NCBI GenBank assembly: GCA_964017235.1 | Contig: OZ024936.1 | Location: forward strand, 16,034,496-16,098,495 | Source: Sabellastarte sp. h YS-2021 | Taxonomy: Eukaryota > Annelida > Polychaeta > Sabellida > Sabellidae | DNA: 64,000 bases | Direction: 5' to 3' | Shown here: positions 1 to 64,000 of the stretch, piece by piece | How positions within the stretch are numbered: the stretch's first letter is position 1 | Layout: each line of letters begins with the position of its first letter | The notes under the pieces: generated by a model | The model's database searches: none | What the model saw: only the letters and a program-made list of their open reading frames with translations | Told to the model about the DNA's origin: nothing | Translations under genes and position numbers: made by a program

Positions 1-18
1 AATCAGGATGAACAATGG

Positions 19-2124
19 ATGACATCATTGATTAAACATGTATCAGAAAGTCAATCCCAGTCTTCCCTGTTTCTTCATAATGATAACAACACACATTTAA
101 ATACCAACAGGCTATCTGAATGCACTGATGAAGAAGACACATTTGCCAATCACATGTCTATGCATATCAATGAAGTTCCTCCCTGCATCACCCATGATCA
201 ACCCCAAGTCATTGAAGAAGACTATTCTTATCTCATGCTGTCAAGTGATGATGAGAATGATGATGACGATAATGACGATAACTCTTCAGCTGGCGATATC
301 TCCTCTTCTATCCAGGACTGGCAAAGTTCTCCATTGTTTGCAACATTGTCAACACAGGTGCCCCCTTCAGTGGTGCTTACTCTGCCATTCGACACAGAAG
401 AAGACTACTCCTACCTACAGCAAAGCGATGGGACCTCATCAGAGGATGCACAAAGCTGCAGCTCTGACCATACGTATAGCCAGGATGTATGTGAACTACT
501 AGGAAATGGAGGGAAGAAACAGAAAGAACTGGCAACACTGATGCTGCAGAAAAAGACCATTGAGATCATTGAGGACACAGACGAAGCTCAGGTTTTGCAA
601 GACAACTCAAACCAGTTCACTTTAACATGTAAAGTCTACAATGTCACTCACATAGGGTTCAATGTGATCTGGAACACAACCAGTTCCAAACTAACCAAAC
701 AGAGTAAACAGCTCAAAGAAACAAGGGTTCTGGTTGAGGTACAGGATGTAAAATCCAAAGAGATGTATACATATTTCCCTCAGTCATCTGGCACCAAGAA
801 ACTGGCCGTACAAAACCTGCAGGCAAGGGGCTGCTATCATGTACAGGTCAAACTGGTCAGGGATATGATCTTGGATGCCAAACACTGGACTTGCATACTA
901 GCCAAAACACCAAAACAATCAGTGACACTGAAGAAACAAAAAACTATGAAATCAAAACCAGCTACTGCCAAAAGTATTCCTAAAGGTGCTCCAGATTCTG
1001 TGCAACATGAAAACTGCATCCCAAGCCTTCTCTCACTAAACCCCCTTGCACGTCATACCGACAGACTGGTACTACAATACCAGGCACCTAGGCCATATCT
1101 AACAGCACCTTCCACCATCCAGCAACAAAGAAATCAGTTCCTAATAGCACCCAAACAGTCTGGATGGATGCCCGGTCAGTATAACAGCCAATGTCAGCCC
1201 ACACCACATAGTGATCAGACTGGTACCCAAAGTCAGACAAATATGTCACTGGATCACTACAGTCTTGGATATCATGACAGCGACATCAGGTCAGCATCAC
1301 CTCAGCCTCTATCAGCATTGCAAAGCAATGTGAATAGGATCCTACTACAACAGCTACAGCTACGTGTGGAAGCTTTGTGCCAGAAGTTCTCAAACAGAGG
1401 CAGCCTGCTCAGTTACTATGGATACAGCCTTCAGATGCAGGAAAAGATCAAATCCTTCAGTCCTCAGCAACTCCACCAACTGGAAGAGAAGGCGAGGAAT
1501 TTAGTCTCCAAGACAAAGAATCAAGCCACAGCCAGCATCACCCGTCTCTATAGAAACAAGCCAGCTGATTACTTCTTTAACATCCTCAAGAACTACAATG
1601 GGCTGATGAAGCCATACGAGAAGGACTACAATGGTGATCCCTGCTGCCCAATCAATGGACAAATCGACGGCCTGTTTTTCAGTGGCATGGTGGACAAGAA
1701 GGGCAACCTGCCCACAAGATCTCCATTTGGTGACACACGGTTTATCATGCCCATCCACAAGCTCTTCAATCAGTACACAAATCTCTACTTTGCTGATTTC
1801 TACTGTAATAACAAGGACCGCCAGCCCCATTACATCACTCTAGTTATAACTGTACCAGGATCAAGTGCAGATCGATTCTGTAGCCCACGGTTACTGCTTC
1901 TGGATAAATACAGTAACCCATACTTCTGTATAGACTATAGGATGGGATGTGTCCGGATCAACAAGACAGTGTGGATAGAGATCCTGTACACAGAGACCGT
2001 GGATTTGCTGCATGAAATGATGAATGGCTCCACCTGGCAGAGAGGTGTGGAAACCATCGGCAAAGGCAGCTCCTCAGACAAAGGCATACCCAAAAACCCA
2101 AAGTGTAAAGTGTGTAACTTGTAA
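19..2124 (+). CDS. PHYHIP-like protein: acidic N-terminus, FN3-like domain, PHYHIP C-terminal domain
   Basis: The frame is 701 codons from the ATG at 19 and stays open to base 1, so the true start may lie outside the window. Residues about 507-701 match the phytanoyl-CoA hydroxylase-interacting protein (PHYHIP/PHYHIPL) C-terminal domain: the NTNLYF.DFYC-type block is present as YTNLYFADFYC (586-596), followed by PHYITLVI, RFCSPRL and VWIEILYT, and the protein ends KNPKCKVCNL, like the family's final KDPSCKTC. Residues about 198-297 look like a fibronectin type III domain (FNVIW). The N-terminus is acidic (DDENDDDD, 77-84) and carries EEDYSYL twice (66-72, 127-133). The middle is Gln/Ser-rich with a likely helical stretch at 436-500. 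Vertebrate PHYHIP proteins are about 330-380 residues, so this one is long. FN3 and C-terminal domains share one exon, which suggests intron loss or a retrocopy. The biochemical role of the family is poorly defined. Confidence 0.85.
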   Translation: MTSLIKHVSESQSQSSLFLHNDNNTHLNTNRLSECTDEEDTFANHMSMHINEVPPCITHDQPQVIEEDYSYLMLSSDDENDDDDNDDNSSAGDISSSIQDWQSSPLFATLSTQVPPSVVLTLPFDTEEDYSYLQQSDGTSSEDAQSCSSDHTYSQDVCELLGNGGKKQKELATLMLQKKTIEIIEDTDEAQVLQDNSNQFTLTCKVYNVTHIGFNVIWNTTSSKLTKQSKQLKETRVLVEVQDVKSKEMYTYFPQSSGTKKLAVQNLQARGCYHVQVKLVRDMILDAKHWTCILAKTPKQSVTLKKQKTMKSKPATAKSIPKGAPDSVQHENCIPSLLSLNPLARHTDRLVLQYQAPRPYLTAPSTIQQQRNQFLIAPKQSGWMPGQYNSQCQPTPHSDQTGTQSQTNMSLDHYSLGYHDSDIRSASPQPLSALQSNVNRILLQQLQLRVEALCQKFSNRGSLLSYYGYSLQMQEKIKSFSPQQLHQLEEKARNLVSKTKNQATASITRLYRNKPADYFFNILKNYNGLMKPYEKDYNGDPCCPINGQIDGLFFSGMVDKKGNLPTRSPFGDTRFIMPIHKLFNQYTNLYFADFYCNNKDRQPHYITLVITVPGSSADRFCSPRLLLLDKYSNPYFCIDYRMGCVRINKTVWIEILYTETVDLLHEMMNGSTWQRGVETIGKGSSSDKGIPKNPKCKVCNL

Positions 2125-2665
2125 CCTTATGGAATACCCCACAAAACCAAAAGTGTAAAGTGTGTATTCCAAAATCTCAAAAAAAAAAAGCATCACTTAA
2201 ACCCTAAAGTATAAAGTACGTAATCAAAAGGCTCAAATCATTCCCAAAAATAGCCAAACCAAAAAAGTTTAACCAAAGGCTAAAAGCATTGCCAAACATT
2301 GACAAGTGTAAAGTGTGTAACTTGTAAAACTTCTAGTATAATGGGATACCCCCCCAAAAAATGCAAAGTGTGTAACTGAAAAGGTTATCAAAAGCATTCC
2401 TTGAAACTATATGCGTAAAGTGTGCAATTCTTCGTACGATGGTATACCACTAAAATCCTCAAGGTATAAAATGTGTAACTGGTACGCTAAAAGTATAACC
2501 ATGTCAAAAAAATATGTGCAGTGTTCAATAAATAATCTGTAAACATACCCGAAAGATCACTGAATGTGTACAGCCAAATATTCAAAGTGTGAAATGTGTA
2601 AGCTCAAGTAATGTGATATTCCTAAAAAAACTCTGAAAAAAGCGTAAAAAGTCCATGGTGTGGAT
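2083..2665 (+). repeat. About 50-bp degenerate tandem repeat starting in the last PHYHIP-like codons
   Basis: A motif close to AAGTGTAAAGTGTGTAAC recurs at about 2101, 2151, 2206, 2304, 2360, 2411, 2461, 2512, 2582 and 2638. It is preceded by variants of GGNATACCCC and an A-rich stretch. Spacing is about 50 bp, once about 98. The first unit is coding: it spells the final residues GIPKNPKCKVCNL and the stop codon. Later units are noncoding and more diverged, so the array looks as if it grew out of the coding end. Confidence 0.8.
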
Positions 2666-2754
2666 GACTATTTTGATATTTTAATCTATATTCTAATTTT
2701 CAATGACGGAAGATCTCAAAAGGTTTCTAGTTGATGTTTACTCTCTGATGACCA

Positions 2755-2760
2755 AATAAA
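2755..2760 (+). terminator. Candidate polyadenylation signal of the PHYHIP-like gene
   Basis: AATAAA lies about 630 bases after the stop codon at 2124, just past the 3' UTR tandem repeat. No other canonical hexamer was noted closer to the stop, apart from one inside the array near 2527 (AATAAA). The 3' end itself is inferred. Confidence 0.45.
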
Positions 2761-3171
2761 ATATGAAGTACAAAGAGGAACTAGGGATGCGGCACATGCG
2801 CAGTCCACATATGCGCGGTGTACTAACAAGAATATTTCTTTTAAAAATATTCAAGTTGGTCGTGGGTGTTTGCTCGGGCCAACACATAGCAATAGTGAGG
2901 ATGAGGTAAGGGTATTTTACGCAATAAAAAGTACATTTCTGGAAGGCATAAACTGTAACGTGATAAAAATGAATTTCCTTGTTGGCAGAGAGTAGTTTGA
3001 AATAGTTGGGCTATGTAAGCTCTTGTGCTTGCTAGTCTTGTAATAAATAAGAAATCTGTAAAACATTCCCTTTAAATTTTACTTGAATGCATAGACTAAG
3101 AACTACATTGTACACATGTTATTATTTAAATAATTTAAATGATTCTTTATGTTAGGAATTCTCAGTGGCTA

Positions 3172-3245
3172 AGTGGTTAAGAAGATTGCATTTCAATCGT
3201 TTGGTTCATCCATCTGTGGTGGTGGGTTTAACCTAAGGGCTTTTA
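3172..3245 (+). repeat. tRNA-like SINE head, degenerate
   Basis: TGGCTAAGTGGTTAA resembles a pol III A box. GGTTTAACC, about 50 bases later, resembles a weak B box. The rest does not fold as a good tRNA, so this is read as an old SINE remnant. The surrounding 2761-3890 holds no exon that I can support. Confidence 0.35.
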
Positions 3246-3329
3246 TTGAGGGATCTGCTAACTATATGATCTATGCTGTTACAGGGGTTGTAAAACCCTC
3301 AAACTTATACTGGGTTTATTAAACATGTA

Positions 3330-3470
3330 AAAAAGACCACCTATATATAAAGGTCACTGTCATTTAATGACCAATTTATGATTCCCATTATATGTATCAT
3401 ATTTTGCATAGCTTTTACCTGTATATAATGACCGATCATTTTTCAGTTACGCAAGGGTGGTCTTTATAAA
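3330..3470. mobile_element. Foldback/MITE of about 140 bp ending in AAAGACCACC
   Basis: The left end AAAAAGACCACC is complementary to the right end GGTGGTCTTTAT. Further in, AAAGGTCACTGTCATTTAATGACC adds a second short palindrome. No coding capacity. Confidence 0.5.
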
Positions 3471-3884
3471 TAATAATCACTGCATATTAAATAAGTTTGT
3501 ATCTCATTACTTTAGTGTTATTCCATATGGTTCAAAACTGTAATCTAGAGTGAAAGGCAATATTTGCTCCAATGTATTGTGAATGTGTAATATCGATAAA
3601 GATTAAAACTATTCTGAATACATGTTAATTTTTCTTTTTTTGGCACATCAAGAAAGTTGGACTTTTAGAATTTTCAGTTTTTCAGCAGAATTTCTCATAG
3701 AGGTCACAATACTTTTGATCTACTTGTCTGCAAACATGGCAGAAAAAGTATCTATGTAGTGATAAATGAAATGTGTACTGCTTCCTGCCATAACTTGCCA
3801 CAACTTTACAGCAAATACCTACTTTGTACTTTTTGGTGTGTAATACTGTCAACTAATATTGATTAAAAGATGAACTGACACAAA

Positions 3885-5626
3885 CTATAACTAGACCTAT
3901 CACATCGGAGAACCGATGCAAATTGTATCCACCAGAAGAAAACTCACCAAAGCCATTCTAACATCGCTTAACCTTGAAGGAGAAGCCCAAGGTGAAATCT
4001 GACCATATCAAACGATTCTTAGCCCATGATTTCCTATACGTTGGTGTGACACTGCAAACCTCTAGGAATACGAATAAGCAAGATATAAACACTAATTTTG
4101 GCAATCCTCATTTGACCTTGAAAGAGGGGCCAAAGGTCAAATCCGATCACACCAAAAGATTCCCAGCCCATGATTTCCTAGATTTTGGTTTACCATTCCA
4201 AAGCTCTAGGACCAATAATAAGCGAGTTATAAGCACTTTTAAGTTTGGCTATCCTCGTTTGACCTAGAAGGAGGGGTCCAAGGTCAAATCTGACCACACC
4301 AAAAGATTCCCGGCCCATGATTTCCTATAGTTTGGTTTACCATCCCATAAGCACTTTTAAGTTTGGCTATGCTCGTTTGACCTTGAAGGAGGGGTCCAAG
4401 GTCAAATCCGACCACACCAAAAGATTCCCAGCCCATGATTTCCTATAGGTTGGTTTACCATCCTAAACCTCTACGACCAATAATAAGCGAGTTATAAGCA
4501 CTTTTAAGTTTGGCTATGCTCGTTTGACCTTGAAGGAGGGGTCCAAGGTCAAATCTGACCACACCAAAATATTCCCAGCCCATGATTTCCTATAGGTTGG
4601 TTTACCATCCCAAACCTCTAAGACCAATAATAAGCGAGTTATAAGCACTTTAAGTTTGGCTATGCTCGTTTGACCTTGAAGGAGGGGTCCAAGGTCAAAT
4701 CCGACCACACCAAAAGATTCCCAGCCCATGATTTCCAATAGGTTGGTTTACCATCCCAAACCTCTAGGACCAATAATAAGCGAGTTATAAGCACTTTTAA
4801 GTTTGGCTATCCTCGTTTGACCTTGAAGGAGGGGTCCAAGGTCAAATCCGACCACAGCAAAAGATTCCCAGGCCATGATTTCCTATAGGTTGGTTTACCA
4901 TCCCAAACCTCTAGGACCAATAATAAGCGAGTTATAAGCACTTTTAAGTTTGGCTATCCTCGTTTGACCTTGAAGGAGGGGTCCAAGGTCAAATCCGACC
5001 ACACCAAAAGATTCCCAGCCCATGATTTCCTATAGGTTGGTTTACCATCCCAAACCTCTAGGACCAATATTAAGCGAGTTATAAGCACTTTTAAGTTTGG
5101 CTATCCTCGCTTGACCTTGAAGGAGGGGTCCAAGGTCAAATCTGATCACACCAAAAGATTCCCAGCCCATGATTTCCTATAGGTTGGTTTACCATCCCAA
5201 ACCTCTAGGACCAATAATAAGGGAGATATAAGCACTTTTCATGACTGCAAAGAAAGGCCTGTGGCGGCCATCTTGTTTTTCAAAATGAGGCCAAAAATAT
5301 TCCCAGTCAAGATTTTATAATGAGGAACATATCCTGCGAATTTGAGATCTCTACCTATAATACCCTTTGCTCTAGAGGGCCACCAATAGCCCTTATTTAA
5401 AGTCGAAAAACGCCCGTGGTGGCCATCTTCTTTTTCAAAATGAGGCCAAAAATATTCCCAGGCAAGATTTTATGGCTATGAATATATCCTACAAATTTGA
5501 GAAGGCTAGCTATAATACTTTTTTCGTTAGAGCGGTAACGGTGAAATCTCTCTACACACTGCGGCGGCGGCGGCGTAACGAAGTCAAATCCATAGTATCC
5601 ACCGAATAGCATCCGGTGGATACAAA
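3885..5626 (+). mobile_element. Hairpin-capped array element, GTATCCACC end type (copy 1)
   Basis: The 5' end has the hairpin CATCGG-AGAA-CCGATG (3903-3918), then GTATCCACC (3925-3933). The 3' end is a near-perfect hairpin made of the same motif and its complement (GTATCCACCG...CGGTGGATAC, 5595-5623), preceded by a GGCGGCGGCGGCG run. Between them are about nine roughly 147-bp monomers and a unique segment with GGCGGCCATCTTG and a second GGTGGCCATCTTC copy. There are no open genes, so the element is non-autonomous. The architecture recalls bivalve pearl-type or Helentron-related (HINE) elements; that classification is inference. Confidence 0.75.
3966..5240 (+). repeat. About 147-bp monomer array inside copy 1
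   Basis: GACCTTGAAGGAGGGG and its variants occur at about 4120, 4260, 4378, 4527, 4672, 4820, 4966 and 5113, mostly 146-148 bp apart; one unit of about 118 bp is shortened. Each monomer contains CCAATAATAAGCGAGTTATAAG and the inverted pair TTTGACCTTG / CAAGGTCAAA around an 11-base spacer. The inner monomers are nearly identical and the outer ones diverge, as expected for arrays evolving by unequal exchange. Confidence 0.85.
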
Positions 5627-5932
5627 TAGAGTTTCACCAATAAAATAAAATCAATAAACTTTTTACAGTACTTCATAAGGTGCAATTATATCATTTTAAC
5701 TACGAATCAATGCCTCAACTGGCCATAAATCTCACAATTTATACACTTAAAGTCCTGAAAAACATTAACTTTATTTCTGTCGTCACTTCATCGGAAATGT
5801 ACAAGTGCTGCCAAAGACAAGTAAATATTGATTAAGAGTCTGTGTTCTGGTTTGTGCCAAACTAAAGTTTGTGGCAAGTTACAATGTCAAGCAGTAAATT
5901 GAAGGCTGACCATATACAGATGGAATCCATGA

Positions 5933-6050
5933 AGAATGCCCATCAGGTACTATGCCCATCAGAACAAAGGCCATCACCAGCAAAATTATTAATGGGCAAA
6001 GTTCCTGATGGATATTGTTCTGATGGGCATTCTTCCTGATGGGCATTCTT
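5933..6050. repeat. Foldback repeat just downstream of an ORP exon
   Basis: About 35-base arms (5933-5968 and 6014-6050) are complementary. Both are built from two copies of a GAATGCCCATCAG-type word. On the minus strand the palindrome begins about 28 bases after the splice donor of exon 6079-6176. Bases 5627-5932 hold nothing else I can identify. Confidence 0.7.
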
Positions 6051-6078
6051 CTGTACACTATACAGATGGGACACTGAC

Positions 6079-6176
6079 CTGGTCAACTCATAGGTTTCTC
6101 CCAGTAGAGGGTTAAAGGGTTTCCCCACACGGTCCCAGTTTGAGGCGGCACTCGACACTGCAAACGCTGCCACATA
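6079..6176 (-). CDS. OSBPL: ORP exon: lipid-transfer (ORD) fingerprint segment
   Basis: On the minus strand an acceptor (TTTTCACAG) precedes TATGTGGCAGCG, and the donor follows as ACCAG|gtcagt. The 98-nt exon encodes [14 protein letters not shown], then [13 protein letters not shown], the best-known OSBP-family fingerprint, ending ELT and two bases of the next codon. In the family this segment forms part of the lid and barrel that bind sterol or PI4P. It joins exon 10232-10366 in phase 0 (RME|YVAAF). The expected next exon, with the EQVSHHPP-type motif, was not found between here and base 1. This is the most 3' ORP exon visible. Confidence 0.92.
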
Positions 6177-7468
6177 CTGTGAAAATACAGTGAAAAAAAA
6201 GTCTTAAATCTGGTGAAAATTACAGTGAAATAGAGTGAAAATAGAGTGAGGAATATGTCTGAAAATTACAGTTGAAATGGAATAAAGAATGAATGAAGTT
6301 TTTTTGTGAGTCATTTGACCAAAGAAATATTACACACCAAAACATTTATTATATCGCAAAGGCTGGGCTTGGGATACAGATCAGTTCAAAAAAAATTTAC
6401 ATTCACAAAAATTTAACAAATTTAACAAAGTAAAAACCACTGGAAAAGGAAAGTTACCAAAGTGACATATATTTATAAATTTTACCACAAGTACAGAAGA
6501 GAAGTTTGTTTTTGTACTTATTACAGACTGGCTAAATACACTGTAATTATATAATGCTATCTCTATCTATCCTACATCAGTACACAGAAAATACTTTAAG
6601 GTACTATACACAAAATACATAACTATAAAACAAACGCAATTCTCCGTTTTAAAATCTATGAATCACAAGGTATTTACAACAAATTATATCAGAGCAGTAT
6701 TTTAGGTAAATATAACACATATTAAACAGGCTTTTGTGACTGTGTTATCAATATTTGATGAGACTGCTCAAAGGTGTTCTCTGAACATTGATTTCTCACC
6801 CAGTGACTCTATTTTATGGATGTGAGTGTAGCCTTGCAATATGCCACAGTTCATGAAAGTCCAGAGATAAAAAGAATCAAAAGAAAAAATCACGTCTAAG
6901 TAAATCCTCACGGAAACTGCAAGCAATTTGGGAGAGTAAAGTAAACAAAGATCTAGTTCGAACTACTTTTGACTATTTTTTGGAAAGTCAACAGAAAGAC
7001 CAAATGTCAGCAAAGACACTTGAAAAAGAGTAGCACCAAAAGTGAAAAAAAATGTAAGAATTTATGTCTTAGAGATTTTCACATTTGCGTAGGAATACAT
7101 GTAAAGAGGTACAGAAGTGTATACATTGGCAAGGGTTTCTGAAATACACAAGTTTTCAATTGAAGTAATTACTTCATTCAAGAAAATGATAAAAACAGTG
7201 GAATTTTATGTAGTTAAAAATATTTCCTCTTATCGAAGATATTCCAGACAAGATAATTTCCCGTGAGAAATGCGCTTGAAGAAATTCTGACAAATATTTA
7301 TATATAAAATAGAACTTATGGATCACAATGTAATACCCATGAAAAAAGATACCACCTTAATCTGTCAACTGTACAAACATAGTGCCCATACTCCAGTTCC
7401 TTTAGAACTAAGAAAATCCTTCATCAGTTCACATAATGTACTCTTACACAATGGCTGTCAGATCAAAA
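6177..7468. other. ORP intron, no feature recognised
   Basis: AT-rich intronic sequence between an ORP exon and the first SINE. I see no exon, tandem array or clear repeat end here. Confidence 0.5.
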
Positions 7469-7706
7469 TTTTTTATTTATTTATTTGGGGTTTTACGTCG
7501 CTTTCAACACTGTACAGGTCATATCACGACGGGTAGTTGGAAGGGCAGAGTAAACCAGTACATAGAGTTTGTTAGGGTTCTGTACTGTAAACTGCCGACC
7601 AACGGCAAGCAACTACCAGCTTTCCCACTTGAGCCCGTGCAGGGATCGAACCCCGGCCTCAGAGGTGGGAGGCGAGAGTGTTACCACTCTGCCACCGTGG
7701 CCCCCT
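7469..7706 (-). mobile_element. tRNA-derived SINE, family A (full length)
   Basis: Read on the minus strand: an A box (TGGCAGAGTGGT, about 7682-7693) and a B box (GGTTCGATCC, about 7642-7652) sit in a tRNA-like head. The body contains GGTAGTTGCTTGCCG and GTACTGGTTTACTCTGCCC. The 3' end is GCGACGTAAAACCCCAA followed by an AAAT-rich tail. Other copies are at 8698, 26280, 55277 and 58314. Confidence 0.82.
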
Positions 7707-8087
7707 GTCACATGAAGATACTGCCTTAAGCAGTCAGAGATCAACATCTGGTAAACTTATATCCCATAACAGATATACGAGTATATTATGAATATCAAGT
7801 TTTTCTTTAGTAATACGTGAATTGTCTCAAAAGGCTTTTTCACATAAATCTGAGTCTTAAGAAAGACTTTACATAAAGAGAAGGATAAGCCTTGTATTTA
7901 CCTACCTAATTCTATAGAGCACGCAATTACACACCACCTACACACAGTTATCAGTACAAAATGTCTGATAATCTCATATTTGTCAGTTAATCAAGCCTAA
8001 TAACTTGCATTCTAGCACTGAATATAATTATTACAATAAAAGTTCAAAGTGAAGAGGTCAAATAACATTCACAACAAGATCACTCGG

Positions 8088-8336
8088 AGAGTGCATATCT
8101 CTGCAAAGGCATGTATTTTAAAAATGGATCAATAATATGAGAATAGAAAAATCTGGATCTTTGATTGTATCCAGGCAGTGATCCGGATGACTCTCAAAAC
8201 TTAATGGGTTCTAATTTGGACCAAGACCCATCTTCTCAGTTTTTTCATGAAAGATTCAATCATTAATATTCCTAACAAACAAACAGACAAAATGACAAAC
8301 AGTCAAACAAAACGGTCATAAAATTAACACCTCCAT
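8088..8336 (+). mobile_element. Hairpin-capped short element, CCTCCGCC end type (old copy)
   Basis: It starts with CACTCGGAGAGTG (stem CACTC/GAGTG) and contains GGATCTTTGAT, CCAGGCAGTGATCCGGATG and ACAAACAAACAGACAAA. It ends in ACACCTCCATTAG, a decayed form of the 3' CCTCCTTGGCGGAGG hairpin seen intact at 25181-25199. Confidence 0.6.
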
Positions 8337-8435
8337 TAGCCCATGTAACAAATACATGACTCACCTCAATCCTCTGTCCCAGATTTGCAAACTGTGTTGC
8401 TTGCTGTAACAGGGTGTTACACACCCATCCACATG

Positions 8436-8696
8436 TCCAGGGGCGGTATTCACTAACATTCCTATCTTAGTCTTTAAGTCCTAACTTTTAGAAGTTTATC
8501 ATTTTAATCATATGCCTGATGTTATTTCTATTGCAGTAAGCACAATTTTAGCTCTTAAATCTTCATGTAGAATCAATATACTTTTAAATTAGTAACTGAA
8601 TTTGACAATTGATTTAGAATATCGTTAGAAATTGATGATTGATAACTGTGTATAAGATAGGACTAAGACTGGGAACGTTAGTGAATACCGCCCCAG
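8436..8696. mobile_element. Foldback element with GGCGGTATTCACTAA ends
   Basis: The terminal inverted repeats start GGGGCGGTATTCACTAAC and reach into CCTATCTTAGTC, with a few mismatches between arms. CCAGG stands directly outside both ends, consistent with a 5-bp target duplication or a CCWGG preference. No coding sequence. A related element is at 47155. Confidence 0.7.
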
Positions 8697-8697
8697 G

Positions 8698-8921
8698 TTT
8701 ACGTTTATTTGGGTTTTAACAGCACATTCAACACTGTACAGGTCTTATTACCATGGGTAGTTTAATGGCAGAGGAATCCAGCACATAAAGTTGGTCAAGG
8801 TTCTGTACTGTAAACTGCTGATCCTCGGTAAGCAACTACCAACTTCCCCACAAAAGGTCCGGATTTTGAACCTCCGACCTCAGAGGTGGGAGGTGAGTGT
8901 GTTATCCCTACATGCCTGTAC
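8698..8921 (-). mobile_element. tRNA-derived SINE, family A
   Basis: Read on the minus strand it keeps the B box region (GGTTCAAAATCC, degenerate), GTTGCTTACCG, TTTACAGTACAGAACC and the 3' tail. It begins one base after the right end of the neighbouring foldback element (8436-8696). Confidence 0.7.
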
Positions 8922-9119
8922 AATATTTAACGAATAAATACACCTACTTCTACTGTGGTCTGGGTGGCTTGCCGTAACAGACTATTATACATCACTGTCC
9001 CCTATCACACACCCAATGGAACATTAGAGAAATAGGTAGATTGCATACAGGAAAACATATTATCAAGTGTAATGTCCACCCATGATGCTCGGAAAGGCTA
9101 CAAGTTATTTAATGAAAAG

Positions 9120-9850
9120 ATGAAAAATTTGATGCCATAAGTTGCAAAATTGAAATTTTTGCCTTTTCAATAGGATACCCTTGTACCTGTGGGTCAAAAA
9201 TTCACTCGAAATTGTTTTATTTCTTATGGTTTCCGAGATATTTACACTTTTTTATTTTCCACTAAAACCCAAGATGGCCGCCATAAGTTGCAAAAATTGA
9301 AATTTTTCCCTTTTCAGTGGGAGACCCAGGTACTACCCTGTGGGCCAAAAATAAACTCGAAATCACTCTATCTCTTACAGTTTCCGAAATATTTACACCT
9401 TTTTATTTTCCGCTAAAATCCAAGATCATAAGTTGCGAAAATTGAAATTTTTCCCTTTTCAATGGGACACACTTGTACTACCCTGTGGGCCAAAAATTCA
9501 CTCAAAATAGCTCTATCTCTTACGTCGTCTGAGTTATTTACACTTCTTATTTTCCGCTAAAATCAAAGATGCCCGCCAAAAGTGGCAAAAAATGAAATTT
9601 TTCCCTTTTGCAAAGGATACCTTTGTGCTACCCGCTGGGTAAAAAAATTGTTTAAAATCACTCTGTCTCTTATGGTTTCTGAGATATTTACACTTATTTA
9701 TTTTCCACTGAAATCCAAGATGGCCACCATAAGTTGCAAAAATTAAAATTTTTCGTTTTACACAGGATAACCTTTTATTACCCTTTGAGTCTTAAAATTT
9801 GCTCAAAATCGCTCCATCTGTAATGGTTTCTGAGATATAAGCAAATTACT
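9120..9850 (+). repeat. About 149-bp tandem array related to the CGAGATATA superfamily
   Basis: About five units. The word TTTCYGAGATATTTACAC recurs near 9231, 9382, 9526 (degenerate), 9678 and 9828, 142-151 bp apart. Each unit also has GGGTCAAAAATTCACTC and several have AAGATGGCCGCCATAAG. The words match the arrays at 40978 and 47808, but I could not define terminal hairpins here. Confidence 0.75.
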
Positions 9851-10231
9851 CAAAAGTAGTACTGCAACTAGTCAATAAAGTACCTAAATGGCTATTACTC
9901 GCTTACTTACAGAGCTATCAGTCCCAAATACAATATCAAGCGAGCTATAGATATAACAATCTTGTATTCCCAATTTTAGTAAAATATCTTGAATCTTTTT
10001 GCCTTAAATGCACGGAAACCAATAGGTACTGAAAACAGCTGTACTTAGGTATTACTCAGTAAACAAAAGAGCTAGAACAGCTGAAAGCAATCCCAAGCAA
10101 GCAAATAATCCTGCACACCAAATTTGGTGAAGATAGCTCCAATACTTTTCCTTAAAATGAGAGGAAACAATGTGTGACAACAGATGGCAGACACCTGAGG
10201 CTGGAAAAAGCAAAAATAATACATTGCATAC

Positions 10232-10366
10232 CTCCATCCTCTGTACGGGGTCTGTGGCCTGTGCGGCTTGTTGTAACAGGGTACCGTATTCCATGTACTC
10301 GGACATTCTCTGCAGAAAACTCAACGGTTCATTGAATATCACAGGCATGGTGATCTTAGACAGCTC
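10232..10366 (-). CDS. OSBPL: ORP exon: ORD core helix segment
   Basis: The acceptor CTGTTTACAG and the donor ATGGAG|gtatgc (minus strand) bound 135 nt, exactly 45 codons in phase 0. It encodes ELSKITMPVIFNEPLSFLQ, close to identical to vertebrate ORP1/ORP2, followed by MSEYMEYGTLLQQ and ATDPVQRME. In the family this stretch forms the first barrel strands and helices of the lipid-binding domain. It joins exon 11214-11289 (CIGK|ELSK) and exon 6079-6176 (RME|YVAAF). Confidence 0.94.
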
Positions 10367-10889
10367 CTGTAAACAGAGAAGTGTGGGGCACATTATAAAC
10401 TACTGTAACGTCATACAACTTAAAATACAAGATCTTTCTTTGCAACAATTATATAAAATATGTAAAATGAGTGGGTTTTTTTCATACAAGCACATGACTG
10501 ATAGCCAAGTGCAAAGTAAAGCCGAAATGATTAGCATAATTTGCTAGCCAGGAAGTTCTTTGTATTAACTGTCAACTACCCAGCTGTTTCCATTGTTTAG
10601 CATGCATGAGGAAAAAACAAAATGTCACATGTGTCCCCGATATAAACAAACAGAAAAAGAGCATCATATGCAAATCTGAGGCCAAAGTGCTTAGAAGACT
10701 TATATACTGACTAGAAGCATTCAATCAAAGTTTGATCGGTTGTAAAGAGACCAAACATCGAATCTAAAATTCTGAACAATTTTCACTGAAAGTGACAATT
10801 GAGACACCAAACCATCAATCAAATTGATCTCACTTTAGGCTGGGGTTAAGATTCAAACTGAGACCCAAGGAGAGAATAATACAATTTAA

Positions 10890-11178
10890 TTATACATATA
10901 TATATATATACAGACACATGTCGTGACAAAACGTATAATTTGATGAAATTTCAAATTCTGTCGATACAACGTCAAATTTGGAAGTTGTCTTGACAGAACT
11001 TCCAATCCTACTGTTTCCTGGTGTTTTTTAGTTTAACTTGACAAAATTTTAAATTCTGTTGACAGAATATCGAATTCTGTCATATTATCTTGACCCATCT
11101 TCCAATTGGAAGTTCCTGTCGACAGAATCTGAAATTGTGTCAGACTTGAAGTTCTGTCACAACATATATATATATCTC
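10890..11178. mobile_element. Foldback element built of TTCTGTCGACAGAA-like palindromes
   Basis: Ends with AT dinucleotide runs (ATATATATATA) flank inverted words GACAAAAC / GTTCTGTC. The inside alternates GACAGAAT, AATTCTGTC, GGAAGTT and AACTTCC. It ends 36 bases before ORP exon 11214-11289. No coding sequence. Confidence 0.55.
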
Positions 11179-11213
11179 GTTTTGAGAAATATAATCTCCG
11201 TGGACCAACTCAC

Positions 11214-11289
11214 CTTGCCGATACACTGTTTAAGGAACGTCCACACACTGAAGTCTTTCCGTGAATACATCGTGGCGGGAAGTGTGGCT
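11214..11289 (-). CDS. OSBPL: ORP exon: start of the lipid-transfer domain
   Basis: The acceptor CTTTACAG and the donor GGCAAG|gtgagt bound 76 nt: one base completing a codon, then 25 codons encoding ATLPATMYSRKDFSVW and FLKQCIGK. This matches the RTSLPAPMFSR-DFS-W segment that opens the ORP1/ORP2 ORD. Two upstream exons end in AG and are in phase with it: 42066-42195 (long form) and 19862-20055 (candidate short form). Confidence 0.93.
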
Positions 11290-11707
11290 CTGTAAAGTAC
11301 ACAAAACATGAACTTATGTCTCAGCATCAAACCCTAAGCATTGATATTCTTCATCCAGCAAATGTCACGTTTCCAAACCTTTTCTGGTAATATAACAGTG
11401 ACACACTCTTGTGAACAGCAAACCGCAGAGGGGAAATTCCAAAAGTGGTTGCTCTTTGCAGGTACTTAATCTTCACAGATTCATATATGAAGCTCTAACT
11501 ATAGTTCTTTCTTAGTGGACCATGATTCCTTGAGAAAATTGCCTTTAAGGACAAAGTACTTCCAGTGTGAGTGGAAAATCTAGACTTATACAATGCACTC
11601 ATTCATTGTCTAAAAACCCCCACAAAGTAAAGAATTGCCAGCAAGTCCAAGTCATTGTATTGAGTTAGTTGTATTGTATATGTATGCTCAGCACAATATC
11701 CACTTTA

Positions 11708-11898
11708 GACTTGCTTCAAGTCCTTGTGTCTAAGGTATTATATGAGGACTGAATGACTTGTTTTACCAGATTTTGGGGCTAACAAAAGTTTTGTGTTTCA
11801 CCAGACAGTAGGTTTTTACCACTCATCAAATTTATTCATAATGATTCCATGTATGTCAGATTTGGTGGAATGAGAAATAGAAAGACTTGGAGCAAGTC
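11708..11898. mobile_element. MITE of about 190 bp with GACTTGCTYCAAGTC ends
   Basis: It opens GACTTGCTTCAAGTCC and closes GACTTGGAGCAAGTC. Inside is GGTATTATATGAGGACTGAATGACTT-type sequence. TA precedes the left end. Other copies: 13878-14050, 21545-21678 (cut short), 32560-32739 and 42322-42520. Non-coding. Confidence 0.75.
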
Positions 11899-11949
11899 CA
11901 TATCTACTTGTACTACAGGACTTAAAAGACTATATAATCCACCACAGTG

Positions 11950-12135
11950 GCACAAATATGGCCCAAACCACATAGTCTCAGGGATGACAACAGATCAATA
12001 TCGTGGGGCTTCTTTAACCTGCCGCTGAGGATACCATCCAATATTATGTCACTATGTCTCTGACTGAACTCGGAATTAAACTCAGATCTTCTGGGTTCGT
12101 AGGTAAGTAGCTACCCACTAGCCACAGTAAGTTGC
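11950..12135 (-). repeat. tRNA-derived SINE remnant, family C
   Basis: On the minus strand: TGGCTAGTGGGTAGC (A box) and GAGTTTAATTCCGAG (weak B box), followed by GCGGCAGGTTAAAGAAGCCCC. The same body word appears in the copy at 43310. Confidence 0.5.
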
Positions 12136-13020
12136 AGTCACTCATATCATGAAGATACAAAGAATTCTAAATCAGAGTCTCCAGCAGACTAGGCTCGCAT
12201 TAATGTTGTTTTACTACCTGCTATAAAATGTAGGGATCAATACAAAAATGGGAGACTAAAACTGACTTCCTTAAGTCAACCCCACTTTGAAGAGGACAGT
12301 TTTTTTCCCTTTATTTCTCTATTTAAGTAAAAAAAAAGTTGCTAATTGATACTGTAAGTGGTAAGACTCATTGACAACTTGCAGGTAATTCTTAGGAGAT
12401 TCCTGATAATATGCACAATGTCATGCAAGGATAGTCAATATGCTAAATTGCTAAGACAGTTTCTTCCTTTTAAAATTGGTAAATTTACTCTCTTCCTACA
12501 TTGTTATGAGACAAAACACTGAGTTTGTGTTACTTAGATTTAATAATTTAAAATAGATTGAAAACCCCCCCAAAGATTGAACACAATTTTCTTATAAATG
12601 AAGTCCTGGGTAAATACATGAACAGGAAAACTTGATAAACTGACTTATATTATTATGTGAAAATTACTCCCAATTCTATGTAATTTGTGAAGGCTTTTAC
12701 ATTTTATTTTAATTTTTCTGGACTTCACATTCTGTTGGAATGGCTGGGCATTTTATTATAGTTTTTTGGGATGGGCTGTAACGTGAGTATGGGCACTCAA
12801 GTGGGTGACTTCAGTTTTTCTACACTTTTCTTAGATATGGCAACTGTAATATAGGTCAAAGCAAGACAGCTAATTTGCAAGAATCATATAACGGAAAGGA
12901 TTTCCATACAACTAAGAAACATTTGACTTATTGTAAAGTTTTTAATTAATGTGCAAAAGGAGAACACTTTCTAGAATCCAGCAGGTATGTTCTCCCTTAT
13001 GTGAAACTGCTAAGGGGATA
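12136..13020. other. ORP intron, nothing recognised
   Basis: AT-rich sequence without a supported exon or repeat end. Confidence 0.5.
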
Positions 13021-13495
13021 GGTTGGAGGGGGGATTTATATACCGGTTGGATGGGGGAATAAACAGGTTGGAGGGGGGATTTATATATTGGTTGGATGGG
13101 GGAATAAACAGGTTGGAGGGGGGATTTATATACTGGTTGGATTGGGAAATTAAAGAGTTAGCAAGGGGGATGGATATACAGGCTGGAGGATGGGACGGAT
13201 ATACAAATTCAATTGGTATATACAGGTTGAAGGGGAAGGATATGCAGTGTGGGGGGATACACAGGTTGGAGGGGGTGGATATAGAGTTTGGAGATAGGAT
13301 ATACAGGTTGGAGGGGGAGGATATGAGGATACACAGGTTGGAGGCGGGATATACAGGTTGGACGGGGGAGGATATACAGTCTGGAGGGGGAAGTATATAG
13401 GTTGAAGGCGGGATATACTGGTTGAAGGAGGGTTGAGCAGGTTGGACTGGGGCAGGGATGTATATATAGATTGGAGGAAGGGGGAGGGAGGGACG
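13021..13495 (+). repeat. G-rich minisatellite (GGTTGGAGGGGG units)
   Basis: The first units are about 54 bp (GGTTGGAGGGGGGATTTATA plus GGTTGGATGGGGGAATAAAC). They then decay into irregular 20-30-bp units of ATACAGGTTGGAGGGGG. Open frames on both strands here are repeat artefacts. The many G runs could form quadruplexes on the + strand. Confidence 0.85.
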
Positions 13496-13877
13496 GATAA
13501 AAATAAAGGGGTTTTCCCATTCTTCAATGTGTAATTAGTGTGAGATATAAGGTCTCTTTTCAAAGCCATAAGAACAAAGTTGGGGGATGTTTTTTAATGT
13601 CTCCAATTTAGGTTTTGGGTTAGGTAACATTACATGGATATCATTTGTGAAGTTTTTTTTCCTAAAGGCTATTTGTCTACTTTCATTTCCATTGAAAGGG
13701 TTTCTCTGTTCCTCATATGAAATCGAATTCCAGATAAAAGGATAAATCTTTCAACGGAAAACTTGGACATGATATGAACCTCTATTGTATGGGAAATTTT
13801 GCTTAACAGAGTTTGACTTAATTTAAAAGGGTTTGCACTGTTCAAATGACATAATACAAGTAGTGACATTACTACAC

Positions 13878-14050
13878 TTTCATCAAGTCCTTTTGTCTAA
13901 GGTATTATATGAGGACTGAATGACTTTTTTACCAGAATGTGGGGCTGTATTGCTCTAGACAGAAGCTTTTTTCACTCTTCTAGTGGTACATAATGATTTC
14001 ATGTATGTCAGATTTGCTGGAATGAGAAATACAAAGACTTGGAGCAAGTC
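13878..14050. mobile_element. MITE, GACTTGCTYCAAGTC family
   Basis: It contains TCAAGTCCTTTTGTC, GGTATTATATGAGGACTGAA and the right end GACTTGGAGCAAGTC, with TA immediately outside. The left terminus is slightly decayed. Confidence 0.7.
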
Positions 14051-14454
14051 TAATAAGTGACAACAGGTAGTGCTGAAAAAAAAGCAAAAAAAATGAGTCT
14101 CCCAATGAATCCAATTCCCTGCTTGAGTAGTTTGAAATTTAAAAAGAGGCTCTCACTGCAACCATCCATTCTGCCCCCTTTAATTGGTTTGCACTTAATG
14201 ACCCACCTACAACATTAACCTTACCTCTCCTATATAGTGTTCTGTGCCATTTCCTTTTTCAAGGGAGTAACTAGTTACAATTTGTGAAAAATAAGGAAAT
14301 TCTGGTGCCGCGACCTGGATCCAGATATCAGTTATCTTTGAGTATCAGGCTAATGATCCACGGACGGACGACACCTAATGTGTCAAAATACCACTCAGAT
14401 TTGATGTGTATGAGTTATATGTGTGGACAAAAAAACAGAGACCTGATTATATAC

Positions 14455-14515
14455 CTTCCAACCTGTATATCCCCAGGCCCCCAACCTGTATATGTAGATC
14501 CCACCTCCAAATTAC
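14455..14515 (-). repeat. Inverted fragment of the G-rich minisatellite
   Basis: CCAACCTGTATATCCCC and a second CCAACCTGTATATG are the complement of the ATATACAGGTTGG units at 13021-13495, about 1 kb away. It lies directly left of the element at 14528. Confidence 0.6.
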
Positions 14516-14527
14516 AATACAATAACT

Positions 14528-15590
14528 AGATTGGGCCAACTCGGCGCCAACATATCCCCAGATAGGTCATCACTCACGCCACAGGTTTTGATTGGCAATT
14601 TTTTATTTAATCCATTTGTTGTATGCCATAAATATTGGGAAAAGTTATATGAACTTCAGCACATCAATCTACTAAGTTTATATCTTCCCAAGGAAGATGG
14701 TGTATCCCCAGACGTCGAATACATAACTCAACAGATCATATTTTCAATCTTCCTGCAATGATAACTCTGAACCTATTTTCAAAGTATTTAAATGATTGAT
14801 GATTGAATGTCCATTCTAAATTAATATTCTCAAAAGAGCATATCTGTTTCTATATTTGTTGACAAATAAAATATTATTTTTAACTCAACTCATCATACTT
14901 TTCAATCTTCCTGCAAAGGGTAACTCTGAACCTATTTTCAAAGTATTTAAATGATTGATGATTGAATGTCCATTATAAATTCATAATTCCAAAAGCGTAT
15001 CTCTGTTTCTATATTTGTTCACAAATAAAATATTATTTAAAAATCATATATTATTTATATTATTATTTTATTATATTATTTTTAGAATTTGCATTGTTTT
15101 TCAGTTATTCATTTCCTCAATTCCTATATATGTGGTCCATATATATGCAACCTAAATATGTGACACAATCTCAGTTCTGACTCCCTTTGTCTTAGATAAT
15201 TAGATAATGAAGCAAACACCACCTCCCACCCCCACCCCACCTCTCTCCCCTTCTCCACACCTCTCTCACTATTACAGAAGATCTGTATACCTTTGTTTAT
15301 TTAGTGTCACTCAATAGCTGGAGGTCCCAGAGGTGGGTGGGGGATGGGGGGGTGGGACTACAAAGAGATGCTGACCTTAAGGTGGCCATAAGTTCTTTAT
15401 TATTGGGAGTTTAAGGTCACCTTAAAATAGGGATCTTCCTTTGGGCATCCTTAACATGTGTACCAAGTTTGAAAAAAAAATATTAATCCGTTTTTGAGTT
15501 ATCGCGTCCACAAGAAAATTTCTACTGCGGCGGCGGCGGCGCGACAGACCTGAATCCAATATATCCCCGACTTTCGTCTGGGGATATAAT
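14528..15590 (+). mobile_element. Hairpin-capped element, TATCCCC end type, without array (copy 1)
   Basis: The 5' end is TTGGGCCAACTCGGCGCCAA, then CATATCCCCAGA. The 3' end is TTGAGTTATCGCGTCCACAAG, a GGCGGCGGCGGCGCG run, and a hairpin TATATCCCCGAC-tttc-GTCTGGGGATATA (15560-15588). The body holds a roughly 150-bp direct duplication (CAATCTTCCTGCAA at about 14750 and 14900), TA-rich DNA, and complementary CCACCTCCCACCCCC / GAGGTGGGTGGGGG tracts. Confidence 0.75.
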
Positions 15591-15700
15591 TATTATGAGG
15601 CAGGAGATATTGTCTGGAAATGAAGTGTGATGGAAACACTGATAACATCGATGATGACAGACAAAGTAATCCATATGATAACATAATAAGACTCACAAAA

Positions 15701-18700
15701 ACTAGATTGGGCCAACTCGGCGCCAACATATCCCCAGACAGGTCATCACTCACGCCACAGGTTTTGATCGGGAATTTTGTAAAACATAATTACCCATTAT
15801 TATATGAACTTCAGCACATCAATCTACTCTGTTTATATCTTCCCAAGGAAGATGGTGTATCCCCAGACGCCGAATACATAACTCAAATTATATTTTCAAT
15901 CTTCCTGCAATGATAACTGTAAACCTATTTTCAAAGTATTTAAATGATTGATGATTGAATGTCCATTCTAAAATAATAATCCCAAAAGAGCATATCTGTT
16001 TCTATATTTGTTGACAAATAAAATATTATTTTTAACTCAACTCATCATACTTTTCAATCTTCCTTCAAAGTATTTAAATGATTGATGATTCAATGCCCAT
16101 TCTAAAATTCATAATCCCAAAAGCGCATATCTGTTTCTATATTTGTTCACAACTAAAATATTATTTAAAAAAAAATTATTTATATTATTATTTTATTATA
16201 TTATTTTTAGAATTTGCAAATTGTTTTCAGTTATTCATTTCCTCTATACCTATATATGTGGTCCATATATATGCAACCTAAATATGTGATACAATCTCAG
16301 TTCTGACTCCCCTTTGTGTTATATGTAATGAAGCCCACCACCTCCCAACCCCACCCCTCACCCCTTCTCCACACCTCTCTCACTATTACACAAGATCTGC
16401 AACCCCATTGAGTTCTTTGTTTCTCATCTGATATCATTAAATACCTTTGTTTATTTAGTGTCACTCAATATAGCTGGAGGTCCCAGAGGTGGGTGGGGGG
16501 AATCCGGGTGGGGGATGTGGGTTGGGACTACAAAGAGATGGACTGCTACAGCATAAATGGTAAACAAACAATCTATATAAAAGGGGTACTCAAATACAAA
16601 AAGAATTGAGAATTTTAAGTATGTGATTATCAACTGAAATGAGTTCATAACTGTAGGAGCTGTGTCAAAATTAACTGAGGCACGTTGAATAAAACTGGGC
16701 TAGTTGAGGGTAAAAAATCCCATAGTTTTACTACATAAGGATATAATTTCATTAATATTGGGACTTAAAGCTCACTTAAAGTGTCCATTTTGTCTACTTG
16801 AATATGTTTAACCAGTTTCATTTTAAAAAGTTAAAAACTCAGCAAGCAGAGGTATAACACAGAAAAATAAGTTCTTAAAAGACTAAGATAGCCATAACAT
16901 TATTAATATTCAAAATTTAAATAGACAGGCATTTCCTTTTAAAAATTCAAAGATTTCAGCTCTATAAGCCACATAGTTTGACAGTTACTGGGCTTTAAAG
17001 TGGCATAATGTCCATAAATTGGGTTTCTGTGGGCATTTTACAATTGTTAAAGAGACCTTAGCAATTAAACTACAGATCTGAAACTTTTTGGGGGACATAC
17101 ATAACAAACAAAAATTATATATAATACAGTTTAAGACTTGTCACACTAAGCATTTCCAAATAACAGGGTAAAATACGGAAAAAATGTCAAAAAAGGCACT
17201 TGGGCGAGTGTGTATGGCACTCATACACAGGTTAAATGTCTACTAAAAACCTTGATTTTCGGCATATGTAAAAAAGACATAATAATGCATTCCCAGATGG
17301 GATTTCAGCTCCATTAATCACATAGTTTAACAGTCACAGGGCTTAAAGGTGGTAAAAAGTCCAAATATTGGGTCTCTGTGGGCCTTTTAGAGATCTTGAT
17401 GTGGCTTTGAAATTAAAGCTTCAGACTTAAAATTTGTTACATACTAAGATTACACATAGAATATGTATCTAATAAAGTTTGAAACTTCTCAGACTTACCA
17501 TTTCCAAGTTACAGAGCAAAATATGTGAAAAATGTCTTAAAAGGGTCACTCAGGTGGGTGTTTAAGGTCCTCATACACAGGTTAAATGTCTACTTGAAGC
17601 CTTGATTTTTGGCACATGTAAAAAGAACATAATAATGTATTCCCAGATGAGATTTCAGCTCTATCAGTCACATAGTTTAACAGTCACAGGCCTTAAAATT
17701 GGCAAAAAGTCCAAATACTGGGTCTTTATGGGGCCTTCTAGAGACCTAAATGTGGCCTTCAAATTAAAGCTTCAGGCTTAAAATTTGTCACATACTAAGA
17801 TTACACATAGAATATGCATCTAATACAGTTTGAAACTTCTTAGACTTACCATTTCCAAGTTACAGGGAAAAATATGTGAAAAATGTCTAAAAATGGTCAC
17901 TTGGGTGGGGATTTATGGTCCTCATACACAGGTTAAATTTTTGGCACATATAAAAATAACATACTAATATCTTCCCAGATAGGATTTGAGCTCTATCAGT
18001 CACATAGTTTGACAGTCACAGGGCTTAAAAGTAGCAAAAAGTCCAAATATTGGGTCTTTGGGAGCCTTTTAGAGACCTCAATTTGACCTTCAAAATTAAA
18101 GCTTCAGACTTAAAATCTGTTACATACTAAGATTACACACAGAATATATATCTAATACAGTTTGAAACTTCTCAGACTTACCATTTCCAAGTTACAGGGA
18201 AAAAGATGTGAAAAATGTCTTATAAGGGTCACTCGGGTGGGTGTTTATGGTCCTGATACACAGGTTAACTGTCTATTAAAGGCCTAAATGTTGGGGCACA
18301 TATAAGAAAACATATAGATATATTCCCAGATGATATTTAACTTAGATGAGAGACATAGTTTGAAAGCTATAACAGTGCTTGAAAGTGGCAAAAAGTGCAT
18401 AAATTGGGTCTCTGTGGGCACTTTTGAGACCTTAAGTCGACCCCTTTAGGTAAACCTACAGCCCTAAAATTTTCTACAGACAAGGATTACATATCAAAGT
18501 TATACCTAGCGCAGTTTGAGACTCATCAGAATTGCCACTTCCAAATTATAGGGCAAAATATGTGAAAAGTATAGCAAAAAATCCCTAAGTGGGGGTATTT
18601 ATGGGCCTCAAACACAATTTTCTCCTCAACTTAAAGTCGTGATTTTCGGCACATGTACTAAGAACATATTAGTGTGTTGTCAGGTAAAATTTCAGCCAGC

Positions 18701-18970
18701 TGAGCATCATAGTTTGTGACCTACAGGGCTCTAAGTGGCCAAAAGTCCAATTTCTGACCTTAAGGTGGCCATAAGTTCTTTTTTACTGGGAGTTTAAGGT
18801 CACCTTAAAATTGGGATCTTCCTTTGGGCACCCTTAACATGTGTACCAAGTTTGAAAAAAAAATATTAATTTGTTTTTGAGTTATCGCGTCCACAAGGAA
18901 ATTTCTACGGCGGCGGCGGCGCGACGGACCTGAATCCAATATATCCCCGACTTTCGTCTGGGGATATAAT
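15701..18970 (+). mobile_element. Hairpin-capped element, TATCCCC end type, with array (copy 2)
   Basis: It shares the same 5' and 3' ends and left body as the copy at 14528. After the shared GGGACTACAAAGAGATG it carries about 2.2 kb of tandem repeat, absent from copy 1, before the shared CTGACCTTAAGGTGGCC segment. The 3' hairpin is at 18940-18968 and again follows GAGTTATCGCGTCCACAAG and a GGCGGCGGCGG run. No coding frame. Confidence 0.78.
16740..18740 (+). repeat. About 350-bp tandem array (about 6 units) inside copy 2
   Basis: Marker TTCCCAGATGRGATTTCAGC and its variants fall near 17290, 17640, 17972 and 18323, with diverged units near 16930 and 18672. Each unit contains CACATAGTTTRACAGTCACAGG, AAAAGTCCAAATA, AAATTAAAGCTTCAGACTT and a CATACACAGGTTAAATGTCTA segment. 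Edge units are the most diverged. Confidence 0.82.
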
Positions 18971-19069
18971 AATGATTCTGTAATGAAGCTACGTTGAGTT
19001 AACATTGTGTCAAACAGCAGCTTCGATCTCCCAGTGACAAAAACTGTCCCATAAAAAAAAATAAACACT

Positions 19070-19850
19070 GCAGCACTGTGTGGACATTATTGGTTTGGTA
19101 TTGGGAAAAACTCACTCGCCGCCACACACAGGTAAAAATTGGGTACCTGTCCCTGGCACTGACTCGGCTTAATTATTCCAATGTAGCCTTGCCAGTAGGC
19201 TCAAGTTAATGCCATTTGTGTATCACATATGTCCTGAGAGTACTTAACATCTGACTGAATTTGAGATTCTATCACCAGAACCTATAATGGAAAGCTATTT
19301 CACATGTACATTTGAAAAATGGAGTAAGGCGGGGCTGAAATATTTGGAGTTTGAAATATAAAAGCATGGTATGAATTTGGTAACTGTGTCTTAATATGAA
19401 CCAGCTGGAAGTACAAGCAGTTTGATGTTTACAAAATAATTCAAAAACAAAATATCGAATATATGAGAAGCGTTTCTGCATGCCTTTGGTCATTCAGCAT
19501 GCATATTTTATTAAAAGGACAGGCCTACCAAGCTTTGACCACACCCATCCCCCCCCCACCCTCACCCCTTCATTATTCCATAGCACTGAGTTTAGTGGTT
19601 GATTCCATTACATAAACAATCATGGCTAGTTTGCACAAAAGTACCTGCAATTTTTTTAAAATAATTTTTCCCTTTATAAATATTTACAAACAGACAGGAA
19701 GGAAAGACTATTTTGGTTGTAAAAAATCAGGTTTGTGTGTCAGGACTATGACAGCATGGCATTCTCAGTTGGCTTAAACACCCTCTGCGCCCCCCCCCCC
19801 CCTTCCACTTCACAACTTCCCACCCCAGGTACAACACTCCCATCAAATAA
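19070..19850. other. ORP intron, low-complexity C run only
   Basis: Apart from C runs near 19548 and 19789-19802 I see no exon or repeat end. It lies just downstream, in the transcription direction, of the candidate alternative first exon. Confidence 0.45.
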
Positions 19851-19861
19851 AACAAACCCAC

Positions 19862-20055
19862 CTGTATCCATGGCAATTCTCTCCATGGTGACCGTCCTTA
19901 GTTTCCTTGCCTGTTGTTAGGCGAGGTCGAGTGATATCCATGGAAATGCCCGTCATTTTACCATGACAACTGACTGATTTAGATATCCCGTTGCTATGGT
20001 TATACTTTGAGGTCCGCTTTGTTCCACTCTTTGTTTTCTCGTGTACAGAAGCCAT
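19862..20055 (-). CDS. OSBPL: Candidate alternative first exon of the ORP gene (short isoform)
   Basis: On the minus strand an ATG at 20055 opens 64 codons plus two bases (MASVHEKTKSGTKRTSK...), ending at a good donor, GATACAG|gtgggt. The two leftover bases AG plus the first base of exon 11214-11289 make an Arg codon, exactly as exon 42066-42195 does. The predicted short protein would start here and go straight into the lipid-transfer domain, skipping coiled coil and FFAT. Vertebrate OSBPL1A also makes a short ORD-only form from an internal promoter. The N-terminus is basic and Ser/Thr-rich with no recognised domain. CATGG words in it resemble the upstream repeat at 20400-21010, so a repeat-derived origin or a chance frame is possible. 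Confidence 0.5.
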
Positions 20056-20399
20056 TTCAGTTGGTAATTAACTTTGCAAAGTCCAGGTGTATCCGATTAA
20101 ACTAATGTACATTATAACCATATATAGAGACAAGTATCTTCAGTATGTTTAATAATGTCTTGAAAAACTACATAGACATCTCATACTATGTACACATATT
20201 AAAGTATTTATCAACATACAGTCAATTCAAACATCCACAGAATTTGCTTCTAGTTCTTATCGCTAACTTTCAATAATTACCTACAAATATACAATTATTT
20301 TCTTGTATTGGGTCACCTCCAAACTTCAGTTTCACTAAATAACCCAGCTCTTCTCTACTTACATAGGTTTATAACTTACTGTATATTTACATTAGATAT

Positions 20400-21010
20400 A
20401 TAAATATGTCTATATTCCTTCTGCTTTTATGACATCTCCATACATATATATCCACAGTCAACCTTTTTCTTGAACACTTAACATCACGTCTCAGAAATCA
20501 ATAAGTTTTATTCATTGAATTTCATTGGAAAAACTGTCATACATGCCATCGTCTAATAGCTGACAGAGAACATGACAGTCCAGTTTGCTAAAAATCCCTT
20601 TTTGTGTAGTTGATCTAAACGCCTTCAAGTTGGTGAAAACAAAATAATTTTTTTCCCCTTTATTATTTCCAATTATTCAACTAAGACATCGCCATGGCAA
20701 CTAAACCAATACTTCTTTTCAATATCCTGTGTTGACATGTATTTTAATATTCTATATAATATGATAATAATACTGCCCTTTACTATAACCTATAGCAAAG
20801 ATTGATTCCTTTAACTAATACATCTCCACGGCTACTACTACAATGCTGATCCTTAATACTGTGTGATAATATCTGTGTTTACAAATATTCTAATAATGCA
20901 GACATTTTTTTTTTCTTTTTCTGTTCACACAGTCAAGATTAATTTTCCAAGAAACATATATCCGTGGCAACTTAAACAATAATATTTCTCAATATATTTA
21001 TGTAAATATA
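20400..21010. repeat. Degenerate 130-bp repeat with CCATGGCAAC words
   Basis: Words like GACATCGCCATGGCAACTAA recur near 20428, 20683, 20817 and 20947, the last three 130-134 bp apart and strongly diverged. The block lies 0.35-0.95 kb upstream of the candidate alternative first exon on the minus strand. CCATGGCAAC also resembles an RFX X-box half, which may be chance. The flanks (20056-20400 and 21010-21540) hold nothing else I recognise. Confidence 0.4.
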
Positions 21011-21544
21011 GATGTCTGTGTTTGCTGCACTTTAAGCATCCCAGTTTTTACCCTTGAGTTATATCAGTTATACCAGCCATCCATCCAGACAATCATCCAG
21101 CCCCTAACACACAAACATTGGGATGTTTTCCTCCCAACATAACTGCACACTGCAATACTTGGTTACTCACTCACACCAATGAGTGTAGCAGTATTTCATT
21201 GGATTTTTTTATTGTTCTTTTGCCTAGTTTGAGCTTGAATCTCTACACAAGTGAGTCTGCTCACTGAAAAACTGCTTTGCTCAAATAAAAAAAAAATCAA
21301 ATAGTTACACAGCTAGCCTTGATTAAGGTGGTTAGTATACTAGTATTTGCCTAATATTAGTCCGACTAATTACTGTTTCCATCAACTCATTAAATAGTGC
21401 TTCATGTATTCATCACATTAAAAATTATCCATTATAAAATAACATTTCATTCTTGATGGAAATATATATTTAGCCATTATAACAAGATCAACGTGGACAC
21501 TGACATTGAAACTTTGGAGTTCCAATAGTAAGTACATAAAATAT

Positions 21545-21678
21545 AGACTTTCTTCAAGTCCTTCTGTCTTAGGTATTATATGAGGACTGAATGACTTTTT
21601 TCCAGAATTTGGAGCAGTCAGGGTTTTTAACTCATCAGGTGGATTCATAATGATTTCATGTATGTCAGATTTGGTCTT
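21545..21678. mobile_element. MITE, GACTTGCTYCAAGTC family, right end lost
   Basis: It begins AGACTTTCTTCAAGTCC with the shared GGTATTATATGAGGACTGAA core, and stops at CAGATTTGGTC before the usual right terminus. Confidence 0.65.
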
Positions 21679-21679
21679 T

Positions 21680-21945
21680 TTTGATTCCGGGATTGAAAAA
21701 AAAAAAAAGATCCACTGTAGTATATCCTGAATTGAACAGGCCTAACAGGAAGTGAAGCTTAAAGCAAAACATGGCAGTTCAGCTGAAATTAATGGCCAGG
21801 AAATCCTTATAATGTACGATAATATGGGATAAAAGTATATAATTTGCCAAGATGTCTTTTCTAATATTTTAAGTTCCCCCACAATTATATATGCTGCCAA
21901 TGAAGACGATGGTTGTGAAGCATGGAATTGTCAAACACCCCCCCC
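21680..21945 (+). repeat. Dispersed repeat, copy 1 (AACAGGAAGTGA element)
   Basis: It shares words with 26700-27000 in the same order: TTGATTCC, CCTAACAGGAAGTGA, CAAAACATGGCAGTTC, ATTATGGGAT-like, TTAAGTTCCCCCACAATTATAT and TGCTGCCAATG. Ends are not defined. Confidence 0.45.
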
Positions 21946-22472
21946 CCCACCACCACCACTTGTAGAATACATTATCCCAGGTTTCTATATGGATAATTAC
22001 AGTAATTTTAAATAATATATAGTGTATACTGGTGCTCAGTGTATTAAACTCTAGCTACATTAAGTAAAAGTACAGTTGATTTGTGCATAAATACAGAATA
22101 AACACCACTACAGCACGTATTCTACGCCTACGACCAGGCTAGCAAGAGAAAACAACAATCCTGACTATGAACAATGATGGTATATCAATCAATCCATACA
22201 TCAGTTAATATAAGTGTTCCCAAATGTACTCACACATACACCACAATATTTATAAACCCACTCCCTTTGATTGTTAATCAAATCATCCAATTATCTGATT
22301 CATTTTTAATATTATATGATTAGATGATCAATAGAAGAGAGTGTATTGTGACTGCTAGTTTCCACAGCAATGACTGTCAATGCCCCATCGCCGATACCCA
22401 ACACTGGTATTTCTGTTCATAAAAGAGATTGGTCAGAGATTGGCAAAAAATAGCAAAGAAAACCTAGCTTAA

Positions 22473-23266
22473 AACTAGACCTAGCGCATCAGAGAACCGA
22501 TGCAAATTGTATCCACCGTAAAGACAATGCACCAAAACCTCTAGGACCAATAATAAGCGAGTTATAAGCACTTTTAAGTTTGGCTATCCTCATTTGACCT
22601 TCAAGGAGGGGCCCAAGGTCAAATCCGACCACGCCAGAAGATTCCCAGCCCATGATTTCCTATATGTTGGTTTACCATCCCAAACATCTAGGATCGATAA
22701 TAAGCGAGTTATAACCACTTTTAAGTTTGGCTATCCTCGTTTGACCTTGAAGGAGGGGTCCAAGGTCAAATCTGACCACATCAGAAGATTCGCAGCACAT
22801 GATTTCCTATAGGTTGGCTTCACATTGCAAACCTCTAGGACCAATAATAAGGGAGATATAGGCACTTTTAAAGTCCGCTATGTGGGTTACTTCGGCACTC
22901 CGTGGATGACCTTGAGTTAGGAGCTTCAAGGTCAAATGTGTGCAAGGTTGTAGAGGACATGTATTTGTGTCATACATATCACCTATGAAGAGATTCAACC
23001 TTCTACCTATGAGGAACAGCCAGTAGAAAAATGTAGATTATTTTCAAAGAAATGCTCGTGGCGGCCATCTTGTTTTTCAGAATGAGGCTATTTTCCTTCC
23101 CAGAGAAGCTTACCCCCCCAATGAAGATATCCTGCAAATTTGGTGAACCTAGCTGCTGTTGTTTTCCTCTTAGAGCGTTAATGCCGAAAATCTCTCTACG
23201 CGCGGTGGCGGTGGCGTAGCGAACGCTAAACCAAAGTATCCACCGGATGCTTCCGGTGGATACAAA
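22473..23266 (+). mobile_element. Hairpin-capped array element, GTATCCACC end type (copy 2)
   Basis: The 5' hairpin is decayed (CATCAGAGAACCGATG), followed by GTATCCACC. The 3' hairpin GTATCCACCGG-atgctt-CCGGTGGATAC (23236-23263) has a perfect 11-bp stem. Inside are about two monomers of the array seen at 3966-5240, then a divergent unit with TGACCTTGA...TCAAGGTCA, then a GGCGGCCATCTTG segment and CGCGGTGGCGGTGGCG. Confidence 0.78.
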
Positions 23267-23777
23267 TATGGCTTTCCACTGTAAACCTAGGTAATTTTTT
23301 GTTGATTTTTTGCTAAATATCCCTTTTCGTGTATTATTTCCAAAGGATTTTAATGATTCTGATTCTTTTAGCTATGTGTTAAGTTAAAAAACTGATGAAT
23401 ACTTTGATGCTAAAAATGATAGTATACAGGAAAAACTATGTCTGAAATCATTTTTGATAGTTATAATATATATTAGCATGTCAGCTGTATTTCCCCCCCA
23501 TGAACCTATGGCCCATGTATCAGGCAACAGGCCATGGTCAGTTGTAAAGAAACAATTTCAATAAAATCAATGCAAATGATAAATATAGGAACAGGCATGA
23601 CAGGTCAGTACTGTGAGAACGGACACATAACTTCCAGCAAAACCACAGACACTGATGAAAAGAACAAAAAATATATACAACATAAGTAAGTTTTCATGTG
23701 TGTAAATGTTGAGCGAGTAGCCTTCTTTGAAGCTCAGATTTGGCCAAAAGTCTTTTCAAATGTGTACAGAAGGTGAA

Positions 23778-23905
23778 AGGTCAAAGTTTGGGGTTTTACG
23801 TCCCGTTCAACAACCAGGGTTATCGTAGTGGGACATGCCATCAGCATTGTCACTTGTGGGACGTGAACTGACACTGACTCAACACCTCTGATACTGCACT
23901 GATAA
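23778..23905 (-). mobile_element. tRNA-derived SINE, family B (decayed)
   Basis: It carries the family tail (on + strand TTTGGGGTTTTACGTCCCG) and CAGCATTGTCACTTGTGGGA. The head is degraded. Confidence 0.6.
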
Positions 23906-23947
23906 AAGCCTGTTTTAAAAATTCCTGGATTCAAGCAGTGCTCCAAA

Positions 23948-24098
23948 GTCAAAGTTGGGGTCTTACGTCCCGTTCAGCTGCCAGGGTCATATTGGGACAG
24001 GTTCTCAGCATTGTCACTTCTGGGACTCGAACCCACACAGAGGTGACAGCCTGTGATTAAATGCCAAACTTGTTAACCACTAGGGCACTGAGGACCTA
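23948..24098 (-). mobile_element. tRNA-derived SINE, family B
   Basis: Minus strand: an A-box-like AGTGCCCTAGTGGTTAAC, a B box GGGTTCGAGTCC, body GTGACAATGCTGAGAACC, and a tail ending GGGACGTAAGACCCCAAC. A third, more decayed fragment continues at about 24120-24245. Confidence 0.75.
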
Positions 24099-24928
24099 GC
24101 AGTGATCCATATCTCCGCCCAAATCTAATCATATGTTCCTCGTGTCCTTCTCGACCAGTCATCAGGTTTGTCACCTATGCGAGTGGAACACTCACAGAAG
24201 TGACGTCCTATAATTATATGCCAAACTTGCTATCCCACCAAGTCAATCAGAATTTCAAAACGTGTACAGAGAGGTTTGGCACTTGCATATGCTAGATGTT
24301 AGTTTAACAGATATTTTTACAGTATCTCTATGTAAAAAGTCAGTGTGTAAGGGTACATTTTTATAAAGTTATAATATATGTCTGAATTACAGGGTACATT
24401 TGCCTTAAGCAAGGTAACTGGACTGATAAAATGAATGCAATACAAAAACATGGTAATCAGACAACCTATTGAAATGCCAGCCTACATTTTCATAATACAA
24501 AGATAAAAGAGAGAAACTGACATTTCATCCTATCAATTCTACTGACTTTAAGGATTAAGCAAACGTAATTGTCACACACAAACATTTAACCATACATTCA
24601 CGCACACATCGATCCAAACCAAAGTACATTGCACAAAAATTCAGATACATGCACATCATTGAGACAGAAGACTTCATCAATGGTATTGATTGTAAGAACA
24701 CCTGGAGTTAAGCGTGAAGATTTTGATTGCCCTTATTTTTCAATCAGTAAGGTCTACATGTTTAAAGTTCATAACTATCCATTGACATATTTGGACAGGT
24801 AATGTAATGAAATAAGATTCCACATGACTTCTGTTATCAGTAACAAAGTTGAAGAGTACTCAGAGTAAGCCTGTGGTCAGATAACTGAATGTTAATTCAT
24901 AAAAAGAGACATTTTAGAATAAAACAAG

Positions 24929-25200
24929 AGCATTCAAAGAGTGCAGACCTCCACCAAGGTATGTATGATTTTTAAAAACTAGCTCAGTAAGACGTAAATG
25001 GGAAAATCTGGATCTTTGATAATTATGTGCATCCAGGTGGTGATCCGGATCATTCTCAAAATTCAATGGGATCGAAGTCGGACCAAGACCTATCTTCTTA
25101 ACTTTTCTCCATGATGATCCAACCAGTAGTAATTGTGTAATCCTTCCAACAAACAGGCAAACAAACGTTTATGAATTTAATACCTCCTTGGCGGAGGTAA
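24929..25200 (+). mobile_element. Hairpin-capped short element, CCTCCGCC end type (best 3' end)
   Basis: 5': GCATTC-AAA-GAGTGC hairpin, then AGACCTCCACC. 3': TACCTCC-ttggc-GGAGGTA hairpin (25181-25199). The body has GGATCTTTGATAATTATG, GGTGGTGATCCGGATC and CAAACAGGCAAACAAACG. Its plan matches the larger array-bearing elements but it has no array. Confidence 0.72.
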
Positions 25201-25980
25201 CTACAGAGAGATACATACATTTCAGGAATGGAAATGAGTTCATAAAACTGAATACACAGATAATAGAAGTTTGGCTTTAACTAAAATCTGTATAACATGT
25301 CTCATTAGATGTACTGGTATATATATATGCACTCATACAATAATGTCATCTTTGTAATATACATTTTTTGAATATGTCATTAAGTAGGGTTCAAGTATTT
25401 TCAAATAGACACACTAAATCTTAACTTTATTTGTAATTCAATAGAGGTTGATAACCTAACATTTTATGCAATAATAAACTGCAAAAAATTTGAAAACAGA
25501 AACTCAATTTGTTATATGGAGAAATACTTCATCATTCATATCGCAACTCAATAGTATTCTAGCATGAAGTATCTGTTTTTCCAATTTGATGATACATCCA
25601 GAAAATTAATTCTTAGCCCTGTATCCATTTGGCAGAAACAGACATAATGTCTATTTTATCACTAGAAACTTCAACATAATTCTCTTTAAATCCCTTTTAA
25701 TTAATTTATATAACAAATGCACAATATTCCTCCTATCACACACGAATTATCCGGGGTTACTGATGACAGCAGTGTGTATGTGTATGTTTTGGTGACCCAC
25801 ACTCAACATGTTTTCGTCCCATAATGCATCTCTACCAATAAAACTAAATCAATCTTTATATTTTTGTTACTAGCCTTTCCTTAGAGCTAACTAGAAGCTT
25901 AATGTCCATATAACGTATGTATCAGAAATAAATGTGGCAATCAATGTCTCGACTCTTACCTCAGTGCTAGTGGGTTCAAG

Positions 25981-26123
25981 TACAGTTGGTTTTTAATGTC
26001 CCATTCAATAGCCAGGGTCATATTGGGACAACGTCCTTAGCATTGTCACTTGTGGGGGGTCAAATCCACACAGAGGTGACTGCCTAAGATGCCAAACCTG
26101 CTGACCACTAGGCCACTGACAAC
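25981..26123 (-). mobile_element. tRNA-derived SINE, family B
   Basis: The + strand shows TTGGTTTTTAATGTCCC, ATTCAATAGCCAGGGTC, TCAAATCCACACAGAGGTGAC and CCACTAGGCCACTG: the tail, body, B box and A box of family B in reverse. Confidence 0.7.
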
Positions 26124-26279
26124 ATTGTCTAGCTGACAGAAAAGGACAGAATATATGGGGGAACCGGTTTTCACATAACCTTAACTGTTAAAAGGGAAAA
26201 TAAAACCCCTATCTTTGATGTAATGTTAAATATTTTAGAGTTTACCACTTATTTTCAATAATTTCCCCGAATTTATTGT

Positions 26280-26435
26280 TAATTTATTTATTTAGTGCTT
26301 TACATCATGCCTAGTACCTTATCAGTTATATTGTGAAGGGATAGTTTGGGAAGGGCAGAGGAAACCAGTACATAAAGTTGGTCAAGGATCTGTAATGTAA
26401 ACTGCCAACCAACAGCAAGCAACTATTGAAAGCTA
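26280..26435 (-). mobile_element. tRNA-derived SINE, family A, head missing
   Basis: It keeps the 3' half (GGGAAGGGCAGAGGAAACC, AAACTGCCAACCAACAGC on the + strand) and stops before the tRNA-like head, as in 5'-truncated retroposition. Confidence 0.65.
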
Positions 26436-26699
26436 TAGAAATATTTTTACATTCAATATCAATGTTCACACAACTAAACAATGTACCCACTAATATTTAG
26501 ACAATAAAAGGTCACATAAGAGTGGTTCCAGGGTAGTTTTAATTTTTGTCACAAACACACATACAAAATTGTTTGTTCACTTTTAATGAATCTTCGTTAT
26601 TGTTTAAAAGTGAGCCTTGACTGAGGCTAATACACGAGCTGTAATATATTTATGAATGCTTAACAACATTATCCATTGCAAGAGCAATTTAACTGTACA

Positions 26700-27000
26700 A
26701 TTGTATTGCCAATTAGGGATGGGATTGTAGCATATTTTTCGGTATCTGCTAATGCAAAACCATATTGATTCCAAAAATAGACATGTTGTGTTCAATCAAA
26801 TAGGCCCTCTAACAGGAAGTGATCGCTCATGCAAAACATAGCTATACATGGTAGTTCCATTCCTAGAGATGCAGTGTTAAAATCTAAAACATTATGGGAT
26901 TAAAGTAAATTTCTAACTTCTTCAGATTTAGGTTAAATGTACCGGTATTTAGTATTTTAGGTTTTCCTTCAGTTATATGCACTGCCAACTGTGATGCAAA
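26700..27000 (+). repeat. Dispersed repeat, copy 2 (AACAGGAAGTGA element)
   Basis: It shares an ordered set of words with 21680-21945, including CTAACAGGAAGTGA, GCAAAACATAGC, TTATGGGATTAAAGTA and CACTGCCAACTG. Confidence 0.45.
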
Positions 27001-29653
27001 TTCAAAAGTGTCATCAAGGTATTTCAGTAAAATCCTCTTGATATAGAATATACTACTGACCCATCCCAGCTGTCAATTTAATAAAATAACATTATTCCTG
27101 AAACTTGACCACAAAAAAGTTAGAAAATAACAGTAAACGGAAGGGTTTTTTATGGCAACAAGTGAGACTATAAATTGTTTTTTCCAAATATTTGTACATC
27201 TATGCCAGGCGTTACTTGTGGCTTTAATTTGTACCAACAGATATGCATAGGCTTGCTGTTCAGAGGGCACTTGTACATGTCAGCAGTGAATAGTTATTTA
27301 CAAGATACTGAGAAAGATTTAAGAGACATTACAAGTACTGCAATGTTTTTCTCCCAATTACAAAGAAACTTGAGTCTTCGGCAAGGCTAATGTTAGCCAC
27401 AAATTTGTTTTGTGTCTGGCTTGGTATAGTGTGACATAGGCCTTAAATCAAAGGGAAATGAAGTAAATGATAAATTCTATCTGTAGTAGGGATGAGTCGA
27501 TGCCACCGGTATCTCGATATCACAGGTGACCATTCAGCAGAATACTGTGACGACACTTTATAACCAACACCTCAATTGCTAGCACACATAACTGTGGAAA
27601 ATTATTTTAAAATACTGGAAATAAACCCTCAATGTGAAGAATTTCTAGAAAAGGACCTGCAATGCTTTGTTTAACATGAGCTTCCTTTCAGTGGGCTTAT
27701 TCCATTTGGGATGTAGTAAAACACTTCTTTTCTCCATCTCAAAATCGTAACGGTTTTGCATTGGGGGATATAGATAAGAAATGAACAAGGCCAAAAAGGT
27801 CTTTTGCTCTACAAGCATGAGCTGCAAGGCCATCAGTGGGGCACTTGACATCAGAACTTGGAGGCCATCAGAGTTACAACTAAGATAAACTGAAATTTCT
27901 GAAAGTGTAGTGGCAAAAACAAATTCCAAGTCAGATACATGCCATACCTAGCCTAGAACTCAGTCACCAATTCGAGTAATAATTATGACGTCCAATACAG
28001 TTTAATGTCAGTGATGAGACAGGTACTCATCACACTATGGTACAACTCATGAAAATCCAGTGACAAAAAAAAAATGAAAAAAAAAACAGTCAATCTAAAA
28101 GCGAGGCTGGCGATTAAAAGTATGCTACCAACTCATCCCCAGTCAAACTACAGGCCATATTTCTGGTGGATATAAGACGGAAGGCAAGAGAGACACAGAA
28201 GAGATACAGAAATGGTCAATTACAGGTATTGTGATGTTACAGCCATTTACGACTTGAATGGAGACACAGAAAGATACAGAATAGCACAGAACTAGCCAGA
28301 GAAATGATAGGACATCATGTAGTTTATGGCCAGGCAAGAATGGTGACATTATGACACCGCCTGTAGGTGGTTATTTTTAAACAGTTAAAAACCTCTGTGA
28401 GTGTGACCATGCATAGAATGTAGGAAATATCACACTATGCAAATGTTACTGACACAAGTCTGGCACTTCATGGAGGAGTGAGACATGTGACAAAACCCTT
28501 ATAACTGTAGCCAATATAACCCCCGTACTATGTGACTGGGATATAAATAAGTCAACAAAAACATTGTGAGCTGCATGCTGATTGGTCGTCTGATGATTTT
28601 ACATAGAAAAATGCTTCATCGCTTATTTAAAGGCACTCTTGAAGAGTAATAATTACGAGATTATGAGCTATAGTATTTTTTCCATAAACTTTTTAACTTG
28701 TGCTTCATGATGTGGAAGCATTTGTATTCAAATTATCAATCCTACTTGGTGTTATACAAACAAGCTTAATATACTAATATGACTTCACTTCATGTGACAT
28801 ATTTTAGGAAATCATCTTTGCCTTCTTTCAGTTTTATAATAAGGTTTTGAAATGTTAAATAATATGTCCAAATGTATACATTTTGCTCAGTGACACTAAT
28901 TCTCCAGTTATATATTTATTGAATGACAACTTTTAATATTGACATTGAGACCCAAAAGGATAACTGATCGATATTGAAATATTTTTATATCATACACCAA
29001 TACTACAATACAATATAAGATATATATGCTGGTATATATAATTGAACACATGTATACGTTTATACACTAGAGTATCCAGAAGTATTCAACTGCCTTTTAT
29101 TATATAGATCCTAATATAATTCAATTATTCCAACTTTGCAAACTGTTACACACACACATTGTACTGTTAACAAGAACAATCTCTCTAAAACTAAAAACTT
29201 TTTCATTAAAGCAATAATAATTCTACTTTTTCGAAAGACAATCCACAATTCACCCACAGCTGTACATAACATTTTTACCGCCACATAACATCACTGAAAC
29301 ATTAGCTGGAAAATTAAATGTAAACATTTAGAAAAAACCATCCATGGGGTTTCTTTTCCATATTTCAGTATATGGTATCTCTCAATAGCACAATAACACC
29401 AAGTATTGCTTTTTTCCAAGTTTCAGTATATTTCTCAATCAAACATGTTCCACAAATCATACTGTTGAGTGCACTTGCACAAAAAGAAATCGGAGAAGTA
29501 TCTATGGCTTTTCCATCAATAACGCACCATATACATAGTCAAGACTTCTCCCATATGTTATAAATACACAGCTTACAACTCCTCAATACGTGGCCAACAC
29601 AAGTAGCCTTTACAAGGACTCAAGATAGAATCAACAAAAGTGTAGGCAAACTG
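27001..29653. other. ORP intron, no supported feature
   Basis: AT-rich sequence. Short open frames lack splice-site or family support. No array or element end was recognised. Confidence 0.45.
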
Positions 29654-29724
29654 TTGGGGTTTTACACCCTGTTCAATATCCAAGTTCATGCACTGACCAG
29701 CCCTCAGCATTGTCACTCTTGTAG
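29654..29724 (-). mobile_element. SINE family B fragment cut by a foldback element
   Basis: TTGGGGTTTTACACCCTG, CAATATCCAAGTTCATG and CAGCATTGTCACT are family B tail and body. The match stops where the element at 29725 begins, and I did not find the head on its far side. Confidence 0.6.
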
Positions 29725-30157
29725 GTATATGTCATGGTAGACTCCAATCTGGTAAAACTGCAATTAGACTTTCTAACAAGTTTAGCTTGATAGAAACTCC
29801 AATTAGACTTTCTACCGGTACAATTTCAAAGTCAAGCTAAACTTGGTTGAAAGCACAAATGAAGTTACTACAAAGCAAACTTGCAGAAAGAGTAATGATA
29901 ACCCGAATCTCTGACCATCAGCTGGACCATGCATTAGCCCTTTCATCACATTAATGGCTATTTAAAGGGTTACTCTGGCTGATTAACAGAACCTATGATC
30001 TAGAGTTGTGTCCCATTGGTCTTTTCAAACACAACCAAATTTGAATTTCTACTTCTACTGGTAGAAAGTTAAATTCCACTGGTAGAAAGTCCAAATGGAG
30101 TTTCTACTGGTAGAATTTGAAATTCTACCAGATTGGACTTTCTACCATGACATATAC
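29725..30157. mobile_element. Foldback element with GTATATGTCATGGTAGA ends
   Basis: About 33-base inverted ends (GTATATGTCATGGTAGA...CCAATCTGGTA at left, the complement at right). The inside is rich in TTCTACTGGTAGAA-like palindromes and GACTTTCTACC words. No coding sequence. Confidence 0.75.
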
Positions 30158-30628
30158 ATTGAGGAACTTATCATAGTTCTCGGCCAGTCAGATTCACTGA
30201 CACAGCCAGAAAACAGAACATCATTACCTCAGCCTAGAAGGTGATGTAATTAGTGAAGAGTGTTTGTTTACAAAATAACTCAATTTTTGGACGGATTTTG
30301 ATTAAGGTTTCAGCATATGTCAACAACGGCACATTTAGGACCAGAATATTGGTTAGACGATAACGGTTAGACTGAGGTGGTGATCTCCACTCTCTCCATC
30401 CAGGACTTTTTCAATGGATTTTGAGTTCTGTGATTTTGACCATATATGGAAGCCTTTTTTACACATTTCTAAAGAAACCCTTTTACATTTATTTCAACTT
30501 AACTGATCATAAAAATTTTAAAAATATACTACAAAAATATAAAAAATGAAAATTAAGGATGTAAACAACATTTTTAAAATTACAACTTCAGGAAGGGGTG
30601 TAATTTACATAGGTTAATAGCCTCAAAA

Positions 30629-30704
30629 GTGTCCAATATTTGAAAATAATGGAATGTTGACTTGGTCCCTGATAAACAATCCATTATTTTCAAATATTGG
30701 ACAC
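30629..30704. repeat. Perfect 25-bp hairpin
   Basis: Arms 30629-30653 and 30680-30704 are exactly complementary (GTGTCCAATATTTG...) around a 26-base loop. It could be a minimal foldback transposon remnant or, if transcribed, a small-RNA precursor. Confidence 0.7.
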
Positions 30705-31158
30705 TGACTTGGCCATTAAGCTATACTTATATTTAGATACTGAGTAGCAGCATTGTTGAGACACATACTCAGATGCTTCAAACCTGTGACAATATGTCTG
30801 CCACTTTGTCAGCTTAGTCATATTTGAAAAATTCCTTTTCTTCGCTGTTAAAAATGCAGAGTCAAGTCAAGATTAGAAACAAATGGACTTCTTATTGATC
30901 AGCTGTCTTGGGTGAAGTATTTTATATATGGGTATTTTAAGCTGGCATACATCACATAAGTGAATGTACACATTTAAATATTTCATTATCAGGTACATTT
31001 TTACTGAAACTGAAAAACACAGTCATTTTAATGTCAAAGGCTCTTTTTTTTAAAAAAGACAAGCTACGTTTCAGCCACTTATACACAGAGATACTTGTAA
31101 TTATACTTTCCAGTAGTTTTTACACATGTTTTGATGTTGTAAACACATTTCATTCTTT

Positions 31159-31231
31159 TTTATCAGGCTGGGCAATCTATGACCAAATTGCACAAGAAAT
31201 CGCAGAGCGCAGACTATTAAAAAGTAAATAG
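31159..31231 (+). CDS. Possible terminal coding exon, unknown gene
   Basis: A pyrimidine-rich acceptor (CATTCTTTTTTATCAG, just before the feature) is followed by sequence reading GWAIYDQIAQEIAERRLLKSK and a stop. The peptide looks protein-like (amphipathic and charged), but I do not recognise it and found no partner exon on the + strand. Chance or a retrocopy fragment are real alternatives. The surroundings (30705-32000) hold nothing else I can support. Confidence 0.22.
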
Positions 31232-32000
31232 GAAAACTGACATTTAGTTCCATGTTTGGGGTTTAGGTTACCATGAAGTAATCTTTTCTATTCTTGCAGG
31301 AATGGTTTACTGGATGGTGTCTTGTGTAATAAGAACTTAAGACTCTGTAACGGCATTTGCAAATCACTTTTAACGTCTACAGAATTTAGACACATACATC
31401 AAAGTAACGCCGGTTATATTGTTGCCTCGTGACTAAAAATGAAATTGGGACAGAAAAAAAATGTTTTACAGCATAAGAGACCATAAGCACCAATTTACAA
31501 GCATAGTGCAACCTCCATTTTCCGACCACATAAGGAGAGTTGAGTTTTGTATATACAGGGGATGCTACAATATTAGTCATTCTAAAATGGTAGGCTGCGC
31601 AGTGATCGTGGACACGTCTTTTGCGCAATGCTGGAATCGCGAATATAGAACGGTAAATAAAACAATGCTGTTTAATTCTGCGTGCATTATCCCTTCGCAT
31701 ACAAATGTAAACAATGCACGGTAAAATAAAACGTAAATCATATGCAGCAAATATGAAGTCAAATAATTCAACAACCAGGGTTATCGTAGCCCGTCAGGCT
31801 AAATTCGTGGCTTTAATATTCAGCCGATCGATAGTTTAAAACCATCATAAAGCACTTGAATATGTCTTTTATTCCTATAATATAACAATAAAGTTAGACC
31901 ACCAAGTTAGCGTAAGGGTATGGGACATTATTTCATAATTATATTTTCCAATTTTAGGTGATACAGTATGAATAACATGGAGGGTTATTATACAAAATCA

Positions 32001-32138
32001 AAGTTGGGGTTTTACGTCCCGTTCAACAGCCAGGGTCATATCCTCAGCATTGCCACTTGTGGCAGTCGAACCCACACAGAGGTGACTGAGTGTGATTAGA
32101 TGCCAAACTTGCTAACCCACTAGGCCACTGAGGACCTC
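32001..32138 (-). mobile_element. tRNA-derived SINE, family B
   Basis: Minus strand: A box AGTGGCCTAGTGGGTTAGC, B box GGGTTCGACTGCC, tail GGGACGTAAAACCCCAAC. A small unattached fragment of the same family (TTCAACAACCAGGGTTATCG) is at 31767-31788. Confidence 0.75.
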
Positions 32139-32341
32139 TGGAGGGCTATTGTAAACCAATAATGTAAAAATTCTATGGCTCAACAACATTAAGAAGAGAA
32201 ACTGATGTCCCTATTGATTTACTAAGCATATTATACTTTCAGCAAGATAGTCACTTTAACCCACAAAATGTTCCCAAAATGCCCCACAATTGAAACAGAA
32301 AACTCCACTGGCTTTGCGTAATTCACTAAAAACAGTTCAAC

Positions 32342-32440
32342 ATTTGGCTGACCACATACACAAATCTAAAACATGGTAAACCACAAAGGTATACTGGTTT
32401 ACCATGTTTTAGATTAGTAAAATGTGATCAGCCAAATTGA
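32342..32440. repeat. Foldback hairpin with 21-bp inner arms
   Basis: AATCTAAAACATGGTAAACC (32363 on) pairs perfectly with its complement ending at 32415 around an 11-base loop. Outer arms TTTGGCTGACCACAT / ATGTGATCAGCCAAA extend the foldback with one mismatch cluster. Confidence 0.68.
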
Positions 32441-32559
32441 ATATAGTTTTCAAACCCTAATTTTCCACTCTTGTGTAGTTCTGGAATGACATCCAGTGAA
32501 AGTGGAACAGTTGATTAAACCATATGCGAACAAAATGCACAGAGACAGGCAGACTGGAA

Positions 32560-32739
32560 GACTTGCTCCAAGTTTTTTTGTATTTCTTATTCCACCAAAT
32601 CTGACATACATGGAATCATTATGAACCCATCATGATGGGTGGGGAAATTACTGAGGGATGAAATGTCAGCCCCACATTCTGGCCAAAAAGTCATTCAGTC
32701 CTCATATAATACCCAAGACAAAAGGGCTTGAGGAAAGTC
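32560..32739. mobile_element. MITE, GACTTGCTYCAAGTC family (opposite orientation)
   Basis: It opens GACTTGCTCCAAG. The core is the complement of the other copies (TCAGTCCTCATATAATACC), and it closes at AAGTC followed by TA. Confidence 0.72.
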
Positions 32740-33465
32740 TAGCACACTGGATATTTTGTAACAGATTCATATGATTGTGTTGACCATGCACAGGACCATG
32801 GACTATCATGATATAATACAAGATGAACTGAACTGCAATAAGCATTGACAAACAGACTGTTTACATTCTGACAGCATGTGATACACTTGTGATACTTGTG
32901 TCACCTATTGTCCCAGATAACATTCAAATCTCCCCAGTACTATTTGTTGTTCCCCTCTTCACTTTATTTATTTACACATCACTGCACCATGTTGCCTGAC
33001 AAATCTAGAAACGCAACTTTTTTGTTCTTGCAAAAATTGTTCTTCAGTGATTTAACAGGGGCCAACTTTTCATCTATTGATGAATATGCCATTAAAATTC
33101 ACTTTCTTGGTGTATTTTGCAATGTTATAAATCACTATTAGGAGCTTGTGTGTGTGGGGGGGGGGGGGGAGTTATTTCTTTACAAGAATCAACAAACCCA
33201 AACTGCTTGCCGAGGTCTTTATATTTCATTTTTGTGACATCAAAATGATATCTCCACTCTTAAACGCAGTTAAAACTTTAAGATGTGTCTAATAATCAAT
33301 TATACGACACTTACCATGTATATACTAGGATGTTTACCATGTAGCATCATATTTCACAATAGGAATAACTTATATTGAATCTCAGTTAACATTTCATTCT
33401 TGGAAATCTAAATGTCTATCTATTGATTTGCACAGAAAAACTAGAACAATGCTGCTCCCTTTATT
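32740..33465. other. ORP intron, no supported feature
   Basis: AT-rich sequence with a G run at about 33157-33170. No exon or repeat end seen. Confidence 0.45.
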
Positions 33466-33469
33466 GCCA

Positions 33470-34492
33470 GCAGGCGGTGTATCCCCGTAGAAGCAATAAT
33501 AAAAGAGATCGAGGCTGAAGATTCCTTAAGCCCATGATTTTCTATAGGTTGGTCTTATGTTGCAAACCTCTCGGACCAATAATAAGCGAGTTACAAGCAC
33601 TTTAAAATTTGGCTTCCTCATTTGACTTTGAAGGAGGGACCCAAGGTTAAGTCTAACCACATCAGAAGATTCCTTGACCATGATTTCCTATAGGTTGGTT
33701 TCACATCCCAAACCTCTAGGACCAATAATTAGTGAGTTATAAGAACTTTTAAGTTTGGCTATTCTCGTTTGACCTTGAAGGAGGGTCCCAAGGTCAAATA
33801 TATGACCACATCAGAAGATTCTTAGCCCATGATTTCCTATAGGTTGTTTTCACATTGCAACCTCTAGGACCAACAATAAGCAAGATATAAGCACTTTTAA
33901 ATTTGGCTATCCTCGTTTGACCTTGAAGGACAGGCCTAAGGTCAAATCTGACCACATTAGAGGATTCCTAGCTCATGATTACCTGCAGGTTGGTTTCACA
34001 TTGCAAACCTCTAGGACCAATAATAAAGGAGTTATAAGCACTTTGAAATTTGGCTATCCTCGTTTGACCTTGAAGGAGGGTCCCAAGGTCAAATATGACC
34101 ACATCAGAAGATTCTTAGCCCATGATTTCCTATACATTGTTTTCACATTGCAACCTCTAGGACCAATAATAAGCAAGTTATGGTGAGACATCATACCCAT
34201 CAATTCATGCACTAAATATAAAGTAAATCTTACAGAAACTGTGCCCTATATCTTGAACACAAGCAATAATCAAAATTTTTGACGTTTTCGACTCCCCAGA
34301 GCATAATTTTGACTCCTGAGCTACCAAAAGAATAGGGTGGTGAGATCTTTGCCATAGCAAGCCACTTGCCAAGTTTAAAAGAAATACGAAAACTTAAGAA
34401 ATGTGGCTTGCGAGTTGAACACAAGAAATCTCTGTGGACGCGGATGATGACCGTGCATGGTTCATAGTATCCCTGCTTTTCAGGGATACAAT
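33470..34492 (+). mobile_element. Hairpin-capped array element, GTATCCC end type
   Basis: The 5' end has GCGGTGTATCCCCG after a weak CTGCT/AGCAG stem. The 3' end is GTATCCCTG-ctttt-CAGGGATAC (34467-34489), a perfect 9-bp hairpin. The interior has about four monomers of the same 147-bp family as 3966-5240 (CTCTAGGACCAATAATAAG, GACCTTGAAGGAGGG), although the ends differ from those elements. Confidence 0.72.
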
Positions 34493-34642
34493 TAATGGGT
34501 AGAGTCTTCAAAAACAAATCTTAGACACAGGGACACATACATGAGGGCATTATACCTTCTCTATCTGTGAGCTTCATGCACATTTACAATGAGCAGCAAA
34601 TTGCAAATTTAATAAGTAAATTAAATTTTTATAAGTTAATAC

Positions 34643-34815
34643 CCTATCCAATGGACAATTGCTTTACCGGTCGGCGCGACCGGTCCCGCCAAACGCCAGA
34701 AAAAGACGTCCTGTATATAATACCGGCAGGACCGGTCAGTAGTGTGCATTCGCTAGGTGGCGCATCATACTTGCTTCCTGTCCAGACAGAGTGACGTCAG
34801 TTCATCTTTTTCGTT
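34643..34815 (+). repeat. DIRS left inverted terminal repeat
   Basis: 173 bp, from CCTATCCAATGGACAATTGC to CATCTTTTTCGTT, complementary to 40647-40819 without a mismatch that I could see. It holds two ACCGGT-rich short palindromes (ACCGGTCGGCGCGACCGGT). The element extends further left to about 34598. Confidence 0.9.
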
Positions 34816-34879
34816 GTCTAAAACGATTTAGACCCCTAGTAAGCTGGTAGCGGGGTTGGTTGGGAGGGCCTTGCCTGTC

Positions 34880-34975
34880 CATTGGATAGGGTATTAACTT
34901 ATAAAAATTTAATTTACTTATTAAATTTGCAATTTTATTGCGTTAATACATCCTATCCAATGGACAATTGCTGAA
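34880..34975 (+). repeat. DIRS internal complementary region
   Basis: The first half (ATTGGATAGGGTATTAAC to AAATTTGCAAT) is the complement of the extreme left end (about 34598-34660). The second half (TTTATTGCGTTAATAC to GGACAATTGCT) is the complement of the extreme right end (about 40800-40838), with one mismatch. The two are directly joined, as expected if a circular intermediate templates the missing ends. Confidence 0.88.
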
Positions 34976-35276
34976 TAACTACCGCTTGGTAGGCGGGTAA
35001 GCAGCTAGGGACTTCTGTGAACTCATAACAAAACAAAATTGTACAGGCCCATTTGACCTAGGGTCAGAGAACCCTGACAGGTCAAGGTCGGCCACTAACT
35101 CACCGGTTAACCGGGAGTCTACCGACGTTGCCCCCCCCTTTTTCTTTCCTTCCAGAGTCGGTTTGAGAAGGGAAAGATAGAGAGAGAGGGGCTGAGTTCA
35201 GTCCCAGAAGAAATAAATTTTTTTTTTTTTTTTTTTTTTTACAATATGTACATATTTACATATATACAACATCCCC

Positions 35277-36310
35277 TCATTTCTGGGCCTGGTGGTGCAC
35301 CTGCTGGGCAGCCACTACAGGTCCCAGGTGGAAAAGCTCCGAGTCAGCCCAGGCAACATCCTTCAAATAGAATTGGGTGAAGGTGTTGTGAGATTTCCAG
35401 TGGCAGGCTGACAAGATCTGATCTAAGGAAATCCCTGATTGGAAAGCCTTAGAGGCAGCAAAGGCCCTAACATCATGGGCTTTAACCTGATGTAAGGTGA
35501 AGGCCTCCTGGTCAGAGAGCTCATAGCACAGAACCACAGTCTGTTTGATCCATGAGGAGATGGTGGCAGGTGAGATGACTTTATCAAAACCCTTCTTGAA
35601 GGAGACAAAGACTAACTCCTTATTCTGCCTGAGGTCTGCAGTCCTGTCCAAGTAGTAGCGCAGGGCTCTAACTGGACATAGGGACCTGTCACCCTTGAGT
35701 GACCTATCCAGAGATGGTGCCAGGGCTGGGATGACCACTGGTGCCACACTATCTGGACCTTCCTTAGCCAGCTGGTTCTTGGATAGGAAACTGGGTGAGG
35801 GGTACAAAAACACCTTAGACCAGTCCGACTGGTGTCTGATGTTCTTATGTAACCAAGCATGGATCTCACTCCTGCGTTTACCTGAACCCAAAGCCAGCAA
35901 GAAAACAGTCTTGAAAGTTAGATGTTTCAAGGATGCCTCTTTCAGGGAATCAAAGGGAGCCTTTGTGAGCTGATGTAAAACCAGTGAAAGGTTCCAGGAG
36001 GGGATGCCCCTCCTGCCCTTAGGTCTGTCTCTATGGAAATTATCCAGAAGACGAGAGAGATTCTCATCTTAGCTGACATTAATGGTGGAATTGCCCAGTT
36101 GTCAGCAATGGCGGATCTGTAGCCATCAATAGAGCTTGGTTGTAACTTCTTCTCCTGAAATAAGTGCAGTAGGAAGTCAGCAATGGCTTTCAGAGGTGGT
36201 GCCCTGAAGTCCACCTGATTACTGAGGCACCACTTTGTAAAAATGGTCCACTTTGCCTCATAGACAGATCTGGTTGACCTTCTTTGAGGAGCCTCAATTC
36301 GTGCTGCCAC
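35277..36310 (-). pseudogene. DIRS tyrosine recombinase, frameshifted
   Basis: The C-terminal 217 codons (35277-35930) keep the tyrosine-recombinase catalytic set: Arg in GKRRSEIHAW (about residue 20), HDVR (152-155), HW (177-178) and the nucleophile Tyr in QFYLKD (188). The N-terminal core-binding part (RRSTRSVYEAKW, SSIDGYRSAIADNW) is in another frame upstream, with the break near 36060. A poly-T run at 35218-35240 (A-run on the coding strand) follows the stop. Confidence 0.85.
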
Positions 36311-37130
36311 TGCCTCAGAGAAGCCTTGCTCCTTGATTGCTGAGGCTCTAGGAGCCAGGCATGTAGGTTCAGATTCGACAGGTTCCTGTGAAGGACCTGG
36401 TTGAATGGCTGAGACACTAGGTTGGGTATGCTGGGCAGACACAGTGGGATCTGGCTTGACATTGCTACCAGGTCCCAAAACCAGGGCATGTTGGGCCACC
36501 CTAGAGCAATCAGAATTATTCTGTTGCAGGGGTAGTCCTGGAGCTTCTCCACCACTTTGCCCAAGATGGCTTCCGGTGGGAAGGCGTATGGGTCCAGGTA
36601 CTCCCAGGACAGGCTGAGTGCATCCACTGCCCAAGCCTGGGGGTCTGATACCGGTGATACAAACTGTGGTAGTTTGTTGTTGAACCTGGTGGCAAACAGG
36701 TCCACTTGTGGCTGATGCCACCTTGAACATACAGCTTGGACACACTTCTGGATGAAGTGACCACTCTGTTTGAATGGTCTGGCCAAGCCTGGATAGCTTG
36801 TCTGCTATCACGTTCAGCCGGCCGGGGATGTGACGTGCCCTGAGGGTTACTTGCTGCCTGGTGCACCAGGACAGAATTCTCCACAGTAGGGCACACAGAG
36901 AGCCCGATTTCATCCCCCCTTCTTTGTTGATATAGGCAACCACTGTTGTGTTGTCTGTAGCTACCAACACTGTCTTTTGAAGACTAGGGTTTGAAACTCT
37001 TTTAGAGCTAGAAATACTGCTTTCAGCTCCAAGTGGTTAATGTGTAACTTGCTCTCGGGTAGGGACCACTGTCCCCTTGCAGTGTGCTCGTCTAAGTGAG
37101 CGCCCCACCCTTCTTTGATGCGTCTGTAAA
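36310..37130 (-). pseudogene. DIRS RNase H and connection region, frameshifted
   Basis: RNase H motifs in order on the minus strand: FTDAS (about 37124), INHLELKAVFLAL (about 37045), ATDNTTVVAYINKEGG (about 36960) and ARHIPGRLNVIADKLSRL (about 36810). This is the DIRS/Gypsy-like pattern, spread over at least three frames. A linker (QPQVDLFATRFN, SWEYLDPYAFPP) typical of DIRS polyproteins follows before the recombinase. Confidence 0.82.
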
Positions 37131-38200
37131 GATTTGCAGAGCATGTTTTAGAGGGTGTAATGGTTGACCTAGAAGCACATTGCTTTCCTCCAGCCACCAC
37201 CTTAGATGGGGGTGGAGGGATTTGGGGACCGAGATCACCTTTTCCAGTGACTCTGGGACCCTCCAGTTGTTTTTCAAGTGCCACTGTATGGGTCTCATGT
37301 TAGTCGCCCTAAGTGGACTTGCTTTTCTGTTGCTGTGAGTAGACCTATGAGGGACATGAATTGTCGGACCGGGCAAAGCGGATCCGACAATATTGATCTG
37401 ATCTTGTGTGTCAAGGCCTGCCAACGTTCTTCTGTTGGTCTGACCTTGCCCTCTTTCAGGTCGAACTGGTAACCTACGAAGTTGAAGACCTGTTTGGGAA
37501 CCAGCTCTAACTTTTCCTTGTTCACCAGCCACCCTAGTTCCTGACAAAGTGTGACTAGGGTTTGAGTATGCTGGAGACAGGTGTGGTGGGTAGAGGCTCT
37601 CACCAGCCAGTCGTCTAGGTACTGGTGGATCCTTATACCCTTCTGAAAAGCCACGAGTTTGACCTCTTTGGCCACCACTGTGAACTCCATGGGAGCTGTG
37701 GACAGGCCAAAGGGAAGGGCTTGAACTGGTAGGACCGACCCTGGAGGTAAAAGCGCATGTACTTCCTGGACTGACTGTGAATTGGTATGTGGAAGTATGC
37801 TTCTTGAAATCTATGGATGTGACCCACTCCCCTGCTTGGAGGGAGGTTCTTATTGTCTCTGGGGTTTCCATCTTGAACGTCCCTGTGTTCAAAAAGGTGT
37901 TCAAGGTGCTCAGGACCAGGACAGGTCTCCACCGGTTGTTGGGCTCGGGTACCAAAAATAGCCGGTTGCCCTGTGAGTTTGATTTTCTACCGGTTGTACT
38001 GTATTCTTGTTCACCAGCTGATACAGTGCTTCTAAAAGGAAGGACTGCTTGGCTGGGTTGTGGTAGTTGCTTATTACAGTTGGTGACCTTGTCAAGTTGG
38101 GTCTGAACCGGAAGGGGAGGGTGTAGCCCTCCCTCAGTGTGGGGACTACTTTTGGACTCAAACCCAGAACTTCCCACTTCTCCCAGCACCAGTTATAAGT
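37130..38200 (-). pseudogene. DIRS reverse transcriptase, frameshifted
   Basis: RT blocks: NRLFLVPEPNNRWRPVL (about 37970), VTSIDF (about 37820), AYFHIPIHSQSRKYMRF in a second frame, and IHQYLDDWLVRAS in a third, with the catalytic YLDD at 37610-37621. FNFVGYQFDLKEGKVRP follows. YLDDW is usual for DIRS RTs. At least three frame changes interrupt it. Confidence 0.85.
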
Positions 38201-38379
38201 GAAGCAATGCACTGTAACCGGTTCCTGGTGGTTCCCCAGTTCTGCATAAACTCATTGGAGTTGGCCGAACTGGGTGAATTGAACCATTTCTTTGTAGGGG
38301 TAGGTTCATATGAAAACTGCCTTTCTTCCTGCCCAGTGGAGGATTCAGCAGCTTCTGCAACCAACAGTCTCTGTAACCG

Positions 38380-40080
38380 GCCAAACCGGTAGGTGCCATC
38401 TCTCTGTAACCAAAGTTTCTGGGAGAAGGCCCTGTAACCAAAGAATTGGGACATCACATTTCTGTAGTCTTAGTTAATCCCTTGGTAGATCTCCCAGTCC
38501 AGTAGACTGGTGTTCGAGGTTCAGTCTGGTTACTTCACCATTATCTCTCAGATTCTTTTGAAGCAACTGTCCCTGAAGGTTTGCAAGCCGGCACCTGGTG
38601 GGTAGGTTCTGTAACCAGTCGGTTAAGGGAATTTCTTCCCGTCCAACTAACTTGTCACCAGCAAATTCTATAGCCGGTAAACCTCTGTAACCGGTGAACT
38701 TGTTGTCAGCACTGGATTTGAAGCTGGTTTCTTGTCAGTAAGCATGGGAACAGTAGTTTCTCTGTAACCAGCATCACACTTGGGAACCAGCAGCACTCCG
38801 GAACCGGTAATTCTCTGTAACCGGTGAACCTGCTGTCAGCACTGGATTTGAAGCTGGTTTCTTGCCAGTAAGAATGGGAACAGCAGATTTTTCTGTAACC
38901 AGCAGCACTCCTGGACCGGCAGCACTCAAGCACCGGTACACTCCGGAACCGGCAAACACTCGGGAGCCGGTAATTCTCTGAACCAGTAGCCCTGCTGTGT
39001 GTCACCAGCAACTCTGTGTAACCGGTAATCCTATTTAACCGGTAGCCCTTGCTGGATTTCTGTGACCACAACCGGCAGTCTGAGCAGAACTGGTGCCGGA
39101 ATCCCTCATCACTGGCTGGCTAGTGACCCTACCGGTAGCCTGAACAGGCCTGGTACCGGTCCAAAATTCTGCACTGGGGAGATAAGGGTCAATGGTCACT
39201 GCGACTTCTGGTAGGTGAACCCTCTGAGCAGCCGCACCGGTGGTCTGAACAAGACTGGAACCGGTACCCCCCCAGTCACACCAGTGGAAAGGCCTCTGGT
39301 GGAGGTTCCAGTATCAACAGGGCTGATCACTGGAAACCACTGAGGGGGGGGGGGGGTCCTTGACAGCTTCACAGGAACATGACTGGAACCAGTACCCCCC
39401 AACAGTCCCACCAGTGGAAAGGCCTCTGGTGGAGGTTCCAGGATCAAGCAGGACTGATCACTGGCAGCCACTGAAGGGGTTTCTTCACAGGAACAGCACC
39501 CACCGGTAGTCTGTACAGACCGGAACCGGTACCCCCAACAGTCACACCAGTGGAAAGGCCTCTGGTGGAGGTTCCAGGATCAAGCAGGACTGATCACTGG
39601 CAGCCACTGAAGGGGTTTCTTCACAGGAACAGCACCCACCGGTAGTCTGTACAGACCGGAACCGGTACCCCCAACAGTCACACCAGTGGAAAGGCCTCTG
39701 GTGGAGGTTCCAGTATCAAAACAGGGTGATCACTGGTAACCACTGAAGGGGGGTTGTTGACAGCTTCACAGGAACATGACTGGAACCAGTACCCCCAACA
39801 GTCCCACCAGTGGAAAGGCCTCTGGTGGAGGTTCCAGGATCAAGCAGGACTGATCACTGGCAACCAACTGAAGGGGTTTCTTCACAGGAACAGCACCCAC
39901 CGGTAGTCTGTACAGACTGGAACCGGTAAAACTCATCACTAGTGCTCACCACCGGTAGTCTGACCAGAACTGGTACCGGTAAACTCATCACTTCTTGTCA
40001 GCTGAACCAGTCACGCCTGGGGATTTGCTTGCCGGTAGTGGTGTTGAGATCTGTGAAGTCACATGACCGGCACCGGCAAA
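38380..40080 (-). repeat. ACCGGT-punctuated region of the DIRS element (gag position)
   Basis: Words such as CTGTAACCGGT, GGAACCGGTA and CACCGGTAGTCTG recur dozens of times. Five units of about 125-141 bp, marked by CCTCTGGTGGAGGTTCCA at 39292, 39423, 39559, 39700 and 39825, form a tandem block. A gag-like ORF is expected here, but I see only short broken frames rich in Pro, Gly, Val and Cys. Confidence 0.7.
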
Positions 40081-40646
40081 AATTTGCAGAGTTCAATGAC
40101 CACTTGTCATCTAATTCTTCAGGCCAACAGACGAGATGCTGGATTCCTTCTTGCCAGTTAAAAAGTGTGTGTACAGTAATAATTACTCGTCTTTTCTTCT
40201 AAAACTTCTGTTGAAAACACGATTCCTCCATTGTTGAATGCGTATCACGTGATCAGGTTCCTGTCACGTGACAAGCATAAGCTGGAAGTGATGACGTCAG
40301 ACGATGCATTCTTCTTTCCTTCTAAATTCTTCTCGTCGACATACACTCAGTGTTTCTCGACAACGAAGAAATAAATGGAGGTTAAGACGTGGAGATACAA
40401 CCTTCTATGTAGAAGAAGGAATGCTGCAGGGACGACACACGAGCTCTCACCCACGACTTCGTCTCGACGACAAGTACACAGAAAATCTTCAAAACTGGTT
40501 ATAAAGTGCTGGATAATGCCTCGTTTTAGTCCTGGAGAGGCACTGATATGTATGAACACAATAAATATATTTAAATTCGTAGAATAAGCCGCGTTTCCTT
40601 CAAAACTTGGAGATCACTTCAAAACGCGTCTGCACACTACGCGCCA

Positions 40647-40819
40647 AACGAAAAAGATGAACTGACGTCACTCTGTCTGGACAGGAAGCAAGTATGATGC
40701 GCCACCTAGCGAATGCACACTACTGACCGGTCCTGCCGGTATTATATACAGGACGTCTTTTTCTGGCGTTTGGCGGGACCGGTCGCGCCGACCGGTAAAG
40801 CAATTGTCCATTGGATAGG
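40647..40819 (-). repeat. DIRS right inverted terminal repeat
   Basis: Complement of 34643-34815. The element continues to about 40838 (TGTATTAACACAATAAAA), a short extension matched by the internal complementary region. Confidence 0.9.
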
Positions 40820-40977
40820 ATGTATTAACACAATAAAAACACTAATTTTTGCACATTCTGAAAATTTTAACCTGGGCCTTAATTCTCAACATTCTTAAAC
40901 TTAGTGTCACTCTTAATCTTGGGATTTGCTGAGAAAACAAAGGACTATTTATTTATAAAATTTAAACAAAAAAGAAA

Positions 40978-41548
40978 CCAGAGGATCACTTGCAAAAACA
41001 AAGCGTCCCAAAAAGGATATAAAGGTGAGTGGTAAAGTATTAAGACAATGCTCTGCTTTATAGCCTTATACTGTTGTGATGGCTAGATCCAGATGGCTAC
41101 TTTGCAGGGATACCCTATGGGTCAAAAATTTTGTTGAAATCACTCTATCTAGCACGGTTTTCAAGATATAAGGATTTTTGTGTTTTGCGATTATTGCGAA
41201 AAAAATCGAAAATTCAAAATGGCCGCCATATTTGGCGAGATAAAAGTTTTTGGAAAAATATTTTTGTTCATCTGCAGAAATACCTTGAGAATCAAAAGTT
41301 TCGTCGAAATCGCTCTATCCAGCACGGTTTTCGAGACACAGGCTTTTTTGGAAAATTCATAATGATTAATTAATCATTAATTACTCAGCCATTTCTTAAC
41401 CAATCAATGCCAAAACCAAATGATTTTCAGATTTTAATAGAATGACTGTATTTGCCAAATTTCAGGTGAATAGATAAAATCCCTTTCAAGTTATCATGTG
41501 GAAATGTGGAGCCTGATTTCCTCTATACACAAACAAGGGATGCTTAAA
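40978..41548 (+). mobile_element. Hairpin-capped element, GCGTCC end type (short copy)
   Basis: The 5' end GGATCACTTGCAAAAACAAAGCGTCCC is a decayed form of the perfect hairpin at 47811-47834. Two units (about 170 bp apart) carry GAAATCRCTCTATC, GCACGGTTTTCRAGA and AAAATGGCCGCCATATTTGG. The 3' hairpin is eroded (AAGGGATGCTT, about 41535-41545). Confidence 0.65.
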
Positions 41549-42065
41549 TACAGTTAGAATTTTTCAATCACCAAAATTTTTTAGTGACAAAATTGATACA
41601 CCATAGCTGCAAAGAAAACAGCTAAAACTAATATCTTTAGTAAGTTAATTATTCACAAAGAAAATAATCTTTTTCTGTGATTTTGAAAAGGTCTTAAACT
41701 TTGAACATTTTTTTCTGATTATATATTTAAGATCTTTGTCCCCAAGAAAATTCCCATTTCTAGGAAAATAACTAGAACAAATAGAGTACGCTAAGTATAA
41801 GACTCTTAGTGTATATAACTTTAGTTCTAAAACGGTAGAATTCTTTCAGGTGAGGGCTTCATTACAACAAATTTCCCTTCAACTCCAGTCAGTTCATACT
41901 AGAACACCAGTATCCAGGTAAGTCATTGCAAAATAGTCCCATTCTTTACTTTGAGCTAGACTGCCACTTAAATATGCCATTATTTTAACTGTTGTAACAT
42001 ATACCAGTTTGGTTTAAACTGTTTATAATCTAACTTATATAATTATTAGCCTGGTACTCACTCAC

Positions 42066-42195
42066 CTGGCACCCCACTTTGACAGTTTCTGGACTTCTCC
42101 GTTAGACTGGTTCCCTGCCATCACCAGACCGCCGTTCTTATGGTTGAAGCTGAGTTGGTCCAGATCCGTACCCAGGTCCTCCAGGTCTGCACCAC
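42066..42195 (-). CDS. OSBPL: ORP exon: linker between FFAT motif and ORD
   Basis: The acceptor TTACCACTAG and the donor GCCAG|gtgagt bound 130 nt: two bases, 42 codons, two bases. It reads GADLEDLGTDLDQLSF, a Gly/Asn-rich stretch, and KLSKWGA. Its first two bases complete a Gly codon with exon 43756-43930, and its last two complete an Arg codon with exon 11214-11289. It is low in conservation, as is usual for ORP linkers, so support comes mainly from splice sites and phase. A second acceptor (GTGCAG) six bases in is possible. Confidence 0.8.
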
Positions 42196-42321
42196 CTAGT
42201 GGTAACCATAAACAGAGAACAAAGCATCACAGATCGCTCTAACAATTCCTCCGCCAAAGTTGAGTAGAGTTTTCTCAAATGCTGACCAGTTAAAATATAC
42301 TCCTTTGTATTAAGGGTTGTA

Positions 42322-42520
42322 GACTTTCCCCAAGTCCTTTTTTTTCTTTTGTGTAATATATGGGTATTTTATGACTTTTGGAGAAACAGCCCGTCTTGAC
42401 AATTTTTAGAAACTATGTCCCTCTCACTCCAGAATGCTTGTGGTATAACGAACTCTTCTAGTTTCCAATTTAAATTTTACTCTTCTGGTTAATGATGGAT
42501 ACAAAGACTTGGAGCAAGTC
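42322..42520. mobile_element. MITE, GACTTGCTYCAAGTC family
   Basis: Left end GACTTTCCCCAAGTCC and right end GACTTGGAGCAAGTC, each flanked by TA, which supports a TA target duplication. It lies about 130 bases upstream of exon 42066-42195. Confidence 0.7.
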
Positions 42521-43094
42521 TATTGGAGTTAATAAATACAGAAAAAAAAATTCAATTCACAGGGTAATTTAAGTAAGCCTAAAACACAAGCAGAAGATAT
42601 ACTTGTTATGTTTTGCTAGGAGTACTTATCAAGTATCATTCAATAACAATAAATATTTTGAAAGATATTGACTACTTGAAAACTCCAAATACAAAAGGTA
42701 CAGAAAAACACTGTGAGAATTAAACTAAACTGTTTGTTTAAACATTTTCCTTCATTAATCCAGAAAAAATGCAAAGCTTAATTAAGACTAGTGAAAATTA
42801 AGAAGAGGTGTCTGCGATGACAAATAAATGACAGTTTTAGTATTCATGAAAAAGCATTTTAATATCAATTTTTGATACACAAACTGTAGTTTGATTTTTC
42901 ATTTGAATCTACACTTCATTTCCTGCACTATAGTTAAGGCTTGTAAACATTCACTTCAGCTTAATGCTGTAATCACACCTTTCCTTACAGTCATTTCAGT
43001 ATACGTTGACTACTTCATCTTGAATGCACTGAAAAAGAGACCCCCACATCTTGGTGAAATATGTTTGAGCGGGCCACGCCAAACTATCCATTCT

Positions 43095-43113
43095 ACACAC
43101 ACACACACACACA
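43095..43113 (+). repeat. (AC)n microsatellite
   Basis: About nine uninterrupted AC units. Confidence 0.85.
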
Positions 43114-43309
43114 CCTTCACCCCCTGGTGTGTACATTTTAGTACAGCTTCTGAAGGCTCATGAAGGCTTTTAATTTTTCACATTTAAAAAGAATGGTCCC
43201 AAATGCTAAACACATTCTAGGTTGTGTTAAGTGCCAACAAAGATGTCCTACCTGAATGTATATCTCACCTAAGACGTCCTATGTATATACAATATTTATA
43301 TACACCTGA

Positions 43310-43600
43310 CACTGTGGCCTAGTGGGTAACACACTTGCCTAGCAACACAGAGGACATGGGTTCAAACCCAGGTACAGGCAGATACATAGTGGCTTGGATG
43401 ACCACTTAAAATGACCAGTGGCAGGCTAAAGAACCCAAAGGACTTTGATAAATGCTCATCCTCAAGCCTCTGTCTTTATGTTAGGGGAATGTGAGTAACT
43501 TCAGACCTTGGGCTGTACTTGCAAAGTCGGATGGGTCATAAAGTACTTGGAGTCCTGCAGTACATGGAGATTTTGCACTGGTTAATTGAATACATATACA
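43310..43600 (+). mobile_element. tRNA-derived SINE, family C
   Basis: A box TGGCCTAGTGGGTAAC and B box GGGTTCAAACCC, followed by a body with GACCAGTGGCAGGCTAAAGAACCC, and AAGTACTTGGAGTCCTG near the end. It shares its body with the decayed copy at 11950. Confidence 0.65.
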
Positions 43601-43755
43601 AATAATACAAACAAAGCAGATGACACCTGGTCAAACCACAGCTGAAAGTAGACAAGGCTGGCTGGTCGTGACTGCAGTAAGCAAAGATGTGACCCAGATG
43701 CAAAGTGCTGACTTCAAATTTGTAACTAACTTTATTATATTTTTGGCGATTTTAC

Positions 43756-43930
43756 CGTTTTTCTCGTCATCACAGTCATAGAATTCGTCATCCTCTGATT
43801 CGTGCATGCTGGTGGGTGAGCGGTGGCCGACAGACTTCTCCAGCGACAGGTGTTCCTCTGCCAGCGCGTGCAGGGCTTCCTGTAACACGCGCGTCTTCTC
43901 CGCCTCCTGTTGTAACTGCTGTTTTCTGAC
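43756..43930 (-). CDS. OSBPL: ORP exon: coiled coil and FFAT motif
   Basis: The acceptor TTTGTATCCTAG and the donor AAAAACG|gtaaaa bound 175 nt, 58 codons plus one base. It reads VRKQQLQQEAEKTRVLQEAL (coiled coil), HALAEEHLSLEKSVG, and then ESEDDEFYDCDDE. The last matches the FFAT-type VAP-binding motif: acidic flank, core EFYD with Cys where Ala is usual, then acidic residues. ORP1 has a similar DEFYDA core. It joins exon 62766-62872 in phase 0 (QQEE|VRKQQ) and exon 42066-42195 through a split Gly codon. Confidence 0.92.
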
Positions 43931-44016
43931 CTAGGATACAAAGTCAATTAAAGGTCAAATGAAGGTTAAATCAAGGACCCACAATTGACTACCAACCAGA
44001 TTTATGATCTATTGCA

Positions 44017-44140
44017 GGCAATCTATTACTATTACTGTTACATTTGAAATGTTTTAATCTATTACTATTATATTTGAAATGTTTCAATCTATTACTATTA
44101 CAATTGAAATGTTTCTACCTAGTACTATTACTTTGGCATC
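44017..44140 (+). repeat. 35-bp minisatellite
   Basis: Three to four units of CAATCTATTACTATTAC followed by ATTTGAAATGTTT, with light divergence. Confidence 0.75.
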
Positions 44141-44221
44141 TGTTGCTTCTGTTACTTTGTGTTATACGCTATTACATTTAGCATGAACTTGCGAGGAACT
44201 TTTACCACACAAATAAAAAAA

Positions 44222-45592
44222 TAGCATCAGAGATGCCCGTACCCCACAGCCTAGGGAAATATTTTTAACACCATGAGATATAGAAATACTGTATTAGTAC
44301 AAAGCGTAGGATACTATCAGAGCACTGTCAGTTATATAAAGGTCCAAACAATGTTTAAATAGGGAAAATAATATCTAAGAGAAAGATAATGCATGTAGTC
44401 TTTATCTACACCTGGCATGGCCGAATTATGGTTTAGATGTTTTTAATATTACCATGCATACAGAAGTGGTAATACATTCAATGAATGCTTATGTGTGGTG
44501 TTGGAGCAAAATCAGTGGCTCATTTGATGAAATTCCATCTGTTACAATGGGAAATTGTAAAAGAAAAATTCTTAATGAATTCTAATATGACTTTAACAGT
44601 GCTTAATCTGCATCACAAGACAGACCCAAAGGTGCAACAAGATTTTAAAGGTCAAGGTCACTACGACAAGGTCAAAGGTCAAATCAAGGTCACACCATGA
44701 TGCTGCACACCTACAACCCCTAACCAATGTCCCTACCAAGCATCAACTTCCTACACCTTATGGTTTCTGAGATATAGCCCAGACAAGATTTTATAGGTCA
44801 AGGTCCTACGGCAAGGTCAAAGGTCAAATCAAAGTCAGGCCATGACGTTACACACCTACACCCCCTAACCAATGTTCCTACCAAGTATCAACTTCCTACA
44901 CCTTACGGTTTCCGAGATATAGCCCAGACAAGATTTTATAGGTCAAGGTCACTACAGCAAGGTCAAATCAAGGTCAGACCATGACGTTACACACCTACAC
45001 CCCCAACCAATGTCCCTACCAAGTATCAACTTCCTACACCTTACGGTTTCCGAGATATAGCCCAGACAAGATTTTATAGGTCAAGGTCACTACAGGAAGG
45101 TCAAAGGTCAAATCAAGGTCACACCATGACATTGCACACCTACACCCCCTAACCAATGTCCCTACCAAGTATCAACTTCCTACACTTTACAGTTTCCGAG
45201 ATATAGCCTGGACAAGATTTTTTAGGTCAAGGTGACTACAGCAAGGTCAAAGGTCAAATCAAGGTCACACCATGACGCTGCACATCTACACCCCCCCCTA
45301 ACCAATGTCCTTACCAAGCATCAACTTCCTACACCTTAAGGGTTTCCGAGATATAGCCCGGACATGATTTTCAAACTCAAGGTCACCGCGGCAAGGTCAA
45401 AGGTCAAATCAAGGTCACACCATGACGTTGCACACCTACACCCCTTAACCAATGTCCCTACCAAGTATCAACTTCCTACACCTTGCAGTTCCTGAGATAC
45501 AAGCCAGACAAACTTTTCTCACCGCCCGTCCATCCATCCGGACACCATGGGTGAAAACAATACCCCGACAGCCCTTAAGGGCTGTGGAGTAA
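44222..45592 (+). mobile_element. Hairpin-capped array element, TACCCC end type (copy 1)
   Basis: 5': perfect hairpin GCATC-AGA-GATGC (44224-44236), then CGTACCCC. 3': TACCCCGACAGCCC-ttaa-GGGCTGTGGAGTA (45561-45591), an imperfect hairpin made of the same motif. About six monomers of 137-150 bp lie between, marked by CAAGGTCACACCATGACGTT at about 44690, 44836, 44973, 45117, 45264 and 45414. Each has CTACACCTTACGGTTTCCGAGATATAG-type sequence. GAGATACAAGCCAGACAAAC precedes the 3' end. Confidence 0.78.
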
Positions 45593-46222
45593 AAACTGAC
45601 AAATTTTAATTTTATTTTATTAAAAAGCTTCAGATTAGGCACAACAGGGATAAAAAATATCAAAATTATTACAACAACATACATAGTAGTATTAACTTTG
45701 CACTGGACTCAGATATGTAACCACAGTGAATTTCATCTGTGTAATTTAAGTTGCTAATTGTCCGCCACGTATGTCTGCTAATGGGAAATTCTAGTTACTA
45801 ACTAAACACTGATTCAGAAATGGTTAGCATAATTTGGCCACCAGATAGAATTGCTTGCATTAGCCAATGACTAACCAGTCCAGAACTTATGAGTTTCTGA
45901 ATTATAATATCTTTTTTGACGGGAAATATAGGCCAGGAACCAGACTAGAGGAAATACTGACAACATAACATGCTCCATGGACAAAAATGATATGATGGAT
46001 CTTGAGATGCTAGAAAAGTAAAAAATACATGCAAAAACTTTGGGGGTTATTTGCAAATATATGTCATATTTATATTTTAGCATGATATACACTCAGATAA
46101 AACACTTTGAACTGGTACCTTTCAGGTCGTGATTCTAAAGATTGTATAAAGATTGCATAAAAACCTATATTAGGGGATACACAAGAAAATAATTAAATAT
46201 TGGTGCTGACTACTGCTTGAGT
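45593..46222. other. ORP intron, no supported feature
   Basis: AT-rich sequence without recognised elements. 46384-47154 is similar. Confidence 0.4.
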
Positions 46223-46383
46223 CAAAAGTTACAGTTGGGGTTTTATATTCCGTTCAACATCCAGGGTCATATTGGAACAGTTCCTCCCAGCATTGTCACT
46301 TGTGGGAGTCGAACCCACACAGAGATGACATCCTGTGATTAGATGCCAAACTTGCTAAAACCTCTCCGGCCATTGAGTACCTG
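46223..46383 (-). mobile_element. tRNA-derived SINE, family B
   Basis: The + strand shows TTGGGGTTTTATATTCCG, CATCCAGGGTCATATTGG, GGGAGTCGAACCCACACAG (B box complement) and CTCTCCGGCCATTGAG (A box region, decayed). Confidence 0.7.
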
Positions 46384-47154
46384 ACCACTGCTTGGATAAC
46401 CTAATATTCAGTTAAATGTTTCAGCCGTACTAGTTATACCCACCTTGAGAAATATTAATATCACACAATGCTGAGCATTAAGTAATTTAAATCTCTTTCA
46501 TACATATACACAGTAGTGCTGCGATGATGTTTGTAGAAGTTCAATAGTTCACTCATTTACTGCCCTGATTTTGAAGTTCAGTTCAAATGTCTGAAAATCA
46601 GACTTTGCAAAACGTTTAGAAATCACCAAGATCAGACCACATCCTAATGGATCCTATTTTTGGCGATCTATAAAATCTTGGTTTTAATGAAAATAAGGTC
46701 AAATTTATTCAAAATATCCATGGATTTTTACTGGTTTTGAAAACATCATTTCGCTAGATCGAAGTTCACTGGCTTATACAGATATCAAACATTGAACCTG
46801 ACATTCTAAGCGATCTCACAGCACTAATACACAGAGTGATGATCTATATAAGAGTTTTGTTTCAATAACGTTCAGTTTTTGCAAAAAAAAATTCATCACA
46901 ATTGATTGTCTCTAGCTACACTCCATCCTTGTGTTGTTGTTTCCCTGGGTAATCTATTGGCTGTGTGTTGGGACTTAATCAGACAATAGTATCTGACAAG
47001 ATATTGCTGGCTGAGCAATCATGTGTAGAACAACACAATCAGCTATTGTATCATGGTTCTCTAGGATTCACTAATTTGATAAACTTCACTGCACATACAA
47101 ATTTTTATATTCTTAACTTTTACCACTTGTTAGTTCTAAGGCCAAGGTCGAATT

Positions 47155-47270
47155 TCCAGGGGCCGTATTCACGAAAGGTCTTAGCCAAGTCTTAGGCTTA
47201 AGTTGGCTGTATTTTTATACAAAAGTTAAGCCAAAAACTTGGCTAAGACCTTTCGTGAATACGGCCCCAG
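47155..47270. mobile_element. Near-perfect foldback with GGCCGTATTCACGAA ends
   Basis: Arms of about 35 bases (GGCCGTATTCACGAAAGG..., complement at right) are nearly identical, with further AGCCAA pairing inside, so the whole 115 bp can fold on itself. CCAGG lies outside both ends, as at 8436. Confidence 0.8.
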
Positions 47271-47807
47271 GACATTTTCTGTATGACATTGTTGTAGATG
47301 ACTGATGAAGACTTTAGATGAACAGCAATCCTTCGTCAGTCACCAAGCTTTAGTGGGGTGATCAAAAGATCTAACATGGAATGAGGAAGATTTTGTCAAG
47401 GTAATGGCGTACGAACATCTGCCACAGTTGTAAGACTGTCAGCGACTGATGAAGAGTGTGATAAGACAACCCACGAACAATGACAATCAGTAAAGGTTAA
47501 TTCACAGTGATTCTCCCTATCACAAAGACAGTATTGTGGCAGATGTAGACACATTACTAAGACTCTGGATCCTTGAAAACATATTCATTGTCACCCGCAG
47601 TGACATTTCAGATCTTTACAGATTGTCCTACAGATTATGACGACTGATACAAAGACAGATTGGACACATCACTGCGGGTGTACTACAGGCTTGACAGGTT
47701 AACTACAGCACGGGGAGACAATAAAAATAGTATTAAATAATGAATGAAGATAGAATTCAAGATGATAACTGACAATAAATACTTTCAAACATTTAAAATA
47801 TAAACTA

Positions 47808-50362
47808 GTGGATCGCTTGCAAAACAAAGCGATCGTTTTTGCATGGCAAAAACAAAGCGTCCAGAAAAGGAGAAATAATAGCAGCTTAATCATGTAAGAA
47901 AGTTCTGCTTATAGCTCAAAAAAGCCAGAATATAGGAGAAGTGGTTCTTGGGCAGGGTAAATATCTTGGATACAGTGTGTTCCAAAAATTTTGATGAAAT
48001 TGCTGTCTTGCACAGTTAAGAAGACAGAGGCAATTTGGTGTTTTGCACTTTTTGTCATAAATTTGAAAATTGACAATGACCCCCATTTTTGGGAAGGGTA
48101 AATTTTTTGGGGAAAATTGGGTAGTTTGCTTACATATCCAAAGAAATTGCTCTATCTTGCATGGTTAAAGGGAGAGGAGCAATATTGTGTTGTGCATTTT
48201 TGTTGGGAATTAAGGATTGGTAATACATGTGAAATGGCTAGGTGATTAGCGAGATAGGTTGCATAAATATTGAAGAAATTTTTTACTTAAAAGCGGTCCA
48301 AGGCTTGGGTGAAACTTGGTGAAAATTATAATTGGCTAGCAGATCCCATAGCTTCAAAATTTAGTTGCCCATACAAATTTCAACTGGCCATACTCGAGTC
48401 AATATGATAACTATATAATTTGTAGTCCAATTCCTACATCAGTGAATTCTCTCTATGTCACACTGTTTTCGAGATACAAGCATTTTTTGTGATTTGCAAT
48501 TTTTGCAAAAAATTTGAAAATTCAAAATGGCCAGCATTTTTGACGGGACAAATGTTTTTTTGAAAATTGGGCCAGCTATTCAGCAGAGTAACCTTGCGGG
48601 TCAAAAATTTCATTGAAATTGCTCTATTGTTGAAACTTGGAAAGGCTAGTCTTCACAGATAACCTGTGGGTCAAAGATTTTGCCGAATTCGCTCTATCTG
48701 GCAAGATTTTCAGCAGTGTTACACTAAGGGTCAAAAATTTTGTCAAAATCGCTCTCTCTAGCTCGGTTTTCAACATATAAGCATTTTTGAAGAAAATTCA
48801 AAAATTCAAAATGGCCGCCATTTTTGGCAAGTGAAATATTCATTGAAACTTAGAAAGGCTAGTCTTCACAGATGCCCTGTTGGTAAAAAATCGCTCTATC
48901 TCGCACGGTTTTCGACATACAAGCATTTTTGTGTTTTGCAATTGTTGTGAAAAATTCAAAATGGCCGCCATTTTTGGCGGGACAAAAACTTTTTGAAAAC
49001 TGGGTCAGCTACTCAGCAGAGGTACCCTGCGATTTAAAAATTTTGTCAAAATCGCTCTAGCACGGTTTTTAACATACAAGAATTTTTGTGTTTTGCATTT
49101 ATGAAAAAAATTCAAAAATGGCCGCCATTTTTGGTGAGTGAAATATTTGTTTGAAACTTGGAAAGGCTAGTTTTCAAAGATACCTTGTGGGTCAAAAATT
49201 TTGCTGAAATCCCACTAGTAAATTTTTATTTTATGAAGAAAATGGTTTCAAAAAGTACTCATATCACTTAGCACTGTTCTATATGTGTACCTTATGAACC
49301 TATATTTCCACTTTTGTGTTGTGCATTTTTTTTTTGAAAAATTCGAAAATAGAATATGACCCCCATTTCTGGGGAGGAGAACATTTTTGGAAAACTGAAG
49401 ACAGTAGTTTCTTTAGATACCCTGCGGGTCGAAAATTACGACGAAATCGCTCTATCTCACATGGTTAAGTAGAGTTTCTGTCCCATTGCCAATTGCTATT
49501 GCTGATGGTACGCTATGGTGAGGGACAGAGTTCCCATGTAGCTGTTTTCTGTGTAAATGTTTGAACTGTGAGAAATCATTGCAGTTACTTTTAAAAGTCC
49601 TTGTTATGTCCATATACTTGTATCCAGTTCGCAATGCATATGTTGTTCAACTAAACTGCTTTTACAAACCAGGAATTTCTTTTGTAGATAACTTTGTAAC
49701 ATTGAAGGTTTGTTTACATTTATAAAAATAGGTTCAAACATATACATACCAGTTTGATTGGCATGAAATATTAGTGAACAGCACATATATATACCTTAAA
49801 GAATGCAAATAAGACTTTATACTTGTGGTAATATGTGTACAAATATGCTGTTCAAAATTTGCAAAGAAAACAGGTATATGGGGACTCTGCCCCTCGTCAT
49901 TGTGTCCATCAGTTTTTCAATAGCAATTGGCGACGGGACAGAAACTCGGTCTAACGATTAAGGAGATACAAGCACTTTTGTGTTTACTCGTCAAGAAAAT
50001 TGTTGTAAATGCTTAATTAATCATCAATACCTCAGTCATTTTTTAACCTATCCCTGCCAAAATTTAATGTCACCAAGATCTTTAAATGAGGAAGGTATTT
50101 GCTAAATTTCAGGTGGATAGATAAAATGCTTCGTAAGTTATCACCCGAAAAAGGACGTCCCTCATGTGACCTCTCTGATTGGTGAAAATGTCATCGCAGC
50201 ATATTCAAAAAAAATTTCCAGGGCTACTGCATACACCTGCCAAGTATGAAAAGAATCTGCCTTATGGCTGCGAAGCTATTGCAAAAAGAAAATGCGGATC
50301 CGGCAGATCTGGCGGAGTCGCTTCTCCCATATACAAACAAGCGTCCCTCTTGGGACGCTTAA
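47808..50362 (+). mobile_element. Hairpin-capped array element, GCGTCC end type (long copy)
   Basis: 5': perfect hairpin GATCGCTT-gcaaaaca-AAGCGATC (47811-47834), then AAAGCGTCC. 3': AAGCGTCCC-tctt-GGGACGCTT (50339-50360), a perfect 9-bp stem. The interior has many irregular units of about 140-170 bp with GGGTCAAAAATTTTGTC, AAATCGCTCTATCT, CACGGTTTTCGACATACAAG and TTCAAAATGGCCGCCATTTT. The last kilobase has more degenerate units and GTAAGTTATCACCCG. No coding frame. Confidence 0.76.
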
Positions 50363-50835
50363 TTAGATGCACTATGAAGATAAGCAGCAGAGAATTGATG
50401 ATGAAAGAAGAACTTATAAATACTAATGTAGCTTAGAGTACGGGTCATGAGAATTTCAATGTTGCCAGCAGTCATCACTAAGAACTGCCAAGGTGGGACC
50501 TAGGCATAAGGGACATTTCGTGCATCAAATCAGGCTCTAGCTATGGCACATCAAACCTCGAGTTCTAGGTGTAGTTTATAGTCAGTGAAAACTGCTGGGA
50601 TTTAGAAAAAGAAATGACTTCTACACTTACGGCAGCATCCTAGAAATGGCATTTTAACTTACATATGATCTGTACATTGTCTCACACTCAGCAAATGGTC
50701 AAAGTTATAGAGTTTTAGATTCTGTTCAATTACCAGTTGACATTAGCATGAGTAGATAAACATATATCTGTAAATAAAGGGATGGAGGAAAGCATGGCAC
50801 ATCAGTTGGTCGACATTCTGTAGTGGAAAATTTTT

Positions 50836-51798
50836 CATCTGGAGCTGGTTTCACGAAGCTTCCTTTGTTTTTTCCTTCCTCAAGTAAAGAAATGGGGGTT
50901 TTTTAACCTTTGGCGATCCTTTAATCCATCTTACCAAAGATTTTCCCTACAACAAAGGAAGGGAGATTTCCTATATAACCACATTGCTTGGAATTTCCCC
51001 TCCATTACTAATATAACCTTTACATAATTTATTTTAAATATTAAGAGAGTAAATTGCATTTTAGCATTTTAACTATTTTAAACTTGGTACATTAGGTATA
51101 TTTTAATTTTCAGATAGATTATTTGCATTTTTATTTCTTTTGGGAGTTGTTTCCAAAACCTATAACCACAACAATGTTTTTCTTTGAAAATTCACTGTAA
51201 GTACATATGTACTTGTGCTCTTATTTGGTACCTAAATTACCTTATGGAGGCAATGTCCTTATTGTAACTAATAAGGATCAGTAAAGTCAGTAAATCTATA
51301 TTTTACTGTATTTTAATAAATTTTGTAAAATGCAAATTGGTTGTGAGTATATTTTGCAAATTGATACAGTAGGTCACATGACAATTTTTTACTCAAAGTA
51401 AGGGAGGGGCCCTTTATGTTCAAGGAAACTCCATGAATATGTTTCTCACTTCAAAAGTTTGAATATCAATTTTTCAAGAATTAAACAACCAAATTGTATG
51501 AAATAAACATCAAAACATTGTTTGTGGATGTAGGTTTGACAATAATGTATTAAGTTATATATATTTAGGTGGATTCACCTTAAAATGTTCATTAAAGTTA
51601 ATAAACATTCCTTGAAGGACACTTCCTTAAATCTAAGGTAGATCATTAGCTTCCTTGAAATTCAAGGGAGTTTTCAAGGTCTCCTTTAAGGAAGGAGGCT
51701 TTGTGAAACTGAGATTTTTTTTAAAGGAGGGAGAAAATCAAGGAAATCCTAGAATTTCAGGTGACCTTTATTTAAGGAGGCTTCGTGAAACCAGCCCC
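50836..51798. mobile_element. Inverted-repeat element with GCTGGTTTCACGAAG ends
   Basis: The left end GGAGCTGGTTTCACGAAGC is complementary to the right end GCTTCGTGAAACCAGCCCC. The inside repeats AAGGAA/TTCCTT words. The ends recall the GGGGC-GTATTCACGAA elements at 8436 and 47155, but the outer CCAGG pattern is not clear here. 50363-50835 holds nothing recognised. Confidence 0.65.
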
Positions 51799-52006
51799 AG
51801 GTGTTAAAACTATCAAGAGCAAGCAGTATTAATATTTCAACAAATGGAACAAGTGCTTGCAACGGTAAGGTAATGTACTCCACAATGAAAAGTTAAATTG
51901 CAAAGGACTTTAAATAATATTGTCATGAAATGAATGTGACATACTTCACTGGATATGACAACTAGATGATTAGTTATATGCATGTGACGAAAACTGTGAG
52001 AAAGAT

Positions 52007-52225
52007 AGTGGTGGTGGACCAGTTCACGCCCGGGTACCAATTCACGCCCACCCCTAAATTTATCCAAAACAATCACAGTTAAACAATAAATTACAAATGT
52101 AAATAATCCATTTGATGATTATCTATGATGTGGTAAACATATTCTCTATGAAAAATTATAAATCTTCAAGAAAATTGAGGGTGGGCCTGAATTGGTACCC
52201 GGGCGTGAATTGGTCCACCACCACT
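52007..52225. mobile_element. MITE with 44-bp GTGGTGGTGGACC inverted ends
   Basis: The two ends pair over about 44 bases with three mismatches or so (GGACCAGTTCACGCCCGGG / CCCGGGCGTGAATTGGTCC). TA stands outside both termini, as in Tc1/mariner-derived MITEs. No coding sequence. Confidence 0.75.
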
Positions 52226-52226
52226 A

Positions 52227-52454
52227 GTACTGCTCAGCCAGTGAAGTTTGTCACCCCATGCAGTGAAGTTCGTCACCCGCATTTTATGGCAATATTAAAG
52301 AGTTTTTACTGTCCAGTTACGGCAGATATGTATACCTTGCCGTTAAAAGAAGATATTCCATTTCTTTAAATGTGAATATTGCCTGTCCTTGAGCGTTTTT
52401 ACTGCAGGTGACAAACTTCACTGGGATGACGAAATTCACTGGCTGAGCAGTAAA
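52227..52454. mobile_element. MITE with CTGCTCAGCCAGTGAA ends (copy 1)
   Basis: Long imperfect inverted repeats: CTGCTCAGCCAGTGAAGTT at left and TTCACTGGCTGAGCAG at right, with GTCACC words inside. TA flanks both sides. It directly abuts the previous MITE. A second copy is at 56316. Confidence 0.72.
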
Positions 52455-52475
52455 GAATCTGAATAACAAAGTTAG

Positions 52476-52715
52476 ACAAGAAAGTGCATACCTCTGCCAA
52501 GGCATGTCATAATATGGAAATCGCAAAATCCATATTTTTTTTACATCCAGATCACTCTCAAAATGTAATGGTGTCTAAGCTGGACAATGGCCCATCCTCT
52601 GATTTGTTTTTTTTTTCAGGAAGATCCAACCAGGAGTATTTGCTTAATCCTGCTGACAAACAAATGAGCAGACAAACAGACAGTCACAAAAATAACACCT
52701 GCTTGGCAGAGGTAA
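52476..52715 (+). mobile_element. Hairpin-capped short element, CCTCCGCC end type
   Basis: AAGTGCATACCTCTGCCAAGG at the 5' side (left stem eroded), the shared GATCACTCTCAAAATGTAATG and GACAAACAAATGAGC-type body, and the 3' hairpin ACCTGCTTGGCAGAGGT. Confidence 0.62.
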
Positions 52716-55003
52716 CAAAGACATAATATGTAATGTGTGTCTCACCTATGAACTGGCTTCGTTGGTTTAATAACTTTTGTCACAAAATATCCATGTTAAT
52801 TCAGAGCTATCCTGTCATTTTCTACGTTGCCGTGTAATTAATATCACAGTGCTGGAACAATTTACATGGCTCTATCATAAGCCGGAGACATGTTTTGGTA
52901 AAAAATGAAGAAAATTCTAAAACTTTCCAACTAAATCTGACTTGTATTTCCAGTTGATATTATGTAAAAAAAAAGTGTAAACAAACATAAGCATCATTAA
53001 ATCAAAGTGACGCTGCTACAAAACTTAATTGAGAGAAAAACACAGACAAATCCTCGTCACAGGATAGAACTTGATCACCACAAAAACAGTCACATAAACA
53101 ACACACACTGGAAAATCAGTGCAATTAAACTCTCTCAAACAGCCCACTGTTGATTCCGTTACCATAGATATTTAATCAGCTCAAATCACCCTTACTTTGT
53201 CCACAAACACAAACAGCTGTTTAAATCCTATTTGTTTACAGTCTCCTGTTAAGGTTGTGTTGTTTTGTTTTGTTGGGTTTTTTTTTATGGTCACTAATTC
53301 CTGATCAAATATCTCCCCTCCCGTTTTTTCATGTGTTCACACACATAGTATTCTGTATTAAGCCTCCCAAGTCTCTATTGTTACATTGTCTTCTACGCAT
53401 TGTCAACCAAGTTCTTAGGACACAAAAGTCAGTTTTAGAAACAGATTGACAAATATATGGCGAACAAATGTATTAAACCAGCATTAATATCCTGCATGTT
53501 GTAATATGCTTGGGATGTTTTAGAAGTGTATATATCCACAATTTTACACATAATTATACACAATGAGGATAGAGCATCTATTTTCTATGAATTCACAAAG
53601 AAAGGTGGCAAGGATAAGTTAAGTGTGCCTGAGATGGTTGAAGTCACAGTGTACTATAGGTTTGATAGCCATATATGTATATACAGTTCAATAAACAGAA
53701 GCATGTCAAATTTCATCTCCTGTGTGTACTGTGTACTATGTACTATCTGTTTTATATGAGAGCCCAAAACAGACAAATGCCAGTTAGAATATCAAAGAAG
53801 TACTCAATGCCCTTGAACAGGCTCTGTGTCAGCTGACTTTGTGTTTTGAGCTTCAGAGTACCAGGGAAAGTAGAAAAGGACACAAAATTTGTGTACTGCA
53901 AAATTAATGGTATTCAGGGCAAAGTACAAAGTTAACTGCTATGGAAAAAATAGCTGAATATACATTCCAACAAAATGTTGTAAATGCCAGAGTTTTCAAG
54001 TTACAAGTGATTTCCTCAATATGGAAGGTACTGAAAAGTCAAAAAGTAGCTATTACCCACTCAGCTATGGGGATAGACTCTTAAATTATTCACCATGTTG
54101 AAGCTGTGGAAAAAGTAGCTGAACAACATATTTCAACAAAATGCTCTAAATGCAATAATTTTCAAGTTTTAAGTGACTATAAGTGACAAAATAGCTATTG
54201 CTGAGCAATGCAATGAGCTACAGGTCTGCAATTTTAATATCATGTTATAGCTGATCCAAAAGTACGTGAATAACATATTTTGATAAATTACTGACAATGC
54301 AATAATTTTCCAAGTTACAAGCGATTTACTTAACAGTGAGAACCTGTTTTATTTCTTGCATTAGCGAACCAGCGTCGGTATCAGTCACTTTCTGCCCTTG
54401 TCATAATGCTGGCATCATTGCCTATATGTACAGATATTGTAATGCTTTATACCTCCAGGTATTGCCAAACTTCTGTCAGTAAACTTAGCAATACTGTGGT
54501 ATTCTGAGACTTGTATGAACTTTCATGGCTACCCACAGGGAATGCTTTAACTGTTCAAAATCCCTGTGTGTGGGTTTGGAGGGTTTTCATTTGCAGTTAA
54601 AATAGTCGTGGCATCGTTTACAGAAGTCAAAACCGGTTACAGAGGCTTTGAAACAAAACGAAATCCAGTATTTTTATGCTTGTTCTGTGCATTGAAAATT
54701 ATTCGCAGGCGTACATGAGCAAAACTTGCAAATGGAAAGTGGCTTTCGCGAGATATTATTAAGTATATAAAAATGATTTTTACTCAATATAAAGTAAAAT
54801 TGTGACATATTTTATAAAATATGTATATTTTTTGTCGTTTCTATGAAGTATTAGCCATTAGAAAGCCTAAAATAATAACTTTTACAATATTATTAACCGG
54901 TTTCCAAATATTCTTTGCGGATTTCGTTTTTTCTACTAAAACGAAACGATATTCCACATACCGAAAAACCAGGTTAACAACACTAAGTTAAAATGCTTAT
55001 TAC
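52716..55003. other. ORP intron, no supported feature
   Basis: AT-rich. Short open frames lack splice support. A duplicated GAAAAAGTAGCTGAA / TTCAACAAAATG motif near 53950 and 54110 suggests a weak old direct repeat. Confidence 0.4.
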
Positions 55004-55195
55004 CTGTTCTGTGTTGGGGCAAATGGGTACCTCTGCCTCAACTTTGCATTTGACACTCCAGCTTTTTTGAATGCACTCACTGATGACCATAGCGGTTTTT
55101 CTGTCATCTTTCAAAGTCACAAACTGAATCGATACCTCATCAGTAAAGCTTATCCTCCATAGCTTACCCATCTCCCTGCCATCTCTCAGGTCAGC
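55004..55195 (-). CDS. Candidate cassette exon in the ORP intron (or exonised fragment)
   Basis: On the minus strand an acceptor (GACATAGCAG) and a donor (GAACAG|gtaata) bound 192 nt, exactly 64 open codons, phase 0 on both sides. It reads ADLRDGREMGKLWRISF, then FVTLKDDRKTAMVISE and KCKVEAEVPICPNTEQ. The intron it lies in (between 62766-62872 and 43756-43930) is also phase 0, so inclusion would keep the ORP frame between QQEE and VRKQQ. I do not recognise the peptide. It may instead be a fragment of an unrelated gene or transposon. Confidence 0.35.
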
Positions 55196-55276
55196 CTGCT
55201 ATGTCTTGTGATTCTGAATTTTCTCCTTCTTTCTTTATGGATCTTGCACCTTAGAGCCCGTCATCTATGGATATTG

Positions 55277-55446
55277 TCCGTAAGTGGGAAAGCTGGTAGT
55301 TGCTTGCCGTTGGTCGGCAGTTTACAGTACAGAACCCTAGCGAACTATATGTACTGGTTTCCTCTGCCCTTCCAACTACCCGTCGTGATATGACCTGTAC
55401 AGTGTTGAAAGCGACGTAAAAAAACCCCAAATAAACAAACAAACAA
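55277..55446 (+). mobile_element. 5'-truncated SINE family A flanked by a 14-bp target duplication
   Basis: It starts inside the SINE body (GTGGGAAAGCTGGTAG) and ends GCGACGTAAAAAAACCCC with an (AAAC)n tail. ATCTATGGATATTG stands at 55263-55276 and again at 55447-55460. This shows LINE-type retroposition with loss of the tRNA head. Confidence 0.88.
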
Positions 55447-56315
55447 AATCTATGGATATTGAGCGCTATAAGAGTACTGATTACTTAACTAATATGATGG
55501 TAACAAGAAAGAGAGCACCTAAAGGCTTCCATAACTGAGTACTTCAATCTTTTTGTGAACATGTCAATACATCTCCATATGGTACTAATTCATGTTTTCA
55601 TACTCACAATAGTCTATATAGTCTCTTGACCTTGAAGTTTGGGGGAGAGCGGGGGACACGTCAATATTAAAGCTATATGTGCAGTGACTACTTAATATAA
55701 AAACAACACTACTTCATGTCCATATTTAAACCAACTGGGTTTGCACATTCTGTGTATTGCAATAATCATTAAAATTTGTCACAGTACATGGAATTCAACG
55801 TCATACAGACTAAAAGCAGTGCTGAATCATGGGGTATTCTTTGTCAAGTTTGTCATGTTTTTTTTGGTTTTTTTTTTTTTTTTTGAATCAGTGGAAGAAT
55901 ACTTATCTCATCTGTGTCAGAACATTAATGATTTTTAACACTGTTTTTTTGGCAATTTAAATTTGTGGCGAATTTTACACGCAGTAGCAAAATTTCATAT
56001 GCCTTACTCTATGGGCAAAAGTTCTGTTGTCATGCTTCTGATAACCTTCCTACAATGTTATGTTGTTAACTCAAGTGAAACTGGTGTCACAAATGTTGAC
56101 TTAAGTAAGACAGAATTAACACAAGGCATAGCCTACCCAATACACGAATGTGCAACATGCAAGGCCAAAAGATATAAGACATATGTTAACCATTTGTTAG
56201 CAGTAGTATTGCAAGGTATCATCTGACTAAAAAATAAACATCTATGTATTTATTTATTAAATCGTTTAATGAGTTGGGGCTTAGTTGCCATCAGTGACAG
56301 ATTTGTAACCCTACT

Positions 56316-56516
56316 GCTCGGCCAGTAAAGTTCGTCACCCCAGTGAAGTTTGTTACCTGCATTTAATGACAATATTGAAGAGTTTGTACTGTGAACTTTC
56401 GGCATACATGTATACCTTGCTGCTGAAAGCACCTATTTTGTTTATTTAAACATGAAAATTTCCTGTCCTTGAGTGTTTTTACGGCAGGTGACGAACTAAT
56501 CACTGGCTGAAGATAT
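56316..56516. mobile_element. MITE with CTGCTCAGCCAGTGAA ends (copy 2)
   Basis: CTGCTCGGCCAGTAAAG at left, ATCACTGGCTGA at right; the interior matches 52227-52454 (GTATACCTTGC, CCTGTCCTTGAG). More decayed than copy 1. Confidence 0.68.
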
Positions 56517-56659
56517 CATATATATCTTGTTTACCACTTATCATTAACAATAATTAACAGTAAGTTCCTAGACAAATTACCGAGTTTTTTTATGTGAAAC
56601 TAAACTGTATGATACTGGGATTCACATGACAAAATAGACTCCATAAGAGAAATAAGAGT

Positions 56660-56911
56660 ACACTCTGATAGAATTTCTACCTCTGTCAAAGACCCAATGC
56701 CTCCAATGTTGCCAAATAGCAATGATAAAAGAATCCTATAAAAAATTCCTGGATATTCCCTGAAATCAACTCATTATTCTGTTCCCTGTGCCATTGTTGA
56801 AATTTCCTGAAAATTTCATCAAAATATGTCCAAAACTTTTCGAGTTATTTCTAGCAAACAGACAAACAAACGCACACTACTACAAAACAACATCCTCCTT
56901 GGTAGAGTTAA
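56660..56911 (+). mobile_element. Hairpin-capped short element, CCTCCGCC end type (old)
   Basis: TTTCTACCTCTGTCAAAG near the start. The 3' part is well kept: AAATTTCATCAAAATATGTCC, CTTTTCGAGTTATTTCTAGC, AACAGACAAACAAACGC and CATCCTCCTTGGTAGAGTTAA. Confidence 0.6.
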
Positions 56912-57597
56912 TGGAAATCTTTCCAAGAGGACAGTCACCGAGATGGGTGTGGAATCCTGGAATTTTAATTATCCAAACGGCAGGAACTAAACCCAATACA
57001 CTCACTAATCCCCAATGAACACAATACATTATACCTTGTCACAGTCAGACATTTGATCTCTTTTTTTCAAATTTTCTAGGCCACACCAAATGAATTCTGT
57101 TTTACATGCTATTAAATCTTTAAAGTTTGAATTTGTAAAAAGTTTTTATTATTTAGAAAAGTACTTGCCACACAGTACAGTATTGGTGAAATAGTACTCA
57201 AGTACTTTTCTCAACAAAATTCTGTAATTAATTAATAGATAAATAGTTAATAAATAATAATAATTAATAAATACGAATCATTATTACTTATAATTAATCA
57301 TTTTAATCATTATTTTTAAAAACTGCAAAGAGTTATTTTGATATATCATTTGATGATTCAAAGCTATAATGTAATGTTTTTAATATGAAAATGTCAAGAT
57401 GACTGTTTTAAATATGTTACACGAAGTAACATGCTGGTCAATTATGAGGTTTAGTTTAGTTGTAACATGGTACGAGTCACAGCTTGAAAACCAGTCAATT
57501 TCAATATGTATTGATGCAGATCAAAATTAATTGTTTTCAAACTTTGTAAATAATAGTGAGGAATGGGGTTGAACTGCGGGCAAAGTCTATCAAAATC

Positions 57598-58136
57598 AAT
57601 AAATTTCAAGTGTCGTGGTCGGTGTTCAGCGAGTTTTTATTGAATGATCCAGGAATAAATTAATTCTCAAAATGTAAAAATAACTCAATATCTGTATAAA
57701 TAAGGTAATGTCTGATTGCTTAATTCAGTACCTAAATAGTATCCTAAATCCTAATAATTTCATAATCATTTAATCATTATTATGATTGTACTTGTATGCT
57801 TTGTTTTTGTTTTAATATAAAAAAAAAAAAAAAAAAAAATATTGCACTAATTTATTGCTTATTAATGTGTAATTGACATTATCTTGCACAAATATATAAT
57901 CTTCAATATGAACCATACATGCTAATATAAGTTCTAATTTGTATCTATGTTGTAGTCATATTATGTATTCCGTATGAGTCCTTACGGGGCAGCCTCGATA
58001 AGCTTGGCTTCAGTTGTTTCCATTTCATAAGTTTCTGTTCATAGTCAATGTTCTTGGTACTATAATGTACATTGTTATAGTGTAATTGTATATACAGAAA
58101 TGAAATAAACTTATATCTATCTAAAAAAAAAAAAAA
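57598..58136 (+). mobile_element. PolyA retroposon with 16-bp target duplication
   Basis: AAAGTCTATCAAAATC occurs at 57582-57597 and 58137-58152. Between them is about 540 bp ending in AAATAAAC (signal near 58103) and an A tail. An internal A run (about 57818-57838) may mark an older tail or a composite transcript. CCTTACGGGGCAGCCTCG near 57980 resembles the 3' region of some LINEs. No protein frame. Confidence 0.82.
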
Positions 58137-58313
58137 AAAGTCTATCAAAATCCCTCCACAGATTCAGACATACTGGGTGATGCCTAATGGTGCTCTAAGT
58201 GAATGTAGTTAAAATATCCATTACAGTTCCTGTCTCCTATGTTTCCCTGTCACTGGTGTATCAATCTTAGGAGAACACCATTCCAGCATGAAGAACCTCA
58301 TGTGGTTAGGATT

Positions 58314-58545
58314 CATTTATATATTTGGGGTTTTATGTCACTTTCAACACTGTATAGGTCATATCATGATGGGTAGTTTTGTGGGCAAAAGAAACCAGTA
58401 CATACAGTTGATCAAGGTTCTGTACCGTTAACTGCCAACCATCGGTAAGCAACTACCAACTTTCCCACATAAGGTCCGGGGTTTGAACCACCGACCTCAG
58501 ATGTGGGAGGTGAGTGTGTCACCACTGCAGCACCGTGGTCCCCTC
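58314..58545 (-). mobile_element. tRNA-derived SINE, family A
   Basis: The + strand shows TATATTTGGGGTTTTATGTC, AGGTCATATCATGATGGG, AACTGCCAACCATCGG and the complement of a decayed B box (GGTTTGAACCACC), ending CAGCACCGTGGTCCCC. Confidence 0.76.
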
Positions 58546-58926
58546 ATCACGTGATTTAACTTAATAGTATGGCTGTCAGTACTAAAGTGTCTTGAGACTA
58601 GTTTTGGTCTATTATTAGGGGGGAATTAAGAACCGATGCTCTCGTGTTCATAAATCCCATATATGGTCGAAATAGATTGAGCAGATAGTATGTTATATGG
58701 TATCAGACGATATCCTCTAGCTGCACTCTCAGAAGTGTTTTTCTTATTTGCAAATAATAGTCTCAACAATTATAATTTAGTTGTGACTGCCAGAAGACAT
58801 CAGAACTCTTAAAGCCATTGTTCATTTCACCCAATCATTAGGAGAAACACTTTTATTCAGAAGAACCTTCGATTATTGACACTGAGACTGAGATCTGCTC
58901 CTGTTTATTTTTAACAAGCATAAAAT

Positions 58927-59213
58927 AAGAGCACTCAGAGAGTGCAAACCCCCGCCAATTCATGTACAGTTTATATGAGAATCTTATCTCTCTTTTTCGA
59001 AAGCAAAGCAGCTGAATAATAAGTAATTGGAAAAGTCCAGACTTTTTTATATTCTTTGAATCCAGATGATCCAGAGCAACATCAAAATTTAATAGGATCT
59101 ATGTTGGACCAATATCCCAAGGTCTTCAGGTCCTACCAGTAGAATTTGTGTAATCCTGCTGACTGACTGCAAACAAACAGACAAACAAATGAATTTAATA
59201 CCTGGAGGTATTA
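58927..59213 (+). mobile_element. Hairpin-capped short element, CCTCCGCC end type (best 5' end)
   Basis: 5': perfect hairpin GCACTC-AGA-GAGTGC (58931-58945), then AAACCCCCGCC. 3': AATACCT-GGAGGTATT (about 59198-59213). The body keeps AACAAACAGACAAACAAATG. Confidence 0.72.
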
Positions 59214-60084
59214 AGGAATTTGTCTTCCAAGTTGCAAACCATTTCATATTCCATAACAACGAAACTTGGCCTTAAACAGTTCTTACTAGAAGGTGATCAG
59301 TGATTAGGAGACTGAACACTGTGTGATACTAAGAGACTTAATCAACTTAACAACCCATACAGCTACTTAACACGTCTTAAGAAGCTTGCTTACAAAGGTC
59401 CTCACTTGGACAACACGCTGTTAGAAAATTGATATCAGCTGGTGTTAAAACCAGGGATGGGTTGATAAAGAGTTGGTATACAAGTACTGAGAAGACTTAG
59501 ACTGAAATAATCTAATCCAATACAGTAATACATTTATACTGCTTAATCTCTGGACAAACAGATTATAACACACAGAAACGTAATCATAATTCAAAATTAA
59601 TAAGTCGTTGGATGTGCACGGAACTAGCCATCAACACAAAACATCCTGACAAACAAAAATGGTGAAGATAAACAGTAACAGAAAGTAATAGATGCAATAG
59701 ACAGAATTTCAATCCATTACAAATATATTGTAAAGTTTTCAATCTGTTATTATTACTATTACATCAGACTTGACTCCAATCTAGTTCTTTTCTATTACTT
59801 TTCAGACTTCATTTACAAGTCTGAGTCCAGTCACATATAAAGAAATAGCATCTGCAAGTTGGTAACTGTCTTTTCATCTTCACTAGGACTTTTGCCATGA
59901 TAAATATATGGCATTTTCTATTAACATGTACTATGATTTAATAGACTTTCATCTATTCCATTTAACAGGATTTACTGTATAATAAAACTAACTTGTTTAT
60001 AAGTTTGCAAAGCAGATGGTGATTAAAATCTGGCATCTGTTTAAAGTAGGCCTTTCTTTGAGCTGAGCAAATACTTGATTCATT
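59214..60084. other. ORP intron, no supported feature
   Basis: AT-rich. A fragment CAATCTGTTATTATTACTATTAC near 59748 resembles the minisatellite at 44017. Nothing else recognised. Confidence 0.4.
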
Positions 60085-60177
60085 ATTTTGTTTAATTAGC
60101 GCACTGAGCTCCCCTCTGTCGGGAAGATATTGCGCTTACAAAGCAGTAGATTAGATAAGATTAGATTAGATTATTAG
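60085..60177 (+). repeat. Retroposon 3' end with (GATTA)n tail
   Basis: TTGCGCTTACAAAGCAGTAG is followed by AGATTAGATAAGATTAGATTAG, the short-tandem tail typical of CR1/L2-type LINEs and their SINEs. Confidence 0.5.
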
Positions 60178-60625
60178 AACCAGCTGCTTATTTGTACTGT
60201 CCATTTAGATTATAAGCTGAACTGGACAGCTATTTGGACAAAGTACAGTGAAAACCCCAATGAAAATTCAAGCACATACTCTTGTAGAACACACCACCCC
60301 AGATATATAATCATTCAGCCTTCATTGTTTTAGCAAGGACCTTATAATATTAAAGTAAGTGAGATAACAATGTTTTCAGATAGTCCAGGTTTTCGAAGTA
60401 TTGATCAGGCAATTATCAAGATGACAAATATTCGTAATTTTTTTTTCCTTAATACAATATCTTGCTTGATATCAGTCAATGTTAGCAAAATAAGTGTTAC
60501 AATAATGAGAGAATGTAACCGCAGGTGAAAAGTTGACGAAATTTTGTGTTTTCTCATCAAAAACAGTACTATACTGTGAAATGATCATATCAATTTTGAG
60601 GCTTAGAGTTTATCATAGATGATAA

Positions 60626-61492
60626 AACAGCATCAGAGATGCCCATACCCCACAGCCTGGGGAAATAGTTTTCAACACCATGACATATAGAAGTAGTGAA
60701 ACACTACAAAGATCGGGATACTTTCAGCAGTGTCACTTATATAAAGGTCCAAATAATGTTTAAGTAGAGAAAATAATATCTCAGAGAAAGAAAATGTATG
60801 TAAAGATAAAGTACTAAAACAAGACAAGTAAATAGCAAGATGATAGCATTAATCAGTAAACTAAAAATTATGAAGCTGGAAAATTTATTAATTGGAGAAT
60901 AGCTGTCAATGGAAATAGCATAATTATGTAAAAGTGCACATAATAATCAGTTGCAGCAATCCATATAGCCTTGTCATAAGAGAAAGACGTCTTAAATATG
61001 GTAGCTGAACAGACTTTGGCAGAGCAAAAAGGTCACACCATGATGCATACATACATTTACATACACCCCCTAACCAATGTCCCTACCAAGTGTCAACCTT
61101 CTACACCTTATGGAATCCAATAAATAGCCCAGACAAGATTTTATAGGTCAAGGTCACTACGGAAAGGTCAAAGGTCAAACCAAGGTCACACCATGACAAC
61201 GCACACCTACACCTCCTAGCCAATGTCCCTACCAAGTATCAACTTCCTACACCTTACGATTTCCGAAGTATAGCCCGGACAAGACTTTATGGGTCAAGGT
61301 CACTATGGCAAGGTCAAAGGTCAAATCAAGGTCACACCATGATGTTGCACACCTACATCTCCTAACCAATGTCCCCTCCAAGTATCAACTTCCTACACCT
61401 TACGGTTTCCGAGATATAGCCCAGACAAGATTTTATAGGTCAAGGTCACTACAGCAAGGTCAAAGGTCAAATCAAGGTCACACCATGACGTT
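60626..61492 (+). mobile_element. Hairpin-capped array element, TACCCC end type (copy 2, right end lost)
   Basis: The 5' hairpin GCATC-AGA-GATGC (60630-60642) and CATACCCCACAGCC match 44222. About three monomers follow (AAGGTCACACCATGA at about 61025 in part, 61185, 61330 and 61478). The element stops inside a monomer at CATGACGTTG, where LINE-like sequence begins. Confidence 0.75.
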
Positions 61493-62165
61493 GGCCAGTG
61501 AATTTATTATTACTGCCTTTCCCAGAACTGTGTTTTTTCTTCATTCCCACTTAAGCAATAAGTTCTGAAATAGATTGAGTTTTGGATCCCAATTTTTTTA
61601 TATGCACTTTTGACTGTCCGTTCCTACATAAACCCCAAGAATTTTAATTGTTTCAGTGTTGAATTTGATATGATGAAAATTTTTTGGATTGTTTCTCGAT
61701 GTTCCTAGCCATAGTCCTTCACATTTTTCCATATTTAATTTTAGTCCAGAAAAAACAGTGAAATCATGTATTATTTGAAGTGCATGGACTATGGAAGAAT
61801 TATTTGACATGGTCAATGTTGTGTCATCTGCATATTGCAGGACTCGTATTTCTGTATCTCCAATTTTAATACCGTCAATGTTTTTTGACATACGTAGTTT
61901 TTGTTGACAGGCATTCGACAGATAGGATAAATAAAAGTGCTGACAAAGGGCATCCTTGTCTAATTCCCTTTTCCATAGCTATCTTATTGGTTAACCATCT
62001 GCTATTTTTTATGATAAGGGATGGATCAGTATATATGATATTAATCCATTTTCAAAAAAAAAAATCCCCAAAGCCAAATTTCTCAACTGTTTTTTGCATA
62101 AATTTCCAACTGAGGCTATCAGAAGCTTTTTCAAAATCAAGCCCAATTACCGAACCAGGCCATAG
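61493..62165 (-). pseudogene. Non-LTR retrotransposon reverse transcriptase fragment
   Basis: Minus-strand RT blocks in order: GSVIGLDFEKASDSLSWKF (from about 62165), EKGIRQGCPLSALLF in another frame (about 61980), and LQYADDTTLTMSN with the catalytic YADD at 61823-61834, then SGLKLNMEKCEGLWLG. Past a frame change, GKAVIINSLA is the family's downstream block. It is missing both the endonuclease side and the 3' end, with at least two frameshifts. Family not assigned. Confidence 0.8.
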
Positions 62166-62765
62166 CCACATTTGACATAACCACATCCACCAAGTAAGCA
62201 GACTGAGACAGGGTCTGACACATATGTCACACATGTCATAAAACCACAGTTGGTATCTTGTAACTGCATGATTAGGCTATGTCAATTAGGAAATAATAAT
62301 ATCATACAATTACGGGCTAATGTTATTCTGTAATCAAAATGCAGCAAGATCCTGTAATTATAATATACACACATTACACCTGTAATGACAAGAAAAAACT
62401 CTCGCATGACATAAGAACTTGATCACTGACCTGTATGTGATTGTTACGGTCACATTACCATTCAAACCTACCTTAACTACACTTGGTATAACCATATTAG
62501 ACATAAACTATACTACATATAACCACACAGAGTAAACTCACAGAGTGAGGCAGTGGCTGAGGCTGGCGCACAGTTTAAACAACTGATATAACCACACTCA
62601 GCAGGGTCAGCATAACCACACTTGATATAACCACAGCATATTCACTCACCTCTTCCCTCTAAGTAATCAGAGTGAGACAGTATCTGAAACCGGAACCCGT
62701 CTTGCACATTTGATATAACCAGACAATATAACCACACCTGATATAACCACACAGTATTAACTCAC
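62166..62765. repeat. Decayed tandem copies of the ORP exon donor end
   Basis: Segments resembling the 3' part of exon 62766-62872 plus its donor recur at about 62640-62703 (TCACTCACCTCTTCCCTC, GAGTGAGACAGTATCTGA), 62532-62580 (AACTCACAGAGTGAGGCAG, GGCTGAGGCTGGCGCACA) and 62188-62225 (AAGTAAGCAGACTGAGACAGGGTCTGACAC). GATATAACCACAC words separate them. The unit nearest the exon keeps a donor-like GAAGAG|gtgagt 116 bases from the real one. Confidence 0.62.
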
Positions 62766-62872
62766 CTCTTCCTGCTGAGTAAACAGTGTGAGGCAGTGTC
62801 TGAGACTTGCACACATTTCCTGTGATGTGGACACCAGACAGTTCAGCTGCTGCCTCACCTCCAGTAATGTCA
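62766..62872 (-). CDS. OSBPL: ORP exon: coiled-coil segment
   Basis: The acceptor GGTTTTTCAG and the donor GAAGAG|gtgagt bound 107 nt, two bases plus 35 codons. It reads TLLEVRQQLNCLVSTSQEM, CASLRHC and LTLFTQQEE: heptad-like and similar in position to the helical region before the FFAT motif in OSBP/ORPs. Its first two bases complete a Val codon with exon 63646-63742. It ends in phase 0, matching exon 43756-43930. Confidence 0.88.
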
Positions 62873-63645
62873 CTGAAAAACCAAAAATGTTTCTTAATTT
62901 ACAACTTCAGCAATATGAGTGATTAAATCATAACAAAATACCCAAACATTACTACACATTCTTCTCTTATGATGAAGCTTTTGAGTGATGTCCCACTAGA
63001 TACTCACTGTATGACCTTTTGCAGAACAGGGTTTAAAACCTGTATTTTCCAGGTACAGTAGGTTCTAACGTTTTGAAATGTACAAAACATTTGCAGCAGA
63101 ATGATCAATTTTCAGTGATTTGGGTTTAATCTCTTTTGCCACCAACTGAGCAGTACTCAACTGTACCCAAGATAGAAGAGTGTACAGAGAGTTTTAGTTG
63201 TTAAAACACACACCACAAGCATTCCTCTTCATTAATAATGTCCTCATGCATAACATTTCGAACAACCCACTTCTAATATCCAACCATTTGTGTGCAAAAG
63301 AATCTGGAGAGTTAATAGAAGAACTGAAAACAGGAAAAGGTAGTTTAGCATCAAACAACATGAAATACAAATTTGGGGAGAGGGGATATCAGGTCATAAA
63401 ACGAACATTTGGGGAAGGTGAAATAAACAAGATTCTATTGTATTTGACCAGTGTATGAAGTCAACTGTCATATGTCACTGCATTATTTTGGGTGAAAACA
63501 ATAAACATTTAATATTCACTCTTAATAAATTACTTATTTAAGAGCAGAAATAACTGTCTAACAAAACTGTTTTGCTGTGCACGATCACAATCCTAAAATA
63601 TATCCAATGAGTCAGACAATTAAGATCTGTCTATAAGACGCGCAC

Positions 63646-63742
63646 CTTGTTTGCTGGGTGTTCTCTCGTCGGCCAGGGCACTGATAGATCCCGTCACTCG
63701 AGCCATCTGCTTCACTAGCACCTGGTGATGAGCTTCTGATGT
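63646..63742 (-). CDS. OSBPL: ORP exon: helical segment upstream of the coiled coil
   Basis: The acceptor ATTTTCCCAG and the donor AACAAG|gtgcgc bound 97 nt: 32 codons plus one base. It reads TSEAHHQVLVKQMARVTGS, then SALADERTPSKQ. Open frame, good splice sites and a matching phase with exon 62766-62872 support it. It is the most 5' ORP exon in the window; PH or ankyrin exons should lie to the right. Confidence 0.84.
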
Positions 63743-63904
63743 CTGGGAAAATACCAAAATGGATAATAATAGTAGAACTAGGGTCAGTCAGACAGTACAC
63801 ACCTGTGCTTGGGCCCAGAACCCTGCCAATAGTTGAATGCAATGATTACAAAACTTTCAAAACATTCTTGGATCCCGACAATGATAAGTATCACCACCGT
63901 AATC

Positions 63905-64000
63905 TGATCATCTGTTCCTAAAGCCATTGTTGACATTACCTGAAAATTTCATTAAACTCTGGCCATAACTTTTCAAATTTTTTGGCAAACAAATGCATGA
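63905..64000 (+). mobile_element. Hairpin-capped short element, CCTCCGCC end type (3' part, cut by window end)
   Basis: CCATTGTTGACATTACCTG, AAAATTTCATTAAACTCTGG, CCATAACTTTTCAAATTTTTTGG and CAAACAAATGC follow the conserved 3' body of this family. The terminal hairpin is beyond the window. Confidence 0.5.

Follow-up and report, generated by a model that had tools for sequence, protein, structure and literature searches.

The stretch of Sabellastarte DNA analysed here, 64,000 nt long and called the window (all coordinates are positions in it), contains six types of element, T1 to T6, whose end words differ while their ends are built to one plan. What kind of elements are these, do the words at the two ends go together, and is a single enzyme reading them all? 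We place T1-T6, with a probability of about 0.93, among the non-autonomous rolling-circle transposons (HINEs) of the Helitron2/Helentron group. The shared end plan is not new, having been published in 2013-2014 (Helitron2, Helentron/HINE); T1-T6 and a seventh family, H7, are further families of this known kind, and the novelty is modest.

A common plan for the two ends

Read 5' to 3', an element opens with TT and a hairpin, the first arm of which constitutes the subterminal inverted repeat (subTIR). Next comes the body, in many cases a tandem array, and after it the subTIR word again in inverted orientation, then another hairpin, the terminus and once more TT. The subTIR word is 8-14 nt long in T1-T6 and H7. 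It sits 0-4 nt from the 5' end and forms a hairpin in all seven families, each of which also carries the inverted 3' copy; a 3' hairpin stands out plainly in T1, T2, T3, T4 and T6, is long-looped in T5 and weak in H7. The terminus preceding the final TT is CTAG or CTTG in most types and TATTTTT in T2. The original prediction had this direction reversed, its 5' hairpin being the 3' end of the element and vice versa. All the named elements are on the minus strand:

3891..5625, minus: T1 copy a, a HINE; 3' end (hairpin and CTAG) at 3891-3918, 3' subTIR near 3925
3958-5239 and 5595-5623, minus: further parts of T1 copy a, a 147-bp array and the 5' palindromic subTIR
8075..8357, minus: T6-related copy, 3' end only
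14526..15589, minus: T4 copy a, both ends
15702..18969, minus: T4 copy b, with a 332-bp array at 16951-18435; a related copy in locus L034 has an empty site
22475..23265, minus: T1 copy b, both ends
24925..25201, minus: T6 copy a, both ends; 3' terminus CTCTTG
33441..34491, minus: T5; 3' end a TGCTG..CAGCA hairpin and CTAG, 3' subTIR at 33479
33517-34181 and 34467-34489, minus: further parts of T5, a 147-bp array in common with T1 and the 5' hairpin
36458..36590, minus: paralogous empty site, within a DIRS-like retroelement, for the T1 of locus L002; 84.4% over 135 columns, across the junction
40978..41548, minus: decayed T3-related copy
44217..45595, minus: T2 copy a; 3' end GCATC-TCT-GATGC-TATTTTT, 3' subTIR present
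44637-45511 and 45561-45590, minus: further parts of T2 copy a, a 145-bp array and the 5' hairpin
47805..50362, minus: T3; 3' end a GATCGCTT hairpin and CACTAG
50339-50360, minus: T3 5' hairpin, AAGCGTCCC-AAGA-GGGACGCTT; a related 5' hairpin is in locus L004
52545..52716, minus: T6-related copy, 5' end only
58926..59213, minus: T6 copy b, both ends; 3' word copy decayed
60624..61493, minus: T2 copy b, 5'-truncated, without the motif hairpin, its array stopping abruptly near 61493

All of the motifs originally quoted are found in the window, and nine of the ten sites named have both ends, the tenth being the T2 at 60626, which lacks the motif hairpin at its far end. The matching word proved longer than quoted in several types: it is TACCCCACAGCC in T2 (12 nt), ATATCCCCAGAC in T4 (12 nt) and TACCTCCGCCAAGG in T6 (14 nt). 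The Type 5 hairpin reported at 33470 is really a single copy of the motif, at 33479, beside a different hairpin; the motif hairpin itself is at 34467-34489. Copies absent from the original list are the decayed T3 at 40978-41548 and two with T6 ends, one at 8075-8094 and the other at 52697-52714.

Coincidence as the source of the plan was ruled out by genome counts set against controls and by a scan set against shuffles. Counted as exact pattern copies on both strands of the genome, the T2 3' pattern occurs 12,013 times, the T4 3' pattern 7,137 times, the T1 3' hairpin 16-mer 3,727 times and the T6 3' hairpin 880 times, against 0-1 copies for the reversed patterns used as controls. T5 is rare under a strict pattern (its 5' hairpin 25-mer has 6 exact genome copies), and so is T3, whose strict 3' pattern is at one place in the genome; the evidence for T3 consists of the copy in the window, the second, decayed one and a single related 5' end. 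A motif-blind scan of the window, for a hairpin, a distant inverted copy and a hairpin, returned seven matches versus one in total over 20 dinucleotide shuffles. Two of the seven were T1, three T4 and two outside any family; the T4 matches used an internal module instead of the true 3' end, one of them joining the 5' end of one copy to the module of its T4 neighbour, and T2, T3, T5 and T6 were missed.

Run over the loci, the same scan yielded one T1 match (L002) and one match internal to T4 (L034). It also picked up low-complexity palindromes in L033, in the region inside that locus's T2 copy, and a few matches in L039, L044 and L070 that were left uncounted.

Termini, target sites and class

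Aligned copies define the ends, as had been proposed: the alignments halt at CTAG followed by TT in seven of eight distinct T1 copies and five of five T4 copies, and T2, from which CTWG is absent, has the TATTTTT terminus in 12 of 13. The terminus is loose in T6, where 5 of 11 copies have CTTG. True 3' ends of H7 read CTCTTG in nine of nine, with TT next in eight; 4 of the 13 rows in that alignment are the 5' palindrome read backwards and were not counted as 3' ends. Of the 19 true 5' ends of T1, T3, T4 and T5, 17 have an A ahead of two or three Ts, four further rows having been dropped as opposite-strand readings.

The search for empty sites, also suggested in the original prediction, yielded three (T1 twice, T4 once), which place the insertions at A-TT, with TT flanking the element on both sides. 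One T1 site lies in a DIRS-like element and the other in a 147-bp array, while the T4 site sets an insertion in a Helentron frame at L034 against three uninterrupted copies elsewhere, each of which sat in two overlapping loci. At these T1 and T4 sites the target is T-rich/TT and there is no target-site duplication beyond the TT, which is the most that is repeated and which leaves a 2-bp ambiguity on duplication.

Could these be cut-and-paste MITEs or fragments of satellites, with hairpins that are no more than the usual terminal inverted repeats? In favour of this, the two ends carry the word in opposite orientations, satellite-like arrays often make up the bodies, and the bivalve element Pearl was, according to the available part of PMC7492417, first called a MITE. 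However, the ends are asymmetric, a second and unrelated hairpin being present at one end only; nothing beyond TT is repeated at the three empty sites, as fits HINEs; and in H7 a Rep-helicase gene lies between ends of this very plan. Transposons with terminal inverted repeats were ruled out on these grounds, and we consider such an origin very improbable indeed.

It is also distinctly unlikely that T1, T3, T4 and T5 are canonical Helitron1 elements, with only T2, T6 and H7 being Helentrons. A comparison with the 3' CTRR of canonical Helitron1 finds CTAG in those four and CTTG/TATTTTT in H7, T6 and T2; the four also have a hairpin shortly upstream of the terminus and an A before T at the insertion, and Crassostrea gigas elements with mixed Helitron and Helentron features are reported in the accessible portion of PMC7992393. 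Yet they start with TT, not TC, and possess the 5' hairpin and subTIRs, which Helitron1 is without in the available text of PMC3627910. For the whole set, canonical Helitron1 was rejected in view of the 5' TT and hairpin, found in place of a TC without hairpin.

As HINEs, the elements may be compared with several described systems. The available text of Bao and Jurka (2013, PMC3627910) gives Helitron2 two hairpins and asymmetric inverted repeats of 8-15 bp, the 5' copy inside the 5' hairpin and the 3' copy immediately upstream of its hairpin, reports compensatory changes and proposes a switch model. The layout of hairpins and repeats is alike here, but the words differ, judged by that paper's text, and T1, T3, T4 and T5 also carry the CTAG terminus, unlike Helitron2 as described there. 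Helentrons and HINEs, in the available sections of Thomas et al. (2014, PMC4067079), have a palindromic 5' subTIR, a 3' subTIR plus palindrome, a T-rich target, no clear duplication, central tandem repeats and an endonuclease fused to the Rep-helicase, HINEs being deletion derivatives of a parent; all these features are matched here. The A-TT target and CTAG of T1, T3, T4 and T5 resemble, in addition, the proto-Helentron of the same sections (5' TT, 3' CTAG, A/T), which is given as lacking the endonuclease. Cg_HINE of C. gigas (Vojvoda Zeljko et al. 2020, PMC7492417, available part) has satellite-like arrays between subTIR modules, as here, and a GTCY-type microsatellite after its 5' end, as in H7; no autonomous Repbase element could be related to it there, whereas for H7 the autonomous parent is found in this very genome. 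The hybrid Helitron/Helentron elements of C. gigas, by the accessible portion of PMC7992393, share CTAG, subTIRs and the A/T preference with ours, but start with 5' TC where we find TT and a full 5' hairpin.

An autonomous parent and the pairing of words

H7, which was reached by protein search, has the same end plan around an open frame of 2,245 codons that encodes a Rep domain, a PIF1 helicase and a C-terminal endonuclease (Helitron_like_N, 2.8e-25; PIF1, 2.2e-27). The C-terminal part scanned alone matches Exo_endo_phos at 3.9e-6, above the cut-off; in the whole-protein scan this match falls to 2.3e-4 and 21.4 bits, below the Pfam cut-off of 24.5, and the part had no solved-structure match at 0.01. 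It carries GDFN and SDH motifs, and the protein also carries HUH and YIASYIMK motifs. The 5' palindrome and 3' copy of H7 have 12 nt in common, and the word differs from all those of T1-T6. Short H7 relatives are derivatives of the H7 parent by internal deletion, and show four different junctions; one of them, L047, matches the two ends of the parent with 99.7% identity over 604 bp and 100% over 158 bp. The original guess of Helentron/HINE elements was right, the published plan being matched, and the autonomous Rep-helicase element that it anticipated was found, for H7 only.

There are at least 24 Rep places, in roughly a dozen lineages by our own grouping; no autonomous partner of T1-T6 was found among them, ends being resolved for the H7 lineage alone. 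The lineage of L033 and L079 is a second one with the endonuclease, and its ends were sought and not found. Comparison of the Rep locus pairs L010/L016, L021/L022, L018/L023, L020/L027, L024/L032 and L028/L029 gave no clean boundaries.

As to the words, the 5' copy matches its own 3' copy best in six of the seven families; own matches span 8-14 nt, and swapped pairs average 4.5. Just one permutation in 5,040, the true pairing itself, attains the observed total, a test that is partly circular for T1-T6, which the original prediction picked by their match, and independent only for H7. The own matches of T3 and T5 are short, being attained by 16 and 6 of 2,000 shuffles, respectively. T5 is the exception: its 5' word shares 10 nt with the 3' copy of T1 versus 8 with its own. 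The T5 5' hairpin stays paired through a change from CCCC/GGGG to CCCT/AGGG, and in the single complete T5 element the 3' copy is still CCCC while the hairpin is CCCT/AGGG; this third place lags behind the change in the hairpin. The rule that the 5' motif always matches the 3' stem is borne out as covariation between families, T5 apart.

GAGWTAT, which the bodies were said to share, occurs 47 times where 18.2 are expected, an excess due mostly to its repetition within tandem-array units; it was rejected as strong evidence of kinship and is a weak sign of it. The five occurrences of ATGGCGGCCAT are all on the minus strand, three in the T3 body, one in a decayed T3 copy and one in the array at 9.1-9.8 kb.

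The proposed switch and the number of enzymes

From what is described for the family, we infer that a Helentron Rep protein (HUH, two-tyrosine) would drive T1-T6 by nicking at the 5' end, that the helicase would then peel off one strand, and that the 3' subTIR and hairpin would mark the stop; the 3' subTIR can base-pair with the 5' arm, a step that would unfold the 5' hairpin and act as a switch. In DNA folding, the optimum predicted for T2, T4, T6 and H7, but not for T1, T3 and T5, is the joint 5'-3' duplex, the 3' hairpin of H7 being weak; because the duplex is optimal in only four of the seven families, the predictions lend the switch step mixed support.

The idea that one enzyme recognises structure, so that a single Helentron drives all six types, draws on the plan and TT flank being held in common while the words differ. 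However, roughly a dozen Rep lineages exist, and several enzymes are therefore equally possible; the short H7 derivatives, moreover, carry the H7 word, as if the word mattered, a weak argument as these loci were fetched by that word. The single enzyme is not supported, and we think it improbable. Unlikely, too, is a broader conjecture, in which the words at the ends are free to change provided that 5'/5' and 5'/3' complementarity persists. Recognition would then depend on structure and on the pairing of strands, several words could be served by a single Rep lineage, and new words could emerge through concerted changes at three sites. On this view T1, T3, T4 and T5 would form a living intermediate class, with Helentron-type ends, a Helitron-type CTAG and A/T target, and an autonomous partner of their own.

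A plan read from raw sequence alone has proved real and has led to a parent element. For one HINE family, H7, an open-frame parent and several deletion derivatives are present in the same genome, and with so many families of different words in a single genome, the published switch model could be tested by end swapping. The arrays of HINEs are, finally, one proposed route for the spread of satellite DNA.

Element ends and their orientation

All of the motifs named in the original prediction are found in the window, and the plan that it described (a 5' hairpin, a short motif, a body or array, and a 3' hairpin made of the same motif) is real. At nine of the ten named sites both ends are present; the exception is a T2 copy at 60624, truncated before its motif hairpin. 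These six short families (T1 to T6) are HINEs, non-autonomous transposons of the Helitron2/Helentron group, and their window copies lie on the minus strand. Counted over the assembly (1.786 Gb, 647 contigs), hairpins of four of the types recur in large numbers as repeat ends, with 1,887+1,840 exact copies for T1 (control 0+1), 5,965+6,048 for T2, 3,510+3,627 for T4 and 418+462 for T6 (control 0 for each of these three). With strict patterns, the T5 5' hairpin occurs six times in the genome and the T3 3' pattern once, in the window itself.

The predicted kind of element, Helentron/HINE, was largely right, but the direction was wrong. Alignment similarity drops right after CTAG TT in seven of eight distinct T1 copies and in all five T4 copies, after TATTTTT in 12 of 13 aligned T2 copies and, more loosely, after CTCTTG in 5 of 11 aligned T6 copies. 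At the opposite end there are Ts first (at least two in most copies) and then a palindromic word. Since copies stop after it, and the Ts and palindromic word lie at the other side, the supposed 5' hairpin is the 3' end in the usual Helitron direction. The Rep frame of H7, an autonomous Helentron with the same end plan, also runs from the palindromic-word end to the CTCTTG end, in agreement with the reversed orientation.

Matching of the two ends

The first arm of the true 5' hairpin is a word of 8-14 nt, and an inverted copy of it stands just before the 3' hairpin. The longest exact matches between word and copy are 11 (T1), 12 (T2), 8 (T3), 12 (T4), 8 (T5), 14 (T6) and 12 (H7), with a mean of 4.5 when 5' and 3' partners are swapped between families. 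The expected covariation holds in six of the seven families, where the own match is best, but T5 prefers the 3' copy of T1: that match of 10 is the largest among the swapped pairs and exceeds its own 8. Only one of the 5,040 possible re-pairings, the true one, attains the observed sum, a test that is partly circular for T1 to T6 because these were originally picked for this match; the circularity does not touch H7, identified via its protein, or the further matching letters that the quoted motifs did not include. Among T5 copies the 5' hairpin varies (CCCC/GGGG or CCCT/AGGG) with pairing retained; in the single complete T5 element the 3' copy remains CCCC. One enzyme that recognises structure, as originally suggested, may or may not serve all of these words.

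From the Helitron2/Helentron family we infer that Rep would nick and join, that the helicase would displace one strand, and that the 3' hairpin would signal the stop. For the close of a round a switch has been proposed by Bao and Jurka (PMC3627910), in which the 5' hairpin is opened by pairing between the 5' and 3' words. Support for such a switch is mixed: in the predicted DNA fold of the paired ends the 5'/3' duplex is favoured for four families (T2, T4, T6 and H7) and not for the remaining three (T1, T3 and T5).

Empty sites and neighbouring features

The search behind the empty sites covered 24 both-ended rows, with loci L042 and L044 counted twice because H7 has two 5' ends there. Three empty sites of the sort originally called for were found, one for T4 and two for T1. 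At L034 a Helentron reading frame that is uninterrupted at three other places is split by a T4 copy; at L002 a T1 copy lies inside a DIRS-like element with an uninterrupted relative in the window at 36458-36590 (84.4%); and at L075 a T1 copy lies within a 147-bp array, uninterrupted units of which occur elsewhere. In all three the target is A-TT. As TT flanks both sides after insertion, it is either part of one end or a 2-bp repeat. In T1, T3, T4 and T5 taken together, 17 of the 19 true 5' ends also have an A before two or three Ts (four opposite-strand rows left out).

Other features of the window are:

19-2124: 701-codon open frame
9134-9838: tandem array of 151-bp units that has the word GGTTTCYGAGATAT in common with the T2 array
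16951-18435: 332-bp tandem array within T4 copy b
34598-40839: DIRS-like retroelement with an inverted repeat pair, 34626-34815 / 40647-40839 (97%)

The C-terminal part of the 701-codon frame presumably resembles phytanoyl-CoA hydroxylase-interacting protein, and we take the frames of the retroelement to resemble reverse transcriptase and tyrosine recombinase. No element ends were identified at the 151-bp array. Inside T4, at 15866 and 14711, a word copy and a hairpin form a second 3'-like module, possibly an older, bypassed 3' end. T5 (33517-34181) and T1 (3958-5239) have different ends but the 147-bp array in common, a pattern that modular recombination of bodies with ends would give. Elsewhere, a T1 3' end is followed within ~10 nt by a T4 5' end (L008:1500-1560), and an H7 3' end likewise by a 5' end with a T5-like word (L045:2397-2460), as if element ends were favoured targets, in two cases only.

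The autonomous element H7 and its derivatives

An autonomous Rep-helicase element with the same end plan, of the sort originally to be searched for, exists in a seventh family, H7. A genome search with the Helitron_like_N family gave at least 24 places, which by DNA identity would fall into roughly a dozen lineages; L012, L014, L015 and L017 are 98.9-99.4% identical among themselves. At L036 the H7 frame stays open for 2,245 codons and encodes Helitron_like_N and PIF1 domains; its protein also has a PHLH sequence and a tyrosine pair that we take to be the HUH and two-tyrosine motifs. The C-terminal endonuclease domain scores 21.4 bits in a whole-protein scan, below Pfam's cut-off; a scan of the C-terminal part by itself gives 27.2 bits, which exceeds the cut-off. 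Three H7 copies share the 5' start TTTTT-AGGYGGGTTG..CAACCCGCCT and the 3' end GCAACCCGCCT..CTCTTG, and exact matches to the 5' hairpin number 812+754 in the genome (control 0). An endonuclease is also present in a second lineage (L033/L079), the ends of which were sought and not found.

Short H7 elements with both ends (386-1,042 bp) occur at 6 of 12 loci examined; at the other six no H7 3' end lies within the stretch examined. The ends of L047 are 99.7% and 100% identical to those of the parent, those of L041 only ~75% and ~89%. Because the deletion junctions differ among L042, L044, L045/L047 and L052, such derivatives arose at least four times with both ends kept, which suggests that the ends are sufficient in cis.

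Two tandem 5' ends are frequent in H7 (L038, L039, L042, L043, L044). Among the 100 5'-end places listed there are 21 neighbouring pairs less than 2 kb apart, spaced mostly at 568-592 or 729-776 bp; a constant sequence precedes the second 5' end in L038, L039, L042 and L043.

The elements are a new set of members of an already known transposon kind. Passages of earlier papers describe the end plan for Helitron2 (PMC3627910) and for Helentron/HINE (PMC4067079) and, in C. gigas, tandem arrays in HINEs (PMC7492417) and mixed Helitron/Helentron ends (PMC7992393); the titles, abstract openings and passages of the literature surveyed name no autonomous partner of mollusc HINEs. What is added here is a set of candidate new families, together with their empty sites, the re-pairing test of word against copy and, for one family, an autonomous parent.
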